A stretch of DNA of 64,000 nt from Fuerstiella sp. (GTDB taxonomy: Bacteria; Planctomycetota; Planctomycetia; Planctomycetales; Planctomycetaceae), in NCBI GenBank assembly GCA_022843805.1, contig JALHMY010000011.1, forward strand, positions 1 to 64,000, given 5' to 3'. The notes under the pieces are model-generated. The model had not been told where the DNA came from, made no database searches, and saw only the letters and a program-made list of their open reading frames with translations. The position numbers and the translations under genes were made by a program. Below are positions 1 to 64,000 of the stretch, piece after piece; the first letter of the stretch is position 1, and each line of letters begins with the position of its first letter.

Positions 1-35
1 ATTCCGCATAGGGCCGATCAACATGACCGGCCCCT

Positions 36-605
36 TTGCACCCAGTCCACAAAGCGGAAAAGTTCAACGCACGATCTATGCGTCGGCTAATCGCCAGACG
101 CATAGATCGCAATTTGTTAGGTTCCACTGAGCTTCTTTGCGTCGTACCCCACGATCCGAGATTTGGTTGGTATTTATACGGCGTATTGAAGCTGTCAAGC
201 ACGGTCCGCCAATTGAACCCAGTTTCGACCGGATCAACGCATCCGCGAGTTTCGAGGGATGATGTGTCCAAAGTGTTGATCCCTTGGGTTAATGATCCAG
301 TCAATGCAGGAAACTATCTCCGCCAAGCACAAGTTGCATCCTTTGAAGCAGACCGATTGGCAACGGCAGCAAGGCTTCTGGTGGAAGCCCTTGTCGAGCG
401 TCAGATCAATGAAGAGGACCTGACGTGTGCGCAGCAAGCTCTTCAGCAAGGCGATCAAACATTTGATCGAGCAATTCTGTCACGAATCACGGTGGCTGGC
501 ATTGATGTCGCTGGGATGCCCGCAGTGTTTCCCAATCTCGATGCGCTTTATGCGGCTATCGACGAATCCAATTGCATGCATCCGAGTAATGGAGTCGCCA
601 CATGA
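36..605 (+). CDS. Type I restriction specificity subunit (HsdS), C-terminal part
   Basis: The protein resembles the second half of a type I S subunit, which sets the DNA target of the methylase and nuclease. It has the LLGSTELL segment, the TGSTHPRVSRDDV motif that opens a central conserved region, and a helical tail with LVEALVERQI. The open frame is only about 189 residues against 400 or more for a normal S subunit, and an in-frame TGA lies at 24-26, so TTG at 36 is only the first start codon of the open frame. The true 5' end may lie upstream in another frame (a frameshift) or the N-terminal target-recognition domain may be lost. The stop overlaps the next start (ATGA), so it belongs to the operon that follows. 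A cognate HsdM could lie left of the window. Family call fairly sure; intactness unknown. Confidence 0.6.
   Translation: MHPVHKAEKFNARSMRRLIARRIDRNLLGSTELLCVVPHDPRFGWYLYGVLKLSSTVRQLNPVSTGSTHPRVSRDDVSKVLIPWVNDPVNAGNYLRQAQVASFEADRLATAARLLVEALVERQINEEDLTCAQQALQQGDQTFDRAILSRITVAGIDVAGMPAVFPNLDALYAAIDESNCMHPSNGVAT
72..109. repeat. 13-bp perfect inverted repeat in hsdS-like gene
   Basis: CGATCTATGCGTC at 72-84 is repeated as its reverse complement GACGCATAGATCG at 97-109, with a 12-nt loop. It lies at the start of the HsdS-like open frame, exactly where similarity to S subunits fades. It may be a recombination or insertion scar, or a hairpin in the mRNA. Confidence 0.7.
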
Positions 606-1846
606 CCGTTGCTTCGGCGGCAATTGGGACGGTTAGGGATCTGCTCACAAGCGGTGAGTCATCGAGCGGAGCATTATTTGCGCTGACGGAACCGGTACAG
701 TTGGGGCTCTGGAACCACGACACGTCGACCGGCCGCGTTATGGCTCACGCTGGCTTGGTTCAGCTTGCAGCCAAGTTACCGAATACCGAAGAGACAATCG
801 CGGCTGCGTTCGCCTGCCAAGCGGGGCTGCGGTCCGCTTGGATTCAGATTATCGCTGCTCGACTTCGCGAAGCTGGCAAACGCCGCGACGCGGCAGAGTT
901 GTGCCAGGCCATCGACACGCTCGGCGAAGCCAGCCGCCGAATTCGCGACGAACTACCTCATTCCAGTCTGCAAGCGACCGGTCACGCGACACTCGAAACG
1001 GGGCTCTTTGGTGCTTCAGCGGAACAAGCGGTCGTCTGGCCGAAGTTGCTCCGTGTGATTGGTGCTACAGCGGAATTAATCGAAGGGCAACGCGGCCAGG
1101 CCGTGACTGCGCTGCCAACAGTCGAACCGCTCGATCCCAAGCGGACCTGGTGCAGCGGTCGCCTACTACAAATGCCGGGGGTCGATGGAACCGGGCCTCA
1201 AGAGCTGACGTTTGTTCTCATGGGGAACTGCGGGCCATTTTCGGAAGCCGAACAAGTCGGTGGCGACATTGAGTCACAAGCTGTCATGCGGTGGGTGCTG
1301 TGTCGCCCCTGGATCATGCTGCTGGCGCAAGTTGTCTTCGTCCAGGAAGCCTGGGAAGCGGAACAAATCTCCGGTCGCCTAACTCTGGAATTGGCCGAGG
1401 ACCAACTTGCCAATCCGTATGAACCAAGCCGTGTCGACGTCGTGGTCACGACACCGGAGGGTGACGAGATCCTCTGCGGCACTCTGGCTGACCTGGTTCG
1501 CCGCGTTTTAGCTCGGCTCGGTGTGACGCTTCTAGCCCGGCCTGAGGACGCGGCACAACTCGACCAGCGGTTGGCCTCCGTTGTGCGTTTGCTCCTGGAA
1601 AAGAAGATCTGGCGGTTTGAACCCGGTGCAGGCGGCGGACGTCGCCCCGGATTCGTGGTCGACGACGAGTTCTCGACCAGTTGCTATCGAGCCTTCGGCA
1701 GCAAGTATTTTTACCGACTGGGAAGCGTGCTGACCGCCGCGATCCGCTCCACTTGCGAACAATGGGCACGCGACAAACTGAGTGAATCAAGCACGACGCG
1801 AGGACGCGAGCTGCCGGACTATGTGGCGGAGCGAGTGACCGGATGA
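602..1846 (+). CDS. Uncharacterised 414-aa protein of the HerA/NurA operon
   Basis: I do not recognise this family. The protein is soluble, with no signal peptide or membrane segment. The N-terminal third (about residues 60-130) is Ala/Arg-rich and helical. The middle is mixed alpha/beta. Residues about 300-390 have a possible winged-helix pattern (LVRRVLARLG, then a basic GGGRRPGF turn). Its ATG overlaps the HsdS-like stop by four bases and its own stop overlaps a 19-codon leader ORF, so it is translated within the operon. It may be a structural or DNA-contacting partner of the following ATPase; this is inferred from position only. Confidence 0.75.
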   Translation: MTVASAAIGTVRDLLTSGESSSGALFALTEPVQLGLWNHDTSTGRVMAHAGLVQLAAKLPNTEETIAAAFACQAGLRSAWIQIIAARLREAGKRRDAAELCQAIDTLGEASRRIRDELPHSSLQATGHATLETGLFGASAEQAVVWPKLLRVIGATAELIEGQRGQAVTALPTVEPLDPKRTWCSGRLLQMPGVDGTGPQELTFVLMGNCGPFSEAEQVGGDIESQAVMRWVLCRPWIMLLAQVVFVQEAWEAEQISGRLTLELAEDQLANPYEPSRVDVVVTTPEGDEILCGTLADLVRRVLARLGVTLLARPEDAAQLDQRLASVVRLLLEKKIWRFEPGAGGGRRPGFVVDDEFSTSCYRAFGSKYFYRLGSVLTAAIRSTCEQWARDKLSESSTTRGRELPDYVAERVTG

Positions 1847-1902
1847 AACCAATCAACACCATGAGCGACGGACGCGCGACACGAAAGCGAGAGACGCTGT
1901 GA
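1843..1902 (+). CDS. 19-codon coupling mini-ORF between two operon genes
   Basis: An ATG at 1843 overlaps the upstream stop (ATGA) and the frame ends with TGA at 1900-1902, overlapping the GTG start of the 1424-aa ATPase (GTGA). It encodes a basic 19-residue peptide. This exact bridging suggests ribosomes pass from gene to gene without dissociating. The peptide itself may have no function. Confidence 0.35.
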   Translation: MKPINTMSDGRATRKRETL

Positions 1903-4900
1903 GCGTGGAAAAGAAAAAACACAAATGGGCTGCCGGCGGCGTATCGGGCTATCCGCTCACGCATCCGATTGTCGGCCAGACGAAGTTCTTCAACCAGTTC
2001 CAACACTTCATCCATCTGGTGGACGAAGAGTCAGAAAAGTTCGCGCACGTCTTCGCCATCATCGCCCAGTGGGGTATCGGTAAGTCGCGTCTGGCTTATG
2101 AACTGATGAGCCAGATCAACGACACGTCGCCTGGTTGGTATGTGCGGGATGCCGCCAGCAATCTGGCCAAGGCGCAGCTCTTTCACAACGATGCAGACCG
2201 AGACCAATACCTCGGCCTTTACATCCGCTACGCTCAAGTGGCGACCGAGTCTCACAACATCGACAACTGGTTCGGCTACGGTCTTTACAAAGCGCTGCTG
2301 CCGTTGACCAAGGGTGAATTCGACACATCGATTCAGGGACAGATCGCCAAAGAAGCGTACGACCGACTGCTGGTGCGCGGATTCGACGAAAAGAAACTGG
2401 CCGTGGCCCTGGAAGTCTCAGCTAAACATAGTGACGAGAACCTCTACGAAGACGCGACCCTGGTCACAAGGCTCTGCCAGGCGGCGTATGCGTACCTTCA
2501 GGAATTCGGCATCAAGTACGTCCTGATCGCACTCGACGAACTGGAAACGGCCGCCGAAGCGGCGACTTACGGACTCGAAGTCGAGGAGATGAAGTATCTC
2601 GATGGCCGTGCCATCAAGCTGATTGGCAAGGCGATCAAAGAAGAAGACCCGCGCGGCAAACTGCCGTGGCTCCGGTACGTGGCCCTCTGCTCGCCCGCCA
2701 TCGGCAACGAACTGCGGGAAATTCGCAGCACCGCTCGACGGTTTGAATTGGTCGAACTGTCGCAGAACGCCTTCGCCGACGTCAGCAGTTTCGTGCAGCT
2801 CCTGAAGGACGATGATCGGCTGAGTGAAAGCTACCCGTCCGGCCTGGTGGAAGCAGCGTACGCAATGAGCGGTGGGAACTTCGGTTGGTTCAACGTGGCA
2901 ATGGCCAACATTGACGGCGTGATCAGTGGCCGCCGTGCGAAGCGGGAACCGACTGACGGCACCGTCGGTAGTTTGTTCGATGAAGCCGTCCGTGTTTCCA
3001 GCCGCATGAGCGAGTATGTGCTGGACCACCGGGCCATCGAAGAACTCAACGTGCCTCGCGAGTTTCGCGACACCGCCCGCGAGTTGCTTTACGGGGAATT
3101 GCCCGTTCCGCTGAGTCAATGGTCCGACGAGCAACGCACGGCGTTGCTGGCCGGCACGAATGAGTATGGCGAGCCACTCGCGATTCGTTATCACCGGGTC
3201 GAATGGTCGGATCAGGACATCAGTCGGGCACTGCGGGCAGGCAAGTTCACTCGCGGCGATGGCGACGAATGGACCCTGAGTGGCGTCGATCAGCCGCTCG
3301 ACCGCTCTCAGTTGATCGCCAACCTGGCGACCTACTCGATTCACGAGACCAAGGGTGCAGTCCAATCGGGCGGGCGATTTGTCCTGCTGGTGCCGACGAG
3401 CGCGGGCGATTTCGTGCAGTTGGTGTCGATGCTGTACCCGCATCCGGCGGCTGAGGATGCTGCGCGGGCGATTTGGCGAGAACTCGTCGGAACCGACGCC
3501 GTGCCGGCCGAAACAGCGACGCACATCGGTCCCAGCATCGACATGCTGGGACGGTTGAACCTTCGGTTCCGTCGACAAGGGACGACGTCGCTCATTTTCC
3601 GGGAACCCGACCAAAGCGCAGCTCACGAAGCCGCCATGAAGGCATGCAAGGGGCAGAGCGAAGCAGATCGGGCACGACAGATTTTGACCGGGGCCATGCG
3701 TTCGCTCGACGAGAACTGGGAATACGACGCCGTCGATGCGGGACTGAAGGGCGACCACGTTGCGATCACGACCAGTCCAGGTGGACGCGGCAAGCCCGGC
3801 GGTCTCGTCACGTTTCGAGGCCTTTATCTCCATCCCGATGGAAAGGTGATCTTCGCCTGGGTGCGAAGCGTGCGAGATCTGGAAGAACTCTGCAACAAGG
3901 CAACGACGCAGTTTGCGACTCAGGGGCGAATTCCAGTCGTCGCGTTCACTTCGTCACGGCACTTGGTCGAGCAGTTCGCGGAACCGACGTCGCAATTGCT
4001 CAAAGATGCCCGCGACTACTTGTTGCTTTACCAGCTTTCATCCCGCGAAGAATACGTCCTGCATCCGATTGGTCTCCCGAAGAAAGAATGCAAGGGATTC
4101 CAGATCGTGACGCAGCGGTTCACGACGGCATTCTCCAACCGACTGCAATCACTGCTTCGACCACTTCGTGATTCGATCCACTCCTGGCGACGTGACCTCG
4201 ACACGCGAGGACGCATCGCCTGGCCAATGCGCGCCAGCGGTGTTCTCAAGGACGAAGACCGCGACAAGCTGTTTCGGGCGTTCCGTTACTTATTCGTCGA
4301 GTTGTCAGTTCCCAAGTCGCTCGCCGCCCTCGACGAGAAAAGCGGCGTCAATGTGCAAGAGATCCTGGAGATCCTCGGACGGATGAAGGTCTCGCCGCAA
4401 GCCAAGGCGGCTGGTTATCACGACGCCGAGCGATTCGGATTGTTTACGACTCTCGACGAAAATGCCGAGCCCCAATTGCCCGCCTTCTTACACCGGCTCT
4501 GCGACTGGCTGGTCTCACGCGGACAGGAATGGTCTTACGGCGCTGCGGAACAGGAATGGTTCTGGGGTTACACCTGGGAAGGGGCCAAGCCCCTCGATGT
4601 ATTCATTCAATGGATGGCGCTGTTGTGCGAGACTGGATTCGCTCAGGAGAGTTCCGCCGCCACACGGAAGAACGACAAGCGATACCGTCTGGTGAAGCGC
4701 AGTGCGATTCGCGGTGCATTGACTGAAGCCAGGAATTGGCTGAACGACGATTACCCGGCAATCGTTGAAAAAATGAAAGCGGTCTTCGGCGAAGGTAAAG
4801 TCGTCGACTATTTCGCGTCTCTGACCGCGATCCGACCGGGAACCAAGACTCGTGATGCCAAGCAGCGACTCGATGATGCGGAAGCCAGCCTGAATGGACT

Positions 4901-6173
4901 GGATGTCGCTGAATCTGCGTGGAAAGACGCGAAACAACCAGCAGAGCACCAGGCCAAATTCATCGAATGTTCTAAGCGGCGGTTGCAATCGCGGCAGAAT
5001 ATCTCTTTTGTCTACCGTGCCGACGGCTATGGCGAACTGCAACACGACGACACCTTGAAGATGCTGAATTTTGAGAATGACCTCGAACCACTCTGGAAGC
5101 GGATCGGTCAGGCGAGTCTGTTCGTCGATTTCGCACTCGGTGCCAAGCAACGCATCATCGACCGCGTTGGGCGATTGAGCACGGAACTGCACGACGCCGT
5201 GACCGGCGTGAAGGGATTTCCGATCCAGGTCTTCACTCGTTCACTCGCGAAGATCACGAACATTTTGGAAGGTTCCATCGGTACCTCGGAACCGGAAGGC
5301 TCCACTCAGAGACTCCAATACACCGCACCGGGAACGCTTGGTCATTCGTTGAAGGAATTGAAGGTTGGCCAGGCCACCGAAAAACTCGGCCAGCTCGCCG
5401 ACGAAGTGGGTATCCGCCTGGACTCTGATGCGGAAGTCTCATTGGCTGAGATTACGGGAAGCATCGTCCAGAGTTTTCATGATCTGGTGAAGGACTTTCA
5501 GCGAGAGCGGCAACGTCTGGACGATCTCGACTCTCGTCTGACCTCACTGAAGGCGGAGCTTGATGATGCTCCAAGTGACTTCACCTATCCTCCGTCACTT
5601 CCCGCTCTCGGTGACTTGTTGGCGCGACCGGCTTTGATCGATAGCGCGTTGAGCGAGACACTGGCCGAGGATGTCGAAAGCCTGATTTCCGAGCACGAGC
5701 CTTCATCCCGTCTGGGGAACTTCCATCCCCTGATGGCATCGGCCAAAGGTTTGCTGGCCGAACCGAAGAGTGCTCTGGGGAGATTGGCCGGGCAAGTGGC
5801 AACGCTGGAGAACTCGGCAACGGGATATCGCCAGGTCTTACTGGATTCGGACGAGTTGAGATCAGTCGAGGGTGCGTTTACGGCACTCCTGCAATCTCAG
5901 CGTAAGAATCCCGAAAAATCGCTCGACATGCCTGATCTCAAGCGGGCGGGCAGCCTCAAGTCGGCAAAGGAACTGGTTACGTCACGATGCACGACTTGGC
6001 CAGCGAAAGGCGACGTTTTGCTCACGGGTACGGGCGTTACTTTCGACGCATGGGCGGGTCTGGTTAGGGATCTCGCCAATCGACAAAAGCCGACGATGAC
6101 TAGCCAGCAAATCCAGAGCTTGGTCGATCATGGCTTTATCGAGGTGACTTATCGGCTGGGGGGTGGAGCATGA
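1899..6173 (+). CDS. Large P-loop ATPase (1424 aa), probable defence ATPase
   Basis: A very large ATPase. Walker A is AQWGIGKS at residues 56-63 and Walker B is YVLIALDELE at about 207-216, giving an STAND/AAA-like core near the N-terminus. The remaining 1100 residues have no motif I can name. A helical, charged stretch around 1190-1230 (FQRERQRLDDLDSRL) is likely coiled coil. Size and layout recall the giant ATPases of BREX (PglY/BrxC) and Dpd-type systems, but I see no family signature that would settle it. GTG start at 1899, coupled to the mini-ORF. Its stop overlaps the next gene by ATGA. Inferred role: an ATP-driven sensor or scaffold of the surrounding system. Confidence 0.75.
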   Translation: MSVEKKKHKWAAGGVSGYPLTHPIVGQTKFFNQFQHFIHLVDEESEKFAHVFAIIAQWGIGKSRLAYELMSQINDTSPGWYVRDAASNLAKAQLFHNDADRDQYLGLYIRYAQVATESHNIDNWFGYGLYKALLPLTKGEFDTSIQGQIAKEAYDRLLVRGFDEKKLAVALEVSAKHSDENLYEDATLVTRLCQAAYAYLQEFGIKYVLIALDELETAAEAATYGLEVEEMKYLDGRAIKLIGKAIKEEDPRGKLPWLRYVALCSPAIGNELREIRSTARRFELVELSQNAFADVSSFVQLLKDDDRLSESYPSGLVEAAYAMSGGNFGWFNVAMANIDGVISGRRAKREPTDGTVGSLFDEAVRVSSRMSEYVLDHRAIEELNVPREFRDTARELLYGELPVPLSQWSDEQRTALLAGTNEYGEPLAIRYHRVEWSDQDISRALRAGKFTRGDGDEWTLSGVDQPLDRSQLIANLATYSIHETKGAVQSGGRFVLLVPTSAGDFVQLVSMLYPHPAAEDAARAIWRELVGTDAVPAETATHIGPSIDMLGRLNLRFRRQGTTSLIFREPDQSAAHEAAMKACKGQSEADRARQILTGAMRSLDENWEYDAVDAGLKGDHVAITTSPGGRGKPGGLVTFRGLYLHPDGKVIFAWVRSVRDLEELCNKATTQFATQGRIPVVAFTSSRHLVEQFAEPTSQLLKDARDYLLLYQLSSREEYVLHPIGLPKKECKGFQIVTQRFTTAFSNRLQSLLRPLRDSIHSWRRDLDTRGRIAWPMRASGVLKDEDRDKLFRAFRYLFVELSVPKSLAALDEKSGVNVQEILEILGRMKVSPQAKAAGYHDAERFGLFTTLDENAEPQLPAFLHRLCDWLVSRGQEWSYGAAEQEWFWGYTWEGAKPLDVFIQWMALLCETGFAQESSAATRKNDKRYRLVKRSAIRGALTEARNWLNDDYPAIVEKMKAVFGEGKVVDYFASLTAIRPGTKTRDAKQRLDDAEASLNGLDVAESAWKDAKQPAEHQAKFIECSKRRLQSRQNISFVYRADGYGELQHDDTLKMLNFENDLEPLWKRIGQASLFVDFALGAKQRIIDRVGRLSTELHDAVTGVKGFPIQVFTRSLAKITNILEGSIGTSEPEGSTQRLQYTAPGTLGHSLKELKVGQATEKLGQLADEVGIRLDSDAEVSLAEITGSIVQSFHDLVKDFQRERQRLDDLDSRLTSLKAELDDAPSDFTYPPSLPALGDLLARPALIDSALSETLAEDVESLISEHEPSSRLGNFHPLMASAKGLLAEPKSALGRLAGQVATLENSATGYRQVLLDSDELRSVEGAFTALLQSQRKNPEKSLDMPDLKRAGSLKSAKELVTSRCTTWPAKGDVLLTGTGVTFDAWAGLVRDLANRQKPTMTSQQIQSLVDHGFIEVTYRLGGGA

Positions 6174-7000
6174 CTCATCGCCCCATTTGGTTGCTGCGAT
6201 CATTGGCGGCCCACGCTCGCGGGAAGGTGCTTTCAGAAGCAACCGGCGCGATCGGCATCGAATCCTTGCCGAACGAGTTTGGACTTTGCATGGCGTTTGG
6301 CTCGGACTTTCAGACGGCTGACATCTCTACTCAGCAAGCATGGGTGAATTGGACGGCACTTTCCGGCCGAACACTCTTGCTCATTCCGCCATTCAACGTG
6401 ACTGAGTGCAAACAGCCGGTTTCCTGGCGAGCCTTTCGTCCGCAAAAGCCAGAACCTATCGCAGCCGATCATCTCGGCAAGTTGATCGCGAATGAGGTGA
6501 GATTTGAAATCGCAGGGACACTTCAAACGGCTGTTGAAGTCATTGGAGAGTGGAAGGGCGGCGGTGTGCATACCGCCTACTATCGCAAGCATCCACACTC
6601 GGGGCTGTTCGCGATAACGTGCCTGCCGCTCTGGTCGCTCACGGTTCTCGATCACCGTCGTACTATCCAGGACTGGCTGGAAACACTGGGCAGTCTGGCG
6701 GGCGAGTCAGCTCCGACGGTTTCTGTTGAGGAAATGACGACGGAGTTTCGGCCGAATCGTGACCATTTCGCGATGATGCTTCACTTGTGCGAACGCGACT
6801 TCGCCAGCACCGATGAAGCGCTGGATCGACTCTCCGAGTCACTGGTATTTGCAATTCCTGAAGCATCAGCCCGGCAATGCCTTGTCTCATTAGAGGAAGC
6901 CGGCTTGGTGACCAGCGGCAAACTGACTGACAAAGGACGCGAGATGCTGCTCGGTAGTCCGTATGCCGTCTACGCCACCGCGATTGCGAGGACTCGATAA
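6170..7000 (+). CDS. Uncharacterised 276-aa protein, possible C-terminal winged helix
   Basis: I do not recognise the family. Residues 1-170 look like a mixed alpha/beta domain with several Trp. Residues about 200-270 look like a winged helix-turn-helix: a helical segment, then SARQCLVSLEEAGLV as a likely recognition helix, then the LTDKGREML wing. The gene is wedged between the large ATPase (ATGA overlap) and the NurA-like nuclease (TAATG overlap), so all three are probably made together in fixed ratio. It may be a DNA-binding or adaptor subunit. Confidence 0.7.
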   Translation: MTHRPIWLLRSLAAHARGKVLSEATGAIGIESLPNEFGLCMAFGSDFQTADISTQQAWVNWTALSGRTLLLIPPFNVTECKQPVSWRAFRPQKPEPIAADHLGKLIANEVRFEIAGTLQTAVEVIGEWKGGGVHTAYYRKHPHSGLFAITCLPLWSLTVLDHRRTIQDWLETLGSLAGESAPTVSVEEMTTEFRPNRDHFAMMLHLCERDFASTDEALDRLSESLVFAIPEASARQCLVSLEEAGLVTSGKLTDKGREMLLGSPYAVYATAIARTR

Positions 7001-8160
7001 TGGCTAACTCCCCAGACAACTCCCGGTCGCTGGCGCAGTCCTTAGCGGTCCAAACTCAAGTGCATCTTGCCGGCACCGTCGGCCGTATGCTGAAGCAGAT
7101 TCGTGATCTGGAAAAGGCGGCTCCGCTGTTCGTCGAAGCTGGGTTGGTTCGATCGGTCGATCGTCCAAACCCACTGACCTTGAATGTCGCGGGAATTTCC
7201 ACCAAGGCGGTGACGCGACGGGTTGCTGGTGGGTTCCTCTATGCAGCGGCTGGTGTCCGCGTCGACCTGAGTGTAGCAAACAACGTTGTCGCAACTCGCG
7301 GCGAGGATAGCGTCTGCGAAATCGACGACATCGACTATGAAGACCAGTCCAAGCGGTACCAATTGATTGCAATTCGGCAGGCCTACGAATTGGCGTCGAG
7401 GGCAATCAAGTCCGGAGAGCCGTTCGATGTGATTCTCTGCGATTGTCCGCTCTTGCTCAACCGCAGCATGGTTGCTCCCGAGGAAGGGCAACGTTACGCC
7501 GCTTTACGAAGCACTTACCAGGCGACGGTTGACGCGATCAGTGCCTTTTGGCGAGAGAATCGAGACCGGTTGTTCCCCTGGAACCGACAAGGGCCGTTGC
7601 TCGCTGGTCTGGCGTCCGAACGATTCGGCGCGATTATCCAAATCTCCCAGCAGGACATGCGTACTGAAGAAGGCCGGAGGCATGTTCTCCATGTGGAGGA
7701 TCTCGCATCTGGCCCATTGCAGCAGCTCGCGGGCGTGCAGGCTGCTATTTCTGGTGTGGGCGAAAGACGATTCATCAACGGAATCCTCGGCAGTTTTACC
7801 CGAACAGCCGGATTTCGAATGAATACCCAAACGCCACGCATGGAGCCGCATGAAGTCGCTGGTGGTGGAGTTGTTGGACTGCACTATTGCGCTGGTCCCG
7901 GCACTCCGCCGCGTTTGGTGCAGATGATCGGTGATGAACCGGCATGGACGTCTTCGGACCTTGATGAACTCACCGGGCGATTGATGGCCTTGACGGTTGC
8001 TGGCGGTAAGGGTGCTTGGCCTATGCCAGTGCAACTCGCTGCTCGTGAGCTGTCGTCGCTGGAAGGCTTCATCGAGCATTACCGCGCCGGCGTCCATGGC
8101 GAAATGAAGAAACGAAGCATCGAAGACGTATGGTTGTCCGAACTCGACGACCTCATCTGA
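7000..8160 (+). CDS. NurA-like nuclease
   Basis: Probable NurA-domain 5'-3' nuclease, the usual partner of HerA, encoded next. NurA has an RNase-H-like fold with an Asp in the first core strand and another in a later strand. Matching features here are GVRVDLSV (D89) and the hydrophobic strand VILCDCPLL (D148), with a further acidic cluster EIDDIDYED at 107-115. Length (386 aa) fits the family. Start ATG overlaps the previous stop; HerA begins 14 bp downstream. In archaea HerA-NurA resects DNA ends; in bacteria such pairs also occur in defence islands. The NurA call rests on strand pattern and neighbour, so it is moderate. Confidence 0.6.
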   Translation: MANSPDNSRSLAQSLAVQTQVHLAGTVGRMLKQIRDLEKAAPLFVEAGLVRSVDRPNPLTLNVAGISTKAVTRRVAGGFLYAAAGVRVDLSVANNVVATRGEDSVCEIDDIDYEDQSKRYQLIAIRQAYELASRAIKSGEPFDVILCDCPLLLNRSMVAPEEGQRYAALRSTYQATVDAISAFWRENRDRLFPWNRQGPLLAGLASERFGAIIQISQQDMRTEEGRRHVLHVEDLASGPLQQLAGVQAAISGVGERRFINGILGSFTRTAGFRMNTQTPRMEPHEVAGGGVVGLHYCAGPGTPPRLVQMIGDEPAWTSSDLDELTGRLMALTVAGGKGAWPMPVQLAARELSSLEGFIEHYRAGVHGEMKKRSIEDVWLSELDDLI

Positions 8161-8174
8161 ACTGAAAGTGAGCT

Positions 8175-9872
8175 ATGAAACATCAAGTTCTGGGTACGCT
8201 CGTCGGAAACACCGGAGATCCGACGAAGGTGATGATGGTGATGTCGTCGTCGTTCAGTGCGCGGCGTGGTGAATTCGTCCGTATTAGCCATCAGGAACGG
8301 GACAGCGAACCGGCCTGTGATGTACTTGGCAGAATTTCGAGCATCAGCCGAGTTAATGCGTTGTATGACGCCGGCATGGGCAGTTCCCTCACGGAACTGG
8401 AATTGATGCCAGGAGCGCGAGTCACCGGCGAAAGCGTCATCGGAAAGATTGAATTGATCGGTTTCAACGACCCGACCACCGGGCAGATTCGCATTCCGCG
8501 ACGTCCTCTCGACCCAGGGGCGAAGGTCCAGACGGTCGACTACCACTTTTTGAGTGCATTCTACGAGTTCGACGAACAGTCGGGGCTGCATATCGGTAAC
8601 CTGGTTGGCTACGACCGGGGCGACAATATCGTTCCCGTTTATTTGGACGTCAACAAGCTAGTGACCGAGCACTTGGCGGTGTTGGCCATGACCGGGGCCG
8701 GCAAGTCGTACACTGTTGGTCGCATCATCGAGCGATTGGTCGCACTCCATAACGGGACGGTGATTGTCTTCGACCCACACGGTGAATACGGCCGAGCGTT
8801 GCTAGGCGGCAAGATTCAGTTCGGCTCGCATGAGTCTGGCATCGATGATCCACGCGATCAGCGATCACTCCCCATGATTCAAGAATCTCTCCGGCGGCTC
8901 ACCGAGGCTGGTGCAGGCATCATGGTCTACACGCCGCAGAGTCCGGCATTTCGCCACAAGTACGCGGGCAAGAATCGAGAGTTGGCGTTGCAGTTCGACC
9001 ATTTCGAGATGGACGATATTAGCCAGATTCTTCCGGGCCTGACGGAGCCGCAGCAGCGGGTGCTCGACGTGGCCATTCGATATTGGCGATCCGTCGATGC
9101 CACAGAACCTCGCGACATCAATCGGCTGAGACACTTTCTCAGCGATGGTCTTGACGATGTCCGACAATGGGATGAGTTGAGTCAAGCCGAAGCAGCTGCT
9201 CTCAACAGCCGCAGTGCTGCGGTGGCGTCCATGAAGCTTTCACGAGTACTTGCCGAAGCACAGGCGTTTTACTCTGCCGCTCTGGCCGAACCAACGAACA
9301 TCTACGAGATGACGGGACGCCCAAGTGACAGAAACGGCAAACTTGTTGTTATTGATCTGCAAGGCTTGAGTGACACCACGAAACAGATCATCACGGCTCT
9401 GATTTCCAGCGAAGTGCTGCAAGCAGCATCCAGCAAATCAGATCCGATTCGACCCTGCATGTTGATTTACGAAGAGGGGCACAACTTCGCGCCGGCAGGA
9501 CAGGCCGCTGTAAGCCATCGAATTATCCGCAAGATTGCGGGAGAAGGTCGCAAGTTCGGCGTGGGCTTCGCGGTGATCAGTCAGCGTCCATCGAAACTTG
9601 ATCCCGATGTAACGTCCCAGTGCAACACACTGATCGTTATGCGACTCAAGAACCCCGATGACCAGCGATTCATCGCTCGCACGTCCGACATGGTCAGTCA
9701 GGCGGACCTTGACGAACTGCCAAGCCTATCGACTGGCGAGGCCCTGATTTTTGGTCGTTCCATTGCTGCGCCGCTATTGGTGAAGATCGGCACGAAGGCA
9801 TTAATGCACGGCGGCGAATCGCCCGATGTTCTGCGAGTGTGGGGGAGACCAAATGGCAGTGCCGGCAGTTGA
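8175..9872 (+). CDS. herA: HerA-like hexameric DNA translocase
   Basis: A FtsK/HerA-superfamily ATPase that pumps double-stranded DNA. Residues 1-165 form the beta-rich HAS-barrel region. Walker A is AMTGAGKS at 171-178, followed by VIVFDPHGEYG at 197-207. Walker B lies near residue 430 (MLIYEEGHNF). The HerA sensor region follows (GVGFAVISQRPSKLDPDV), then LKNPDDQRFI. Length 565 aa is typical. It directly follows the NurA-like gene, as in classical herA-nurA pairs, but lacks the mre11/rad50 neighbours of archaeal repair operons; kinase, PLD and SNF2 genes surround it instead. Its last 20 bases overlap the next gene. Confidence 0.9.
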   Translation: MKHQVLGTLVGNTGDPTKVMMVMSSSFSARRGEFVRISHQERDSEPACDVLGRISSISRVNALYDAGMGSSLTELELMPGARVTGESVIGKIELIGFNDPTTGQIRIPRRPLDPGAKVQTVDYHFLSAFYEFDEQSGLHIGNLVGYDRGDNIVPVYLDVNKLVTEHLAVLAMTGAGKSYTVGRIIERLVALHNGTVIVFDPHGEYGRALLGGKIQFGSHESGIDDPRDQRSLPMIQESLRRLTEAGAGIMVYTPQSPAFRHKYAGKNRELALQFDHFEMDDISQILPGLTEPQQRVLDVAIRYWRSVDATEPRDINRLRHFLSDGLDDVRQWDELSQAEAAALNSRSAAVASMKLSRVLAEAQAFYSAALAEPTNIYEMTGRPSDRNGKLVVIDLQGLSDTTKQIITALISSEVLQAASSKSDPIRPCMLIYEEGHNFAPAGQAAVSHRIIRKIAGEGRKFGVGFAVISQRPSKLDPDVTSQCNTLIVMRLKNPDDQRFIARTSDMVSQADLDELPSLSTGEALIFGRSIAAPLLVKIGTKALMHGGESPDVLRVWGRPNGSAGS

Positions 9873-10446
9873 GGCAATCCGAAAAGAGACAAGCGAGTTA
9901 TCGCTCGCTAAACGACACCTCGGGCTTTGGACCAACCGAGGAGTCGCGGACGCTTCGTGCGCACTCCACAGCATCGGAATGACTTACTGGAACCTCATGG
10001 GGACGATGTTTGGATTCGACGCGATCGCAGAAATGCCAGCCCCAGTTGAGGGTGCATACGGGTTTGTCGGCGACGATGTCCGAAACGATTCGGCGTGGTT
10101 CTCGCCAAGATCTGAGCATCCGTCAGTCATTGTCGAGTTCGAGAGATATTCGGGGCAATCGGATGAAGGAAAACTGTCCGGAAAGGTGAACAGTCTCCTG
10201 TTGGCCCATCATCGCTGGCTGACCGTACCAAAGACCTTGATCCTGGCTTATTGGACAAAGGGGTTGGCAGCGCTGCCCGATCATGATGCCCTGCGTCGAA
10301 GGGCGAAACAGGGTTTCGAGACGAGTGCAAAGGAACGCGTAACTGGAGTCTCCGACGCTGCCGTGTTGTTTTTTCAGTTCGTGCTGCAATCGGCGGACGA
10401 CACGCGATGGCGATTGACGCAGGTGATCGAGCGAGGTGTGCAATGA
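9853..10446 (+). CDS. Small protein with possible PD-(D/E)XK nuclease fold
   Basis: A 197-aa soluble protein. An ATG at 9853, seven bases after a purine-rich GGGGGAGA, is preferred over an upstream in-frame ATG at 9826; both lie inside the end of herA. Residues about 90-130 contain a strand VIVEFERYSG followed by conserved-looking Lys, then an alpha helix, as in the E-x-K strand of PD-(D/E)XK nucleases. An upstream Asp (NDSAW) could be the first metal ligand. This fold guess is weak without a profile search. The stop overlaps the kinase start. Confidence 0.6.
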   Translation: MAVPAVEAIRKETSELSLAKRHLGLWTNRGVADASCALHSIGMTYWNLMGTMFGFDAIAEMPAPVEGAYGFVGDDVRNDSAWFSPRSEHPSVIVEFERYSGQSDEGKLSGKVNSLLLAHHRWLTVPKTLILAYWTKGLAALPDHDALRRRAKQGFETSAKERVTGVSDAAVLFFQFVLQSADDTRWRLTQVIERGVQ

Positions 10447-11912
10447 CTGACCGCAATCGCTTCTTCATTCCCCGTGAAGATAAACTGCTTGGTGAGCGAT
10501 ACCAACTTCTCGAACAGCTCGGCGACGGTTCGTATGGCTGGGTATGGCGAGCTGAAAAGCTCGTCACGGGCGACATTGTTGCGCTCAAGATCCCCAAAGA
10601 ACAGGGAGCCAGCAACGACGAACTCGCTGAAGGGTCTGCTCTCGTAAAGAATAAAGTGTCACATCCCAACGTCGTAAGCATCTACGATATGGGAAGAGTC
10701 CCACCGCAACGCGAGTGGTACGTGATCGAGATGGAGTATTTCCCCAGCCAGACGTTGGCACAGCTTCTCGACTCTGGAGATCAGGGATTTGTTTCAAGCT
10801 ATGCAAGGCTGCTTGGGATTTATGAGCAGGTTCTGACTGGCGTTGCTTACATTCATTCTCTGGGGATGTCACACGGAGACATTAAGCCACAGAACGTGCT
10901 CGTCTCAGGCGACCAGGTGAAGATCACTGATTTTGGGTGCAGCATTCTTCCCGAGGACATGTACGCTCGCACGCGCGATAACGGCGGAACAATACTCTAT
11001 TCCGCGCCGGAAGTTGTCGGTTCGATCCGACGTGGCCGCAGCCGCAGCGAAGTGTTTAGCGCCGACATCTATAGCCTTGGCGTGCTGCTTTATCATCTGG
11101 TTACGTCACGCCTGCCGCATGACACGCTCAGTCAGGTCGCTCGCCACTCGCCATTCCCCAGGCCACGCGAAATCAATCGGTCTGTCTGTCCATCGCTAGA
11201 ACACCTCATCCTTCGCTGCCTGGCACTTGACCCCGCAGATCGATGGCCCACTGTCACGGAGTTACTCGAATCGTTCAAGCAAGCACGGCGTGCCCAGTTG
11301 GACTACGTTCCCGAGAGAGCTGTTTCCGTCAAACGCGAGCCAAGTGCGGATTGGTCGAGCGATGTTGTTAGCTTGATCGACAACTCTGACTTTGCCCGGG
11401 CTGAAAACATTGCCCGAACTCAATTCGAGTTGTCTGGCGACAAGCACGCCTTCCTGCTGATGGTTTCGTCCGCAGTCCGCGATGGTCGAGTATTCGATGC
11501 CAAACGGGAATTCGATGCTCATCCGGAGTTGTTGTCGGAAGCGTCATCGATTCGACGCGATTTGCGAGAGATCGCGTTGAAATGTTTCCTGGAGACTCGT
11601 GACATCGAACGAGCACGCAACCTGGTCGAAACGATGGTTGCTGATGACGGTGAGACGCCAAACATTCTTCTCAAACGGGCGTCAATCTTTGGGCTGCAAG
11701 CACAGTACCACGAAGCGTCCGAGATTCTCTTGCGGTTGAACCGTGATTTTCCTGGACGTCCTGCGATCCTTCGCCGCCTTGTGGTTGTATTTGAACAACT
11801 CCGGGATATCGGAAAGGCCAGTGCCTTTCTGAAGGCGTATGGCCGGGATATCCCGAATGACACGTGGGTTTTGGAGAAGCGCGAGCGATTTGCAGCGTTG
11901 GGATTTAGGTAA
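10443..11912 (+). CDS. Ser/Thr protein kinase with C-terminal helical repeats
   Basis: A Hanks-type kinase, 489 aa from the ATG at 10443 that overlaps the previous stop (ATGA). Kinase features: glycine loop LGDGSYG at 26-32, catalytic Lys49 in VALKI, catalytic loop HGDIKPQNVL at 144-153, DFG at 163-165 and SAPE at 187-190. The HRD Arg is Gly, so it is a non-RD kinase. Residues about 300-489 are helical with TPR-like spacing. No membrane segment or PASTA repeats, so it acts in the cytoplasm. Kinases are core parts of defence systems such as BREX type 2 (PglW) and Stk2. A signalling or trigger role is inferred. Confidence 0.9.
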   Translation: MTDRNRFFIPREDKLLGERYQLLEQLGDGSYGWVWRAEKLVTGDIVALKIPKEQGASNDELAEGSALVKNKVSHPNVVSIYDMGRVPPQREWYVIEMEYFPSQTLAQLLDSGDQGFVSSYARLLGIYEQVLTGVAYIHSLGMSHGDIKPQNVLVSGDQVKITDFGCSILPEDMYARTRDNGGTILYSAPEVVGSIRRGRSRSEVFSADIYSLGVLLYHLVTSRLPHDTLSQVARHSPFPRPREINRSVCPSLEHLILRCLALDPADRWPTVTELLESFKQARRAQLDYVPERAVSVKREPSADWSSDVVSLIDNSDFARAENIARTQFELSGDKHAFLLMVSSAVRDGRVFDAKREFDAHPELLSEASSIRRDLREIALKCFLETRDIERARNLVETMVADDGETPNILLKRASIFGLQAQYHEASEILLRLNRDFPGRPAILRRLVVVFEQLRDIGKASAFLKAYGRDIPNDTWVLEKRERFAALGFR

Positions 11913-12011
11913 ATGGCTTAGAAATCCGCACTCGCCCGCCCTCATGGGGTTAATTCCGCTTGTCCTCAAGGCAACTCATTCAGGGCTGAAACACAGGGAA
12001 CAACAAACCAG

Positions 12012-13364
12012 ATGCCGACCACGCTTGAAGTTCTCGACGCTCCTCCTGCAGGATTGTTCTGGTCGGCCCCGCTGGGGCTGGATTCCGATTTTACTGCCGA
12101 AGACCCGCTCGCGCTCGATTACCTCGGGCAGCAAGTGGGACTCTGGTTGTTTCAGGGTTTCACGACGCGGACGGGGAGAGCCCAGAATTATGCGGTGGTC
12201 CTCTACGGCCTGCACCTCGCCGACAAAGCTGTTCGGAAATACGGCTATCTTGGCGACGACGAGACCCGAACCCGTTTGTTCGAGCGCTGGGAAAGATTCT
12301 GGGCGCTCGCCACTCTTGAGTCTCGGAATGGGCAACTCACGCGCGGAGACGAAGACGCCATGCGGGGCGTCCGAGGCGCGGCTCGTGCATGGTTTCCCGG
12401 TCCCCGACCGTTGCCGCTCGACTTCCCACTCATCTCACGTCAAAACGAACTAGGCGGACTCGGCGCGTATTTGTCGTCCCTTCGCGACTACGGTCTGGTA
12501 TTTTCCGGCTCGCTACGCGTGACGCCGGCAGCGATCGCAATTCTTGATGCCTTTTGGTCAGAACAAGGCGAGAGAGAAACGACTCATTTGTATGAGGATT
12601 ATGCGATTCAGGCACTCGACTTGACGCGGACGAAGATCGACCGAGAAAGCGGACGGCTCACTTTAGCAGGGATCGGGAAAGCGTCCCGACTCTCGTCACT
12701 CGTGCAGCGTAATCGCACCAAGCAGCAAACGCGGCTATGGGAGGTTCTGTTTCTCGGCGCGCGTGACGGTTCCACGCAGCCGCTCGCCGACTGCCTTATT
12801 GCAGCACATCGTGACGGCATCGACGATCCAGAACCTTTTTTCGAAAAACTGCTCGCAGGACGATGGCGAACCCTTACGCCTGGTGTATCTGCTAAAGTCG
12901 AGGTTGCATTGGCATTCGGACGTGTCGCGCGTTTACTCCTCGCCCGCTTCGACCGGGCCTACGGGTACGTCGATCAACATGGCTGGGTCGCGGATTCTAA
13001 TGCGGTCGCTGATGCATCTTTCCCTCCCGACGAAATGGATGCATTGCGGTCAGCTAGTGCCGAACTCCTGCAAGCAACGGAAAGCGGGCGGTTTCGCAAA
13101 CTTCAGTTCCACGGATCGGAACTACTCACACTTCTGACCAAACTCTCTCACGCAGGAACTCGTGACTGCTTCGATCAGCTACTGCATTTCCACCGTAGCG
13201 TGCAGAGATCCCGTCGCGGCGGCGGGGCATGGTTACGTGAGGAACAGGGGAAAGTTGTGATGCAGGTGGCCGGCTACAGCGGCTACAAAAGCGACGCGGC
13301 ATTTCCGAGCTTCAAACTCAATGTGGTTCGGCAGCTCCTTGCAGATCTCGGGAGGCTCACGTGA
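12012..13364 (+). CDS. Uncharacterised 450-aa protein preceding PLD/SNF2 pair
   Basis: I do not recognise this family. Soluble, mostly helical with many Trp and Arg, no catalytic motif visible. The final 90 residues are basic and glycine-rich (RSRRGGGAWLREE, then GYSGYKS), which could contact nucleic acid. A 99-bp gap separates it from the kinase, the largest in the operon, so a secondary promoter is possible. It overlaps the PLD gene (GTGA). It probably forms one functional unit with the PLD and SNF2 proteins that follow. Confidence 0.75.
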   Translation: MPTTLEVLDAPPAGLFWSAPLGLDSDFTAEDPLALDYLGQQVGLWLFQGFTTRTGRAQNYAVVLYGLHLADKAVRKYGYLGDDETRTRLFERWERFWALATLESRNGQLTRGDEDAMRGVRGAARAWFPGPRPLPLDFPLISRQNELGGLGAYLSSLRDYGLVFSGSLRVTPAAIAILDAFWSEQGERETTHLYEDYAIQALDLTRTKIDRESGRLTLAGIGKASRLSSLVQRNRTKQQTRLWEVLFLGARDGSTQPLADCLIAAHRDGIDDPEPFFEKLLAGRWRTLTPGVSAKVEVALAFGRVARLLLARFDRAYGYVDQHGWVADSNAVADASFPPDEMDALRSASAELLQATESGRFRKLQFHGSELLTLLTKLSHAGTRDCFDQLLHFHRSVQRSRRGGGAWLREEQGKVVMQVAGYSGYKSDAAFPSFKLNVVRQLLADLGRLT

Positions 13365-15520
13365 AGATCGCATCCGGACGTGCGCTTGACCGATTGCCGC
13401 GGGAAGAGACTTGCCTCGGGGCGGTTTTTACGTCGTACAGTTTTGATCCCGGTTTTTTTGAGGATCACGTACTTCGAGCCGTGTTACGCCTGACCTCCGA
13501 TCCGGTCGAACAAGGAGCGCGCTATCATGGCGAAGCTCGCAGCGCTCTTCAGGAATCACCCGTCGCCGTAATCGTGGACGCGGGCGAACGCCGCCCCGGC
13601 CGGCGGCTTCCCTACGATTTGCTCGAAGTCTCCGACCTTGTTTTCCATCCGAAATCTGCACTGCTGCTCTACAAGGAGCAAGCCTGCCTCATGGTGGGTT
13701 CCGGTAACTTGACGTTTTCCGGATACGGTGGGAACACGGAACTCTTTATTTCCCTCGATCTCCAGTACGACACACCTGCGGACGTTTCCCTCCTTCGCGA
13801 ATTCGACGCGCATCTCAACCGGATTGCTTCCCTTGCACGCCAGAGCGGCACCCAACTCTCGCTATTTCGTCAGGAACTCGCTCGCCGACTCGGTACCGCA
13901 CCGGACGAATCCGTACTCTCCAAAGTTGCTTTGCTCGACTCGTCGACGGCTCCGATTATTGAGCAGATAGAGGCTCTGCTTCCAAAAGAAGCCGTCATCG
14001 AAGGCATCGGGATGCTCGCCCCATTCTACGAACGCGATGATGACTGCGACCTGGATGTGACTTCCGTCTTTGGCGCACTTACACCTCGCGTGTCGGCGTC
14101 CGCCGTGTTGGATGTGGGTGTCGCGTGGGAAAATCCTCAAGTATACCCGGATGCGGAAGTCACTCCACTGCAAGTTGGCCTTGGCAAGCTTTGGGCTTGG
14201 GCTCAAGACGGTGATACTGGACGTGTTGTGGAATACCTCGTTCCGACTGCCGTCGGCCCAAATACGCTCGGCTATTTCGATCAGCAGGGAAACGGCCGTC
14301 GTTGGCCAGTCGAGGAAGCCTTTGTGGCCGTGGAACAACGAAGTCTATGGATGCTGCCCCAGCCGATCGCCTTCGCGCCTCAACAGACGCTCGAAGCGGC
14401 GAAGTCCCGATTCGCTGATGTCCGGATTTGGCTGCACCCGGCGACCCGACTGCTCGAAGGCCGACCGGTCCACCGCCCGCTTCACGCCAAGCTCCTGCTC
14501 ATCAACTTCTCAGCCGGAACATCCCGAGGCACGCTCGTTCTCATTGGATCGGCGAACATGTCGCGCCGCGCACTCCTGCTCAAGGCAGGCCCTGGGCAAG
14601 GCAATGCTGAACTCGGGCTCGCCTTTCGCCTCGATGGCGAACGCAATCTCATCGACTTTGTACCAGAATTAGTGTGTGCCGCGTCGTCCGTCCTTGAGTT
14701 GAACGAAAGGGAGTTTCCTGAAGTCACTCGCAACTATGCGATGATGATCGAACAGGCGATTCACGATCCGACGGAACGTACCCTTGCGATTGCGTGGGCG
14801 AAGGAGGCTCAGGATGTTCCGCGATGGCGTCTGACCTACTGCGGAAACGAGCTTGCCCACTCATCTGCGCCACCAACGCCGTCGCTTCTCGTCAAAGATT
14901 TCGTGTTGCAACCCACGTCAGCAGAATTGGTCCTTCACGTAGAGGGACGTGAGTTTCCGGTTCCGATCCTCGTCACTGACCTCATCGCGCTCCCCGCAGT
15001 ATCAGCCGGTACTGGCATTGGACTTAACGAACTTCTGATGCTTCTTGGACGTCGAATTGGCGCAGAGCGGGCGATCCAGATTGCCGAGCGAAATATGGCA
15101 ACCGGAGAAGACGCTGATGCGTTGGCTGCATTCTTTGGTGAAGGATTCGGGCCGAACGACGTGTTCCGTGCGTGGTGGGCGGTGGCTGAGGATCTGCGTG
15201 ATCCTGACCTGTCCGTGTCGGCGTTTCGCCTTCGGCTCGAAGGCGCACTTGGAGTTAGTGCTGCCTGGGCTCGCATGCTCGACACCACGTCGAACGATCA
15301 ATCGCTGCAGCCATCCGAAGTCTGGTTTTACGGTGCCGAACTCTTGCGTGCATTAGGCGAACTTGAACTGCCACCTGGGGTTGATCGATCCGCGAAGGAG
15401 GAAGTCCTCGCGGCATTCACGAAACGTGTCCAATCCGATTTGGGTCGCCTGAACATTGACGACAAAAAACGCCCATGGATGCAAAGAATCCGAGCGTTCT
15501 ATCGGGAGGCCCACTCATGA
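13361..15520 (+). CDS. Phospholipase-D-family protein with two HKD motifs
   Basis: A 719-aa PLD-superfamily phosphodiesterase. It has two half-sites: H96-P-K98 followed by GSGN at 113-116, and H375-A-K377 followed by GSAN at 396-399. Both retain the His and Lys needed for catalysis. No signal peptide, so a nuclease role is more likely than lipid hydrolysis. Residues 420-719 are an extra domain I cannot name. PLD proteins next to SNF2 helicases recur in DISARM (DrmC) and Dpd (DpdK) systems. GTG start overlaps the upstream stop, and its stop overlaps the SNF2 start. Confidence 0.85.
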   Translation: MKIASGRALDRLPREETCLGAVFTSYSFDPGFFEDHVLRAVLRLTSDPVEQGARYHGEARSALQESPVAVIVDAGERRPGRRLPYDLLEVSDLVFHPKSALLLYKEQACLMVGSGNLTFSGYGGNTELFISLDLQYDTPADVSLLREFDAHLNRIASLARQSGTQLSLFRQELARRLGTAPDESVLSKVALLDSSTAPIIEQIEALLPKEAVIEGIGMLAPFYERDDDCDLDVTSVFGALTPRVSASAVLDVGVAWENPQVYPDAEVTPLQVGLGKLWAWAQDGDTGRVVEYLVPTAVGPNTLGYFDQQGNGRRWPVEEAFVAVEQRSLWMLPQPIAFAPQQTLEAAKSRFADVRIWLHPATRLLEGRPVHRPLHAKLLLINFSAGTSRGTLVLIGSANMSRRALLLKAGPGQGNAELGLAFRLDGERNLIDFVPELVCAASSVLELNEREFPEVTRNYAMMIEQAIHDPTERTLAIAWAKEAQDVPRWRLTYCGNELAHSSAPPTPSLLVKDFVLQPTSAELVLHVEGREFPVPILVTDLIALPAVSAGTGIGLNELLMLLGRRIGAERAIQIAERNMATGEDADALAAFFGEGFGPNDVFRAWWAVAEDLRDPDLSVSAFRLRLEGALGVSAAWARMLDTTSNDQSLQPSEVWFYGAELLRALGELELPPGVDRSAKEEVLAAFTKRVQSDLGRLNIDDKKRPWMQRIRAFYREAHS

Positions 15521-18411
15521 CTAAGCGAACGCGGGAATGGCTGCGTAGTTTCTTGAACCTGGGCGCTCGCGCCGAGCAAGATGGCATTCCGACTGCCGAC
15601 GTCGAGCGTCAGGAAGACACTGTGCTTCGGGCGCTCGATATGCTTGATGACCGCCCCGGGATTCTGCTGGCGGATGAGGTCGGGATGGGAAAGACGTACG
15701 AGGCACTTGGAATCGCTGCTGTCACGCATCACGAGCGTCGCAGCAGCCACCTCGTTGTCGTGACTCCTGGCCCCGACCTGAACAGCAAATGGTTTGCCGA
15801 ATTCTCCCGTTTCCGCGAGAGCCACATGTACGACTTTGGCGAAAACGTCGTCGAAGTCCGCCATCTCTCCGAATTTGTAGAAAATGTTCGGCACCATCCG
15901 GTCGTCGTTGCCCCAGTCACTATGTTCCAGAGCGGTCGTGGTTCCGGAGCACAGTCGTACCTCTTGTCACTCTACTTCCATTGGAAAGGGCTTCACGGTC
16001 ACACAGCAAACGCGATCATGGCGAGATTCCGGGACGGCGAGCAGGAACGGATCAATGTGCAAACGGCGAGATTTCTCGACATCTTCAGTCTCGATCAAGT
16101 AACTCCACATTTACGTCAGGCCTTTCGCCGTGGGAACGCGGGCGGCGCCGCTGGACTCGACGATCTCTACGAGAAGGGCGGTCTGTCTGCATTTGAGAAT
16201 CAAGTCCCCGTACGCAACGCACTATATCGAGCGAGGTTTGTGCTGACAGGTCGACTGATGCCGATGATTGATCTTCTCATTGTCGATGAGGCCCACAAGC
16301 TTAAGAACCCAGGCTCGCTGCGCACACGGGCTATGCAGGAAGTCTTTTCCCGTAGATTCCGGAAAGCCCTGTTTCTCACGGCCACGCCGTTTCAGCTCGA
16401 CGTCTGCGAACTTCGGGAAATCTTCTCACTCTTCGGGCGAGCTAAGGGAGCCCCCGATGACTTGGAGCAGCAGGTCGAAGGTTTGTTGGCAAACGTCGCT
16501 GACTACCAACAACACTACGAAGATTTCCAGCGAACATGGTCCTCACTCGATCCTATTGTCGCAGGTCGGTTCAGTGAGGCCTACGACCGTGACCCAGCCG
16601 CAGCCAACCAACTCGATGAGCCAGCTATTGCCGTAATTCTCCGACAGATTGAATCTCTTCGGGAACTCAAGGAGAAATCCATTGAACCAGGTTTCAGGCA
16701 ATGGATGATCCGCAGCCTTCGTGAAGATAAGCGGACTTACCGCCGACATCTGCCCAAAGACATCCGCGCAACTGGCGTCGAAGTCCTTCCGTTCCTGATC
16801 TACGAGCGATTCATCGCCGAGCTGTTCCGGCGGCACCGGCAGACCCACAAAGCAGCCGTTGAGATCAATATGGTCTCGTCCTATGCAGCCGCTCAACAAG
16901 GGACCATTCTCGCCGCCGGCGATGGAATTCCCGTTGAGGCTGAGGTCTATCGAGTGCTCCTCAGGGAAATTCTCGGTGAAATGGAATCCGGGGGACAGGA
17001 TCACCCAAAACTGCGAGACGCCATCAGCGACGCCCTGGACGCCGCTGATCGGGGTGAGAAGACTCTAATTTTTTGTTCTCGAATTGCGACTCTGGAGCAA
17101 TTGCGCCGGGAGCTAGACAGTATCTGGGAATGCCGGCTCCTTGAGCGTTGGCGCAAGATTTATCCAGAAGCTCATGCAGAAGAGATCTTCGATACGCGGG
17201 AAGAAGACGCCACGCGCCAACGCGGGCGTCATTCTCAACTGCAGGCGAGATTCCACCGGCCACAAGACGCCCTTTATCTCGCGCTACGGGAGTTCCATTG
17301 TCGTACTGTAATCCTTGCTGGGACGTGGGCTTTCAATCGGCTTCCCGAGATCTTGATTGAGGCAAACAGCCTTCTTCGGACGGTGCGTGTCGGAAAGACG
17401 GCTGCGGAAAGGATTGACTATCAGGTTGCCAAACGGTGCGTCGAGCATGCCGCTGCCGTTTCATGGATGAAAGAGAATCGCGACGGCACGCCTTCGGAAT
17501 CGCTACGGAACCTCATCGCTCCTGATTACATTCGATTTGGTTTGGACCTTGATGAAGATGAATTCGAAAGCGATTCGATGGGAGATGAAGTCCCACGATG
17601 GGACATCTCAGAACGTGTGGCACGAATGGTACTGGGGAACGGGGATTCACTTTGGGAGGCGTTAACGGGATCGCTGGAGAAGCTGTCCCCCAACATGCGA
17701 GTCAGGTTAGTAGAGCAGCTGGCACGATACCTTACTTACAAACAGGTGCCGTTTTTGGCAGATCTTCTCGCGGAAGCCCTCGCGGCAGGATTGTCTATGG
17801 AACCCGTGGTATCGGCCGTGCTTCTCGAATTCATGCCGAAGTTCTGGCGAACGGACACCGGTCAATTGTGGATGAATATGCTTCGTACATTCTTGGAGTA
17901 TTTCGTCCAGCGTGACCCCCACCAACAACTCGAGATTCTCGACGGCCCGATTAAGACCGGCGAATTTGCCCGACATACCCGTGATGGCGAAAGCCGCGAG
18001 CGGCTTCGTGAGGCATTCAACACGCCGCTTTACCCGATGATCCTGATTGCGAATGAAGTCATGCAGGAGGGATTGGATCTGCATAAGCACTGCCGGCGGA
18101 TCGTCCATCACGACCTCGTTTGGAACCCCGCCCAGATCGAGCAGCGTATCGGCCGCATCGACCGCCTGGGATCGCTCACGAATCGCCTTCGAAAGGACGG
18201 TTCGGACGTGACGCTGGACGTTTTGTATCCGGTCATTCGCGGCACAATTGATGAGCGTCTCTTCCGCACTGTGAAAACTCGGGAGAAATGGCTTGAATTC
18301 CTTCTCGGTGCACCGCCGAATTTCGCCGAGTACAACTTCACTGACGAAGAGCCGACTCCCCTTCCCGAGCGGTTAGGTGCCGAACTGTCTATCGATTTGG
18401 GTCCAAAATGA
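15517..18411 (+). CDS. SNF2-family helicase
   Basis: Superfamily 2 ATPase of 964 aa. The start is ATG 15517, eight bases after GGGAGG and overlapping the PLD stop. An in-frame ATG at 15475 is less likely because it lies deep in the PLD gene. Motif I is DEVGMGKT at 53-60, DEAH at 257-260 and motif III LTATPF at about 287-292. The second RecA domain ends with the QEGLDLHKHC and QRIGRIDRLGS motifs. A region of about 350 residues between the lobes is specific to this subfamily. No DUF3883 tail, unlike the helicase at 24-27.6 kb. It probably remodels or translocates on DNA for the PLD nuclease. Last gene of the operon. Confidence 0.9.
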   Translation: MTKRTREWLRSFLNLGARAEQDGIPTADVERQEDTVLRALDMLDDRPGILLADEVGMGKTYEALGIAAVTHHERRSSHLVVVTPGPDLNSKWFAEFSRFRESHMYDFGENVVEVRHLSEFVENVRHHPVVVAPVTMFQSGRGSGAQSYLLSLYFHWKGLHGHTANAIMARFRDGEQERINVQTARFLDIFSLDQVTPHLRQAFRRGNAGGAAGLDDLYEKGGLSAFENQVPVRNALYRARFVLTGRLMPMIDLLIVDEAHKLKNPGSLRTRAMQEVFSRRFRKALFLTATPFQLDVCELREIFSLFGRAKGAPDDLEQQVEGLLANVADYQQHYEDFQRTWSSLDPIVAGRFSEAYDRDPAAANQLDEPAIAVILRQIESLRELKEKSIEPGFRQWMIRSLREDKRTYRRHLPKDIRATGVEVLPFLIYERFIAELFRRHRQTHKAAVEINMVSSYAAAQQGTILAAGDGIPVEAEVYRVLLREILGEMESGGQDHPKLRDAISDALDAADRGEKTLIFCSRIATLEQLRRELDSIWECRLLERWRKIYPEAHAEEIFDTREEDATRQRGRHSQLQARFHRPQDALYLALREFHCRTVILAGTWAFNRLPEILIEANSLLRTVRVGKTAAERIDYQVAKRCVEHAAAVSWMKENRDGTPSESLRNLIAPDYIRFGLDLDEDEFESDSMGDEVPRWDISERVARMVLGNGDSLWEALTGSLEKLSPNMRVRLVEQLARYLTYKQVPFLADLLAEALAAGLSMEPVVSAVLLEFMPKFWRTDTGQLWMNMLRTFLEYFVQRDPHQQLEILDGPIKTGEFARHTRDGESRERLREAFNTPLYPMILIANEVMQEGLDLHKHCRRIVHHDLVWNPAQIEQRIGRIDRLGSLTNRLRKDGSDVTLDVLYPVIRGTIDERLFRTVKTREKWLEFLLGAPPNFAEYNFTDEEPTPLPERLGAELSIDLGPK

Positions 18412-18747
18412 AACCGTAAGTTCGATTCCACGAACAAGGCGGATGATTTCTCCCATGCTCAATCCGTTTCACCTGCGAACCTACATCGGGCCGAGAGGAA
18501 GCTCTTTCGGCCGAAGAACTCGTCCGGGAAATTGAACAGTTCTACTCCTCCTCCAGTCGGAAATTTTCGAAACATTTCACTCGACGACGATCATCCATGA
18601 TCTCATGGGCCATCGTCGGAACGTCGGTCTCATTGATTGAGCGGAATTGATTTCGTGTCGTTGCACAAGCGGTTCTGCGGGCTGATCCGAGTTGAATCAC
18701 CGCTCCCCCACCGAAATTCCTGATCAGAAGCGACAATCCTACCGGAG
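18412..18747. other. Gap after SNF2 gene, no gene seen
   Basis: About 330 bases without a convincing reading frame. No clear terminator hairpin with a T tract was seen. Together with the degraded HTH gene that follows, this looks like the right-hand edge of the defence operon. Confidence 0.4.
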
Positions 18748-19326
18748 GTGAAACCCTTTCACCGCACTCTGTCGGCACCATTCCGGAACCTCTCCAATAT
18801 GGTTGGGAATGGCGTCCTTGGAACCCGCTCCGGCACTATAGTTCTCTGTTCCGTCCAGGGGTGTCGGACAGGTTGCGGAACCCTGCCGCAACAGGCATTT
18901 TGGAACCCCACCGGAACCCAGCCGAAGACCTACAATCGGAGAGGTGTCGGAACGGTCTCAAGCCTCGTGGGTCTCCCTCCCCGAGGCGTTCTCAACTTGA
19001 ACCGCGGGTTCGTGGAGCTAGGTGCATACGCAATCAACAGGTTACGTCGAAAGCCAATCATCGAATTCTTTGCTTGGAATGCACCTTCCACAAGTAAGAA
19101 GGAGCGGAACGACCCGGGTAAGCCTAGCCGCGACCCGTTTCGATTGGCCCGTTACTACCAGTCACTCTTGGACACCGACAAGTTCGAGAGCCGCGCAGCG
19201 CTCGCTCGTTTTCTAGGTGTGAGCAGAGCCAATGTTACTCAAGTTCTCAATCGCCTTAAAGCTGCGTCGGAGCCGGTGTTAAAAACTCCGAAAGGCTGCC
19301 AGGGCACGTCAGACTCCGCAGGATAA
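18748..19326 (+). CDS. HTH protein or remnant with ParB/KorB-like DNA-binding segment
   Basis: Only the last third is recognisable. Residues about 127-172 contain a helix-turn-helix (RAALARFLGVSRANVTQVLNRL) of the sort found in small proteins next to site-specific recombinases. The first 120 residues look unlike a protein domain and span a stretch rich in GGAACC repeats, so the real start is uncertain and may be far downstream. After the HTH the frame ends quickly without the usual C-terminal helices. It may be the remains of a recombinase-associated regulator. Confidence 0.4.
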   Translation: MKPFHRTLSAPFRNLSNMVGNGVLGTRSGTIVLCSVQGCRTGCGTLPQQAFWNPTGTQPKTYNRRGVGTVSSLVGLPPRGVLNLNRGFVELGAYAINRLRRKPIIEFFAWNAPSTSKKERNDPGKPSRDPFRLARYYQSLLDTDKFESRAALARFLGVSRANVTQVLNRLKAASEPVLKTPKGCQGTSDSAG

Positions 19327-19447
19327 TGGCGAAAACGCGTGCAACTTAGAACGAGAAGCCACCGTTCATGTCGTTTGAAGAGGTGAGCGAGCTGTGGTCG
19401 CGAACGTCACCATCGCGGATCGCCGCAGGAAACGACGCACAAGGGCA

Positions 19448-20167
19448 TCAATATTCGGCAGCGCTTAGGCTTAGTAGCCGATCCAGACTAAGCAGGCAGA
19501 GGTGAGATCGCGTGTAGTCGATGATCCCCTGCTGCTTGAGTTCTACTAACACTTCGGAGACGGCTGGCCGGGTCGCCACTACTAACTCGGAGAACTCCTC
19601 GTGCGTAAGCCGTATGTCGACGAGATGGCCATGTCCACAGCGTCCACCCGAAAAGCAGAGCAGATCGTAGAGCGCCGTGGCGATACGAGTACGCAGCGGA
19701 GAGATCAGCTGCCACTGCAGGCGTCGATCAAGAGCCTGCAATTGCGACGAGAAAGTCTGTAGCATCAAGGCTTCGAAGGCGGGCGACGCTGCTGCTGCAT
19801 TCTCTAAGTCCTGTCGCGTGACCTGGATCACGCAAGACATCCCGCTGGCGATTGCCTGTTCATTCGGCAGGAAGAAGCCGGGCGTGAAGGGCAGGTCACC
19901 AAACATCGCTCCTTTCCCCAGGATCAGGCGAGTCAGCGTTCTGCCGCTGGGATCGACGTAGACCAGCCGTACGTAACCTCGCTTGATGATCCATGTTGTT
20001 CCGACCGCTCGACGCAGATAGATGATCGTCTTGGACTTTAGATCACGAGTGATAGCCGAGTTGACTTTACCACAGGCAGTCACAAATGGTGCGGACAGTG
20101 CTGAGAATATCTGCATTATGTTGCCCAGAGTATCAAGTCTCTTCTGGAAGTGGTGCTGCACAGACAT
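19448..20167 (-). CDS. Crp/Fnr-family transcription regulator
   Basis: A cyclic-nucleotide-binding-fold regulator, 239 aa from the ATG at 20167 (an upstream GTG at 20218 and an internal ATG at 20116 are alternatives). The N-terminal beta-roll includes the GAMFGD turn and a long dimer helix near residues 130-160. The C-terminal winged helix contains LTHEEFSELVVATRPAVSEV, the usual Crp HTH with Arg in the recognition helix. No Fnr-type cysteine cluster stands out. It is divergent from the P460 gene, whose start lies 213 bp away, so it probably senses a nitrogen oxide, redox or cyclic-nucleotide signal and controls that cluster. Confidence 0.85.
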   Translation of the reverse strand: MSVQHHFQKRLDTLGNIMQIFSALSAPFVTACGKVNSAITRDLKSKTIIYLRRAVGTTWIIKRGYVRLVYVDPSGRTLTRLILGKGAMFGDLPFTPGFFLPNEQAIASGMSCVIQVTRQDLENAAAASPAFEALMLQTFSSQLQALDRRLQWQLISPLRTRIATALYDLLCFSGGRCGHGHLVDIRLTHEEFSELVVATRPAVSEVLVELKQQGIIDYTRSHLCLLSLDRLLSLSAAEY

Positions 20168-20380
20168 TCGCAAACGGTTCAGATGTCGGAACCGAGAGAA
20201 CGTCCGCGTCGGCCACACGTCGGAATGCAGGATATTCGATGAAAACCGAATGCGTTGTCATCTAGGCGACAGAACCGCTTCAGAATCGCCGGTAACATTT
20301 CGCCTACCAGCTGGAATGTCCGGTTGGGAGAGATCGGCTGGCACTCGCCAGCATTCTTATTTCCCAGAGCGAGGAAGTCA

Positions 20381-20980
20381 ATGAACATTCGAATGTTGAT
20401 GGGATTGTCGTGCGCGGTCAGTGTGTGCGCAATGGGCCTGTGGCTGGCGAAGTCTCCCCAGGCGCTGGCGCAAGAGAAGACAGGAGCAAAGACCTGGGTC
20501 GAATTCACGGCCGATGGGAAGGTAAAGCAGCCGGTGGGATACCGGAAGTGGGTATTCCTTGGATCGCCTGTCACGCCGAATGACATGAATGGCGGTGAAG
20601 CTCCTTTCCCGGAATTCCATAACACGTACATGGACCCGGACAGCTTCGCCCATGTCGAAAAGACGGGCGGGTACCGTGACGGAACCGTGCTCGTCAAGGA
20701 ACTTGTAGCTGTAGGCTCAAAGGAGGAGTCTAGCGGAAAAGGCTACTTCCAAGGCGAATTTAGTGGTCTCGAAATCTCCGTGAAGGATAGCAAGCGATTT
20801 CCAAACGAACCGGGCAACTGGGCCTACTTCTCCTTCGGGCACAAGTATCCCCTGAAGCCTGAAACAGCCAAGAACGGAGCCGCTTCCTGCAACAGCTGTC
20901 ACGAAAAGAATGCCACGAAATTTGTCTTCTCCGATCTCTATCCAGTGCTCAATGACGTGCTGCAGAAGGCGAAGAAGTAA
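20381..20980 (+). CDS. Cytochrome P460 family protein, periplasmic
   Basis: A 199-aa secreted c-type cytochrome. The start is ATG 20381 behind GAGGAAG; a longer in-frame ORF begins at 20255 but lacks a signal peptide. Signal peptide about residues 1-31 (hydrophobic core then ALAQ). The P460 domain runs from 35 to the end (PVGYRKWVFLG, then FHNTYMDP, then GTVLVKEL). The haem-binding site is C170-N-S-C173-H174. Known P460 cytochromes oxidise hydroxylamine or nitric oxide; catalysis also depends on a Lys cross-link that cannot be assigned by eye. Likely one operon with the propeller and the second P460. Confidence 0.88.
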   Translation: MNIRMLMGLSCAVSVCAMGLWLAKSPQALAQEKTGAKTWVEFTADGKVKQPVGYRKWVFLGSPVTPNDMNGGEAPFPEFHNTYMDPDSFAHVEKTGGYRDGTVLVKELVAVGSKEESSGKGYFQGEFSGLEISVKDSKRFPNEPGNWAYFSFGHKYPLKPETAKNGAASCNSCHEKNATKFVFSDLYPVLNDVLQKAKK

Positions 20981-21114
20981 CGAAATCACAACCCAGAATG
21001 GCCTCACTGCACCGTCTCGACGCAGTTCTAACCAATCAATGTTGAGCGCGGGTCAGTGGAACTTTCCTACTCGCAAACACCAACATATCGCGACCAAATG
21101 TGGAGTAACCTTGC

Positions 21115-22515
21115 ATGATCTTCCCGCTACCGTCTCAGTTCCTGTTTCGACTCGCCGTCTGTGCTTTATCGTTAGTAGTACACTCAGTTGCTACTCTGCA
21201 TGCCGAAGAGGGACGTTATCTCTACATCCAGGCGAACGACATTCGTGAAGGGCGAAACGCTGTGTTGGGCTACGTTCGGCACGACAACGGAACACTCTCG
21301 CCGCTGCCAGGAAATCCGTACTACACGGCTGGAACTGGAGTGAACAACGATACTCATGGAAAGCTGGGACCTCATGACAACGATACACCGCTAGTTGTAA
21401 GTCAGAATGGTAAATATCTGTTCTCAGTGAACACCCACAGCAACACGATTGCCGCGTTTACGATTCACGATGACGGCTCATTGAAACACGTGAAAGGATC
21501 GCCATTTTCGTCATACGGGGTTGCTCCAAACAGCTTGTCTGTCAGTGGCCGTACATTGCTGGTCTCTAACCGTAATGAAGACTATCACCAGATCGAAGAA
21601 CTGCGTGGTAAGGCGAAGGCCAGCTATGTGTCGTTCGTCATTGAGGAAGATGGCTCGCTGCATAAGGTATCGAAGATTGAGGTTGAAGGGTCACAGAAGC
21701 CGACTCAGATCCATGTATCACAGACGGATCCGGCGATCGCGTTCGGATGTGACTTTCAGGTCGATGTCGACTTCGATGGCGATAACAAACGTTCGTTTCT
21801 CGCAGGACTCAAGCCGAGCGTACAGGGGCAGTTGCATGTCTTTAAGGTTGGTCAGGGGAGTCTCCTGACAGAGAAGGCCCGCCTGCAACTCCCGGAAACT
21901 AACGCCACCTACAAATACAAAGGGATGGATGGCGTCCCCTCAATGCCTCTCGGAATCTGGACGCACCCCAAACAACCGCTGCTCTACGTGGGCTTCGTCA
22001 CCAGGAACGAAGTCGGTGTATACCGCTTCACCGCGGAGGGTGAGCTGCACTTCAAGGGGTCTGTCGCTAACAGCGGTCAAGACATCTGCTGGGTGCTGCC
22101 CAACAAAGCAGGAACGCGGCTGTATACCGTCAACAATCTGCCTCGGCCGGAGCTTGGGCAAAAGGCCGCGACGGTTACAACGTACGATATCTCCGGCGAA
22201 CACGCGGAAAAGCCAGTGGAGATCGGAGTGCTTGAGCTGCCAAAGCCTGGTGAGTCATTCAAGAACAACCGCAACTTTGAGCAGCCTGGCAGTACGGCCT
22301 TTCAGTGCAACTTGAACCCGGAAGAGACGAGCCTGTATGTCATGTGTCAGCGCATCAATCAGACTGACGAGAACAAGAGCGAGGAAGGAAACATCCTTCA
22401 CAGCCTAAAGATCGATCAGAATGGACTTCCTTCGATAAGTCATTCGCGACATCTGGGACCTGACGGAATCTATTTCCGATCCCGTCCGCAGGGCATTGTG
22501 ACCATCAACAAGTAA
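21115..22515 (+). CDS. Secreted seven-bladed beta-propeller (lactonase/YbhE family)
   Basis: A 466-aa protein with a signal peptide (about residues 1-30, ending LHA) and a repeated beta-propeller pattern. The motifs resemble the 6-phosphogluconolactonase/YbhE family: RYLYIQAND, LSPLPGNPY, FSVNTHSNTIAAF and LYVGFVTRNEVGVYRF. Such exported propellers often bind proteins or small molecules instead of cleaving a lactone. It lies between two P460 genes in the same direction, so it may be their periplasmic partner or assembly factor. Ends with an ordinary TAA; no anchor. Confidence 0.8.
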   Translation: MIFPLPSQFLFRLAVCALSLVVHSVATLHAEEGRYLYIQANDIREGRNAVLGYVRHDNGTLSPLPGNPYYTAGTGVNNDTHGKLGPHDNDTPLVVSQNGKYLFSVNTHSNTIAAFTIHDDGSLKHVKGSPFSSYGVAPNSLSVSGRTLLVSNRNEDYHQIEELRGKAKASYVSFVIEEDGSLHKVSKIEVEGSQKPTQIHVSQTDPAIAFGCDFQVDVDFDGDNKRSFLAGLKPSVQGQLHVFKVGQGSLLTEKARLQLPETNATYKYKGMDGVPSMPLGIWTHPKQPLLYVGFVTRNEVGVYRFTAEGELHFKGSVANSGQDICWVLPNKAGTRLYTVNNLPRPELGQKAATVTTYDISGEHAEKPVEIGVLELPKPGESFKNNRNFEQPGSTAFQCNLNPEETSLYVMCQRINQTDENKSEEGNILHSLKIDQNGLPSISHSRHLGPDGIYFRSRPQGIVTINK

Positions 22516-22585
22516 CATTCCTAGGGTCCGGATTCGCGACCCAAGTCTTAAGGCCTCAATTCTTACGTACCTCAGGAGTGTTGCT

Positions 22586-23218
22586 ATGAAAGAATCCAGC
22601 GATCGTGAACCGCGTCAAACTAAATCTTGGCTTGTGCGAATAGGCATCATTGCTATCGCCCTTGCTGCTGTCTCAAGCGCTTGGACCATCAGGGAGCTTT
22701 GTGCTCAGCAATCCAAGCCCAAGGTGTTCTCGAAGTACGTCGATGCATCGGGGGGCATCTCGTTGCCTGGCGACTTCGAGACGGAGTTCGTTCACCTAGG
22801 GACGGTGTCAGTCGCTCCAAAACCGGATCAGCCAGTCAACGAGTTGCACGGCACCTACACCCGTCCGGAGGATCTGGCCGCATTTCGAAAAGATGGCAAG
22901 TTCCCCGATGGCGCGGTGTTAGTCAAAGAGGTCCGCTCGACCAGCAACTCGAAGCTCACTACAGGAGAGGCGGCCTACGGTGCGGACATCAAAGTCTGGT
23001 TCGTGATGATCAAGGATTCGAAGGGGCGGTTTCCAGAGAACGAACTCTGGGGCGACGGCTGGGGATGGGGCTTGTTTGAAGGAAACGATCGGACCAAGCA
23101 GGTTGCCGACAGCTACACAACAGACTGCCGATCGTGTCACGTACCTGCGAAGAAGCAGGATTGGATCTACACGCAGTGCTATCCGGCATTGAGAGCTAAG
23201 GCGAAAGTCGCGGAATAA
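22586..23218 (+). CDS. Second cytochrome P460 family protein
   Basis: A 210-aa protein with an N-terminal signal or anchor (hydrophobic 17-34) and a P460 domain. The haem motif is C181-R-S-C184-H185 near the C-terminus. It shares with the first copy the FVHLGTVSV strand, the HGTYTRPEDL stretch and the GAVLVKEV strand. It is clearly diverged from the first copy, so this is an old paralogue pair, not a recent duplication. The start follows an AGGAG-like sequence. Likely co-transcribed with the propeller gene 70 bp upstream. Confidence 0.87.
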   Translation: MKESSDREPRQTKSWLVRIGIIAIALAAVSSAWTIRELCAQQSKPKVFSKYVDASGGISLPGDFETEFVHLGTVSVAPKPDQPVNELHGTYTRPEDLAAFRKDGKFPDGAVLVKEVRSTSNSKLTTGEAAYGADIKVWFVMIKDSKGRFPENELWGDGWGWGLFEGNDRTKQVADSYTTDCRSCHVPAKKQDWIYTQCYPALRAKAKVAE

Positions 23219-23565
23219 TCCATGCACTAGACGATTTATGCCAAGCTGAATGCCCACGTCACCCAATTCACTGTTGCTGTGATTCAGTACCCTTGTCAGG
23301 GACGCTTGCCGGTCACGTCTCGTGCATTGCAACTGCGGTGTATTTCGACGCGGCGGCACATATTGAACATAGCTGGAAAAAAAAGCGGGGAAAGATTCGG
23401 CGACAATCAACACCGCGCACCCGGCGGCCGTCCGACGCATCGACGGAGAAATCCGCCCCGCGGGCCGCGACGTGGACGAAGTCAAAGTCGGGAAAAAGAA
23501 CGCCCAAGATCGTCTGCCCAAGATCGGGAGGGGCGTTGCGGACTCATACCGCGGGGATATCTGGC
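23219..23565. other. Junction between P460 cluster and truncated DUF1016 gene
   Basis: No gene is convincing here. The segment contains a short direct repeat, GCCCAAGATC at 23502-23511 and 23516-23525. On the minus strand the reading frame of the DUF1016 gene continues through it but no longer resembles the family. This is probably a recombination junction. Confidence 0.4.
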
Positions 23566-24031
23566 GTTCCAGTTCCCGGCTCGACCACTGCTCGGTAGTC
23601 GCCATGCGGAGGTAGAACTCGCGCTCCTCGGCCCGCTTCGACTTGGCCAGGATGAGTAGATTGTGGGTCCAGGGCAATTGTCGCAGCAGTGCTGCGACTT
23701 TTTCGTCTCCCCCGTAGGTCTCATAGAACTGCCGCATCCGGAAGAGGTTGGCGCGGGTATATCCTCGCAGGCCGGGATGCGTTCGGGCGATGTGGACCGC
23801 CAGTTGCTCGACCACGCCTTCGCCCCAGGCCGCCGATTCAATCTTGCGGCTGATGTACTCGCCGATGCTCCAGTAAAGCTCGATCAGCGTCGTGTTGACG
23901 GCGGCGACGGCGCGTGTCCGTGCGGCGTCGATCAACCCAAGGACTTCATCGAAGTCGGCTGGCGACGGTAGATTCGTGACGGCTTGCCGGGCAATGCCCT
24001 GCTTCGTGCCCTTCTTGGGTGCTTTGCTCAT
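23566..24031 (-). pseudogene. DUF1016 (YhcG-type) protein, truncated after N-terminal domain
   Basis: The first 155 residues match the DUF1016 N-terminal domain well (IGEYISRKIE, LFRMRQFYETY, LPWTHNLLIL, REFYLRMA, SSRELERQI). Intact members continue with an LxPP/KDPY linker and a C-terminal PD-(D/E)XK nuclease-like domain of about 150 residues, which is absent. The open frame runs on to 22919 only by chance, through the P460 gene. The ATG overlaps the stop of the helicase (ATGA), so it was the last gene of that operon. Probably inactive. Confidence 0.7.
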
Positions 24032-27000
24032 GCTGGCTCCTTGGCCTGGGCCAGCAGTTTATCTAGGTCGTAGTTGACGCTGGTCGCCTTGAAGTCCGGC
24101 TCCTTCTCGAAGGGGGTGCGGCAGTACCGAACCACGGTCGTGTCCTGGTCGATGACGACGATGGCCAGGATGAACTCGTGGGGCTTGTTGAGGCCGGTGA
24201 GGATTTCGTTCTTGGTGATGGTGAGGGTCTTCGCTCCCTTGCCCCGCCCTTTCACTTCGATGAACCGGAGCAGCCCCGTGCCGGTGATGGCCGATTCGAT
24301 GTCGTAGCCAAGATTCTGGTCGCTCACGTCTCGCGGGGCGTAACCCAGCTTCCGCTCTGCTGCCATTACCGCTTCCATCGCCATTAGCTCGGATCGTTCG
24401 GTGTCGATGGCAAACATCGGCAGCGTGGTGTCCGACGTACCGCCAAGCCTTCGCAGAAGTCCCACGGGAACGATCATCGCCCCGCCGAGAATAACCGGTG
24501 GTAATGCCGAGAGCTTGCGCTCCTGCTCAAGTTCCATCAGTCGCTTTTGAAGTCGGCCAGTGAGGTCATCGGCCCGTTGCCGGGCCAGCCCGGAATTGAG
24601 CTTCGCATTAGTTTTGCCAGCCAGTTCCTGATCCTTGAGTTGTGCGGCGCGGTGATCCCAGTAATTGATTTCCTTGGTGAGGCGGTCCTGCACCGCCGCT
24701 TTGGTCTTTTCGATCCCTTCTTCTTTGCGTTTGCGTAGTTCGTCCAAGTGATGTGGAACAAGGTGAATGGCAGCATGTTCCATCGCCAGCGTTTCCAAAT
24801 CCTGGCGAAGCCAGTTCGGTGCGTCGAACTTCGCTAGGGCAATGGCTTCCGCCTCGGTCATAGGCCGGTAGTCCAGATACGGTGCCGGTCCCGCATTCTT
24901 CGCTTCGCCGGTCGGCCCGACTTCGACGAACTGCATCCGCTTGGATACAACGCGCCGGTTCCCGGCTCGGTCGGTGCGGGCGTCCTGAATGGCATGTTCC
25001 AGATAGAGCAGCGATCTGGGCTGGTCGCCTTCGTCAGTGTCATCAACCAGAATGGCACCGCGTTTCAAGAGGTCTCTGTGCCGCTCGATAACAAGGTCGA
25101 GTGTTGCATCAAGTAGCGGATGCCCTGGGCAGACGAAAGCCGCGAGGGTCTTGCCCGGAATGCTGATAAGCGTCTTGTCGAAGGTGATCCGCTCGTAACG
25201 CTGCAAGACGGCTTGGCCCCGGCCAATCTCCCGGTCGCGGTTGCGGACAACGGCAGGCACATGCTTGATCTCATAGCGGTTTGGTTCCCGCTCGTGGATC
25301 GTTCCGCCGAGCAGCTTGAAGGCTTCCAGGAAGAACGCGGCGATAAAGTGCGGTTGCAGCCTCCGGGCGTCGGCGCGTTCCATCTCCTCGCGGATTTGCC
25401 GGACACGGGTAACGTCCATCGAGTCGTGCGTGAGCGCCCGCCCCTCAACAAGTTCCCGCAGGTGTTCGCGGTCGAGAGCTTGATCGACGACCTGGAACAG
25501 GCGGGCCTTCACTTCGGCTTTGTCGCCGTAGCGGATGGCTTCAAGCAGGAGTTCCCGAAGCGGGCGATCCTCGAAGGTCAGTTGGCCCAGCACGTCGAAT
25601 ACCTGGCCCCCCAGGGCCTTTCGCTCTTCATCCAGTTTCTCAAGCAGCCGGTGATAGACTTCGCCCTCGCGGGTATCCTTGGCGACGAGGTTCCACAGGT
25701 GACAGACTTCCGTCTGCCCGATGCGGTGAATGCGGCCGAAACGTTGTTCCAGGCGATTCGGATTCCAGGGTAGATCGTAGTTCACCATCAGGTGGGCACG
25801 TTGCAGATTGATGCCTTCCCCGGCGGCGTCGGTCGCAACCAAGATTTCGACTTCCTTGTCGTGCTTGAACGATTCCTCGGCCTTGCGTCGTTCCTCTCGC
25901 CCCACTCCACCATGAATGATGACGACGGCTTCCGGTCGCCCGAGCAATGCCCGAATCCTCTCGGTGAGGTAATTCAGCGTGTCGCGATGCTCCGAGAAGA
26001 TGACAAGCTTGCGGCGATGCCCGTCGGCCCCGAACATCTCGGTGTTGTTCTGGAGTAGCCGTGAAAGCTCGTCCCATTTGCGGTCGGTGCCGGATTGCCG
26101 GACGCGAAGCGCGGTCCGCACCAGTCCCGTCAACTGGTCGATTTCGGCGCGAAGCTCGGTGATGGTGCGGGCTGCGGATGCCTGATCAACGACCTTTTCC
26201 TCGGTATCTTCAAGCTCGGCGTCCGGTGCGTCGTCGAGGTCTTCGATGTCGTCAGCGGACAGTGCCGGAAGGCCGACATTCAAATCGAGGCCGATGTCCG
26301 CTCCCCGCTTCAGCAATTGCTCCTCGCGAAGCCGCTTTTCAAGGCGTTCACGTCGGCGCTTCAAGGATTGGTAAATCGCCTCGGGCGACGATGCCAAGCG
26401 GCGTTGCAAGATGGTGAGGGCGAAGCCGACTGTTCCCTTTCGACCTTCGTTTTCAAGGGCCTCGGCTCGGTTGAACTCCTCGCGGACGTAGTCGGTGACT
26501 TCCTTGTAGAGTTCGGCTTCCCCGTCCGAAAGGGCGTAGTTGACCGTGTATGCCCTCCGCTCTGGGAAGAGCGGCGTACCGTCGAACTTGAGTAGCTGTT
26601 CCTTGACCAGCCGACGCATCATGTCGCCTGAGTCGGAAACGTGAACCCCGTCGCGGAATTTGCCCTCGAAGCGGTCGCCATCAAGCAAGGCCATGAATAG
26701 CTGGAAGTCCGCCTCCTTGCCGTTGTGTGGCGTGGCGGTCAGCAGCAGGAAGTGCCGGGTCAAGGTTGAGAGCAACTGGCCGAGACGGTAGCGCTTCGTG
26801 TACTTGACCTCGTTGCCGAAATACGTGGCGCTCAGCTTGTGGGCTTCGTCGCAGACGATCAGATCCCAGTCGGTCTGCTGGATTTTGGCCTGAGCATCTT
26901 CGTTCCTGCTCAATGTGTCGAGGCGGCAAATGGCAAGGTTAACTTCGTTGAACCAGTTGCCGGTTCTGGCGGCTTCTAGTGCATCGTTGGTCATGATCTC

Positions 27001-27621
27001 GAACGGCAAGTGGAACTTGCTGTCGAGTTCGTCCTGCCACTGCTCGACGAGATTGCCGGGGCAAACGATGAGGCATCGCTGAAGGTCGCCACGGGCGACC
27101 AGCTCGCGGATGAAAAGGCCGGTCATGATCGTCTTGCCTGCACCCGGATCGTCCGCCAGCAGGAACCGGAGCGGTTGCCGGGAAAGCATCTCGCTGTACA
27201 CAGCGGTGATTTGGTGCGGCAGCGGCTCAACGAGCGACGTGTGAACGGCGAGCAACGGATCGAACAGGTAGGCAAGGCGAATGCGGTTCGCTTCGGAAAG
27301 CAGCCGGAACAACGCACTATCGCCGTCGAAGCTCCAGGGTCGGCCCGCCTCTACGATTTCAAGCGTCGGTTCGCGGTCGCGGTAAAGCAACTCGTTGCCG
27401 AGTCGCCCGTTGCTGTCCTTGTAGGTGACTTCGATGGCAACGGTCCCGATCCAGCGCACGTCGCTGATCGTGACAAGGCCCTCCGGGAGGATGCCTCTCA
27501 CTGCCGCGCCGCGTGTGATCGATTCAAGTGTCGCCATGTGCTCGCCCGTTTGGAATTCCAATACCCTTGCTAGTTGCCGTTTCTCATGGGAGAAGTCAAT
27601 CGTCTTCATCCTCGTCGTCAT
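24028..27621 (-). CDS. SNF2 helicase with C-terminal DUF3883 domain
   Basis: A 1197-aa superfamily 2 DNA translocase. Motif I is DDPGAGKT at 157-164, with CDEAHKLS as DEAH box, LLLTATPHNG as motif III, and GEGINLQRAH and QRFGRIHRIGQ as motifs V-VI. The last 100 residues form a DUF3883 domain (GYDIES, then FIEVKGRGKG), related to PD-(D/E)XK nuclease folds. The layout matches the DrmD-type helicase of class 1 DISARM, but no drmA, drmB or methylase genes are next to it. Start at 27621 overlaps the ImmA gene by 26 bp; a second in-frame ATG lies four codons in. Confidence 0.88.
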   Translation of the reverse strand: MTTRMKTIDFSHEKRQLARVLEFQTGEHMATLESITRGAAVRGILPEGLVTISDVRWIGTVAIEVTYKDSNGRLGNELLYRDREPTLEIVEAGRPWSFDGDSALFRLLSEANRIRLAYLFDPLLAVHTSLVEPLPHQITAVYSEMLSRQPLRFLLADDPGAGKTIMTGLFIRELVARGDLQRCLIVCPGNLVEQWQDELDSKFHLPFEIMTNDALEAARTGNWFNEVNLAICRLDTLSRNEDAQAKIQQTDWDLIVCDEAHKLSATYFGNEVKYTKRYRLGQLLSTLTRHFLLLTATPHNGKEADFQLFMALLDGDRFEGKFRDGVHVSDSGDMMRRLVKEQLLKFDGTPLFPERRAYTVNYALSDGEAELYKEVTDYVREEFNRAEALENEGRKGTVGFALTILQRRLASSPEAIYQSLKRRRERLEKRLREEQLLKRGADIGLDLNVGLPALSADDIEDLDDAPDAELEDTEEKVVDQASAARTITELRAEIDQLTGLVRTALRVRQSGTDRKWDELSRLLQNNTEMFGADGHRRKLVIFSEHRDTLNYLTERIRALLGRPEAVVIIHGGVGREERRKAEESFKHDKEVEILVATDAAGEGINLQRAHLMVNYDLPWNPNRLEQRFGRIHRIGQTEVCHLWNLVAKDTREGEVYHRLLEKLDEERKALGGQVFDVLGQLTFEDRPLRELLLEAIRYGDKAEVKARLFQVVDQALDREHLRELVEGRALTHDSMDVTRVRQIREEMERADARRLQPHFIAAFFLEAFKLLGGTIHEREPNRYEIKHVPAVVRNRDREIGRGQAVLQRYERITFDKTLISIPGKTLAAFVCPGHPLLDATLDLVIERHRDLLKRGAILVDDTDEGDQPRSLLYLEHAIQDARTDRAGNRRVVSKRMQFVEVGPTGEAKNAGPAPYLDYRPMTEAEAIALAKFDAPNWLRQDLETLAMEHAAIHLVPHHLDELRKRKEEGIEKTKAAVQDRLTKEINYWDHRAAQLKDQELAGKTNAKLNSGLARQRADDLTGRLQKRLMELEQERKLSALPPVILGGAMIVPVGLLRRLGGTSDTTLPMFAIDTERSELMAMEAVMAAERKLGYAPRDVSDQNLGYDIESAITGTGLLRFIEVKGRGKGAKTLTITKNEILTGLNKPHEFILAIVVIDQDTTVVRYCRTPFEKEPDFKATSVNYDLDKLLAQAKEPA

Positions 27622-28435
27622 CTTCCAGGTCTTCCTCTGTGAAGAGAACGGTCAAGGTCTTTCCGTAGCTGCCCAGCCCGACCACATCTTCGTTGACTTC
27701 AACCTGCGGCGCTCCGTCAAACCAATCGTCCAGGAAGCATGTTCCTTCTTCTTGCCGTGCCTCTTCGATGTTTGATGGGTCACCGTTGAAATCCAGCGTC
27801 GTGCCGCTCGGCAGTGGATCGCCTTTCTTGATCCAGGTGATGCCATCAAGGTCGCGGATGCGATCCGACATGAAGCAATAGTCGATGTGCTGTCCGCTGC
27901 TCACGATGACGGCAACCGCCTCGTCGGTGAACTGGGTGAACCGGATGGCCGTCGATGTAATCGAAGTCTTGCATTGCTTCGCCAGCTTCTCGATTGCCGA
28001 AAACCCGGTGCCCGCGCTGTCTACGGCCTTGCGGAACAAAATGTCTGGCATGAGCAAGGCACCTGCGAAACAGTCAGCCTGTCGCTCCAAGGGATCGCCG
28101 GAGATGAAACCGCTCTTAGACTCGTGGAGCCCGTCGCCGTTCGGGAACAGCTTCTCGGGGTGGCCGGGCAAGAAGTAATGGCCAAGTTCATGCGCCACCG
28201 TGAATCGCATGAAGCCTTCGTTCTGAATGTGCTGGGCATACCGGATTCCGAAGACATTCCCGACGCGCAGCAGAAACCCGGAAACGCCCGGTTTGCTTGA
28301 TTGCTTTGCCTCGACATGGATGTCGTGCTTCTTCGCGATTTCAAAGGGACAGATCGGGAACGCGGTAAAACCGCAGTCTTTCACGACCTGCACGGCTGCG
28401 TGCTCGGCCTCCGCGCGAGCGAGTTTGTCTGACAT
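27596..28435 (-). CDS. ImmA/IrrE family metallopeptidase
   Basis: A 279-aa zinc protease of the ImmA/IrrE family. The zinc site is HELGH at 82-86 with a downstream ERQADCFAGALLMP helix carrying the third ligand (E117). The C-terminus ends in a very acidic tail (EEDLEDDDEDEDD). In ICEBs1 and Deinococcus such proteases cut an XRE-type repressor after DNA damage. Here the XRE gene lies three bases upstream, so the pair probably acts as a damage- or infection-responsive switch for the divergent operons. Confidence 0.9.
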   Translation of the reverse strand: MSDKLARAEAEHAAVQVVKDCGFTAFPICPFEIAKKHDIHVEAKQSSKPGVSGFLLRVGNVFGIRYAQHIQNEGFMRFTVAHELGHYFLPGHPEKLFPNGDGLHESKSGFISGDPLERQADCFAGALLMPDILFRKAVDSAGTGFSAIEKLAKQCKTSITSTAIRFTQFTDEAVAVIVSSGQHIDYCFMSDRIRDLDGITWIKKGDPLPSGTTLDFNGDPSNIEEARQEEGTCFLDDWFDGAPQVEVNEDVVGLGSYGKTLTVLFTEEDLEDDDEDEDD

Positions 28436-28438
28436 GGC

Positions 28439-28780
28439 CTATTTATCCTCCTGGCGGAGGCGGTTCTTTTCCGCCAGCATGGCGGCGAACTTGGCAAGGT
28501 CGTCCTGGTCTTCGGCCGTCATCTTCTCAAAGTTGCGGAAGAGCTTTTCGGCAACCGGCCCAGCGGTCGTCGGCACCGTTTCGCGGCCAAGCAAGAAGTC
28601 GATGGTGACGGCCAAGGCGTCGGCGAGTTTCTTCAAGTTATCAAACGACGGGGCGCGCCTTCCCGACTCGAAATGCGAAATCGCGGAAGGCTGAAACCCC
28701 GTCCTTGCCGCCAGGTCGGCTTGGTTCATCCGCTTCTCTTCGCGGATGCGACGTAAGCGATCTCCAAATGATTCTGGCAT
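28439..28780 (-). CDS. XRE-family repressor
   Basis: A 113-aa HTH protein. The ATG at 28780 is chosen because it is preceded by GAGGAAC and starts directly before the HTH; the longer open frame to 28915 crosses the intergenic region. The HTH spans residues 5-60 (MNQADLAARTGFQPSAISHFESGRR is the core helix pair). Residues 70-113 are a helical tail, typical of ImmR-like repressors cut by ImmA. It is divergent from the ubiquitin-like cassette and probably represses both arms. Confidence 0.9.
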   Translation of the reverse strand: MPESFGDRLRRIREEKRMNQADLAARTGFQPSAISHFESGRRAPSFDNLKKLADALAVTIDFLLGRETVPTTAGPVAEKLFRNFEKMTAEDQDDLAKFAAMLAEKNRLRQEDK

Positions 28781-28914
28781 GTTCCTCTTGACTCCAATGT
28801 GACGACTCCGTAAACTTTTACATGACGGCCAGCAGGCCGTTTTTGTTGGCCTGCTAGTTGACGAGTCCGTCACATTGTACGTGACACAACCTGTTTTGCA
28901 AGGAGAAAGAAGCA
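28781..28914. promoter_or_regulatory. Divergent control region with operator-like repeats and hairpin
   Basis: This 134-bp gap separates the XRE start from the ubiquitin-like gene. It contains two related blocks, ACTCCGTAAACTTTTACATGA (about 28805-28825) and AGTCCGTCACATTGTACGTGA (about 28864-28884). The second includes the palindrome GTCAC-7-GTGAC. Between them lies a perfect 8-bp stem AGCAGGCC/GGCCTGCT (28831-28838 and 28848-28855). They are candidate repressor sites flanking two opposing promoters. Confidence 0.55.
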
Positions 28915-29280
28915 ATGAGCAAAGAGCATGAACCGACGGTGGCTGAGCTGGCCGAGAAGGTCGAACATCTGGAGGAACTCGTTGAGGACCTCCTGGAAGT
29001 GGTCGAAATCGAGGAATGGGGCAAGCGCAACGAGTGCCCGCCCCGGGCGCGGTCCTACATCATCCGCATCGACAAGGTGAAATACACCGTCCATGTGGCC
29101 CACATGACCGGTCGGGAACTTCTCAAACTTGCGGGCAAGGTGCCGCCGGAGAAGTTTTCGATTTCCCAGAAGATGCACGGGGGACATGTGAAGTCCATCG
29201 GCCTTGACGATGTGGTCGACTTCACCTGCCCAGGCGTCGAGCGGTTCATGACGCTTCCCCTCGACCAGACGGAGGGTTGA
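28915..29280 (+). CDS. Ubiquitin-like modifier (multiubiquitin-domain family)
   Basis: A 121-aa protein. Residues 8-40 are an acidic coiled coil; residues 46-121 form a beta-grasp domain of the bacterial multiubiquitin family (YIIRIDKVKYTV strand, MTGRELLKLAGK helix, then VDFTCPGVERFMTLP). It ends in a single exposed Gly (QTEG), the likely residue activated by the E1 encoded two genes downstream, instead of GG. Only one beta-grasp unit is present. Good ribosome site AAGGAG. Role: protein tag conjugated to unknown targets, probably in phage defence. Confidence 0.85.
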   Translation: MSKEHEPTVAELAEKVEHLEELVEDLLEVVEIEEWGKRNECPPRARSYIIRIDKVKYTVHVAHMTGRELLKLAGKVPPEKFSISQKMHGGHVKSIGLDDVVDFTCPGVERFMTLPLDQTEG

Positions 29281-29283
29281 TTC

Positions 29284-29688
29284 ATGCGGCGTGCGTTTCA
29301 ACTGCCCGAGGAGGACTTGGAATTCCTCGAAGCCCTTGGGCGGCCCTGGGAAACCGTCAAGGACGGGGACGCGCACTGGCTGGTTGTCCAGAACTGGCCA
29401 GTGCCTCCCGGTTACAACCATTCGTCTGCATGGGCGGGGTTGATCCTTCCAGCGTCGTACCCCGATAGCCAGATCGACATGGTTTACTTTTACCCGCAGC
29501 TTGCCCTTACCAGCGGCAAGGGCATCAACAACCTCACGCCCCGCCAGTTCGATGGCAAGGAATGGCAGCAATGGTCGCGGCACCGCACAGGGGAGAATCC
29601 CTGGCGGCCCGATCTCGACAACATCGCCACCCATTTCCATCTCGTCGACCATTGGCTGCTGCGCGAACTTCCAAAGGTGGCAGCATGA
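29284..29688 (+). CDS. E2-like protein (prokaryotic E2 family E), no cysteine
   Basis: A 134-aa UBC-like protein that starts three bases after the modifier gene. Family features include VPPGYNHSSAWAGLILP and YP in the core strands, then WQQWSRHR and the conserved WRPDLDNIATHFHLVDHWL tail. It contains no cysteine at all, so the thioester step of classical E2 enzymes is impossible. It would need another nucleophile or act as a non-catalytic scaffold. Its stop overlaps the E1 start, so the stoichiometry is probably fixed. Confidence 0.8.
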   Translation: MRRAFQLPEEDLEFLEALGRPWETVKDGDAHWLVVQNWPVPPGYNHSSAWAGLILPASYPDSQIDMVYFYPQLALTSGKGINNLTPRQFDGKEWQQWSRHRTGENPWRPDLDNIATHFHLVDHWLLRELPKVAA

Positions 29689-31079
29689 AGATTTCCCTGC
29701 GGCTTTCCGGCAAGCATTACCTTGAACTCCGTTCGCATCTTTTCCCGCCTGACGGCAAGGAGGCGGTCGCGGTTATTCTCTGCGGGCGTCTCGCAGGCGA
29801 AGGCCAGCATGTGCTTTGTTCGCATCAGGTCATCCCGATTCCCTATGAAGCCTGCACCGAGAGAACACCGCTTCGGGTATCGTGGCCAACTTCGCTATTG
29901 CTCCCGCACATGCCGGTGGCCATGCGGCGCGGGCTGGCCGTGGTCAAAATTCACAGCCACCGGGGTGATTGGCGTTTCTTCTCGGAGGTCGATGATGCCT
30001 CCGACCGCAGTCTGTTTGCTTCCGTGTATGGTTGGTTCGATGGCGAACGGCCCCATGCAAGCTGCGTGATGTTGCCCGACGGCGAAGTCTTCGGACGGTG
30101 CGTTTCTGGACACGGCCAGTTTGACCCATTGCATTCCGTGGCCGTGGCGGGTGACGATTTTCTCTTCTGGCCGAAAGCATCATCGACACCGTTACCCGGC
30201 TTCACCCAACGGCACTCACAGATTTTCGGGCAAGGCACCACGGCTCGGCTGCGGCAACTTTCCGCCGCCGTCATCGGTTGCTCGGGTACCGGTAGCCCCC
30301 TCATCGAGCAGTTGGTACGACTGGGGATTGCGCGGATTGTCCTCGTTGATCCCGACGTTGTGGAGGAAAAGAACCTCAACCGAATCCTGCATGCCACGAT
30401 GGATGACGTAAAGGCCAAGCGACCGAAGGTCGAAGTCATGCGCCGCGCTATCCTGGAGACCGGTCTGGAATGTGACGTAGTGCCCGTGCAACGCAACCTT
30501 GTGGATAAGGAAGTGGTACGGCTGGTTGCCGGGTGCGATGTCGTCTTTGGCTGCATGGATGGTGCTGAAGGACGCAACCTGCTTAACCGGCTCGCGGCCT
30601 TTTATTGCCTTCCGTATATAGATGTCGGCGTTCGGCTGGAGGCGGACGGCGTTGGCGGTGTCTCGCAGGTCTGCGGTGGAGCCCAATATCTCCAGCCGGG
30701 AGGTTCCAGCCTGATAAGCCGAGGCGTTATCACGCCCGATGAAATAGAGGCGGAAGCCCTTCGCCGGACAAATCCCGCGGAGTACGAACAGCGGCTCAAG
30801 GTCGGCTACATCCGTGGAATCCGGGAGGAACGCCCGGCGGTGATCAGCGTCAACATGTTCTTCGCCAGTCTTGCTGTGAACGAGTTTCTGGCTCGGTTGC
30901 ATCCATTCCGCGATGACCCAAACAGCGACTACGCCTGGACCTCCATCAGCCTGACGCAGATGCAAACCTACCCGAAGCCGGACGGGGTCGCCTGTGCGCG
31001 TTTGGCGAAACACGTTGGGCGTGGCGATATGACGCCGTTGCTCAATATGCCCATCCTGAGCGATAGTGAGGCGTCATGA
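29685..31079 (+). CDS. JAMM deubiquitinase-E1 (ThiF) fusion
   Basis: A 464-aa two-domain enzyme. Residues 1-150 are a JAB/JAMM metalloprotease with the full zinc motif: E26, H90-S-H92, seven residues, S100 and D103. Residues 185-440 are a ThiF/E1 adenylating domain with GCSGTGS at 198-204, LVDPD near 221-224 and NLNR at 230-233. C330 (QVCGG) is a candidate catalytic cysteine. One protein could thus both charge and remove the modifier. Start ATG overlaps the E2 stop. Confidence 0.9.
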   Translation: MKISLRLSGKHYLELRSHLFPPDGKEAVAVILCGRLAGEGQHVLCSHQVIPIPYEACTERTPLRVSWPTSLLLPHMPVAMRRGLAVVKIHSHRGDWRFFSEVDDASDRSLFASVYGWFDGERPHASCVMLPDGEVFGRCVSGHGQFDPLHSVAVAGDDFLFWPKASSTPLPGFTQRHSQIFGQGTTARLRQLSAAVIGCSGTGSPLIEQLVRLGIARIVLVDPDVVEEKNLNRILHATMDDVKAKRPKVEVMRRAILETGLECDVVPVQRNLVDKEVVRLVAGCDVVFGCMDGAEGRNLLNRLAAFYCLPYIDVGVRLEADGVGGVSQVCGGAQYLQPGGSSLISRGVITPDEIEAEALRRTNPAEYEQRLKVGYIRGIREERPAVISVNMFFASLAVNEFLARLHPFRDDPNSDYAWTSISLTQMQTYPKPDGVACARLAKHVGRGDMTPLLNMPILSDSEAS

Positions 31080-31432
31080 TGCGGTTCATCATTCGGCAAT
31101 GGAGCAAATTCGCGGGCTGGTGTTCCGCCAAATGGTCGGCCTGGCGATCGCCGTCTTACCGTACCGTTCGGGTCGAGGAACTGCCCGAGCATCCGGTAAA
31201 GCGAATCCTCTACATCATGGGGGAGGGGGAACATATGTGGTCCGTCGCCATGATATGCCCATGTGGCTGCGGTGAGGTTTTGCAGATGGGTCTGCTTGCC
31301 GATGCGCGGCCGCGTTGGACGGTCAGCGTTGATGCCAAGGGTATCCCGACACTCTCGCCGTCGGTGTGGCGGCAGGTCGGATGCAAGAGCCATTTCTTCC
31401 TGATCCGTGGCCAAATTCAATGGTGTGGCTGA
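31076..31432 (+). CDS. DUF6527-type Cys-rich protein, possible E3-like partner
   Basis: A 118-aa protein with a likely zinc site: C61, C63, C65 (CPCGCG), C103, H106 and C117. The pattern (MWSVAMICPCGCG, TLSPSVWRQVGC, SHF, then WC at the end) fits the DUF6527 family, which I recall beside multiubiquitin/E1 cassettes. It overlaps the E1 stop by ATGA, so it is the fourth gene of the cassette. Whether it acts as a ligase-like zinc adaptor is inference. Confidence 0.75.
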   Translation: MMRFIIRQWSKFAGWCSAKWSAWRSPSYRTVRVEELPEHPVKRILYIMGEGEHMWSVAMICPCGCGEVLQMGLLADARPRWTVSVDAKGIPTLSPSVWRQVGCKSHFFLIRGQIQWCG

Positions 31433-31500
31433 TTTGCCCCCAGCCTTGCGTGCAACGCATTTTTTGCTGGTGGGTTTCATTCACCGTCGCCGTCGGAGTG

Positions 31501-31543
31501 TTTCGTCGCGGGGGTTCACAAGCCCCGCGCCCCCGCGACGAAA
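31501..31543. terminator. Strong hairpin between convergent operons
   Basis: TTTCGTCGCGGGGG (31501-31514) pairs perfectly with CCCCCGCGACGAAA (31530-31543) around a 15-nt loop. It lies between the end of the ubiquitin-like cassette and the end of the leftward methyltransferase-helicase gene. There is no T tract next to the stem; a T-rich stretch follows only at 31614-31623. Probably a bidirectional transcription barrier. Otherwise 31433-31661 is non-coding. Confidence 0.6.
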
Positions 31544-31661
31544 TGCGACAGAGGCAGAGGTGATGCCTTCCCCACCATTCACCAGAGCCAGAGGTGGATT
31601 CCGAGCGGGGGTTTTGTTTTTTCAGTTTGTCAGAATGGGAGTAGGGTGCCGTCACCCGAAT

Positions 31662-34600
31662 TCAGCTCAAGATTGGCTCACGGCCTTTGTGTTGCCGTTC
31701 AATTGCAAGTCGTTCCTGGAACGTCATCGGTTTCGCGGATGATTCCTGTGTCGCTCCTGTCTGCCCGTTCGCGTGGACGGACGGCTTGGAGTGTTCAGTT
31801 GCTATCGGGCTATTGGACTTCGATGGCCCTGAAGTATTCCTACTCGAAGCTATGCCCCCCGGAATCGCCGACGTGCCAGAGTCAGAAGCCGATCCCGTCA
31901 GCCTGCGGATGCGGGCGGTGATGGGTTCCTCGGCGGTAGAGTGTTTCTGCCGGGTACGCTGCGGCGTGGCTTCGATGCTGTTGGCAGCCTTGAGTGACTT
32001 GATTTTCTCGGCAAGCTCAGAAGCACTTGGCCCCTCCGCTTTGTCCGGCTGATTCCCAGTGTTGGCCGAGAGCCCCGCTTTGAGCTGGTCGCGCAGGCTG
32101 GTCAGTTCCGCAAGATAGGCATCGTGCGTGAAGGGCTTGCCCAGTCGTGCCTGATAGTCGCGAAGCTGGGATTCGGCGATGGTAAGGTCTTGCCGCACTC
32201 GAACAGATTCGGAGCCGTAGGCGTTGGCGAGGCGCTCCAGATTATTCAGGACGGCACGCGGCCCCTGATGTTCGCGTGATAGACTCGATTGGCGAGTGAC
32301 CGCACCTTCAAGGTACACGTCGGGCGGAAACTGGGGATTGAGAACAATCCCGAATCGCAGGCCCCGATAGATTCCAAGGGGCACGCGGGTCGTCTCGCGT
32401 ACGCTCAGGGGCAAGGTATCGAGCTTGCCGCCGAGAATGGCGGGCAAGTCCTCGCGTGGCCAGGTGCGATTGCCGACAGTGATCGGGTCGTCTGCATGAG
32501 CGTCGGCGGTGGCATGATCGGTCGTGAGGTTCGTCAAGCGACCGGATAGGCCCGCAATCATGGCCGGTAAATCGCGAACACTGCGGCGGGCGACGTATTG
32601 TTCGTCGAGATGGTTCTTCTTCAGCAAGGTAAGCCGTTGCAGTTCGGCGTCAGCCTCGGCGAGCGTCAAAACTGCCGGGTTGCCCGATGCAATCGCCTTC
32701 ACCTCGGCGTAGGAGAGTTCCTGACCGCCAATGTCCTCGGCGCGGCGCGCGGCGTTGTCGCCGGTGATGACCTGCCCGATAAACCTCGCCTTGGTTTCGA
32801 GTGCCTGCCACATGTAGGCGTCGAATGACCCTTCGGTGACATAGCGGTAAATGGCGACCTCTGCGTTTTCGTTCCCCTGGCGGAGAATCCGGCCATCGCG
32901 TTGCTCGACTTCCGCTGGCTTCCAGGGAGCGTCGAGGTGATGCAGGGCCACAAGGCGTTTCTGGACGTTGGTGCCGGTGCCCATCTTCTGCGTGCTGCCG
33001 ATCAGTACCCGCACGGAACCGTTGCGAACCTTCTCGAAGAGTGCCTGTTTCTTGGCGTCGGATTCGGCGTCGCCGATGGCGGCGATCTGCTCGGCCGGAA
33101 CACCGGCGGCGATTAGTTTGTCGATAATTTCACTGTAGGGCGAATACCCCCACGGGGTACGGTTCACACCCATGTCGGCGAAGATCATTTGCGTGCCGCG
33201 TGTCGCGGCGGATTTCATCCAAACGTCCACGACGTTCTCAACGAGGCGGTTGACCTTCGATTCCGGGAAATCGGGCGCTGTGGCCGAAAGCATCCGGGCA
33301 TCGGTCGCCAGCTTGCGACCATCGGTGGTGATGGACAATGCATTATCGACGCGGGGGTCCACCTTTTGCGACCGCAGGCGTTCGTAGCGTTCCACGAGTT
33401 CCTGCTGGAGATCCTGCTGCTCGTCGGACATCGGGCAGGCAACGACGGTGGGCTTTCCGCCTTGCAGGCGGGGTCGCGGCAGGTTCAGCATCTCGGCGGT
33501 CTGCACGTCCGAGAAGGCTCGGAACATTTGTTGGAGTTCGGGCAGGTTGGTGAAGCGGGCAAACCGGCTGCGCGGACGCAGGCCAGCGCCGTCGGGTGAG
33601 ATTTCCATCGTATCGACGACTTCGCCGAAGGTGGCTGCCCAGGCGTCGAAATGTTCAAGCCCCCGGCTCTTGAGTCCCTCTGGGTCGAGGAAACGCTGCA
33701 TCGTGTACATCTCGACCATCGTATTGCTGATCGGCGTGCCGGTGGCGAACGTCACCCCGTGCCCGGCGTGCTGCTCGTCGAGGTAACGGGCTTTCATGTA
33801 CACGTCGAATGCCCGCTCACTGCCGCCGGTCTGGATGCCTGCGACCCGCTCCATCTTGGTCGGCGTCTCCAGGTTCTTGAAATAATGGGCTTCGTCGATG
33901 AAGACGTGATCGACCCCAAGTTCATCGAATACCAGCCCGTCATCCTTCTTCTTCTCGGCGAGCAGGTTCTTGAGGCGTTCCGCCCGCGCCGCCTTTTGCT
34001 TCTCGATAGTCTTGATGAGATTACGGTTGGCTCCCCTGGCACCCGCGTGCTCGCGCAGCAACTCGTCATATTCGGCGATCTGCTCAAGGAGGAATTTCTC
34101 CTGATAGTCCTGTGACATGCCGATCCGCTCGAAGCTGCTATGCGTCACGATGATGCCGTCCCATTCGCCGCTGGCGATTTTGGCGGTCAGAAATTTGCGG
34201 CGGTCCTTCGTCAGGTCTTCCTTCGCGGCGACGAGTAGCTTTGCATTGGGATAAAGCTGCATGAACTCGCGGGAGAATTGCTCCAGCAGGTGGTTGGGGA
34301 CAACGAACATAGGCTTCTTGATAAGACCGGCTTGCTTCATCTTCATGCCGGTCGCGGCCATCGTGAAGGTCTTGCCCGCGCCGACGGTGTGGGCCAGCAG
34401 CGTGTTGCCGGAACTCATGCCGCGCCAGACGGCATCGTTCTGGTGGGGCCGAAGCGTAAGAGATTGATTCATCCCCGGAAAATCGAGGTGCGAACCGTCG
34501 AACAGGCGGGGACGCAAGTTGTTGTAAGTGTCGTTGTAGATCCGCACGAGGCGCTCGGTGCGGTCGGGATCGGAGAACACCCACGAACGAAAACGCTCCT

Positions 34601-37394
34601 TGATGAGCTTCTGCTTCTCCCTCGCGGCCATCGTATCTTCCTGGTTGACGACCCGCTCCTCGCGGTCGCCGTGGTCGATGGTGTCATAGATCGTCGGCGA
34701 CTTCATGTTGAGGGCCAGGTCGAGCAGCCAGGTGCCGTTGGCTCGCGGCGTGCCGTATTCGGACGTAGCCGCCACGGACGCCTTGGCCGCGTAGTCGGCA
34801 TCGAGGCTCCAGACGGCATCTTTTTTCAGGTGGGCGACGGGGACCGCAGAGGGATCGACGTGGAATAATGCGGCTGCAAACGCATTGATGTCGCGTTCAG
34901 GTATCCACGGTGCGCCGAGATTGGCGTCGATGTCGCCGGGCAGCACGTCTTCCGGCTGCACTTGACGTAGGGCACTGACATTGCGGGCATATTCGGGGCC
35001 AGCCCGCTCGGCGGTCACGAGCTTGTCGCGGACGTTGCCGGAAAGGTACGCATCGGCGGTCTGCCAGCTCTTCGATTCAGGGTCATGAAAGATCAGGTCG
35101 CCCAACTCTTCGATAACTTGCGCTTCGGGCTTGCCGTAAAGGGTGGCGATATACGGTAGGTCCACCGTGCCGCGTTGGTTCAGGGAAACGAGCAACCCTT
35201 CCTCGGCGCTTCTCACCTGGGTAACGGGCGGCGTTTTGCCGACCACGTCCTTGACCATGATCGCGGCTTTGGTCGCCTTGCCCGTCACTTCGTCGTAATC
35301 CTCCAGGGACATGACGAGCATTGCGTCCGGGTCTTCCTTGAATTTCACAAGGTTGGGCATCCGGCGGATAATGTTGCCGTCGGAGGTTTCACCGAACGTC
35401 GTTTTGTTGATCGGGCCGTAAGTGGCGACAAACTGGTCATAAGCCCGGTTAAGATCACCCCTCGCGTCGCGGCGGTTGGTCTCAGGCCAGCCTTCGTTCT
35501 GGGATTGCAGCACGCGGCGGGCACGGTCACGCAGGCCAACGAGTGCCGAGAGGCGTCTGCCGACGAGCGATCCATCGGACCTCAGCGTTGTGCCGCCATA
35601 AACCACAGGCACCCCTTGTCCGCCTTGCGACTGGTACACAATCCGGTCATCGCCGACGAAGAAGCTGCTTTCGTCGATGTGTCGCTGCGGCGGCGGTGGG
35701 ACAAAGGCCGGTGCCGTTTCCGCTTCGATAGCCGTTGCCTGCATCGCCTCGAATTTCGGAAGTCGTTCAATGGCTTGCCGGAGTTGTCCGGCTAAGTCGC
35801 CGTTGCTTTTGACGCTGAATCCTTCGCCTCCATAGAGCGTGTCTTTGCGGGACCATTCTCCAAGGACCATCTCGGGATGGTTCAGGAAGTAGCGGTTGAC
35901 AGTCACCTCTGCGCCATCGACCGTAAGCGGGGCAACGCCAAACCAATCGTTGTCAACATGATTGGCTGGCACTCCCGGTGCCCGCTTGCGAAGAAACACG
36001 ATGTCGGTCACCACGGCGGTTCCCTCCCGCTTGAACGCATCGGACGGTAAGCGAATGGCTCCCACAAAGTCCGCCTCACCTGCGAGGTACTCGCGGATCG
36101 CGGCGTTCTGTTTGTCGAGGGTGAAGTGGGTGGTCACCAGTGCCATCACTCCACCCGGCTTCAGGGCGTCGATGGATTTGGCGAAGAAGTAATCATGCAG
36201 GGAGAGTTTCTGGCCCCGGTAGTCGAGCTTTAGGTCGGCGAACGGCACGTTGCCGACCACAGCATCAATTCGATTTTCAGGCAAGCGTGTGTCGCGGAAG
36301 TTTTCGATGCGGATGTCCTGGCCGGGGTGGATCGCTTTCGCAATCCGCCCCGAGATGGAATCCATTTCCACGCCGATGAATCGCGCTCCCGTATGGCCAT
36401 GCCCCATGAAATTGCCGGTGCCACATCCCGGTTCCAGAATGGTCGCGTTCGCGGGCACGCCTAAACGGGCGATGGCATCGTGAATCGTCGTGATGACGGT
36501 CGGCGACGTATAGAAGGCGTTGAAGGTCGTGCGCTTCGCGCTGTCGTATTCGTCTGGGGTCAGGAGTGACTTGAGTTCCTGCCCCAGTGCCTGCCAGCTT
36601 GCGTCCTTGAATCGGCCGCTGACGGGTTCGGGAAAGATGGAGAGGGCTACGGCACCAAAGCCGCCGAAACGGGCAAGCACCTGTTTTTCCTCGGGAGTCG
36701 CGAGCCGCTTTTCTTGCTCGATGGCTTTCAGAGTGCGGATGGCGGCGATGATGTCCCGCGCTTTTGCCTTTTCGCCGCTGGCGATGGTTCCAGTGATCGC
36801 GGGTGCGGACTGTGCCGGAGTATTTGGCTCCGTGGTCGCGGCGATTGGGCCGGTCGTGATTTGCGGCGGACTTGCCTCTCTGATGCTGTCTGCTGGCGCG
36901 TGCGATGGACCTGTCGCGGGTTCGTCAGGGATAGCGTCGAAGAGGCTGCGCTGGCCGCGTGAGCGGTTCAGTTGATCGACGTGCGACCCACGAGATATGC
37001 CATTGCGTTGTCGAGGGTCGGAAGTTCCCCGTCGTCCTGTGGAGACAAGGAGAGCAAACGATTTTCCATTTCCTTGAGGGCCAGTTCCAGGGCCTGGCTG
37101 TTGATCTGGCTCGGGTCGCTGTCCGGCTTCGCTTGGGAGAGGGTTTGTTTCCAGCCTTCGTGGTTGTCCTTCAGTTGCTGGGCGCAGACCTCCAGTGTCG
37201 GCAGCAACCGCCGCGTTATCCGTAGCAGGTCGTAAAACTCCGTCTGCTGTTTCAGCAGTTCCAGAACGATGGTCTTGTATTGCATTTGTGTCTCCTTCAG
37301 TTGGATAAGATACCTGTTTTTGCGGTTCAGGTGAATCGACCGGATTCAGTGGAAATAGAGAGGGTTGTTGCCAGAAGGGCGGTTTCTTCTTCAT
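31662..37394 (-). CDS. Giant DNA methyltransferase-SNF2 helicase (DarB-like)
   Basis: A 1910-aa protein typical of conjugative elements and phages. Residues about 205-480 are an N6-adenine methyltransferase: motif I ILEPGCGTGNF at 319-329 and a variant motif IV GNVPF at 381-385 (usually NPPF). A superfamily 2 helicase follows: HTVGAGKT near 1005, FIDEAHYF near 1166, and GSTQKMGTGTNVQ and QRDGRILRQGN later. The C-terminal 250 residues are low complexity. P1 DarB has the same layout and protects incoming DNA from type I restriction; an antirestriction role here is inferred. ATG 37394 is the only ATG/GTG/TTG upstream of the conserved part, yet the frame then covers a nested gene. Confidence 0.85.
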   Translation of the reverse strand: MKKKPPFWQQPSLFPLNPVDSPEPQKQVSYPTEGDTNAIQDHRSGTAETADGVLRPATDNAAVAADTGGLRPATEGQPRRLETNPLPSEAGQRPEPDQQPGPGTGPQGNGKSFALLVSTGRRGTSDPRQRNGISRGSHVDQLNRSRGQRSLFDAIPDEPATGPSHAPADSIREASPPQITTGPIAATTEPNTPAQSAPAITGTIASGEKAKARDIIAAIRTLKAIEQEKRLATPEEKQVLARFGGFGAVALSIFPEPVSGRFKDASWQALGQELKSLLTPDEYDSAKRTTFNAFYTSPTVITTIHDAIARLGVPANATILEPGCGTGNFMGHGHTGARFIGVEMDSISGRIAKAIHPGQDIRIENFRDTRLPENRIDAVVGNVPFADLKLDYRGQKLSLHDYFFAKSIDALKPGGVMALVTTHFTLDKQNAAIREYLAGEADFVGAIRLPSDAFKREGTAVVTDIVFLRKRAPGVPANHVDNDWFGVAPLTVDGAEVTVNRYFLNHPEMVLGEWSRKDTLYGGEGFSVKSNGDLAGQLRQAIERLPKFEAMQATAIEAETAPAFVPPPPQRHIDESSFFVGDDRIVYQSQGGQGVPVVYGGTTLRSDGSLVGRRLSALVGLRDRARRVLQSQNEGWPETNRRDARGDLNRAYDQFVATYGPINKTTFGETSDGNIIRRMPNLVKFKEDPDAMLVMSLEDYDEVTGKATKAAIMVKDVVGKTPPVTQVRSAEEGLLVSLNQRGTVDLPYIATLYGKPEAQVIEELGDLIFHDPESKSWQTADAYLSGNVRDKLVTAERAGPEYARNVSALRQVQPEDVLPGDIDANLGAPWIPERDINAFAAALFHVDPSAVPVAHLKKDAVWSLDADYAAKASVAATSEYGTPRANGTWLLDLALNMKSPTIYDTIDHGDREERVVNQEDTMAAREKQKLIKERFRSWVFSDPDRTERLVRIYNDTYNNLRPRLFDGSHLDFPGMNQSLTLRPHQNDAVWRGMSSGNTLLAHTVGAGKTFTMAATGMKMKQAGLIKKPMFVVPNHLLEQFSREFMQLYPNAKLLVAAKEDLTKDRRKFLTAKIASGEWDGIIVTHSSFERIGMSQDYQEKFLLEQIAEYDELLREHAGARGANRNLIKTIEKQKAARAERLKNLLAEKKKDDGLVFDELGVDHVFIDEAHYFKNLETPTKMERVAGIQTGGSERAFDVYMKARYLDEQHAGHGVTFATGTPISNTMVEMYTMQRFLDPEGLKSRGLEHFDAWAATFGEVVDTMEISPDGAGLRPRSRFARFTNLPELQQMFRAFSDVQTAEMLNLPRPRLQGGKPTVVACPMSDEQQDLQQELVERYERLRSQKVDPRVDNALSITTDGRKLATDARMLSATAPDFPESKVNRLVENVVDVWMKSAATRGTQMIFADMGVNRTPWGYSPYSEIIDKLIAAGVPAEQIAAIGDAESDAKKQALFEKVRNGSVRVLIGSTQKMGTGTNVQKRLVALHHLDAPWKPAEVEQRDGRILRQGNENAEVAIYRYVTEGSFDAYMWQALETKARFIGQVITGDNAARRAEDIGGQELSYAEVKAIASGNPAVLTLAEADAELQRLTLLKKNHLDEQYVARRSVRDLPAMIAGLSGRLTNLTTDHATADAHADDPITVGNRTWPREDLPAILGGKLDTLPLSVRETTRVPLGIYRGLRFGIVLNPQFPPDVYLEGAVTRQSSLSREHQGPRAVLNNLERLANAYGSESVRVRQDLTIAESQLRDYQARLGKPFTHDAYLAELTSLRDQLKAGLSANTGNQPDKAEGPSASELAEKIKSLKAANSIEATPQRTRQKHSTAEEPITARIRRLTGSASDSGTSAIPGGIASSRNTSGPSKSNSPIATEHSKPSVHANGQTGATQESSAKPMTFQERLAIERQHKGREPILS
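36968..37285 (-). CDS. Small coiled-coil plasmid protein nested in the methyltransferase-helicase frame
   Basis: A 105-aa protein with a long amphipathic helix (MQYKTIVLELLKQQ, LRITRRLL, ALELALKEMENRL). I recall similar short proteins in conjugative plasmids beside this helicase. It has a strong ribosome site (AAGGAG, seven bases before the ATG at 37285). It lies wholly inside the 1910-aa frame, in another frame on the same strand, opposite that protein's low-complexity N-terminal linker. Either the two genes truly overlap, or the helicase's first 140 residues are not translated as drawn. Confidence 0.7.
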   Translation of the reverse strand: MQYKTIVLELLKQQTEFYDLLRITRRLLPTLEVCAQQLKDNHEGWKQTLSQAKPDSDPSQINSQALELALKEMENRLLSLSPQDDGELPTLDNAMAYLVGRTSIN

Positions 37395-37546
37395 AGTCGG
37401 GAACGCGAAACGGTGAGGCGTTCCCGATCAATCGGCGGACTCAAGGGGTGCGGTTGGCCCTTAGTCGTAAGCGAATCCCATCTGCCTTGCTGTACATCCC
37501 GTGGCGATTGAACTGTTTGGTCAATGCGGGGTTTGCTTGGCATGGC

Positions 37547-37753
37547 TCACCTCGACCGGCCACGCCCTGGGTCACGATCAGACCCGAACGCCTCTTTCAA
37601 GACCTGGCTCGCAGCGAGTCCAGTCATCAGGATCATGGAACCTAGAGCGACATATTGCAAAATCATCGCGACGCGCTCGTCGGAGCAGTTTTTCGACATC
37701 ATCTGGGCCTGCGGGCCGAGGTCATGAAAGAACATTGTGGGAGGTACGGTCAT
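37547..37753 (-). CDS. Small protein with one membrane helix
   Basis: A 68-aa protein with a hydrophobic segment MILQYVALGSMILMTGLAAS (about residues 30-49), preceded by a short charged N-terminus with internal Met codons that could be the true start. It lies 23 bp after the 146-aa gene in the same direction and before the methyltransferase-helicase. No family recognised; existence moderately likely from context. Confidence 0.5.
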   Translation of the reverse strand: MTVPPTMFFHDLGPQAQMMSKNCSDERVAMILQYVALGSMILMTGLAASQVLKEAFGSDRDPGRGRSR

Positions 37754-37776
37754 GGGACGCCGATCTCAGCGAGGGT

Positions 37777-38217
37777 TCAGAACGGGACTTCCTGCCCGGA
37801 TTCGATCCCCTTGTCCTGCCGGATCATTTGGCGGACTTCCTGATAGAGCCGTTCGGCTTCAATCCGGGTGGTGCGAGCGGATTCGGCCCGGATGGGATGA
37901 ACCCACACTTTATCCCTGGGGTTCCAGCGAAACTGAGAATCCTTCAGCTTGTCGATCACTTCCTGGCTGGGCTTCTCGTCGAACTTGATCGCCATGAGCC
38001 GGTCCTGACGGCTCTCGAACAGCCGGACGCCGGCGGCGTAGTCGCTGGCGATGCCAAAGGGATCGGGTGCAGTGATCCGGCTATTGCGTTCACCAAGGCG
38101 TTCGACAAAGGTCGGTTTTTGCTCGCTTGGCTGTTCCGTGACCGGTTCGGCAACGGCGGTGTTTGTGGTGGTTTCGGCTTCGGTGGTGGGTTGGTCTGGT
38201 GTGCGTTTACGCGGCAT
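37777..38217 (-). CDS. Conserved plasmid protein of unknown function, 146 aa
   Basis: The N-terminal 50 residues are Thr/Glu/Pro-rich and probably disordered. Residues 60-146 form a compact domain (RLMAIKFDEKP, QFRWNPRDKVWVHPI) with a helical end (AERLYQEVRQMIRQ). Proteins with this WNPRDKVW motif are common in planctomycete and proteobacterial plasmids near large methyltransferase-helicases. First gene of the leftward operon. A palindromic operator-like site lies just upstream. Confidence 0.75.
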   Translation of the reverse strand: MPRKRTPDQPTTEAETTTNTAVAEPVTEQPSEQKPTFVERLGERNSRITAPDPFGIASDYAAGVRLFESRQDRLMAIKFDEKPSQEVIDKLKDSQFRWNPRDKVWVHPIRAESARTTRIEAERLYQEVRQMIRQDKGIESGQEVPF

Positions 38218-38245
38218 AGAATCCTCCGTGATGTGATGAGGGTCA

Positions 38246-38267
38246 ATCCTTAACCCTTATTAAGGAT
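38246..38267. promoter_or_regulatory. Operator-like palindrome upstream of leftward operon
   Basis: ATCCTTAA (38246-38253) and TTAAGGAT (38260-38267) form a perfect 8-bp inverted repeat with CCCTTA between. It lies 29 bp before the start of the 146-aa gene, where an operator would sit. The core TTAACCCTT also occurs, inverted, upstream of the relaxase. The rest of 38268-38854 carries no gene I can support. Confidence 0.55.
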
Positions 38268-38854
38268 ACTATCACGGTTCAACACGCTGCGCAATAGGCT
38301 GAGTGCGGGTTACAGCCTCCTGACGTGGTTGGGAGCCGCAGTTGTCAAGGCTTGCACACAATAATGCGCGCGCGAGGCCGCAGAATTCCTTTGATTTCTG
38401 ATGATCGCGGCGAGACGGCTGTGGTTGCGGAGCGGGAGTAGATTTCAGGGAATGCGACAAATGGCTTTTACGCGCGATGTTGATGTCTCGGCCAGGGCGA
38501 GGTAGCCGACAGGTCGGTTTGCCCCTCCTGCCCCTGTTCCCGTTCGATTTTGGGTTACGACGACGCTTTGGGTCTCGGACGCTTTCCTGAATGCCCCTCA
38601 AAACTGATTGCTTCATAGCACTGCGGTGTGTGAACCATCGAAGGGTGGCGTGCAAGGTGGGAAACGCCTTTGGAATAAATGCTCATCGCTTAATCAATTC
38701 GATTGGAGGATCAGCGAACGCCCTCGTATTGAAGGGCGAATCCACGCACCACCTCCGCCAGCGTGCTGGGTCGCGCTGCGGCGGTGCGAAGATAAGCTTG
38801 ATATTTATGTATAAGAAAGGGGAACCCCTTAACCGTTTGAAATTCCTGAATCCG

Positions 38855-38964
38855 AAACGACAACTTCTGACGGTGTACCGTCAAGATCGGTCGGCTGACC
38901 GACAAAAACGGCTTGCGATTCTGTCGGTACTGTGCCAAGGTCGTGACAGTAAAACGACAACTTC
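38855..38964. repeat. 13-bp direct repeats upstream of rep gene
   Basis: AAACGACAACTTC occurs at 38855-38867 and 38952-38964, 97 bp apart. Between them are further CCGTC and CGGTA motifs in both orientations. The second copy ends 10 bp before the rep start codon. They may be initiator binding sites that autoregulate rep or form part of the origin. Confidence 0.55.
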
Positions 38965-38974
38965 GGAGCAGAAA

Positions 38975-39559
38975 ATGACGGATGATCGACAGAATCCAGA
39001 GATGATAGGCAATCTGATCGCCACCAAACGAGGGTTTCCCATCTACCGGACGAATCCCAGCGTTCCAGCAACCTCCGGTCTCCCCACGCGCACGAGGCGG
39101 ATCAATGTGCCGGGAGGCAAGGGCGCGGTCATCATGGACAACAGCACCGGCGAACTCAAAGGACTCGGCGGGATGGGCTTTTGGTGGGAAGAGGAAGTCG
39201 ATACCACGCGCTTCGTCAAGATGTTTCTCGATGGCATCAAGCAAGCAGCCGGACTTTCCAAGACTGGGATTCAGGTGTTTGAGCTGATCTACAAGGAAAT
39301 GCGGATGAATCCCGGCAAGGACGAAATCAAGCTGAACCAGTACGTGGCCCGCGACTATGGCATCAGCGACCGCACCTATCAACGCGGCGTCCGCGAACTG
39401 CTCGAAAAGGAATTTCTCTACCGCAGCCCGAGCGACGGCGTGTTCTTCGTCAACATCCGGTTCATGTTCAACGGCGACCGCCTGGCCTTCGTGAAAACGT
39501 ACCACCTCAAGGACACGGCGCGGCAACAGGAATTACCGCTTCTTGACGCACCGTCGTAA
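38975..39559 (+). CDS. Plasmid replication initiator (RepL-like)
   Basis: A 194-aa protein from the ATG at 38975, which follows GGAGCAG; the open frame extends back to 38591 but its N-terminal part is not protein-like. A two-domain layout is visible: an N-terminal segment with GGKGAVIMDNSTGELKG, then a winged-helix domain (IQVFELIYKEM, ISDRTYQRGVRELLEKEFLYR). This fits firmicute/actinobacterial RepL-like initiators and related plasmid Rep proteins. It suggests the unit can replicate independently. Confidence 0.75.
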   Translation: MTDDRQNPEMIGNLIATKRGFPIYRTNPSVPATSGLPTRTRRINVPGGKGAVIMDNSTGELKGLGGMGFWWEEEVDTTRFVKMFLDGIKQAAGLSKTGIQVFELIYKEMRMNPGKDEIKLNQYVARDYGISDRTYQRGVRELLEKEFLYRSPSDGVFFVNIRFMFNGDRLAFVKTYHLKDTARQQELPLLDAPS

Positions 39560-39590
39560 TTGCTGAAAGTTACAGAATCGTGTTTCTGCA

Positions 39591-39872
39591 TTAGTTGTTC
39601 GCGGCGTCCTCTCTTGTCGATTTGTCTTGGTGCTCTTCTCCGAAATACGTTTCAAGAAGCTCCCGCACCACGTCGGCCATTTTCTCGCCCTTCAAAGCAC
39701 ACTGGCTTTTGACACGTTGATGCAACGACAGTGGAATGTCGATGGTCAGCCGCTTCATCGGCTCAGTTGATTGGGAACGAACTGACGGTTCAGGATGGTC
39801 GGATACCCATTCGTCGGGCGTTGTCGGTGATGTCTTCGCGGTGGGCTTACTGCCGATGGAGACCTTTTTCAT
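39591..39872 (-). CDS. Ribbon-helix-helix partner of ParA
   Basis: A 93-aa protein with a disordered N-terminus (1-37) and a C-terminal ribbon-helix-helix (KRLTIDIPLSLHQRVKSQCA, then MADVVRELLETYF). It overlaps the parA stop (ATGA), the classic arrangement for ParG/VirC2-type centromere-binding partners. It would bind the centromere and repress the operon. Confidence 0.8.
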   Translation of the reverse strand: MKKVSIGSKPTAKTSPTTPDEWVSDHPEPSVRSQSTEPMKRLTIDIPLSLHQRVKSQCALKGEKMADVVRELLETYFGEEHQDKSTREDAANN

Positions 39873-40498
39873 GCGGTGAACTCCAGAATTTCATCGACGA
39901 GTGCGAGCAGTTCCCTTCCGGCCGGATGTTCCGGGGCCGTCTCGAACACGGTCTGACCCTGGGCGGCGGATTCCGCGAAGGCGATTCGCTGGCAGATGGC
40001 TGCTTTCAAGACAGGGATCGGATAATCGGCCAGAGCCTCAACCACGTCGCGGCCAAGTGCCGTATTTACGATTTTGCGATTGATCGTAAATGCAGATTTC
40101 AGGTTAGGCTTGAACACGGTCGCTTCTCGCATCAAGTCGATGATTTCTTTTGCCGCCCAAACGTCATAAGGCGATGGTTGCACCGGCACGAGCACGAGGT
40201 CGCTGGCCATGATGGCGGATCGGGCCACGTCGTAAACGCGAGGCGGACCGTCAATGATGACCACGTCATATCCGATGGCCAAGGCTGGGAGTTCTTTATG
40301 AATTGATGCTCGGGGAAGCCCGGCCACGGGGAAAAGTGGTTCACCGCTTCGAGCGGCCGCCCAATCGAGAGCTGATCCCTGTGGGTCGGCATCGACCAGT
40401 AGCACTCGCTTATGGCGACGCGAGAGTGCGTCGGCGACGTGAATGGCGAGCGTGGTCTTGCCCACTCCTCCTTTTTGGTTCAGAAAACTAACGATCAT
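39869..40498 (-). CDS. parA: ParA/VirC1-family partition ATPase
   Basis: A 209-aa Walker-type ATPase. The ATG at 40498 starts directly before the deviant Walker A QKGGVGKTT at 8-16; upstream in-frame codons to 40540 add residues without family similarity. LLVDADPQGS and VVIIDGPP are the other ATPase motifs. Short type Ib ParA without its own HTH, so regulation falls to the RHH partner. Segregates the plasmid. Confidence 0.9.
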   Translation of the reverse strand: MIVSFLNQKGGVGKTTLAIHVADALSRRHKRVLLVDADPQGSALDWAAARSGEPLFPVAGLPRASIHKELPALAIGYDVVIIDGPPRVYDVARSAIMASDLVLVPVQPSPYDVWAAKEIIDLMREATVFKPNLKSAFTINRKIVNTALGRDVVEALADYPIPVLKAAICQRIAFAESAAQGQTVFETAPEHPAGRELLALVDEILEFTA

Positions 40499-40512
40499 CG
40501 ATACCTGCCAGA

Positions 40513-40625
40513 AATGCGATTTTGCGGAATTGCGATTCAACGGGTATCACCTTTTCCGCAATTGGTCAAACACGGATTTGCGATAGTACGGCGAGACGTG
40601 TTTGCGGAAATACGGAAATGCGATT
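40513..40625. repeat. Iteron-like TGCGGAA/TGCGATT repeat array upstream of parA
   Basis: Multiple copies of related 7-9-mers: AATGCGATT (40513), TTTGCGGAATTGCGATT (40521-40537), inverted TTCCGCAATT (40554-40563), TTTGCGAT (40577-40584) and TTTGCGGAAATACGGAAATGCGATT (40601-40625). Placed directly before the parA start, they are the best candidate for the centromere or operator. Confidence 0.65.
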
Positions 40626-40651
40626 CGCGCGGCTGGCGGGCAGTCTGGCAT

Positions 40652-40711
40652 GGCGTCTTCCCGGCAGTTTCCCCGGGAAACCCGGCCTATGCAGAGCATA
40701 GGGAAGACGCC
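40652..40711. repeat. Cruciform-like element: outer 11-bp stem enclosing two hairpins
   Basis: GGCGTCTTCCC (40652-40662) is inverted as GGGAAGACGCC (40701-40711). Between them lie the palindrome TTTCCC-C-GGGAAA (40668-40680) and the stem-loop CCTATGC-AGA-GCATAGG (40686-40702, overlapping the outer arm by two bases). The arrangement could fold as a three-way junction in single-stranded DNA or RNA. Confidence 0.75.
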
Positions 40712-41028
40712 TGTCAATTTTAGTTTGCTTGGAAGCTCTCGGAATCACTGAGTTTCCATGTCATGGGAAGTCAGTGTTGGCTGGAGGTTTTATCTTGTGG
40801 CGAAGGGGCGTGAGCCTTGCTGGGAGCAGAATCTCCAGCAAGGCAACCCACCGTCCGCCAGGTACGGCGGTCACGGGAGTGACGAGGGATAATGCAGCCG
40901 AGCCACACGGCTTCGCCCGGCTCGTAATCGACATGCGTTGTCGCCGCGATGCCCGAACGGGCGCGGCGTGCCGGGACGCTCGGTCGGAGTCGTCTGTGCG
41001 TCCGATCGGAGAGTTGATTTTAGTGATT

Positions 41029-41072
41029 CCCCCTTACGCGAAACGCGAATAGCGTTTTTCGGCGGAAGGGGG
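41029..41072. repeat. Long imperfect hairpin
   Basis: CCCCCTT at 41029-41035 pairs with AAGGGGG at 41066-41072. The inner parts CGAAACGC and GCGTTTTTCG continue the stem with small bulges around a GAATA loop. It lies in the non-coding stretch 40712-41308, where no gene is convincing. Confidence 0.6.
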
Positions 41073-41104
41073 GCGAAAGCCCAAAGGTGAAAGGGGGGAG
41101 CGGA

Positions 41105-41210
41105 GTCAAGGACGTTCGGTGCGGAGGGGCACCCGGTCTGCACAAGCGAGGTTTTGGGAGCGCGGAAGATCGGGGAGGGGCCGTGCCGAACGCCGTAGGG
41201 AATCCTTGAC
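41105..41210. repeat. Extended inverted repeat, about 106 bp overall
   Basis: GTCAAGGA followed by CGTTCGG (41105-41119) is mirrored by CCGTGCCGAACG (41181-41192) and TCCTTGAC (41203-41210). The stem is interrupted but both blocks pair in order. With the neighbouring hairpins it makes 40.65-41.21 kb unusually structured; a candidate transfer or replication origin, or a structured RNA. Confidence 0.55.
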
Positions 41211-41308
41211 GCTGCGGGGGATGCGCCCCCGGACCGACTCGCCCGAAGTGCCTTCGATTGCATCCGTCGATGACTTGGGATTGCCCGGTAATGCCGAGCT
41301 TCGAGCGG

Positions 41309-41512
41309 CTAGACTTCTTCGGGCGCGTTTACTTGTTGGCACGTTTGGCGAGCGTTCTTTTCCGCAAGGGCTTCCTCGTAGTAGCGGAAAGCAAGTCGGC
41401 GAGTTGCCTCCTGGTCCGGTTCTCCGCCACAAGCGATGGCGAGTTCGACAAAGGCAGCAAAGGCACAACCGTGGAACAGGTCATCGAGGATGTCGTCGTC
41501 TGTGGTGCTCAT
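41309..41512 (-). CDS. Small conserved plasmid protein, 67 aa
   Basis: A short acidic protein with a helical pattern (DDLFHGCAFAAFVELAIACGG, then RLAFRYYEEALAEKN). I recall close relatives in planctomycete and proteobacterial conjugative plasmids, always in the same operon. It follows the zinc-ribbon gene by 18 bp and is the last gene of the leftward operon. Function unknown. Confidence 0.65.
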   Translation of the reverse strand: MSTTDDDILDDLFHGCAFAAFVELAIACGGEPDQEATRRLAFRYYEEALAEKNARQTCQQVNAPEEV

Positions 41513-41530
41513 CGAGTGAACCGGCCAGAA

Positions 41531-42121
41531 CTAGAGGTTGATGACCTGGAAATCGTCGAAGGTGCTCGATCCCTCTTCTCCCAGCAGTTTGCGGATTTGA
41601 GTCGGAGTCGGTCGAGCCGCGAAGTACCAGTCTGATTGGTAATCGTCGCCGCCAGCAGCGGGGTGAATCCAGGCGCTGACACGCACCTTCATGCCTTTGA
41701 CCTTCATGCGTCGGTCACGATTGGCAAGTCGCCGGTTCTCGGCTTCCGTGAACTTGGCAAGCTCCGCATCCAGATCCCCGACGTAACAGGATTCGCATAG
41801 CCCTCCCCTAGTCGTTTCAACCGTTGAGGGATCGAAAGCCGGTTCCGAACAGCGGCTGCACTGCGTGGCCTGGATGGCCGACAGCAGGCGGGCAACATCC
41901 GCATCCGTGGCGGTCTGCACCGTTAGGGCACGATCAACAGCATACGCGACACCCAGGGACTCCCCGGTGTGCCGTCTCAGTGTGACCGTCACCTGAAGCG
42001 GATACCCAGGATACATGAACACACAGGGCGATACCTCGCCCTCCAGCCTGATGCCGTCTTCCAGATCGTGAAGGTAGATATTATTGCGGCGGATTGCTCC
42101 GTAGTTCGCTGTTTTCATCAT
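41531..42121 (-). CDS. Zinc-ribbon plasmid protein, 196 aa
   Basis: Start at ATG 42121, preceded by AAGGAG; an upstream in-frame start at 42166 lies in the methyltransferase gene. Residues about 98-125 hold a CxxC...CxxC zinc ribbon (CSRC, then CESC). The N-terminus is beta-rich (VFMYPGYPLQVTVTLRRHTG). The C-terminal part (SAWIHPAAGGDDYQSDWYFA) is a further conserved block. Unknown function; part of the leftward operon. Confidence 0.7.
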   Translation of the reverse strand: MMKTANYGAIRRNNIYLHDLEDGIRLEGEVSPCVFMYPGYPLQVTVTLRRHTGESLGVAYAVDRALTVQTATDADVARLLSAIQATQCSRCSEPAFDPSTVETTRGGLCESCYVGDLDAELAKFTEAENRRLANRDRRMKVKGMKVRVSAWIHPAAGGDDYQSDWYFAARPTPTQIRKLLGEEGSSTFDDFQVINL

Positions 42122-42144
42122 AGCAAGACTCCTTTCCAAGGTTG

Positions 42145-42894
42145 TTAGCGCTCGAACACCATGCAAACATCGTGCAAACCGGGAATGAAGCTGCTCCGGT
42201 ACACCTTCTTCGAGCTGCTGGCCCCGTGGCTAAAGCGGATGATGTCGGTACAGCACTGCCGCAAACCGGCGTCGAAGGCAAGCCGTTTCGTGTGCCAGGT
42301 GAGAGGCACGAAGCCCTCTTCCCGGTCGGAATAGTCGCCCATGAGGACTGCCAGCTTGCCGCCAGGCTTCAGGGCTCGGGCAGAATTGCGGATGAACTGT
42401 CGGTATCGCTGGAGGAAATGGTCCAGAGTCGGCGAACGCGACAGGTCGCGGGGATCATCAGCGTAGAGTTTCTGACGCCAGTACGCAGGGTGGGACCAGA
42501 TGAAGTCGAAGGTCTCCTCCATCGAGAAGTCGTTGGGGTCGCAGGCGTCAAAGCCCTGATGGATGTCCCACGAGAAACAGGCCAGGCCGAGTTCATCGCA
42601 GACATCAAGGCAAGTGCCCGATCCAGCCATTGGGTCACAAATCAGGGTCGGCTGGAAATACAGCAGCAGATCCTTGATGAGGTTCCCGCCACAGTTGCCG
42701 GGATAACTGCGGTCGCCATAATCGCCCGCACGGTTGTAGTGGTAAAGGCTCGTCAGTCCGGGGACGGGGCTGGCGTTTCGGGGTGCAAGTGGCAGCCGTG
42801 CATAGACGGGTCGGTCACGCTCCTCTGTTCGAGGCGCGACCCGTTTCACGCGGCTGGCATAAAAAGGATTGGCAGTGTGGGTTGTGTAGGTCAT
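42145..42894 (-). CDS. DNA methyltransferase-like protein with unusual HPAYW motif
   Basis: A 249-aa protein with a SAM-binding motif I DPMAGSGT at 87-94 and a motif IV SHPAYW at 134-139 in place of the usual (D/N/S)PP(Y/F). The order is that of small N4/N6 amino methyltransferases. An ACDPNDFSMEETFDFIW strand precedes motif IV. Pro to Ala in motif IV may alter activity. It could protect the plasmid from restriction or mark its origin. Its ATG overlaps the stop of the 71-aa gene. Confidence 0.75.
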   Translation of the reverse strand: MTYTTHTANPFYASRVKRVAPRTEERDRPVYARLPLAPRNASPVPGLTSLYHYNRAGDYGDRSYPGNCGGNLIKDLLLYFQPTLICDPMAGSGTCLDVCDELGLACFSWDIHQGFDACDPNDFSMEETFDFIWSHPAYWRQKLYADDPRDLSRSPTLDHFLQRYRQFIRNSARALKPGGKLAVLMGDYSDREEGFVPLTWHTKRLAFDAGLRQCCTDIIRFSHGASSSKKVYRSSFIPGLHDVCMVFER

Positions 42895-43106
42895 GGGTTC
42901 ATTCTCCTTTCGTCTTGTTGGTCGTCATTGAGTTCGTTGATGTAGTGGCGGCAGGCCATTGCAAGAGAGATGTGAAAATCCTCGCCGTTGGCATCGGCCC
43001 AATGCTGGGCGTCGGTCAGCAGATCGACAAGGATTTCCTGCGGATTGCCGGTGCCGTAAGTCTCGGTGGCTTTCTCGAAGGTTTTGGCGCGACGTGCGTT
43101 TTCCAT
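42891..43106 (-). CDS. Small acidic plasmid protein, 71 aa
   Basis: A short, acidic, mainly helical protein (EILVDLLTDAQHWADANG, then ISLAMACRHYINEL). No known domain. Genes of this type precede small methyltransferases in several plasmid operons, as I recall. Overlaps the methyltransferase start. Confidence 0.6.
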   Translation of the reverse strand: MENARRAKTFEKATETYGTGNPQEILVDLLTDAQHWADANGEDFHISLAMACRHYINELNDDQQDERRMNP

Positions 43107-43115
43107 AGCGACCTC

Positions 43116-43424
43116 CTATTCGTATGGCTCGTGTGGGATCAGAACCTCGATATCGGCGTCCTCGGGAAACGGGACGGTACTGATGAGGTAGCCAATGCGG
43201 TTGACAAGGTGGTAACCGCTGATGACGTACTGGCTGTCGTCGTCGCCGTCGACCAGCGTCCAGATATTGCGTGGATTCTGGGCACGGACGAAGTCGAGTT
43301 CCTCGCCGTAAGTTTCAAAGAGGCAGCCGGGGCCGTCGTCGAATGCCCAACTCGCGTTGGGGTCGATGTGATTGGTGACGAGCGGATACTGCTTGTCGAA
43401 ATCGTCTTCGGTCATCTTGGTCAT
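43116..43424 (-). CDS. Conserved plasmid protein, 102 aa
   Basis: Acidic protein with a beta-rich pattern (NIWTLVDGDDDSQYVISGYH, then IGYLISTVP). ATG 43424 follows GGAGAATG-like purines, and the frame sits four bases after the 107-aa gene. Family not named; real by length, operon spacing and composition. Confidence 0.65.
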   Translation of the reverse strand: MTKMTEDDFDKQYPLVTNHIDPNASWAFDDGPGCLFETYGEELDFVRAQNPRNIWTLVDGDDDSQYVISGYHLVNRIGYLISTVPFPEDADIEVLIPHEPYE

Positions 43425-43428
43425 GGGA

Positions 43429-43752
43429 TCATTCTCCTTCTGTGGTGCAAGTTGGTGTTGAAGGCGTAAAGCTGAGCCGGTCTTTCAGGAATTCCACTTG
43501 CTCGGTGGAAAAAGATGGGGAGTCGCTATCCATCACCGCGTCAAGAATGCTGACCAGCTTGCGGTCAAACTGATGGCTAAGTGACGCGCTTTTGTCTTTA
43601 GCTCCTGCGTCATAGGCGGCATTCAGTGCCGCTTGAACCGCCCAGACGCTGACATCGTGGAAGTCGAGGCCGTCCGAGTTCTGGCATTTAAGTGTCGGAA
43701 TGTGAAGATGCTCTCGGGCGATCTGTTCGAGTTGGTGTTTGACATTAGACAT
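43429..43752 (-). CDS. DUF6900-like plasmid protein, 107 aa
   Basis: Residues 6-55 match the DUF6900 pattern I recall from plasmids (LEQIAREHLHIPTL, then DFHDVSVWAVQAALNAAYDAG). The C-terminal half is a variable helical region. Purine-rich ribosome site upstream. Fifth gene of the leftward operon; function unknown. Confidence 0.7.
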   Translation of the reverse strand: MSNVKHQLEQIAREHLHIPTLKCQNSDGLDFHDVSVWAVQAALNAAYDAGAKDKSASLSHQFDRKLVSILDAVMDSDSPSFSTEQVEFLKDRLSFTPSTPTCTTEGE

Positions 43753-43773
43753 GTAGGAATCCTTTCCCCTGGG

Positions 43774-44397
43774 TTAAATGTGGGCGTCAAGAATGATGAT
43801 GTGGTGGCCCGAATACTTGCTGAGGAGGAGCTTCGCTTCGGACAGATAGTCGTCGTTCTCGGTGAGCATGATGCCCCACCATCCCATCTCGCCGTGTTCA
43901 TGCCATTGCCCATCGGGCGTGATGATCGCGTGGGGAATCCTGCCTCGCTCCAGCACTTCTTCGGTCGTCGCAATGTTGTCGGATACGGCTTCACGGCTTG
44001 TTTCGCGGCCATTGATCCAGCCATCCCAGCGGCCACCGATCACGTACCAGTCCCATTTGCTTTCAGGGTTGTAGGTCGATATCGGATCGCCATCCTCGTC
44101 AAAGTGCTTGTGATACTCGACGTAGTCCTTGTACTTTTCCTCCGGCGTTGTGACGCGGAGCCGTTCAAGGTGTTCCTGACACTTTTCCAGGTGATAGTCT
44201 TCGTCTCGCCGCTGGATGATCCGCTCGTAACGGGCGATGTCACGGATGAGATCAGCCTGGGCCTCCTCAATCGAATAGCTGACGTAAGGCTCGACTTCCT
44301 CGTTTTCGTCGTAAGGGGCCATCTGGTCCGCAATGAACGACTCGATGTTGGGAAGCTCGTGGTTTGGCACGATGATGCCGACGGTGAAATGCGTCAT
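43774..44397 (-). CDS. Conserved plasmid protein, 207 aa
   Basis: The start is ATG 44397, where the protein becomes family-like (MTHFTVGIIVP); the frame runs back to 44535 but that part overlaps the 50-aa gene. Features: acidic helical region 35-90 and a Trp-rich core (WDWYVIGGRWDGWINGRE, then GEMGWWGIML). This resembles phage and plasmid proteins annotated only as hypothetical. Same operon as its neighbours. Confidence 0.7.
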   Translation of the reverse strand: MTHFTVGIIVPNHELPNIESFIADQMAPYDENEEVEPYVSYSIEEAQADLIRDIARYERIIQRRDEDYHLEKCQEHLERLRVTTPEEKYKDYVEYHKHFDEDGDPISTYNPESKWDWYVIGGRWDGWINGRETSREAVSDNIATTEEVLERGRIPHAIITPDGQWHEHGEMGWWGIMLTENDDYLSEAKLLLSKYSGHHIIILDAHI

Positions 44398-44407
44398 GTC
44401 CGCCTCC

Positions 44408-44560
44408 CTACTGAAACGTGGACATGAAGCTGCTGAGGTCGTGGAATTCGCGTTCCAGTTCCTCAAAGCCGTCGTCAAATTCGGGGTCGCACCCGGCGGA
44501 GAGTTCCTCGGCCAGTTCGAGGAGGCGAGCGTCAATGGCGATGCGGTCGGTGTACTGCAT
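44408..44560 (-). CDS. 50-aa acidic plasmid protein
   Basis: Starts at ATG 44560 after a GAAAGG purine tract and ends 10 bp before the 207-aa gene. Sequence is acidic and helical (LLELAEELSAGC, then GFEELEREFHDL). Small and without a named domain, but the spacing fits the operon. Confidence 0.55.
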   Translation of the reverse strand: MQYTDRIAIDARLLELAEELSAGCDPEFDDGFEELEREFHDLSSFMSTFQ

Positions 44561-44612
44561 AAGCTGAATCCTTTCAGGCTGTGGGCGGGCGCCGAAGCAC
44601 CCGCCCGGTTGA

Positions 44613-44825
44613 TTAGTCTTTCTTTTCAGTGGCGACGCGAAGGGTGATCCGGCCATCGAGCGGCACACAGTCGAGCTGGATGTTGAATCCCTTGCCGTCG
44701 GCGTGTGGCCATACGCTTCCGATCCGCGTCCAGAAGCCTTTCTGCCCGTCGCGGTCGCGTACCTGATAGGCGATGTGGGTTGGGGATTTCGAGTTGTTGC
44801 CTTCATTTGGTTTGGTGTCAGACAT
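44613..44825 (-). CDS. 70-aa single-domain plasmid protein
   Basis: ATG 44825 follows an AGGAGG ribosome site; a longer frame to 45053 is non-coding upstream. The protein has a beta-rich domain (AYQVRDRDGQKGFWTRIGSV, then FNIQLDCVPLDGRITLR). I recall this HIAYxVRD...FWTRIG...G pattern as a common small plasmid protein beside TrwC-type relaxases. First gene of the leftward operon. Confidence 0.75.
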   Translation of the reverse strand: MSDTKPNEGNNSKSPTHIAYQVRDRDGQKGFWTRIGSVWPHADGKGFNIQLDCVPLDGRITLRVATEKKD

Positions 44826-45440
44826 GGTTGGCCTCCTTCTTTGTGTTTCCGGCCACGCCCATCGCGGCCTGATGGCACAGCACACAAAGCCGCCGAATTC
44901 CGGGGCACTTGCGCATCGCGACAAGCGAAAGACGGAGGGTCCGCATCGCGGAAACCGTCTTGGCAGCTTGCGCGACCCGGTGGCGGCTTTAGCTTGCCCA
45001 TCAGAAAGGCCGTGGGGAGTGCTGGCACAAACTGGGGAGAGCGGCCAGTCCATACCGAACCACGAATGGTCCTCGTGATCCGCTGCTCAGGAGATAGCCA
45101 GAATCCCCGCGACGCCGAAAGCGTCCGATGCGGGAGAAAGCGGTGTCATACTTGCGGCACAAATGTTCCAAGAGGTCGATGGGTCGCGGTGGCCGGGACA
45201 CCGAGTGAGACGGTAGAAAATCACAGCCGGTGCGATGCCCAAGTGTCCGACAAGCGAGGGCCAAGGATCGGCTGAAAAAACACCCCGGAGGATCATCAGC
45301 GAATGCACCAGTGGGTGACGTTTCGGTGGCGCGGCGGTGATATTTGGAAAATGTGGTGCTCTGCAAACCGAGACTGACCGCGGCTTCCAGATGATGCGTT
45401 AACGAAGGGTTAACGAATGTGTGATAGCCTAAAATTAGGC
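44826..45440. promoter_or_regulatory. Divergent region between accessory operon and relaxase; candidate oriT
   Basis: 615 bases without a supportable gene, between the leftward operon and the relaxase start. MobF plasmids usually carry oriT next to the relaxase, so this segment is one place to look. It holds two copies of GCATCGCG (near 44912 and 44944). At its right end lie the repeat and palindrome listed separately. I cannot identify a nic site by eye. Confidence 0.4.
45398..45440. promoter_or_regulatory. Relaxase operator: tandem GTTAACGAA and start-abutting palindrome
   Basis: GTTAACGAA occurs at 45398-45406 and again at 45409-45417 (11-bp period, one helical turn). The palindrome GCCTAA-AA-TTAGGC spans 45427-45440 and touches the ATG at 45441. 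There is no purine ribosome site there, so the stem may control translation as well as transcription. Confidence 0.6.
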
Positions 45441-48137
45441 ATGATCCGAATCACACAACAGGATAGTGCCAAGTCCGCCAAGAGCTACTACGCCACGGCG
45501 GACTATTACAGCGAAGGCCAGGAACTTGTCGGCTCCTGGGGCGGAAAGGGTGCCGCTCGGCTCGGGCTGGAAGGCACGGTAGACAAATTCTCATTTGAAC
45601 GCCTTTGCGACAACCTCAATCCAAAGACCGGAGAACCGCTGACGCCGCGAACGCGGTCCGAGCGGACTGTCGGTTACGACTTCACGTTCTCAGTGCCAAA
45701 GTCCGTATCGCTTCTGTATGCGATGAGTGGCGACCAAGGCATCATGGATGCGTTCCGCAGCGCCGTCGATGAGACGATGCGCGAGATGGAAGCGGAGATG
45801 CAGACCCGCATCCGACTGGGCCGTCAGGACTTGAACCGCACCACGGGCAATATGACTTGGGCGGAATTCATCCACACCACGTCCCGGCCAGTGGATGGCG
45901 TCCCCGACCCACAGTTGCACGCACATGTCTTCGTGTTCAACACGACCTTCGACGAAGAGGAAAAGCGATGGAAGGCCGGACAGTTCCGGGAACTCAAGCG
46001 GGATGCCCCGTACTTCCAGGCGGCGTTTCGCGTGCGGCTGGCCAATAAACTTCAGGATCAAGGCTTCGGCGTTGAACGCAAACGCGACGACTTTGAGATC
46101 AGCGGGATACAGGCCGATGTGCTGGGACGCTTCTCACGGCGTACCGCCCTGATCGAGAAATTGGCCGGGGAGAAGGGGATCACCGATCCCAACCGCAAGG
46201 CCGAACTCGGGGCCGAGACCCGCGAAAAGAAAGGCAAAGCCTTGAGTTGGGACGCCTTACGCAAGGAATGGGACAAGCGGCTTAGCGAGCCGGAGCGTGA
46301 GGTCTTGGCGGCGGTACACCGTCGCGAGCGGCCGGTTGCCAGGAAATCGCGTGGTGAAGCAGCCTCAGTCGATTATGCCCTTGAGCATAGCTTCGTGCGT
46401 GACGCGGTCGTGCCGGAACGCAAACTGCTTACCGAAGCCCTGAAGCGTGGGCTGGGCGCTGTGACGGTCGATGCCGTGACGCGGGAAGTGCAGGAACGCC
46501 CCCTGATCCGAAGCAAGGTCGATGGGCGCAGGCTGGCGACCACGAAGGAGATGGTGGCCCTGGAATCACGGATGATTGACTTCGCACGCCTCGGGCGTGG
46601 GCGATGCCGTCCGCTCGGCGATCCTGACCGGCCATGCTCCCGCGACTGGTTTAACGAAAGGCAGAAAGCGGCGGTCGCCCATGTCCTCGGCTCGCGGGAC
46701 CGGGTGATGATTATTCGCGGTGTCGCCGGAACGGGCAAAACAACACTGGAACAGGAAATCGGCGAAGCATTGGCCGAGGCCGGTAAGCCCGTGGTTGCAC
46801 TGGCCCAATCGGTAAAAGCCAGCCGGGAAGTGCTGCGCGACGAAGCAGGATTTGCGACGGCGGATACGGTGGCGCGGTTCCTGAAGGACAAGGAGATGCA
46901 GGAGTCGGCGAGGGATGGCGTCATCCTCGTGGATGAGGCCAGTCAACTCGGCACGCGGGATATGAACCGAGTGTTCGATGTCGCGGAAGGAGTCGGGGCA
47001 CGGGTGATACTGGTTGGTGATCGCCGCCAGCATCGGAGCGTCACGGCGGGCGAACCGCTCAAACTCCTGGAGGAAAGGGCGGGACTGCGTATCGCGCAAG
47101 TCACCACAATCCTGCGGCAGAAGGGAGAATACAAGAAGGTGGCAGATGCGTTGAGCGAGGGGCGGACCGGGCCTGCCTTCGAGCAGCTTGAAAAGTTGGG
47201 ATGGATCAAACAAGTTCCCGATGCGGACCGCTACAAGGAACTGGCTGCCGCCTATCTTTCTGCCGCCGCTGAAACGAAGAAAGACGGAAAGCCGAAGACC
47301 GCCCTTGTCGTCTCTCCCACGCACGCCGAATCGGCCAAGATCACTGAGGCAATTCGCGCTGGCCTGAAAGAAGAAGGCAAGTTCGACGATGAACGTCTCG
47401 TCCAGGTCTGGACTCCGACTCGCCTGACCGACGCCCAGAAAACGGACGCTACTCAATATGAACCGGGCGACCTGCTCCAGTTTCACCAGAATGCACCCGG
47501 CCACACCAAGGGATCGCGCATGATCGTGGGTGAGGGGGCCAAACCCCCGACCGAGCTTGCGAATCGGTTCGAGGCATACCGGCCAATGCAGTTGGCCCTT
47601 GCCGCAGGCGACCGCATTCGCGTGACGGCGGGTGGCAAGACCAAGGACGGCAAGCACCGACTGAGCAACGGGTCGCTCCTGACCGTTCAGGGATTCAACA
47701 AGCGTGGCGACATTATCGTCGATCACGGTTGGATCATAGACCGGGATTTTGGACACCTCAGCCACGGGTATGTGGTGACAAGCCATGCCAGCCAGGGCGT
47801 TACCGTGGATAAGGTGTTCGTCGGCGTGTCCAGCGAATCGTTCCCAGCGACGTACCAGCGGACTGCGTATGTGGCGCTGACACGCGGGCGGGAACTGGCG
47901 CAGATTTACACGGACGATAAGCACGAGCTTCTCGCGGTTGCCTGCCGGACGGACGAACCCCTGTCGGCGACGGAGCTTTCCGAGGCTCCACGGCAGATTC
48001 CACCGTTGCCGGTTGGGATCATGAAGCAGCTGGGCTTTGCCCGTGGCCTTTCCATCTTCAATGGGCGGGACAATTCCAAGCAGCAGGGTATAGGCAACGA
48101 ACCCATAAATGATCGAGGACTGGATCATGCAGGATGA
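45441..48137 (+). CDS. MobF relaxase-helicase (TrwC/TraI family)
   Basis: An 898-aa conjugative relaxase. The start at 45441 gives the family N-terminus MIRITQ; an upstream ATG at 45417 lies in the operator repeats. Catalytic tyrosines lie in SYYATADYY (Y16/Y17 and Y22/Y23). The histidine triad is H145, H160 and H162 (PQLHAHVFVFN). The helicase half has Walker A GVAGTGKTT near 428, VDEASQLG near 500 and the final YVALTRGRE. It nicks oriT, stays bound to the strand and unwinds it. Its last 11 bases overlap the next gene. Confidence 0.93.
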   Translation: MIRITQQDSAKSAKSYYATADYYSEGQELVGSWGGKGAARLGLEGTVDKFSFERLCDNLNPKTGEPLTPRTRSERTVGYDFTFSVPKSVSLLYAMSGDQGIMDAFRSAVDETMREMEAEMQTRIRLGRQDLNRTTGNMTWAEFIHTTSRPVDGVPDPQLHAHVFVFNTTFDEEEKRWKAGQFRELKRDAPYFQAAFRVRLANKLQDQGFGVERKRDDFEISGIQADVLGRFSRRTALIEKLAGEKGITDPNRKAELGAETREKKGKALSWDALRKEWDKRLSEPEREVLAAVHRRERPVARKSRGEAASVDYALEHSFVRDAVVPERKLLTEALKRGLGAVTVDAVTREVQERPLIRSKVDGRRLATTKEMVALESRMIDFARLGRGRCRPLGDPDRPCSRDWFNERQKAAVAHVLGSRDRVMIIRGVAGTGKTTLEQEIGEALAEAGKPVVALAQSVKASREVLRDEAGFATADTVARFLKDKEMQESARDGVILVDEASQLGTRDMNRVFDVAEGVGARVILVGDRRQHRSVTAGEPLKLLEERAGLRIAQVTTILRQKGEYKKVADALSEGRTGPAFEQLEKLGWIKQVPDADRYKELAAAYLSAAAETKKDGKPKTALVVSPTHAESAKITEAIRAGLKEEGKFDDERLVQVWTPTRLTDAQKTDATQYEPGDLLQFHQNAPGHTKGSRMIVGEGAKPPTELANRFEAYRPMQLALAAGDRIRVTAGGKTKDGKHRLSNGSLLTVQGFNKRGDIIVDHGWIIDRDFGHLSHGYVVTSHASQGVTVDKVFVGVSSESFPATYQRTAYVALTRGRELAQIYTDDKHELLAVACRTDEPLSATELSEAPRQIPPLPVGIMKQLGFARGLSIFNGRDNSKQQGIGNEPINDRGLDHAG

Positions 48138-48639
48138 AACCACTCACAAAGACCGCTTGCAGCGAAACCCGCCCCCGAAGGGACTCAGTGGGATATTGCA
48201 GTCCAAAGAGGCGGACACCGAAGGTGTCGAGGCTTCGTGCGGAGCGTTCGGCTATCTGCGCGGAATCCGCGATCAGGCGGCGTCGGTGGAGTTCCGATTG
48301 CGGGACGGAAACAGCGTCTGGTTTCCCTACGGCTGGCTGGGAACCTGGAAGTACAACCCTTCTGAGGGCCTGCTGCTAAAATTCTCCGGCGATCTCGTGT
48401 ACCTCGTCCTCATCAAAGGGAGCAACCTCGACCGGCCGCTCAAGGAAGGGGCGATTAACCTCACCCATGCTGGCTTCCAAAGGCATCGGGTGCTTTGGGT
48501 GCGAGAGATGTCCGAAGAGGATATCAGGAATGTGGGAGAGACGGGTCCGACCATCGACAGCATCGAACTGGCGGAGTTCGAGTCGCACGCCGCCCTCAAG
48601 GAATGGCTCGGCAAGAAAGCCCCGGCGTTCGTGCCCTGA
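48127..48639 (+). CDS. Relaxase-linked protein of unknown function, 170 aa
   Basis: Begins with ATG 48127 inside the relaxase end (an in-frame ATG at 48109 is possible). Core block: VEFRLRDGNSVWFPYGWLG, then LKFSGDLVYLVLIKGS, then RVLWVREM. A compact beta-rich domain with no catalytic motif. Plasmid relatives follow relaxases of this type, as I recall. Probably translated with the relaxase. Confidence 0.7.
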   Translation: MQDETTHKDRLQRNPPPKGLSGILQSKEADTEGVEASCGAFGYLRGIRDQAASVEFRLRDGNSVWFPYGWLGTWKYNPSEGLLLKFSGDLVYLVLIKGSNLDRPLKEGAINLTHAGFQRHRVLWVREMSEEDIRNVGETGPTIDSIELAEFESHAALKEWLGKKAPAFVP

Positions 48640-48778
48640 GTCTGGCGTGGAGCCAAACGCACGTCGCATTTCCCCTTGCTTGTGACGGCTTATTGCATCC
48701 AGCGAAAATCTCTTGCGCCACCGCAGCTTCTGTTGCAAACTGGCAACCATCGATCAGCTACGGGGAGTATAGACGGAT

Positions 48779-49333
48779 ATGAGCAAGCGGTTGAATTCAC
48801 GGAAGAATCGAGGAGGGCTGCAATTGGCCGCGCTCGCATGCCTATGGTTTCTGAGCATAACCGCAGAAGCGGCCGCCGACTGGGTGCAATGCGGTGATGG
48901 TGACGGATCGTGGGCGTGTAGCGAACAACCGCCACAATGCAATCAAACTCCTGGTCCCATGCCCATTCCTTGCGGCGACTGCTCAGTCGGCACTTGCCAA
49001 CAGTTCGGATACCAAACGTGCTCCACCCCAGGTTACGGTGGGAGCATCAGCTGTAGAAACCCTGGACCGATTTCGCAAGGCTGCACCTTCAACGGTCAGA
49101 CGGTCAATAGCGGCAGCAGCATTACGGCATATCAGTCTGCGTCGGTTGCCCAGGGCCAGCAGTGCGTGAGCGAAAGCCGCACCTGCACCAATGGCGCACT
49201 CTCCGGCAGCTACGGCAACGCGACCTGCGCGGTGACGACGCCCGAACTGACGCCGATGGCTGCTGCCATCCTCGTCGGATTCGCCCTGCTCATCGGCTGG
49301 AAGGTCCGCCAGAACAACGGTCAGTTTACCTGA
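48779..49333 (+). CDS. Cys-rich secreted protein with C-terminal membrane anchor; likely exosortase substrate
   Basis: A 184-aa exported protein. Signal peptide residues 1-32 (LAALACLWFLSITAEAAA). Residues 36-150 contain 14 Cys, including the disulphide-type motif CVSESRTCTNG. The tail has LTPMAAAILVGFALLIGW (158-174) followed by a short basic end KVRQNNGQF. This motif, membrane helix and basic-tail layout is that of PEP-CTERM or IPTL-CTERM sorting signals, but the motif is TTPELTP, not PEP. The exosortase gene is convergent and overlaps by eight bases. Confidence 0.8.
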   Translation: MSKRLNSRKNRGGLQLAALACLWFLSITAEAAADWVQCGDGDGSWACSEQPPQCNQTPGPMPIPCGDCSVGTCQQFGYQTCSTPGYGGSISCRNPGPISQGCTFNGQTVNSGSSITAYQSASVAQGQQCVSESRTCTNGALSGSYGNATCAVTTPELTPMAAAILVGFALLIGWKVRQNNGQFT

Positions 49334-50885
49334 CGCGACTATTGCGTCGTGCCCAGCGATAGAGCAGCGGGAGGGTCATAGCGAACACAGCCGTATAGAG
49401 CACGAGACCGGCATTGGAATGGAAAGCATCAATCGTGCTCCATCGTGCGGAAGTATCACCTTCGTGGGCCAGCGTCCATTCTGCGTAGAGGAAGATGCTG
49501 GCGATCCGTGCAGCGTTCACGACGAGGACAACAGCAGCGGCAAGTAGGTAAGCGACCCAGAGTCGCTTCAGTTTCCCAAACAAGTGCCAGTCGTAGAGAA
49601 TGAATACCGAAATCAGGAAGCAGAAGATCGAAAGCCCTTCGAGACCGCTGCATTGCCATGCGATGTTGACCGCAAAGTCTACCGACTGGATGGTCTGTAC
49701 GAAATTCCCCTGAATTCCATTCGGTCGGATGACTGTGTGGGAGTTCGAGATCAAGACGATCCCACATAACCAAAGCAAGGATTTAACCATTGCCACGGTT
49801 GTGCCCGCCGTCCATTGCCAAAGTATTGTGTGGAATGAATAGAAGATGCTTGGGCTGAGACTGGTAACGACTGCGATGCAGACCGCCTTCGGGTTTACAG
49901 CACACCACCGTAGGGCTTCGAGCGTCCGTACATACGCGAACATCCCTGCGACGCTTCCAGCGGTCGCAAAAATGGAAGCATGCGTCGTGTTCCACTCCGT
50001 CCACTCCAGGTCATGCATAATCCAGGCGGCATAGATAAACGAAGCGACGCTTGCAGCAGCCAGCGGCCAACTCGCCGTCGAACTCACCAATCCCACCCAT
50101 TCCTTGCAAACGATTCGCAACAACAGAGCCAAAGCAATCGTGACAGCCACCAAAACGTGCAAGGCATGGTTCCAGATCCAACCGGTGCCGTATTCGTTCG
50201 CAAGCACCGCAGCGAGAAGCGAGGCCCCGGCGAACGGCAACGCAAGGATTCGCCACGCCACGGGCGATTCCGGTTTCGCGTCAGCCTGCAATCGTTCCTC
50301 ACGTCCAAGTATGCCTGAGACACTGCCCACTTCCGACGGAACTCTCGTATTTGAGGCGGCTGTTGTCCACCGAAACAAACCAGCAGAGGCCAATCCTGCC
50401 ATCAACACGAGAGACCAGAAGGGGTATGCAGGCACGAAGTCGATCCCGCACCCGGATTCTTGGCAGGCGACCGTCACGCTCAGTCGGTTGCGGCCGTCCT
50501 TGATGTAGCCCGACAGATCGGCGAAGAACGAAGAGCAAAGAAAGGCATCTTCGCTGTCCCAAATCGCACGGTACTCAATCCCGTCGATCCGAACCGCGTC
50601 AATGCAACCCTGCTTCGGAACGAGCCAAAGCCTTTCGGAATCCCACGAGCTGTGGACGATTTCGGCGGTGAACGTCTTCTTACCGTTAGTCGTGTTGACG
50701 TTTGTCGCATTCGGCAGGTTGACGGACTCGGATTCCCCGGACGGGTCTATGGCTGCATCCCGTAACACCGCAGGTGGAATCACCCACCAGGTAAGTGCCG
50801 CCGCAATTACGGCAATACACCCGCGCCAGTCCCAGTATCGGAATGGAGATTTCGTCCTAACGTGATACCCCCGCGAACCCCTCAT
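49326..50885 (-). CDS. Exosortase-family transpeptidase
   Basis: A 519-aa inner-membrane protein. The catalytic triad of exosortases is visible: Cys412 (AWQCSGLEG), Arg460 (VNAARIAS) and His489 (AFHSNAG). At least eight hydrophobic segments surround it. Residues 45-150 form an extra soluble loop between the first membrane helices, giving a longer protein than most exosortases (about 300 aa). Starts two bases after the phosphate-binding-like gene, so they form one operon. Cleaves and transfers C-terminal sorting tails of surface proteins. Confidence 0.9.
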   Translation of the reverse strand: MRGSRGYHVRTKSPFRYWDWRGCIAVIAAALTWWVIPPAVLRDAAIDPSGESESVNLPNATNVNTTNGKKTFTAEIVHSSWDSERLWLVPKQGCIDAVRIDGIEYRAIWDSEDAFLCSSFFADLSGYIKDGRNRLSVTVACQESGCGIDFVPAYPFWSLVLMAGLASAGLFRWTTAASNTRVPSEVGSVSGILGREERLQADAKPESPVAWRILALPFAGASLLAAVLANEYGTGWIWNHALHVLVAVTIALALLLRIVCKEWVGLVSSTASWPLAAASVASFIYAAWIMHDLEWTEWNTTHASIFATAGSVAGMFAYVRTLEALRWCAVNPKAVCIAVVTSLSPSIFYSFHTILWQWTAGTTVAMVKSLLWLCGIVLISNSHTVIRPNGIQGNFVQTIQSVDFAVNIAWQCSGLEGLSIFCFLISVFILYDWHLFGKLKRLWVAYLLAAAVVLVVNAARIASIFLYAEWTLAHEGDTSARWSTIDAFHSNAGLVLYTAVFAMTLPLLYRWARRNSRVR

Positions 50886-50887
50886 TG

Positions 50888-51841
50888 CTATCGAAGCCCC
50901 AAACGCTGTGTGGCGTCGATCAACTTGCGAGCGTCGTCGGTCGGCTCCCCTTTCGTTGCGAAGACCAAGGGAATGGTGATGGCAAAGTCAGTTGGAATCA
51001 CACGGACTCTGCTGTTCGCCGCGCTCCGTTCGACGATTCCCAGCCCGCCGGGAGTTTTCTCGACCGCTGCGACCACATCCTCGAATCCCGAGAAGCTTTT
51101 GAGGCCGCGTCGCCAACCACCGCTGATGTGGATATACGCCGGAATCGGTCCGCCAACAATCCGGCGCTCGACCATCAACCGGTCACGGCTATAGAAGCGG
51201 ATTTCCGGATTGTCACCGACGGCAATAACAGTGACTGGCAAGTCCGCACCTCCAACCGCTGACCAATTGGTTATCCGGCCCGTCAGGAGGTCCTTAATTT
51301 GACTCTGCGATAGTGAGGCGACGGAATTGTCAGCTCTCGTTATGAACGCCACGGTCGCCGTCCCGACGCGAAACTCACGCAAGTCGTCATAATTCCCGAT
51401 GTCGAGATTGCCAACTTCGCGGTTCTCCGATTTCAGATCGTCAATGTTCCCGTAGAGTGCAGCGAGATCGGCGTAGCCATCCTGCAATGCGCGGAGGCCC
51501 TGTTTCGTGCCTCCTCCAAGACGGATACGCAAGCTGATTCCGGTCGTCTCCTCAAGTTCCTCTTTATGGTCGTCGAACACTGCCGCACTGGCCGTGCGCG
51601 AACCGACTATCCGCAATTCGTTACTCAACGCGGGAGCAATGCCGGTGACCGATACCACGGCGGCGAGTGCCCAAAGGAATGTGGTCTGGTTCAACAAATG
51701 ATCCTTTTGCCGGTTACGCCAACGGAAAACAGCAATCGCAAATCGTCGCGACTGAACACAAACATTGGCAGCACATCTATATAACACTTCTTTAATGACA
51801 TGAGTTAGAGAATTGTGTGCTTTTGTCTTGCGCTGTTTCAT
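50888..51841 (-). CDS. Phosphate-binding-like (PstS-type) periplasmic protein
   Basis: A 317-aa solute-binding protein. ATG 51841 follows AGGAGAT; the open frame extends to 52057 but through the pilin gene. A long basic N-terminus precedes the signal core (FLWALAAVVSVTGIAPALS, about 52-70). The mature part is a type II periplasmic fold (LRIVGSRTA, RLGGGTKQGLRAL, SQIKDLLTGRITNWS, GGLGIVERS). The ITNWSxVGG motif is typical of PstS-like proteins. No permease gene is near, so it may have a surface or sensory role. Divergent from the pilin gene (34-bp gap). Confidence 0.82.
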   Translation of the reverse strand: MKQRKTKAHNSLTHVIKEVLYRCAANVCVQSRRFAIAVFRWRNRQKDHLLNQTTFLWALAAVVSVTGIAPALSNELRIVGSRTASAAVFDDHKEELEETTGISLRIRLGGGTKQGLRALQDGYADLAALYGNIDDLKSENREVGNLDIGNYDDLREFRVGTATVAFITRADNSVASLSQSQIKDLLTGRITNWSAVGGADLPVTVIAVGDNPEIRFYSRDRLMVERRIVGGPIPAYIHISGGWRRGLKSFSGFEDVVAAVEKTPGGLGIVERSAANSRVRVIPTDFAITIPLVFATKGEPTDDARKLIDATQRLGLR

Positions 51842-51875
51842 GACAGTAGTAATCTCCTGATAAGGAGGCCACTTC

Positions 51876-53045
51876 ATGAAGCAACTCAACCCATTCCCAT
51901 TCAACGACGACGGATCGGCGAAGCGTAACGCCCGAGTCCAACAAGCCAAAGGTGCCTTTACATTACTTGAGGTGGCCGCTGCTCTGGCAGTGGTCGCATT
52001 GCTTACAGCGACTACCGCCGAAGCTGCGTTTTCCCTTTTGGAGTTGTGCATTGTCATTATGATGATGGGACTTTTGGGTGGACTTGTTCTTGGACAAATG
52101 ACTCAGGATAAGCGTATTGCCAGAAACGTCGATACGCAGATGAATCTGGGAAAGATTGAAAAGGCACTGGAACGCTTCGTCAGGCAGAACAACAGGCTGC
52201 CACTTCCGGCCGATGGCTCCAAGCCGATGTCCGACTCCGCGTTTGGAGTGGAAGTGGCTGATGCGTCTTTGGCTACGTTCAACGATGGGGTGGACACCGT
52301 TGGTGGCGTTGTACCCGTGCGGACGTTGGCGTCCTACGGACTCGTTGATTCGGATATCCTCGATGAATGGAATAACGAGCTGGCGTATGTGGTTTCCAAA
52401 AAAGCGACCGAAACGAACGCATTTGTAAATTACGCGGGATCGTTAGCGGGGAGTATCAAAGTTGAAGATGGCAGCGGCGGAATACGCACATCCACCGCAC
52501 TTGCGCTCGTCATGAGCTATGGGGAGACGGGCCACGGCGCATATCAGACGAGCGGTACAAAGAAAGTGGCTCATATTGTTAATCCCGATGCATTGCAGAA
52601 CTGTCACTGCAACGCTGACGGGTCGCTGAAGACATTTGACAATACGTTCGTCCTGCATCCGGCAACGATCAGTTACGACGATCCGTTAAACAGGTTTGAT
52701 CATTCGGGTCGGTTTTTGAATCCTGAGTCTTTCTCGCGGTCAACGGGAACCCTCGCTACACCATCGGCTCCCACGCCGACTCCAGATCCCCCTCCTGATT
52801 CTGTTCCGCTTCCGCCACCAACCCCCACACCAACTCCGACTCCAACGCCAACGCCCACACCCGTTCCAACTCCAACGCCAACGCCCACACCCGTTCCAAC
52901 TCCAACTCCAACGCCCACACCGGCTCCTGCGCCAAGTCCCACACCAACTCCGACTCCGACACCAACCCCGACTCCAACACCTCCACCAGCACCCGCTCCA
53001 ACGCCGTCACCCACTCCGGTATCGGAATCACCACCAGGGCGATAG
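51876..53045 (+). CDS. Pilin-like protein with two prepilin motifs and Pro/Thr-repeat tail
   Basis: A 389-aa protein with an excellent AAGGAGG ribosome site. Two prepilin-type motifs occur in tandem: AFTLLE at 27-32 with its hydrophobic helix [11 protein letters not shown], then AFSLLE at 51-56 with helix [17 protein letters not shown]. Both have Ala at -1 and Glu at +5. Residues 80-280 form a pseudopilin-like globular region. Residues 290-380 are repeated Pro-Thr pairs with a few Val and Ala, then a short end. The tail could be a glycosylated stalk. Confidence 0.8.
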
Positions 53046-53054
53046 GTGCCGGGG

Positions 53055-53188
53055 TCAATAAGCGAGTAGATAAGCGGGCGACTTGGTGAGCCGGTCACGG
53101 CTCCTGATGTAGGTGAGCGTCGTCCGTGGGGCCGCATGTCCGGCGAATTCCTGCAAGTCGATGATGTCCGATCCGCGCTCGCGGGCCG
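53055..53188 (-). pseudogene. Tyrosine recombinase (integrase) C-terminal remnant
   Basis: On the minus strand this segment encodes AREHG-like [14 protein letters not shown], then [18 protein letters not shown] and KSPAYLLAY with a stop at 53055-53057. It is the end of an XerC/phage-type integrase, with the conserved GHxxxxTT and the catalytic Tyr in LTYIR. The upstream part is frameshifted or lost before about 53190. It marks an old recombination junction next to the envelope genes. Confidence 0.7.
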
Positions 53189-53333
53189 TGTGTTAGGTCG
53201 CGGATGTCGCCGACAGGGCGACAGAGTTTCACAATAGTTGACTCAAGGTGTACCTTTCGCCGGAGTTCATCAAACGGCATCCAGGCTTCACTTTATTGGT
53301 GACAAAAGGTAGGTGACAGAATAATGTCGCCGG

Positions 53334-53975
53334 ATGGATGGTTCTACTTCCGTCAATCTCGTCGGGTATGCCCGCATTTCTTCCGCCGATCAATCTGAGG
53401 ATGGACAGGTCGATGCCCTTCGCCGCGCCGGTTCGACCCGGATTGTGGTCGAGAAGGTTTCCGGGGTCGGGGTGCGACCTCTTCTCGATGAGCTGATTGA
53501 AAGCCTTGCGTTTGGCGACACGCTCGCGATCACGGAAGTAAGTCGCCTCGGCCGAACCACCTCGGATATTCTCTTGCTGGTCGAAGACCTGCATCGGCGG
53601 GGCGTTCACCTCCGCATTCTCAATCTCGGCATCGACACCGGCACGCCAGCCGGAGGTCTCGTACTCACCATGATGGCCGGGCTTGCCAAATTCGAGCGGG
53701 AACTTCTGCGAGAACGGCAGCGACGAGGGATCGAAGCTGCGCGACAGCGGGGCAAGCATCTTGGCCGACCTCCGCTGCTCACCGCGAAACATGCTGAGTC
53801 GGCCATTCAGCGGCTTCAGACTGAAAGTCTGGCCGCTATCGCGAGCGAATGGCGCGTCTCGGAGAGAACGCTGTCGCGTTCAGTGAAGAAACACGCGGGG
53901 GACGGCCCGCCGCCGTTGCGTCCTGGCGGCAAGGGAAAACCAAAGCGTCGCGGCCACATTCACAAGATGGAGTAG
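53334..53975 (+). CDS. Serine resolvase/invertase (Tn3-type)
   Basis: A 213-aa small serine recombinase. Catalytic Ser16 is in GYARISSADQ. VSRLGRTTSDILLLVEDL, GGLVLTMMAGLAKFERELLRERQ and the GKHLGRPPLL linker follow. A C-terminal HTH ends in a basic Pro/Gly/Lys tail. Likely resolves plasmid dimers or transposon cointegrates; a res site would be expected in 53190-53333, where I see no clear repeats. Confidence 0.9.
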   Translation: MDGSTSVNLVGYARISSADQSEDGQVDALRRAGSTRIVVEKVSGVGVRPLLDELIESLAFGDTLAITEVSRLGRTTSDILLLVEDLHRRGVHLRILNLGIDTGTPAGGLVLTMMAGLAKFERELLRERQRRGIEAARQRGKHLGRPPLLTAKHAESAIQRLQTESLAAIASEWRVSERTLSRSVKKHAGDGPPPLRPGGKGKPKRRGHIHKME

Positions 53976-53980
53976 AAATC

Positions 53981-54376
53981 ATGGATAACCTTCTTACCGC
54001 TTCTTTTGAAGCACACAACACCGACCGGAATCATCATCGCCGTTATGAGATTCGGCTTGGGCGCGATCTGTTCGGCGAATGGACCGTTTCTCTGAACTAT
54101 GGTCGCACCGGGCGAGGTGGCCAAGAGATTCGGCACACGGGGTCGGACCCGGCTCAGCTTCAGCACGTCATTCGTGAATCCCTTCGGCGACGGCTGTCTG
54201 CCCCTGGGCGGATTGGCTGCAAGTACGTGCTAACGGGCATGAACGCCGCTGAAGGCATCGACGGTGCGCACTGGCTGCCTGCCGACCTAATGTCACAGTT
54301 CGTACTGACTGACCCTTCGCCTAAACTGGGGTACCGGATGATCTGCGTGAAGTCTCGCGAATGCAGGCGAAAATGA
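53981..54376 (+). CDS. WGR-domain protein
   Basis: A 131-aa protein with a WGR fold: RYEIRLGRDLFGEWTVSLNY then GRTGRGGQE (residues 21-49), with further conserved segments to about residue 110. WGR domains bind nucleic acid or DNA ends and occur alone in many bacteria and plasmids. The open frame extends to 53849 in the resolvase gene, but ATG 53981 fits the family start. Follows the resolvase by 5 bp. Confidence 0.75.
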   Translation: MDNLLTASFEAHNTDRNHHRRYEIRLGRDLFGEWTVSLNYGRTGRGGQEIRHTGSDPAQLQHVIRESLRRRLSAPGRIGCKYVLTGMNAAEGIDGAHWLPADLMSQFVLTDPSPKLGYRMICVKSRECRRK

Positions 54377-55235
54377 CGCGGAGACGCCGTTTTTTGCCTG
54401 TTATTTGGCAACTTCGCAAGCACTACGGCCACGGCTTCAAGTATTGAAACTTTCAGAGCAGTGTGACCATTAAGAACTTCGCCAAGCGATTGGAAGCGAA
54501 GGGATTTCCAACGTGACGAGGGGCTTTCTCAACCAACCTCAGCACCGTATTAGCTGTCACATCGAGTCATTGATCCTTCCGACGCCGAGAACTTCCAAGC
54601 TCTGGGGCCATTCAGGGGATTTTGCGTTTGTTGCGGGCAGACTCGACCCGCTATTCGGATGAAAAGCCTCGCAAAGCCAATTCAAGCCGGATGTTTGGGT
54701 TTTCAAACCGGGAAGCCGCGTTTCTCCCTGAGAAAAGTGACGTTTCCTGCGAAAACCGCGAAACACACCGCGAAATCGAGCAAAATACCCCCAGATTCGC
54801 CTCCCTTCCCGGTGATGCTTCTGCCTCTGTGCGGAAACTACATCGATTGCGTGAATTCGTACACGCAGCGGGAGAGCTTGAATAACCGCTTTGACCTAAA
54901 GCTTTGAACGGGCTCGCAAAATCAAGTCGGCCGTCCGCACGTCATAACGCCCATCCACGTCGCTAGTTCTGCAATGTCCGCAAGAGCCGACAACGGCAAG
55001 CTCGCGGACTTTCTGTCGGTCATTGGGCGCTGATGATCTCGGGAAGTGCCAGTGACCTCAATAGAGTTGGGTGTCGGCCGGGACAACGAAAACAGCCTTC
55101 GGCACGCGGGTTGCCAAGGGCCGGGCGATTCCAAGCCTCAGTGCGGGGATTGCTCCCGTACTCAACCAGAGGGCCGATGGGGGATCAGCGGAAGATTCGG
55201 AAGTGAACTCTTGGCAAACGTGGGGAGAGAAAATC
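54377..55235. other. Non-coding stretch with GCGAAA repeats
   Basis: No frame here resembles a protein. A short tandem array lies at 54749-54775: GCGAAAA, then CCGCGAAA at 54756-54763 and 54768-54775 (12-bp spacing). These are possible ParB or initiator sites upstream of the ParB gene. The rest is featureless to me. Confidence 0.4.
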
Positions 55236-56054
55236 ATGGCTCGGCGATACGGCACGATGAAGGCGGGGAAGCTTAAGAAAACGATCAATCACATTCGTGA
55301 AGGCATGGGGACGGACGAAGAGTTGCGTCAACTCGGCCGTTCATTCCTCCAGCGTCCCATCCATCCAATCATTTGCCGCGATGACTTCGAGGTTGTCGAT
55401 GGCAATCGCCGCCTCGCGGGAGTGCTGCTTGAGGCGGGGCCGGACGCCGACGTTCCCGTCTGCATTACCGACGAGTCGTTGGATGAGAGCGCGAAGCTCG
55501 AAATCATGATGGCCTCCGCAATTCATACGCGGGGCTTGAGTGCCCACGAGGAGTACTTGGGGGCCAGCCAATGGTTGGAGCGGAACCCCGGTGCCACCGC
55601 CGAGCAACTCGGCGACCGCATCGGCAGAAAGCCCGCGATGATGAGCAGAATTCTCTCGCTCGGGCGCTGTGCTCCTGCCGTGAGGGACGCGGCAGCATCG
55701 GGTTTGCTCGGCGTCACGGAGTGGAACGCGCTCTCGACGTGCCCCGAAGAAAAACAACTGGAACTACTGGCGGACCGCCTTTCGGGAAAGATCGGCAACC
55801 GGGATCAACTCGCGCAGGCCAGCAAGGGCGTTCGCCGTCGCAACGAGCCAACAGTCAAGCTGACACGCATCAAATGCACCTTGCCATCGTCAGGCGTGAG
55901 CATCGTGGCCAGTGGTGCGGAGCTGTCGCTGGATGAATTCATCGAATCGCTCGGCGAGGCTCAGAAGGAAGCGAAAAAAGCCCGCGACAACGGCGGCGAC
56001 ATTAAGTCGTTTCAGTCGTTGATGGCAGCCAAGAACAAGAAGCAAAACGAGTGA
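55236..56054 (+). CDS. ParB/RepB/Spo0J-family DNA-binding protein
   Basis: A 272-aa ParB-like protein from ATG 55236, after GGGGAGAG. The longer frame to 55071 is not family-like. The ParB box is VVDGNRRLAG at 53-62, with PIHPIICRDD before it. The HTH covers residues about 115-150 (TAEQLGDRIGRKPAMMSRIL). A basic, helical C-terminus follows. It is 14.7 kb from parA, so it may instead be an independent regulator of the nearby transfer genes. Confidence 0.8.
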   Translation: MARRYGTMKAGKLKKTINHIREGMGTDEELRQLGRSFLQRPIHPIICRDDFEVVDGNRRLAGVLLEAGPDADVPVCITDESLDESAKLEIMMASAIHTRGLSAHEEYLGASQWLERNPGATAEQLGDRIGRKPAMMSRILSLGRCAPAVRDAAASGLLGVTEWNALSTCPEEKQLELLADRLSGKIGNRDQLAQASKGVRRRNEPTVKLTRIKCTLPSSGVSIVASGAELSLDEFIESLGEAQKEAKKARDNGGDIKSFQSLMAAKNKKQNE

Positions 56055-56171
56055 GCGTCTCGATAACAACGCTCCCAGTGACCGCAGCGTAGGCGGTCGA
56101 AAGTCCGAGCAGGTCGGCGACTTGGTCGGCACGGTCTAACTCTAACACTCTTTCAAGAACGGAGTATTTCT

Positions 56172-56243
56172 ATGGACCTCTATACGCTCTTGTTGACTGA
56201 ACTCCTGTGCTTTTTGTTCCGGAAGAACATCGACAAGAAGTAA
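56172..56243 (+). CDS. 23-aa candidate small protein
   Basis: A short frame with a hydrophobic middle (LYTLLLTELLCFLF) and basic end (RKNIDKK). GGAG lies nine bases before the ATG. It could be a small membrane peptide, but nothing proves translation. Confidence 0.25.
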   Translation: MDLYTLLLTELLCFLFRKNIDKK

Positions 56244-56393
56244 CCCGCCCACAATTACGTGAGGGCGGTGCGGGCTGGCTTCGCCTGCATGACGCGGGCG
56301 GAGCCAGGCACGCAAAAGGCAACCGACTAGCGACAGTCCGGCGCGTATTCCAGGCCGTGGAAATAACTGACCCAAGTATGAAAGTCACTCATC

Positions 56394-56681
56394 ATGCAAA
56401 GCCTATTCGGAATCATTCAGTTGATGTTTGTGTGCGGCACGATCCTCGCGGCGACATTCGCGATATTGCTCTCGCTACCAGAAAGCAAGCTGCGCGATTT
56501 TCTGATGCCGATCATCGGTTGGTGTGTCGCGATCTTCTGTGGAATTTATTGCCTCTCGCCCATCGACATCGTCCCGGAAGCCGTGCTTGGTCCGTTTGGC
56601 CTGATCGACGATCTCGGCGCATTGGTGACCGGCATTGCGGCAGCACGGATGGCGATGAAACAGGCGAAAGAAGAAGGCTAA
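56394..56681 (+). CDS. DUF1232 (YkvA-like) membrane protein
   Basis: A 95-aa membrane protein. Two hydrophobic helices (7-27 and 40-54) flank the family motif SPIDIVPEAVLGPFGLIDDL at 55-74. DUF1232 proteins are small membrane proteins of unknown function; this one sits before the coupling protein gene and may be part of the transfer region. Confidence 0.8.
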   Translation: MQSLFGIIQLMFVCGTILAATFAILLSLPESKLRDFLMPIIGWCVAIFCGIYCLSPIDIVPEAVLGPFGLIDDLGALVTGIAAARMAMKQAKEEG

Positions 56682-56724
56682 TAGAACCTCATACCTGTGG
56701 AAGCAATGCCAAGGAGATTACCCA

Positions 56725-58569
56725 ATGACAATCAACGCACGCAGCATCATGAACCGCATCTACCCAGCCATATACGCATTCTGCCGTGTCATGCTGATCG
56801 GGAGTGTGTCGGCGTTCGGCTATGCCATGGCGTCAGCGGTTCTCGATTTCGGCGGACTGGTCATTGTCGCGATCGTAGTCCTCGTGATCGCGGCCGCAAC
56901 CCGGCGTCGAAGCGAAGCGTTTACCGCGTTCGGTACGGCACGCTGGGCCGACGCCAATGACCTGCGGGCGGCAGGCATGCTCAGCGCCAGCCGTGGGCCG
57001 ATCCTCGGTCGCGTGATGGACGGAAGCAAACCGTCGTTGCGACAGGCAACGCGGGACCTGTTCGACTGCAATGTGCCGTCGAAGGAAGCGTGCGAACAGT
57101 TCCTGGCCTCGGTGCGGTTCGGCCAGAAAGCAAAGCTGAACCCCGTACTGGTCAGGATGCCAAAGGCAGTACATACGGCAGTGTTCGCACCGACGGGCGT
57201 CGGTAAAGGCGTGTCGTGCGTCGTCCCGTTCCTGCTGACAACCGACGAGTCGGCGGTTGTCGTCGATTTCAAGGGTGAGAATTTCCGGCTGACGGCCGAG
57301 CACCGGCGGCGGGCATTCGGACACCGGATCGTCGTACTCGATCCGTTCCGGATGGTGACGCAGACTCCTGACACATTCAATCCCCTGGAGTTCATTGACC
57401 GGGAGTCCCCGACGGCGATTGACGAATGCCGCGACCTGGCGGAAGCGCTGGTGATTCGTACCGGACACGAACATGAAAGACATTGGTCGGACTCAGCCGA
57501 GGGATGGATTTCGGCTTTGACCGCCCTCGTTGTTCAGTACGGCGAGCCCAATGACCGGTCCCTGCAAACCGTGCGGACGCTGCTGTCGAGTCCCGACAAG
57601 CTCGAACTGGCCATCAAGCTGATGTGTGCATCGGATGTGTGGCAGGGAATGCTGGCCCGAATGGGCAACGATCTCACTCGATTCAAGGATAAGGAGCTGG
57701 GATCAGTTATGACAACGACGCAACGATTCTGCCGATTCCTCGACACGCTGGCCATCGCCGATAGCACCAAGACCAGCAGCTTCGATCCGGCAGATTTGCT
57801 CAGCGGCAAGATGACCGTGTACTTGATCCTGCCGCCTGAGCACATGCGGGCGCAGTCACCATTGCTCCGGATGTGGATTGGTTCACTGCTTCGAGCGGTC
57901 GTGCGCGGTGGGTTGCAGGAACAAACGAAAGTGACTTTCGTGCTCGATGAAGCGGCCAGTCTTGGTCACATGGAAGCGTTGGACGACGCGGTGGATAAAT
58001 ATCGCGGATTCGGAGTGCGAATTTTGTTCATGTGGCAGTCCCTGGGTCAACTCCGGAAATGTTTTCCCGATGGCCAGGATCAGACACTGCTCAGTAACGT
58101 CAGTCAAATTTTCTTCGGCATCAATGATCTGCAAACGGCGGAGTATGTCAGCAGCCGGTTGGGCGAGGAAAGCATCTTGCTCCGCAGCGGCGGGACCAGT
58201 ACGGGCACGTCGCATCAAAGCTCGATGAAAGGCGACAGCAGTTCCAGCTACTCGGCGAATGAGAACGACAACTGGGCACAACATGGCCGCAAACTGTTGA
58301 AACCTGAAGAAGTCCTGGCGCTGCCGGAGCGGGTCGCCATCACGTTCACACCCGGAGTGCCGCCGATCTGGACCCGGCTGGTGCGCTACTACGAAGAGTC
58401 GCTCGTCCCTCGGCAACCGGGAACGTGGGAGCGATTCAAGGCAACGGCGGATGTCGCACTGTTCTCGGCTGTCCTGCTGTCTGCGGCATTGATGCTCGCG
58501 GCGACATGTTCAGGGGTACGTCTTCAGCGGTCGCAGGTGGAACACCTGCCGACCGGATACCGACCATAA
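56725..58569 (+). CDS. Type IV coupling protein (VirD4/TraG)
   Basis: A 614-aa conjugative coupling ATPase. Membrane helices at about 12-58 anchor it. Walker A is APTGVGKG at 155-162 and Walker B FVLDEAASLGHME near 405-417. Later motifs TDLTRF-like and SNVSQIFFGIND complete the family. It has an AAGGAGAT ribosome site. It links the relaxosome to a type IV secretion channel; no VirB/Tra channel genes are seen in this window. A C-terminal hydrophobic stretch (573-592) is unusual. Confidence 0.92.
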   Translation: MTINARSIMNRIYPAIYAFCRVMLIGSVSAFGYAMASAVLDFGGLVIVAIVVLVIAAATRRRSEAFTAFGTARWADANDLRAAGMLSASRGPILGRVMDGSKPSLRQATRDLFDCNVPSKEACEQFLASVRFGQKAKLNPVLVRMPKAVHTAVFAPTGVGKGVSCVVPFLLTTDESAVVVDFKGENFRLTAEHRRRAFGHRIVVLDPFRMVTQTPDTFNPLEFIDRESPTAIDECRDLAEALVIRTGHEHERHWSDSAEGWISALTALVVQYGEPNDRSLQTVRTLLSSPDKLELAIKLMCASDVWQGMLARMGNDLTRFKDKELGSVMTTTQRFCRFLDTLAIADSTKTSSFDPADLLSGKMTVYLILPPEHMRAQSPLLRMWIGSLLRAVVRGGLQEQTKVTFVLDEAASLGHMEALDDAVDKYRGFGVRILFMWQSLGQLRKCFPDGQDQTLLSNVSQIFFGINDLQTAEYVSSRLGEESILLRSGGTSTGTSHQSSMKGDSSSSYSANENDNWAQHGRKLLKPEEVLALPERVAITFTPGVPPIWTRLVRYYEESLVPRQPGTWERFKATADVALFSAVLLSAALMLAATCSGVRLQRSQVEHLPTGYRP

Positions 58570-58598
58570 GTTCCTCATCACGGAAAGACAGGTGAATC

Positions 58599-58883
58599 AT
58601 GGCTGCACGCGACTTCTTCGAGGTCATGAAAGAAACAATCAACGCGATTGCCCCTGGCCTTAAAAACATCGGGCCGGAACTCGGGGCTGAGTTGTCCCGG
58701 CTCGGTACGCAAGGAGCGATGGAAATGGCCCAGGCACTCTTCAACGGTGCGGCGTTCACGCCCTATGGACCTGGCCAGTACACGCCAACGCCGGAGATGG
58801 ACAAAGGCACGCAGGATCACGGCGTCCAGGCAGCGACACCGCAACCCGAACCGGAGCAGGAGCGCGGTGGACGGGAGATGTAG
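58599..58883 (+). CDS. Small transfer-region protein, 94 aa
   Basis: Helical N-terminus (DFFEVMKETINAIAPGLKNI), glycine-rich middle, and a disordered Pro/Glu-rich tail. No named domain. It follows the coupling protein by 30 bp with a good ribosome site. Likely a plasmid transfer accessory gene. Confidence 0.65.
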   Translation: MAARDFFEVMKETINAIAPGLKNIGPELGAELSRLGTQGAMEMAQALFNGAAFTPYGPGQYTPTPEMDKGTQDHGVQAATPQPEPEQERGGREM

Positions 58884-58960
58884 CGACGGAAGATGCGAAC
58901 GGAACGCAAAGCAGATGGATGCAGGTGTGATTCTTTAACCCCATGAAGGGAGATTTCAAC

Positions 58961-59143
58961 ATGTTGCTCGCTAACTGGTTTGCAGACCAATTCTGCGCAG
59001 GTCTGGGCTGGATGATGCTGTTCATCGGCACGGCCTGTTACCTCGCGAAGAAGTTCGGCAATGCCCATCCCGAGGTCAAGGATGCGGCAAAGAAGGCCGC
59101 GACCTCAAAGGCGATTGACCTGATCGGTCGCCTTCTCAAGTAG
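58961..59143 (+). CDS. Small membrane protein, 60 aa
   Basis: From ATG 58961 (after AAGGGAGA). One hydrophobic helix (GLGWMMLFIGTACYLA, residues 13-28), then a charged amphipathic helix (KDAAKKAATSKAIDLIGRL). The longer frame from 58943 adds six residues. Transfer-region accessory; function unknown. Confidence 0.65.
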   Translation: MLLANWFADQFCAGLGWMMLFIGTACYLAKKFGNAHPEVKDAAKKAATSKAIDLIGRLLK

Positions 59144-59206
59144 TCACCCCGGCGGGCGCGGAGAGCGTTCTCCGCCCCGCCTCTTTTCCCGGAAAGGAAC
59201 TTTGCG

Positions 59207-59515
59207 ATGGAACTGTTTTTTGTATTTCTCGGCGTCGTGCTTGTCGGTGGACTCATCATGGCCATCGCCAAACGCATTTGGCTTTTCATTTCGTGGCGAG
59301 TACTCGGCTTCAAGCCGCGAATCCTGGTCGAAGAGCAGGTGAAGCGGACGGTCGATGAGTGCGCCAGTGCGGCGATGCAGTTGGACACGGTCGCGGCCGC
59401 GACACTCGGCATCAAGATGACGGAGGACCAAAAAATCCAACATCTCGCGCAGGTGCAGGAGTACACACGTGCCGTGATCGAGCGGTACATCCACAACGTC
59501 ATGACCCATGCGTAA
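59207..59515 (+). CDS. Small membrane protein, 102 aa
   Basis: N-terminal membrane helix (FFVFLGVVLVGGLIMAIA, 4-21), then a soluble part with helices (ILVEEQVKRTVDECASAAM, IQHLAQVQEYTRAVIERY). AAAGGA ribosome site. Follows the previous gene by 63 bp. No known family. Confidence 0.65.
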   Translation: MELFFVFLGVVLVGGLIMAIAKRIWLFISWRVLGFKPRILVEEQVKRTVDECASAAMQLDTVAAATLGIKMTEDQKIQHLAQVQEYTRAVIERYIHNVMTHA

Positions 59516-59558
59516 GCAGCATTCAGGTTAGCCCGGAAGCAAGAAAGGAGGAGGAGCG

Positions 59559-59873
59559 ATGACTATCGACGAACGTCTGGAGCGTATCGAAGCCGCGCTC
59601 CTTCTCCTTTGCGGGCGGCACGAGACGAAAGCTTGGTACTGCGTCCAGGAATTCGCCAGCCTCGTCGGGCGTAAGCCATTCACCTGCCGTGAATGGTGCC
59701 GAAGGGGCCGAATTCATGCTGTCAAGAAGCAAAGCGGCAGAGGGGCCTATGCCGCGTATGCGATTTCACACGACGAGTTGGAACGATACCGGCGAGAGGG
59801 ATTGCTGGCTGAGTTGCGAGACCGTGATGTGCGCCCACCTGGCCTGAAGCCTGGCGAAGGGGGTAGCCCATGA
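59559..59873 (+). CDS. HTH (excisionase/MerR-like) DNA-binding protein
   Basis: A 104-aa protein. Residues 25-75 fit a helix-turn-helix of excisionase or MerR type (WYCVQEFASLVGRKPFTCRE, then RRGRIHAVKK and YAISHDELERY). Such genes sit near integrases and control excision. A large serine recombinase gene follows 330 bp later. AGGAGGAG ribosome site. Overlaps the next gene by ATGA. Confidence 0.75.
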   Translation: MTIDERLERIEAALLLLCGRHETKAWYCVQEFASLVGRKPFTCREWCRRGRIHAVKKQSGRGAYAAYAISHDELERYRREGLLAELRDRDVRPPGLKPGEGGSP

Positions 59874-60115
59874 GCCAGAACAAGAAACCGCGCAACGGTT
59901 CCCGCAAACCTGACCATGCTCCCGACGGAGTGGCCCCGCGTCGGCGTCGCCGCCTTCCAGACCGGGCGGTGTTGCACCTGGATGACGCGCTCGCTGCGAA
60001 CGAACATCATCCCCTTGGGAAAGCCGCCCCAGAAGCTCGCACCGCCGGACGGCAAAAGCTCATCGGTTCCGTGCTCGCCCGCCTTGCGCGGGCGGGGATG
60101 AGGCGGCGGGCCTGA
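59870..60115 (+). CDS. Basic protein linked to the recombinase module, 81 aa
   Basis: A very basic, Pro/Arg-rich protein (RRRRRLPDRAV, then LIGSVLARLARAGMRRR) starting in the stop of the HTH gene. No known domain. Could bind DNA or be a small coupled gene; moderate confidence from overlap alone. Confidence 0.5.
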   Translation: MSQNKKPRNGSRKPDHAPDGVAPRRRRRLPDRAVLHLDDALAANEHHPLGKAAPEARTAGRQKLIGSVLARLARAGMRRRA

Positions 60116-60205
60116 TCGCGTATAATCTCAGCTCAGGCGGGACGGGAGAAATCACTGGCAAAAAAAGTCAATTGAACCGCGTCGGCGGGAAAGCAAGGTG
60201 AGGCG

Positions 60206-62050
60206 ATGCGTCGGCAGAACAAACGAACGGAATCCACTCCCCGTCGCATCGCTGGTTACGTCCGCGTGTCATCGCAGCGGCAGGCTACCGAAGGCGACAG
60301 CCTCGTTGCCCAGGAGCATGAGATCGAGCAGGAAGTCGAGTTCCGCAAGCGGCGAGAGAACTGGCAAATCGAATCGCTGGAGTTCTACGTCGAGGCGGGC
60401 AAGAGCGCCAAGGACCAGAACCGCCCGCAACTGCAACGGCTCAAGCGAGACATCGCGGCGGGTAAAATCGACCTGGTAATCTGCTTCAAGCTCGACCGCA
60501 TTACACGCAGTCTCAAAGACTTCGTGGACTTGTGGGCATTGTTTGCCGAACACGACGTTGATGTCGTCTCGCTGCGGGAGAAATTCGACACGTCGATGCC
60601 CACTGGTGAGGCGATGGTGCAACTCATCATGGTCTTCGCTCAGCTTGAGCGGAAAATGACCGCCGAGCGAACCTTCTCGATCATGCGGGACCGGGCCGAC
60701 CGTGGCCTCTGGAACGGCGGGCATGTTCTGGGCTACCGCTCGGTTCCGGACGATCCCGGCAAACTCATGATCGACCCAGAAGGGGCGGCCATTGTCCGCC
60801 GCATCTTCGATACGTTCGACGAACTCGGCTCGGCTGGTGCGGTGACTCGCGCCCTCAGCGACCTTGGCATCCGCTATCCGACCTTCCGCACGCGGGCGGA
60901 CAAGCTTCGTGGCGGAAAGCTCTTCACCAAGCAAAAGGTGATCGGCATCCTGCGGAACTCTGTCTATCTCGGCCAGATTCGTTGGGGCGAATCGGTGAAG
61001 GACGAATGCCACGAGCCGATCATCCCCCAGCAACAGTTTGACCGGGTGCAGGTCCAGATTGGCAAAACCCTCCAGCGGCGGATGAATCTCAAGAAGTCGA
61101 AGGGGCGGGCGTATCTGCTCTCCGGGTTGCTGCGTTGCCCGTGCGGCGCGCACATGGTCGGGGCCTCGGCCCACGGCCGCCTGGGCAAGAATTTCTACTA
61201 CGTTTGCACACGGCAGAATCATGAAGGCGGCAAGTATTCTTGCCAGTCGTCCCGCATTCCCGCGCTCGCCCTTGAGAACGCGATCATCGGACGGATTGCG
61301 GAAATTGGTCGGCTAGTTGAGGCCCGCGACCGGATCGTCCAGGAAGCCCTTTCGTGCCTCGGCGGCGAGGCTGACCGGCTGCGTGATGAGGAAGAGTTGA
61401 CCCGACGCCGGGTCGCACAAGTCCGCGCCGACATCGGACGGCTGGTCGAAGTGCTCAAGAGCCTCGGGGCGAGGGGACTGACCAGCGTCCAATCTGAATT
61501 GGAGCGACTTGAGGCGGAAGAGGGCCAATTGAAGAAGTCGCTCACCGATATAGCCAAGCGGCAGGCTCCCGTCGAGCGGATCGGCGACGAGGCTCGGGCA
61601 TTCCTGGAAACATGGCAGGATGTCGGAGAACTTCTGGACGCCGCCACTGAAGAGGAGCGGTTGCAGATTCTTCAGCACTACATCGAGGTGATCGAACTCG
61701 GCCCTATCGACGCTGAGACCCGCACGGGCAGCTACGCGATGCGGCTGTTCCCGGAAGTGCGTCCCGACAGGGGGTTCGACTTCGACCGGGGAGCAAATCC
61801 AGCCCCAATCGACGGAAGTCCTTGCCTGGGAAATAACTACGGGGACGCTGCCGATGATGGCAACGTCCCCGAGCTGTTAACCCCGGACGGTTTGGTTCGC
61901 ATAACCGTCCAGAAAGCTCCCCGAATCGGACTCGAACTTCCGATCGGCAGGTTAACAGCAGACAGCGTCATCAAGGTTTCCCCGGCGTCCTCTGACGAGG
62001 GATCAGCGATTTCCTTGATTTCGTTGTCACGTCGCATCTCCCAGTGGTGA
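60206..62050 (+). CDS. Large serine recombinase
   Basis: A 614-aa large serine integrase or resolvase. The N-terminal catalytic domain has Ser22 (GYVRVSSQRQ), FKLDRITRSLKDF and GEAMVQLIMVFAQLERKM. The recombinase domain follows (GYRSVPDD, IRYPTF, ILRNSVYLGQIRWG). A zinc ribbon is at about 312-358 (LRCPCGAH, YVCTRQNH, YSCQSS), then a coiled coil (about 385-465). It likely integrates or excises an element; att sites were not identified. The final 60 residues are variable. Confidence 0.9.
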   Translation: MRRQNKRTESTPRRIAGYVRVSSQRQATEGDSLVAQEHEIEQEVEFRKRRENWQIESLEFYVEAGKSAKDQNRPQLQRLKRDIAAGKIDLVICFKLDRITRSLKDFVDLWALFAEHDVDVVSLREKFDTSMPTGEAMVQLIMVFAQLERKMTAERTFSIMRDRADRGLWNGGHVLGYRSVPDDPGKLMIDPEGAAIVRRIFDTFDELGSAGAVTRALSDLGIRYPTFRTRADKLRGGKLFTKQKVIGILRNSVYLGQIRWGESVKDECHEPIIPQQQFDRVQVQIGKTLQRRMNLKKSKGRAYLLSGLLRCPCGAHMVGASAHGRLGKNFYYVCTRQNHEGGKYSCQSSRIPALALENAIIGRIAEIGRLVEARDRIVQEALSCLGGEADRLRDEEELTRRRVAQVRADIGRLVEVLKSLGARGLTSVQSELERLEAEEGQLKKSLTDIAKRQAPVERIGDEARAFLETWQDVGELLDAATEEERLQILQHYIEVIELGPIDAETRTGSYAMRLFPEVRPDRGFDFDRGANPAPIDGSPCLGNNYGDAADDGNVPELLTPDGLVRITVQKAPRIGLELPIGRLTADSVIKVSPASSDEGSAISLISLSRRISQW

Positions 62051-62197
62051 TCGACCTTATGCGCACAGGAACAGCAGGCATAATTGCCGAAGGGCACATC
62101 CGGCAAGCGAACAGTAGCGTTTCTGCGGACTTTCTGCCTTGTCACAATTGCTGTTTTCCATGAATCGAGTACCGCGTTTTCTGCAAAGGAGTTCACT

Positions 62198-62653
62198 TTG
62201 TACGCCACACAACAACCATCCGGAGTGGACGTCTCGTTGAGTCACACTCGGTCGTGCTTCGGCGAGGACGTCTACAGCCAAGTGACCTATCGCCTGAGAG
62301 ATGAACCCTGCGTCTCTTTCGCAATCTCTTGCCAGGGTTGGTTCGACTACTCACCGGAACTCGATGTCGCAGTCCGTCTCTTGTCGATCGCAGCGCGCAA
62401 CAGACCCGTCGACAACGACCGCATGATCTGGGGGCTTCAGAGGGTTTTCGTGACTCCAGCAACGATCGCGTCTGGAACACGGGCCATCAGCGAGTGTATT
62501 GGTCTTCTCAAACACTCAGGAATTCCATTCGAGTTTCTGGCTCATATTGAAGGCGAATCGCAGATTATCAGCGAGTACAGCCCCATTGGGGGCAGCTCTC
62601 GATGGTCGCGGATTGCCGATGCACTCGCAGACGAAGTCGGTGAGCTGGGCTGA
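62198..62653 (+). CDS. Unknown protein, 151 aa, TTG start
   Basis: TTG at 62198 lies seven bases after AAAGGAG, so it is preferred over an ATG at 62084 without ribosome site. Residues: DVSLSHTRSCFGEDVYSQVTY, then VSFAISCQGWFDYSPELDVA. No known domain and no signal peptide. Unlike the plasmid genes around it. Real gene likely but function unknown. Confidence 0.5.
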   Translation: MYATQQPSGVDVSLSHTRSCFGEDVYSQVTYRLRDEPCVSFAISCQGWFDYSPELDVAVRLLSIAARNRPVDNDRMIWGLQRVFVTPATIASGTRAISECIGLLKHSGIPFEFLAHIEGESQIISEYSPIGGSSRWSRIADALADEVGELG

Positions 62654-62911
62654 CGAGTCAATCCCGCGGAATCGTTTCCGCGTGTTGTGCACCGCGAAAA
62701 CGAACTAAATTCTCGCAATAAATGCGGCATATAAGGTGATGCCCCTGACATAGCTCTGGGCGGCCCGCCGCGAGCGAACAACAGCCTCGTTTGGATCGGT
62801 TTCTGACCGGTCTTTGCGAGGCTGTTTCGTTTTCCGGGCGACGGCTGGCGAGGCAGGCGGGACCGATGGTCGGTCCCGTGCGGGAGTCCACGAAAGCGGA
62901 GGAACAACAAC
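62654..62911. other. Promoter region for DUF1257/DUF2997/AAA cluster
   Basis: 258 bases with no gene. The sequence GTTCTGACC-like motifs are weak; I see no clear promoter. It separates the recombinase module from the next operon. Confidence 0.3.
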
Positions 62912-63280
62912 GTGTCGCACATTGTGCAGATTCAGACGGAGGTGCGGGACCCAGTCGCCATTCAGGCGGCGTGCGGTCGGCTCAAGTGGCCGGAGCCGGT
63001 ATTCGGCGAAACGAAGCTCTTCACCAGTTCGGCGGTCGGGTGGGCGGTGCAGTTGCCGGAGTGGCGGTATCCGGTCGTGTGCGATGTCGTCACCGCCAAG
63101 ATCGCGTTCGACAACTTCGGCGGACGGTGGGGCGAACAGCGGCACCTCGACCGGTTCCTGCAAGGGTACGCGGTGGAGAAGGCTCGGATTGAAGCGAGAC
63201 GGCGTGGTCACACCGTGACCGAACAAGCGCTCGCGGACGGATCCATCAAACTGACGATTCAGGTAGGAGGTGCGGCTTGA
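62912..63280 (+). CDS. DUF1257 family protein
   Basis: A 122-aa protein (GTG start) matching DUF1257: MSHIVQIQTEVRDPVAIQAAC, KLFTSSAVGWAVQLPEW, RFLQGYAVEKARIEARRRGH. The family is found in cyanobacteria, plastids (Ycf35) and planctomycetes, next to DUF2997 and an AAA ATPase, as here. Function unknown. Confidence 0.88.
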   Translation: MSHIVQIQTEVRDPVAIQAACGRLKWPEPVFGETKLFTSSAVGWAVQLPEWRYPVVCDVVTAKIAFDNFGGRWGEQRHLDRFLQGYAVEKARIEARRRGHTVTEQALADGSIKLTIQVGGAA

Positions 63281-63468
63281 AGAGGATCGAAATCATCATC
63301 GCCCCCAACGGTCAGTCTCGTGTCGAAACGAAAGGCTTTGTCGGGAACGAGTGCCGTCAGGCGAGCCGGTTCGTTGAGCAGGCCCTCGGACAGCAGACCG
63401 ATGAGCAGCTCAAGACGGAGTTCCATCAGTCTGCCACCAATCAGCAACAAATAAAGGAGGGCCCATGA
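63277..63468 (+). CDS. DUF2997 family protein
   Basis: A 63-aa protein (MKRIEIIIAPNGQSRVETKGF, then CRQASRFVEQALG). Its ATG overlaps the DUF1257 stop, and it is the standard partner of DUF1257. Function unknown. Confidence 0.87.
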   Translation: MKRIEIIIAPNGQSRVETKGFVGNECRQASRFVEQALGQQTDEQLKTEFHQSATNQQQIKEGP

Positions 63469-63686
63469 CGACTGTCCTTCACCATCAACATGGCTGCGTG
63501 TTGCCAACCGTTCCGGTTGGCAATCGTCTTGGTCTTCAGTTGGCAAGTTACCGGCGACGACTGCATCGCGAGAAACGGGCTCTGGCTCACCGAATCGCCC
63601 AGTTCCGCCAGGCCTGTTACGGCATCGCTCGGCAGCGCCGAAAGATCGAACGTCTCCAGAAGCAGATCCGACGGCTGGAACCCTAA
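63465..63686 (+). CDS. Small basic helical protein, 73 aa
   Basis: Overlaps the DUF2997 stop (ATGA). Mostly basic helices (ASYRRRLHREKRALAHRIAQ, then RRKIERLQKQIRRLE), likely coiled coil. No named family; operon position makes it credible. Confidence 0.65.
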   Translation: MTTVLHHQHGCVLPTVPVGNRLGLQLASYRRRLHREKRALAHRIAQFRQACYGIARQRRKIERLQKQIRRLEP

Positions 63687-63746
63687 CGAATGGTCACCGC
63701 TTCTGACCACAACCCATATTCCTTCCCCCTTCACCATAAGGACCCT

Positions 63747-64000
63747 GCATGAACCTGACCAATCAATTGGCTGAATATGTCCGCGCGTGCTTCACCGCCA
63801 TCTGGATCGAAACCCACGAACGACACGAAGCGGCAGCAGCGATCGCGCAGCTCTGCCAACAGGAACAGTGGCGACTCGCCACCTGGAACATCGACCAGGG
63901 GTTGCGGGTCGGAAGGGCTGCCGTCGAACAGACGGGCGGTGATCCACTGGCTGCGATCCGCTCGGTCAACGCGCTGGCGACGGCAGATGGGACGGCGTTG
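63747..64000 (+). CDS. AAA-family ATPase, N-terminal part (runs off window)
   Basis: The N-terminal 84 residues (YVRACFTAIWIETHERHEA, then LCQQEQWRLATWNIDQGLRVG) match the start of the AAA ATPase that follows DUF1257/DUF2997 in planctomycetes and cyanobacteria. Walker motifs would lie beyond 64000. Confidence 0.75.

Follow-up and report, generated by a model that had tools for sequence, protein, structure and literature searches.

The eleven genes that open this planctomycete contig raise the question of whether they form a single undescribed defence system, as the original prediction proposed, or a more composite locus. The window, by which we mean the whole stretch of DNA analysed here, covers the opening 64 kb of contig C11 from a genome (G000) of 9.2 Mb in 172 contigs, with planctomycete MAGs (Rhodopirellula, Planctomyces and Pirellula) as the nearest named relatives. 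We find that the eleven genes are two adjoining putative defence modules: a MADS-like core and a three-gene nuclease-helicase cassette. All eleven open reading frames lie on the plus strand between positions 36 and 18411 (Table 1), and open reading frame, profile and motif checks confirmed both the predicted list of parts and their co-directional operon. The genes had been described as nearly all linked by overlaps, and the junctions are indeed tight, with ATGA at 602/605 and 6170/6173, TAATG at 7000, GTGA at 13361 and, provided that the internal starts given in Table 1 are used, further ATGA junctions at p206/kinase and PLD/SNF2. However, there are also gaps of 52 bp (1847-1898), 14 bp (8161-8174) and 99 bp, the last of which separates the kinase stop (11912) from the open reading frame at 12012; it is the only clear gap and forms the boundary between the two modules.

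Table 1. Features of the locus, in window coordinates unless another contig is named.
Feature	Coordinates	Strand	Remarks
HsdS N-terminal part, ~345 residues	G000:C54:76-1158	minus	C-terminal rest at window 36..605
End of repetitive element inserted in hsdS	1..110	+	24-bp terminal motif 47-70, hairpin ~73-108
HsdS C-terminal part	36..605	+	Specificity_I and MAD5 matches
p414, core protein without assigned function	602..1846	+	no family match
1424-aa P-loop NTPase	1899..6173	+	AQWGIGKS; Walker B LIALDE at residue 209; weakly KAP-like
p276, fast-evolving core protein	6170..7000	+	58% to L006
NurA-like protein, 386 aa	7000..8160	+	profile-profile comparison
HerA-type DNA translocase	8175..9872	+	Pfam DUF87
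p206, possible PD-(D/E)XK-fold protein, candidate nuclease	9826..10446	+	invariant D88...E104-x-E106
Non-RD Ser/Thr kinase, TPR-like C-terminus	10407..11912	+	likely start 10443; last core gene
p450, first gene of separable module	12012..13364	+	PDC-M27A-like by size and position; weak profile match
PLD nuclease, two HKD motifs	13361..15520	+	ZacB / PDC-M27B-like
SNF2 helicase	15475..18411	+	best match PDC-M27C, E = 3.8e-49; likely start 15517

The core comprises, in order, an HsdS-like protein, a small protein, HsdM, HsdS, p414, the 1424-aa ATPase, p276, the NurA-like protein, HerA, p206 and the kinase, and runs from 5301 to 76 on the minus strand of contig C54 and then from 36 to 11912 on the plus strand of the window. 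A Rhodopirellula MAG (L006, JAAYEH010000228.1) carries the complete core in the same gene order, and partial cores in this order were found on two contigs of genome G446 (L007 and L072) and at locus L008. Genome G291 harbors a divergent syntenic core (ATPase, a 286-aa protein, NurA-like protein, HsdS, HerA, a 187-aa protein and kinase, with HsdM upstream) in which hsdS has been relocated to within the HerA part. In both L006 and G446 (L072) the core ends at the kinase: the next gene in L006 is an apparent 6-phosphogluconate dehydrogenase (assigned from sequence, without a profile search), and nucleotide similarity between G446 and the window stops 5 bp past the kinase stop. The gene after the kinase in G291 encodes a PbeA/Dnd-type helicase, which differs from the p450-PLD-SNF2 genes of the window. 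Conservation of gene order outside this element therefore holds for the core but not for the whole eleven-gene set. Upstream of the G291 core (L005 2480-7232) we also observed an RtcR-like sigma-54 activator, a response-regulator-like protein and a 720-aa histidine kinase; a possible HsdS-like domain in the N-terminus of the latter was set aside as faint and borderline.

Three other genomes, representing two phyla, have in turn the p450-PLD-SNF2 genes without the core. They adjoin PglZ and BrxL in G494 (73-81% identity), a distant copy adjoins a BrxC/D ATPase in G421, and a third set is found on a Methylocystis plasmid (34-38% identity). At the G494 BREX locus, a gene for a 1560-aa HEAT-repeat protein lies between BrxL and these genes (L060 7696-12378). 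The domains predicted for the cassette were readily seen, with two HxK...GSxN motifs in the PLD protein and GMGKT, DEAH and QIEQRIGRIDR motifs in the helicase. The PADLOC profiles M27A, M27B and M27C matched the three consecutive genes in this order (E = 0.031, 1e-5 and 3.8e-49, respectively), the M27A match being marginal and unconvincing by itself. In order and size, p450, PLD and SNF2 thus correspond to M27A-B-C of the PADLOC defence candidate PDC-M27, which is among the closest known systems together with the Zac models. The likeness covers the last three of the eleven genes only, and the cassette belongs to a previously catalogued type and travels on its own. Since some relatives carry the core without the cassette and other genomes the reverse, the eleven-gene set joins two modules. 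That all eleven genes are one system, in which PLD and SNF2 act as effectors, would agree with their shared strand and the tight spacing inside each half, but it seems highly improbable given the 99-bp gap at the module boundary, the absence of the cassette from two relatives carrying the core and its presence without the core in three genomes. Because the cassette appears to move from one kind of locus to another, BREX or MADS-like, the fact that genes are neighbours in a defence island can be misleading.

The window begins with an HsdS fragment because it starts at the first base of its contig. The "truncated HsdS" of the prediction is no natural fragment: a repetitive element is inserted in hsdS, and so the assembler broke there. 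A search with the MAD2 family located hsdM, whose presence upstream had been correctly guessed and which the relatives also carry, on contig C54 of the same genome, where the minus strand encodes an HsdS-like protein (464 aa), a 128-aa protein, HsdM (683 aa) and the N-terminal part of HsdS. The first ~25 codons of the window's first open reading frame derive from the repetitive element, and the ends of C11 and C54 carry an identical 24-bp repeated motif in opposite orientation. This motif has 39 copies in the genome and 0 in a reversed control, and the flanking sequence is common to other copies. Joined, the two HsdS parts approximate the length of intact HsdS in the relatives (528 and 537 aa), and it is from this fit, not from reads, that we infer the C54-C11 join. 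With hsdS interrupted, the core may be off or decaying in this genome. The upstream 464-aa protein scored 40.2 as an HsdS-like sequence against a shuffle maximum of 26.1. The repetitive element itself is ~1.2 kb without a long open reading frame (copy at G000:C63:49600-50830; also window 1-110 and G000:C54:1-120), its motifs are often clustered, and one end bears an attC-like hairpin flanked by CCTAAC/GTTGAAC. It could be non-autonomous or integron-related.

The core is rare: of 392 genomes sampled from the phylum, 2 carry it, and of 150 sampled from the order, 3 do so as judged by its HerA. This genome and G446 come from separate genera within one family, and their cores share 88-92% DNA identity while hsdS cannot be aligned. 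HsdM, the ATPase, HerA, p206 and the kinase are 93-98% identical to G446 at the protein level, and p414 is 85% identical to the G446 copy (L007), 68% to L006 and 81% to L008. This pattern points to purifying selection on the core, and hsdS has been replaced as a unit between the two genomes. An unalignable hsdS beside core proteins of 85-98% identity is as expected for a specificity subunit. In comparison with L006, HsdS, p276, p206 and p414 change fast, whereas HerA, HsdM, the NurA-like protein, the ATPase and the kinase change slowly; HerA is 90% identical to L006 and 61% to G291. No similarity was detected between p276 and the 286-aa protein at the equivalent place in G291, nor did homology of p414 and p276 to the G291 proteins rise above shuffles. 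We found no relatives of the ATPase or the NurA-like protein in plasmids, and none of the latter in viral contigs or, beyond noise, in phages. Partial NurA-like matches in G393, G526, G514 and G509 (E = 0.001-0.01) were judged to be noise, and plasmid HsdM relatives were rejected as kin loci on account of operons that are not comparable.

Among the individual proteins, the HerA translocase is certainly identified by its match to Pfam DUF87 (E = 4.5e-43), the kinase carries the non-RD motif HGDIKPQN with VALK, DFG and APE motifs, and the giant ATPase has the predicted P-loop and Walker B motif. The proposed NurA-like nuclease stood in part: homology emerges from profile-profile comparison, but the Pfam NurA model alone did not detect the protein, and its catalytic residues are mostly lost. 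Comparison with archaeal NurA by hhalign, using thin profiles of 3 sequences against 6, gave a score of 37.1 against a maximum of 28.4 in 150 column-shuffled controls, with the aligned stretch covering both the region of motif I and the DxxL motif. The NurA set comprised two haloarchaeal sequences, M. jannaschii, Natrinema and two PDB sequences; the two haloarchaeal sequences alone gave no match, and a three-sequence set that excluded the haloarchaea reached 32.2 in local alignment, with no global match. The 386-aa protein is therefore probably a NurA homologue, an assignment less firm than that of HerA. In the joint alignment, with catalytic positions that we take to be those of published NurA structures, 1 of 4 catalytic residues (Asp, Glu, Asp, His) is retained: Asp148 remains, an invariant Ser67 stands in place of the motif I Asp, and neither the Glu nor the C-terminal His is present. 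The NurA-like protein is thus probably non-catalytic, which casts doubt on a standard NurA-HerA engine for resection. An AlphaFold model of this protein built with 3 sequences reached a pLDDT of 34.

The p206 model was better, though still of middling quality (pLDDT 68.5, pTM 0.71, with the other four models at pLDDT 35-58). Its structural neighbours are mostly restriction-endonuclease-like (BglII, PaqCI, BspD6I, NucC, BamHI, OkrAI and Shedu), each with a Z score of 5 to 6.8, where 6.8 is within chance range for a single structural match, and unrelated entries such as acetyl-CoA carboxylase are intermixed. The spacing of its D88-E104-x-E106 resembles that of what we take to be the BamHI residues D94-E111-x-E113, ExE not being the commonest form of the PD-(D/E)XK motif. 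The model hints at a PD-(D/E)XK nuclease fold for p206. No PDB sequence relative was found for the ATPase, the NurA-like protein or p206.

The best reading of these sequences is that the core may be a rare and undescribed system for MADS-like restriction. With moderate confidence, we favor a modification-guided anti-invader system of MADS-like logic, driven by HerA, with p450-PLD-SNF2 as a separate accessory cassette and a defence function that we infer. HsdM and HsdS, perhaps with the second HsdS-like protein, would methylate host sites and so mark self, and exchange of hsdS would switch the methylated site. The large P-loop ATPase and its fast-evolving partners p414 and p276 could help to sense unmodified incoming DNA, upon which the HerA ring, with the NurA-like protein as a non-catalytic adaptor, would load and pump. 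The PD-(D/E)XK-like p206 might then cut the pumped DNA, with the non-RD kinase acting as a switch that controls cleavage. More tentatively, and with some doubt, we suggest that this could be a new form of immunity in which a HerA ring, a dead NurA adaptor and a BamHI-like (D...ExE) nuclease are gated by the giant ATPase and the non-RD kinase and switched through hsdS.

The remainder of the contig bears on this reading. The segment at 22919-29652 (minus) encodes a helicase that is almost certainly HmaA (1197 aa, 1724 bits, E = 0), next to genes for an IrrE-like M78 peptidase and a protein with a DUF1016 N-domain. This is another defence system, which makes the region a defence island. The protein at 31662-37394 (minus), 1910 aa long, combines methylase-like regions with SF2 helicase regions and is perhaps a single-chain restriction-modification enzyme. 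Further along (45417-62050) lie a TrwC relaxase with helicase, a T4SS coupling protein and a large serine recombinase, which give the contig the appearance of an element that is mobile or conjugative. These transfer genes, along with the role of NurA and HerA as archaeal repair proteins, would suit a DNA repair or plasmid-maintenance operon. However, HsdMS with a hypervariable hsdS, the rarity of the core, its near-identical copies in different genera and the neighbouring Hma defence gene make such a role very hard to credit.

As the original prediction held, the set cannot be assigned as a whole to any named system, with no whole-set match in PADLOC or NCBIfam. No core protein matched PglZ or BrxC profiles of BREX. 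The DISARM set (DrmA, DrmB and methylase) was not found, the similarity being limited to the SNF2 helicase domain and a weak one of PLD to DrmC, and Dpd is represented by helicase-domain similarity to DpdE with no DpdA match. The archaeal NurA-HerA repair pair likewise has a NurA-like gene directly before HerA, but the core's copy has mostly lost its catalytic residues and sits in a methylase operon with a kinase. HerA/FtsK and BREX-related capture systems have in common with the core a HerA-family translocase, a large ATPase and a nuclease, whereas the texts describing them contain no NurA and the core has no PglZ, DUF4007, GNAT or TGT match (PMC10853773, PMC12839542). HsdM scored 836 bits against the ordinary type I family MTase_I of PADLOC and 57 against mad2, HsdS scored 149 bits against Specificity_I, and the type I pairing of HsdM with HsdS is present; no core protein matched an HsdR family in Pfam, PADLOC or NCBIfam. 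These good type I matches, and the existence of methylase-free HerA capture systems (PMC10853773), would allow an HsdM-HsdS modification unit to lie by chance beside an independent capture system. We consider this quite unlikely, as HsdM, HsdS and ATPase-HerA-kinase occur together in the window with C54, in L006 and in G291, the G291 hsdS sits inside the HerA part and HsdR is missing.

The prediction overlooked the nearest relative, MADS, in which HsdM, HsdS, a kinase and a HerA-type ATPase are already found together. Our literature search, which did not extend to the original MADS paper, found no description of the core gene set. That paper reportedly treats MADS-like systems too. We compared MADS (Maestri et al. 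2024) through NCBIfam and PADLOC models and the citing papers PMC12904381 and PMC12322248. The L006 HsdM has MAD2 as its best NCBIfam match (E = 7.6e-33, 114 bits against a cut-off of 720), the L006 HsdS matches MAD5 (E = 9.5e-17, 61 bits against 400), and the kinase matches MAD6 (128 bits against 460), although generic PknB outscores it in NCBIfam while mad6 is best in PADLOC. HerA matches PADLOC mad8 at E = 0.1, with generic HerA matching better. No sampled genome of the order exceeded the MAD2 cut-off, NCBIfam MADS8 (200 positions) is absent from G000 and G291, and the further MADS models had no core match among PADLOC and NCBIfam profiles, a result compatible with remote homology. The same combination of parts, each matching a MADS family, could mark the core as a divergent MADS member, but we think this unlikely, considering that the scores fall far under the curated cut-offs, that HsdM is closer to ordinary type I enzymes and HerA to generic HerA, and that p414, the ATPase, p276, the NurA-like protein and p206 match no MADS model. 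Like MADS, the core unites in one operon an HsdM-type methylase, HsdS, a Ser/Thr kinase and a HerA-type ATPase, and it differs in those five proteins and in an extra HsdS-like protein; it is MADS-like in logic and, on the features compared, falls outside MADS itself. Both MADS and BREX restrict phages under the guidance of methylation, with the cutting step listed as unknown in a 2026 review (PMC12904381, Table 1). HerA, a probably dead NurA and a small candidate nuclease would offer this class of systems a concrete, testable cutting step.
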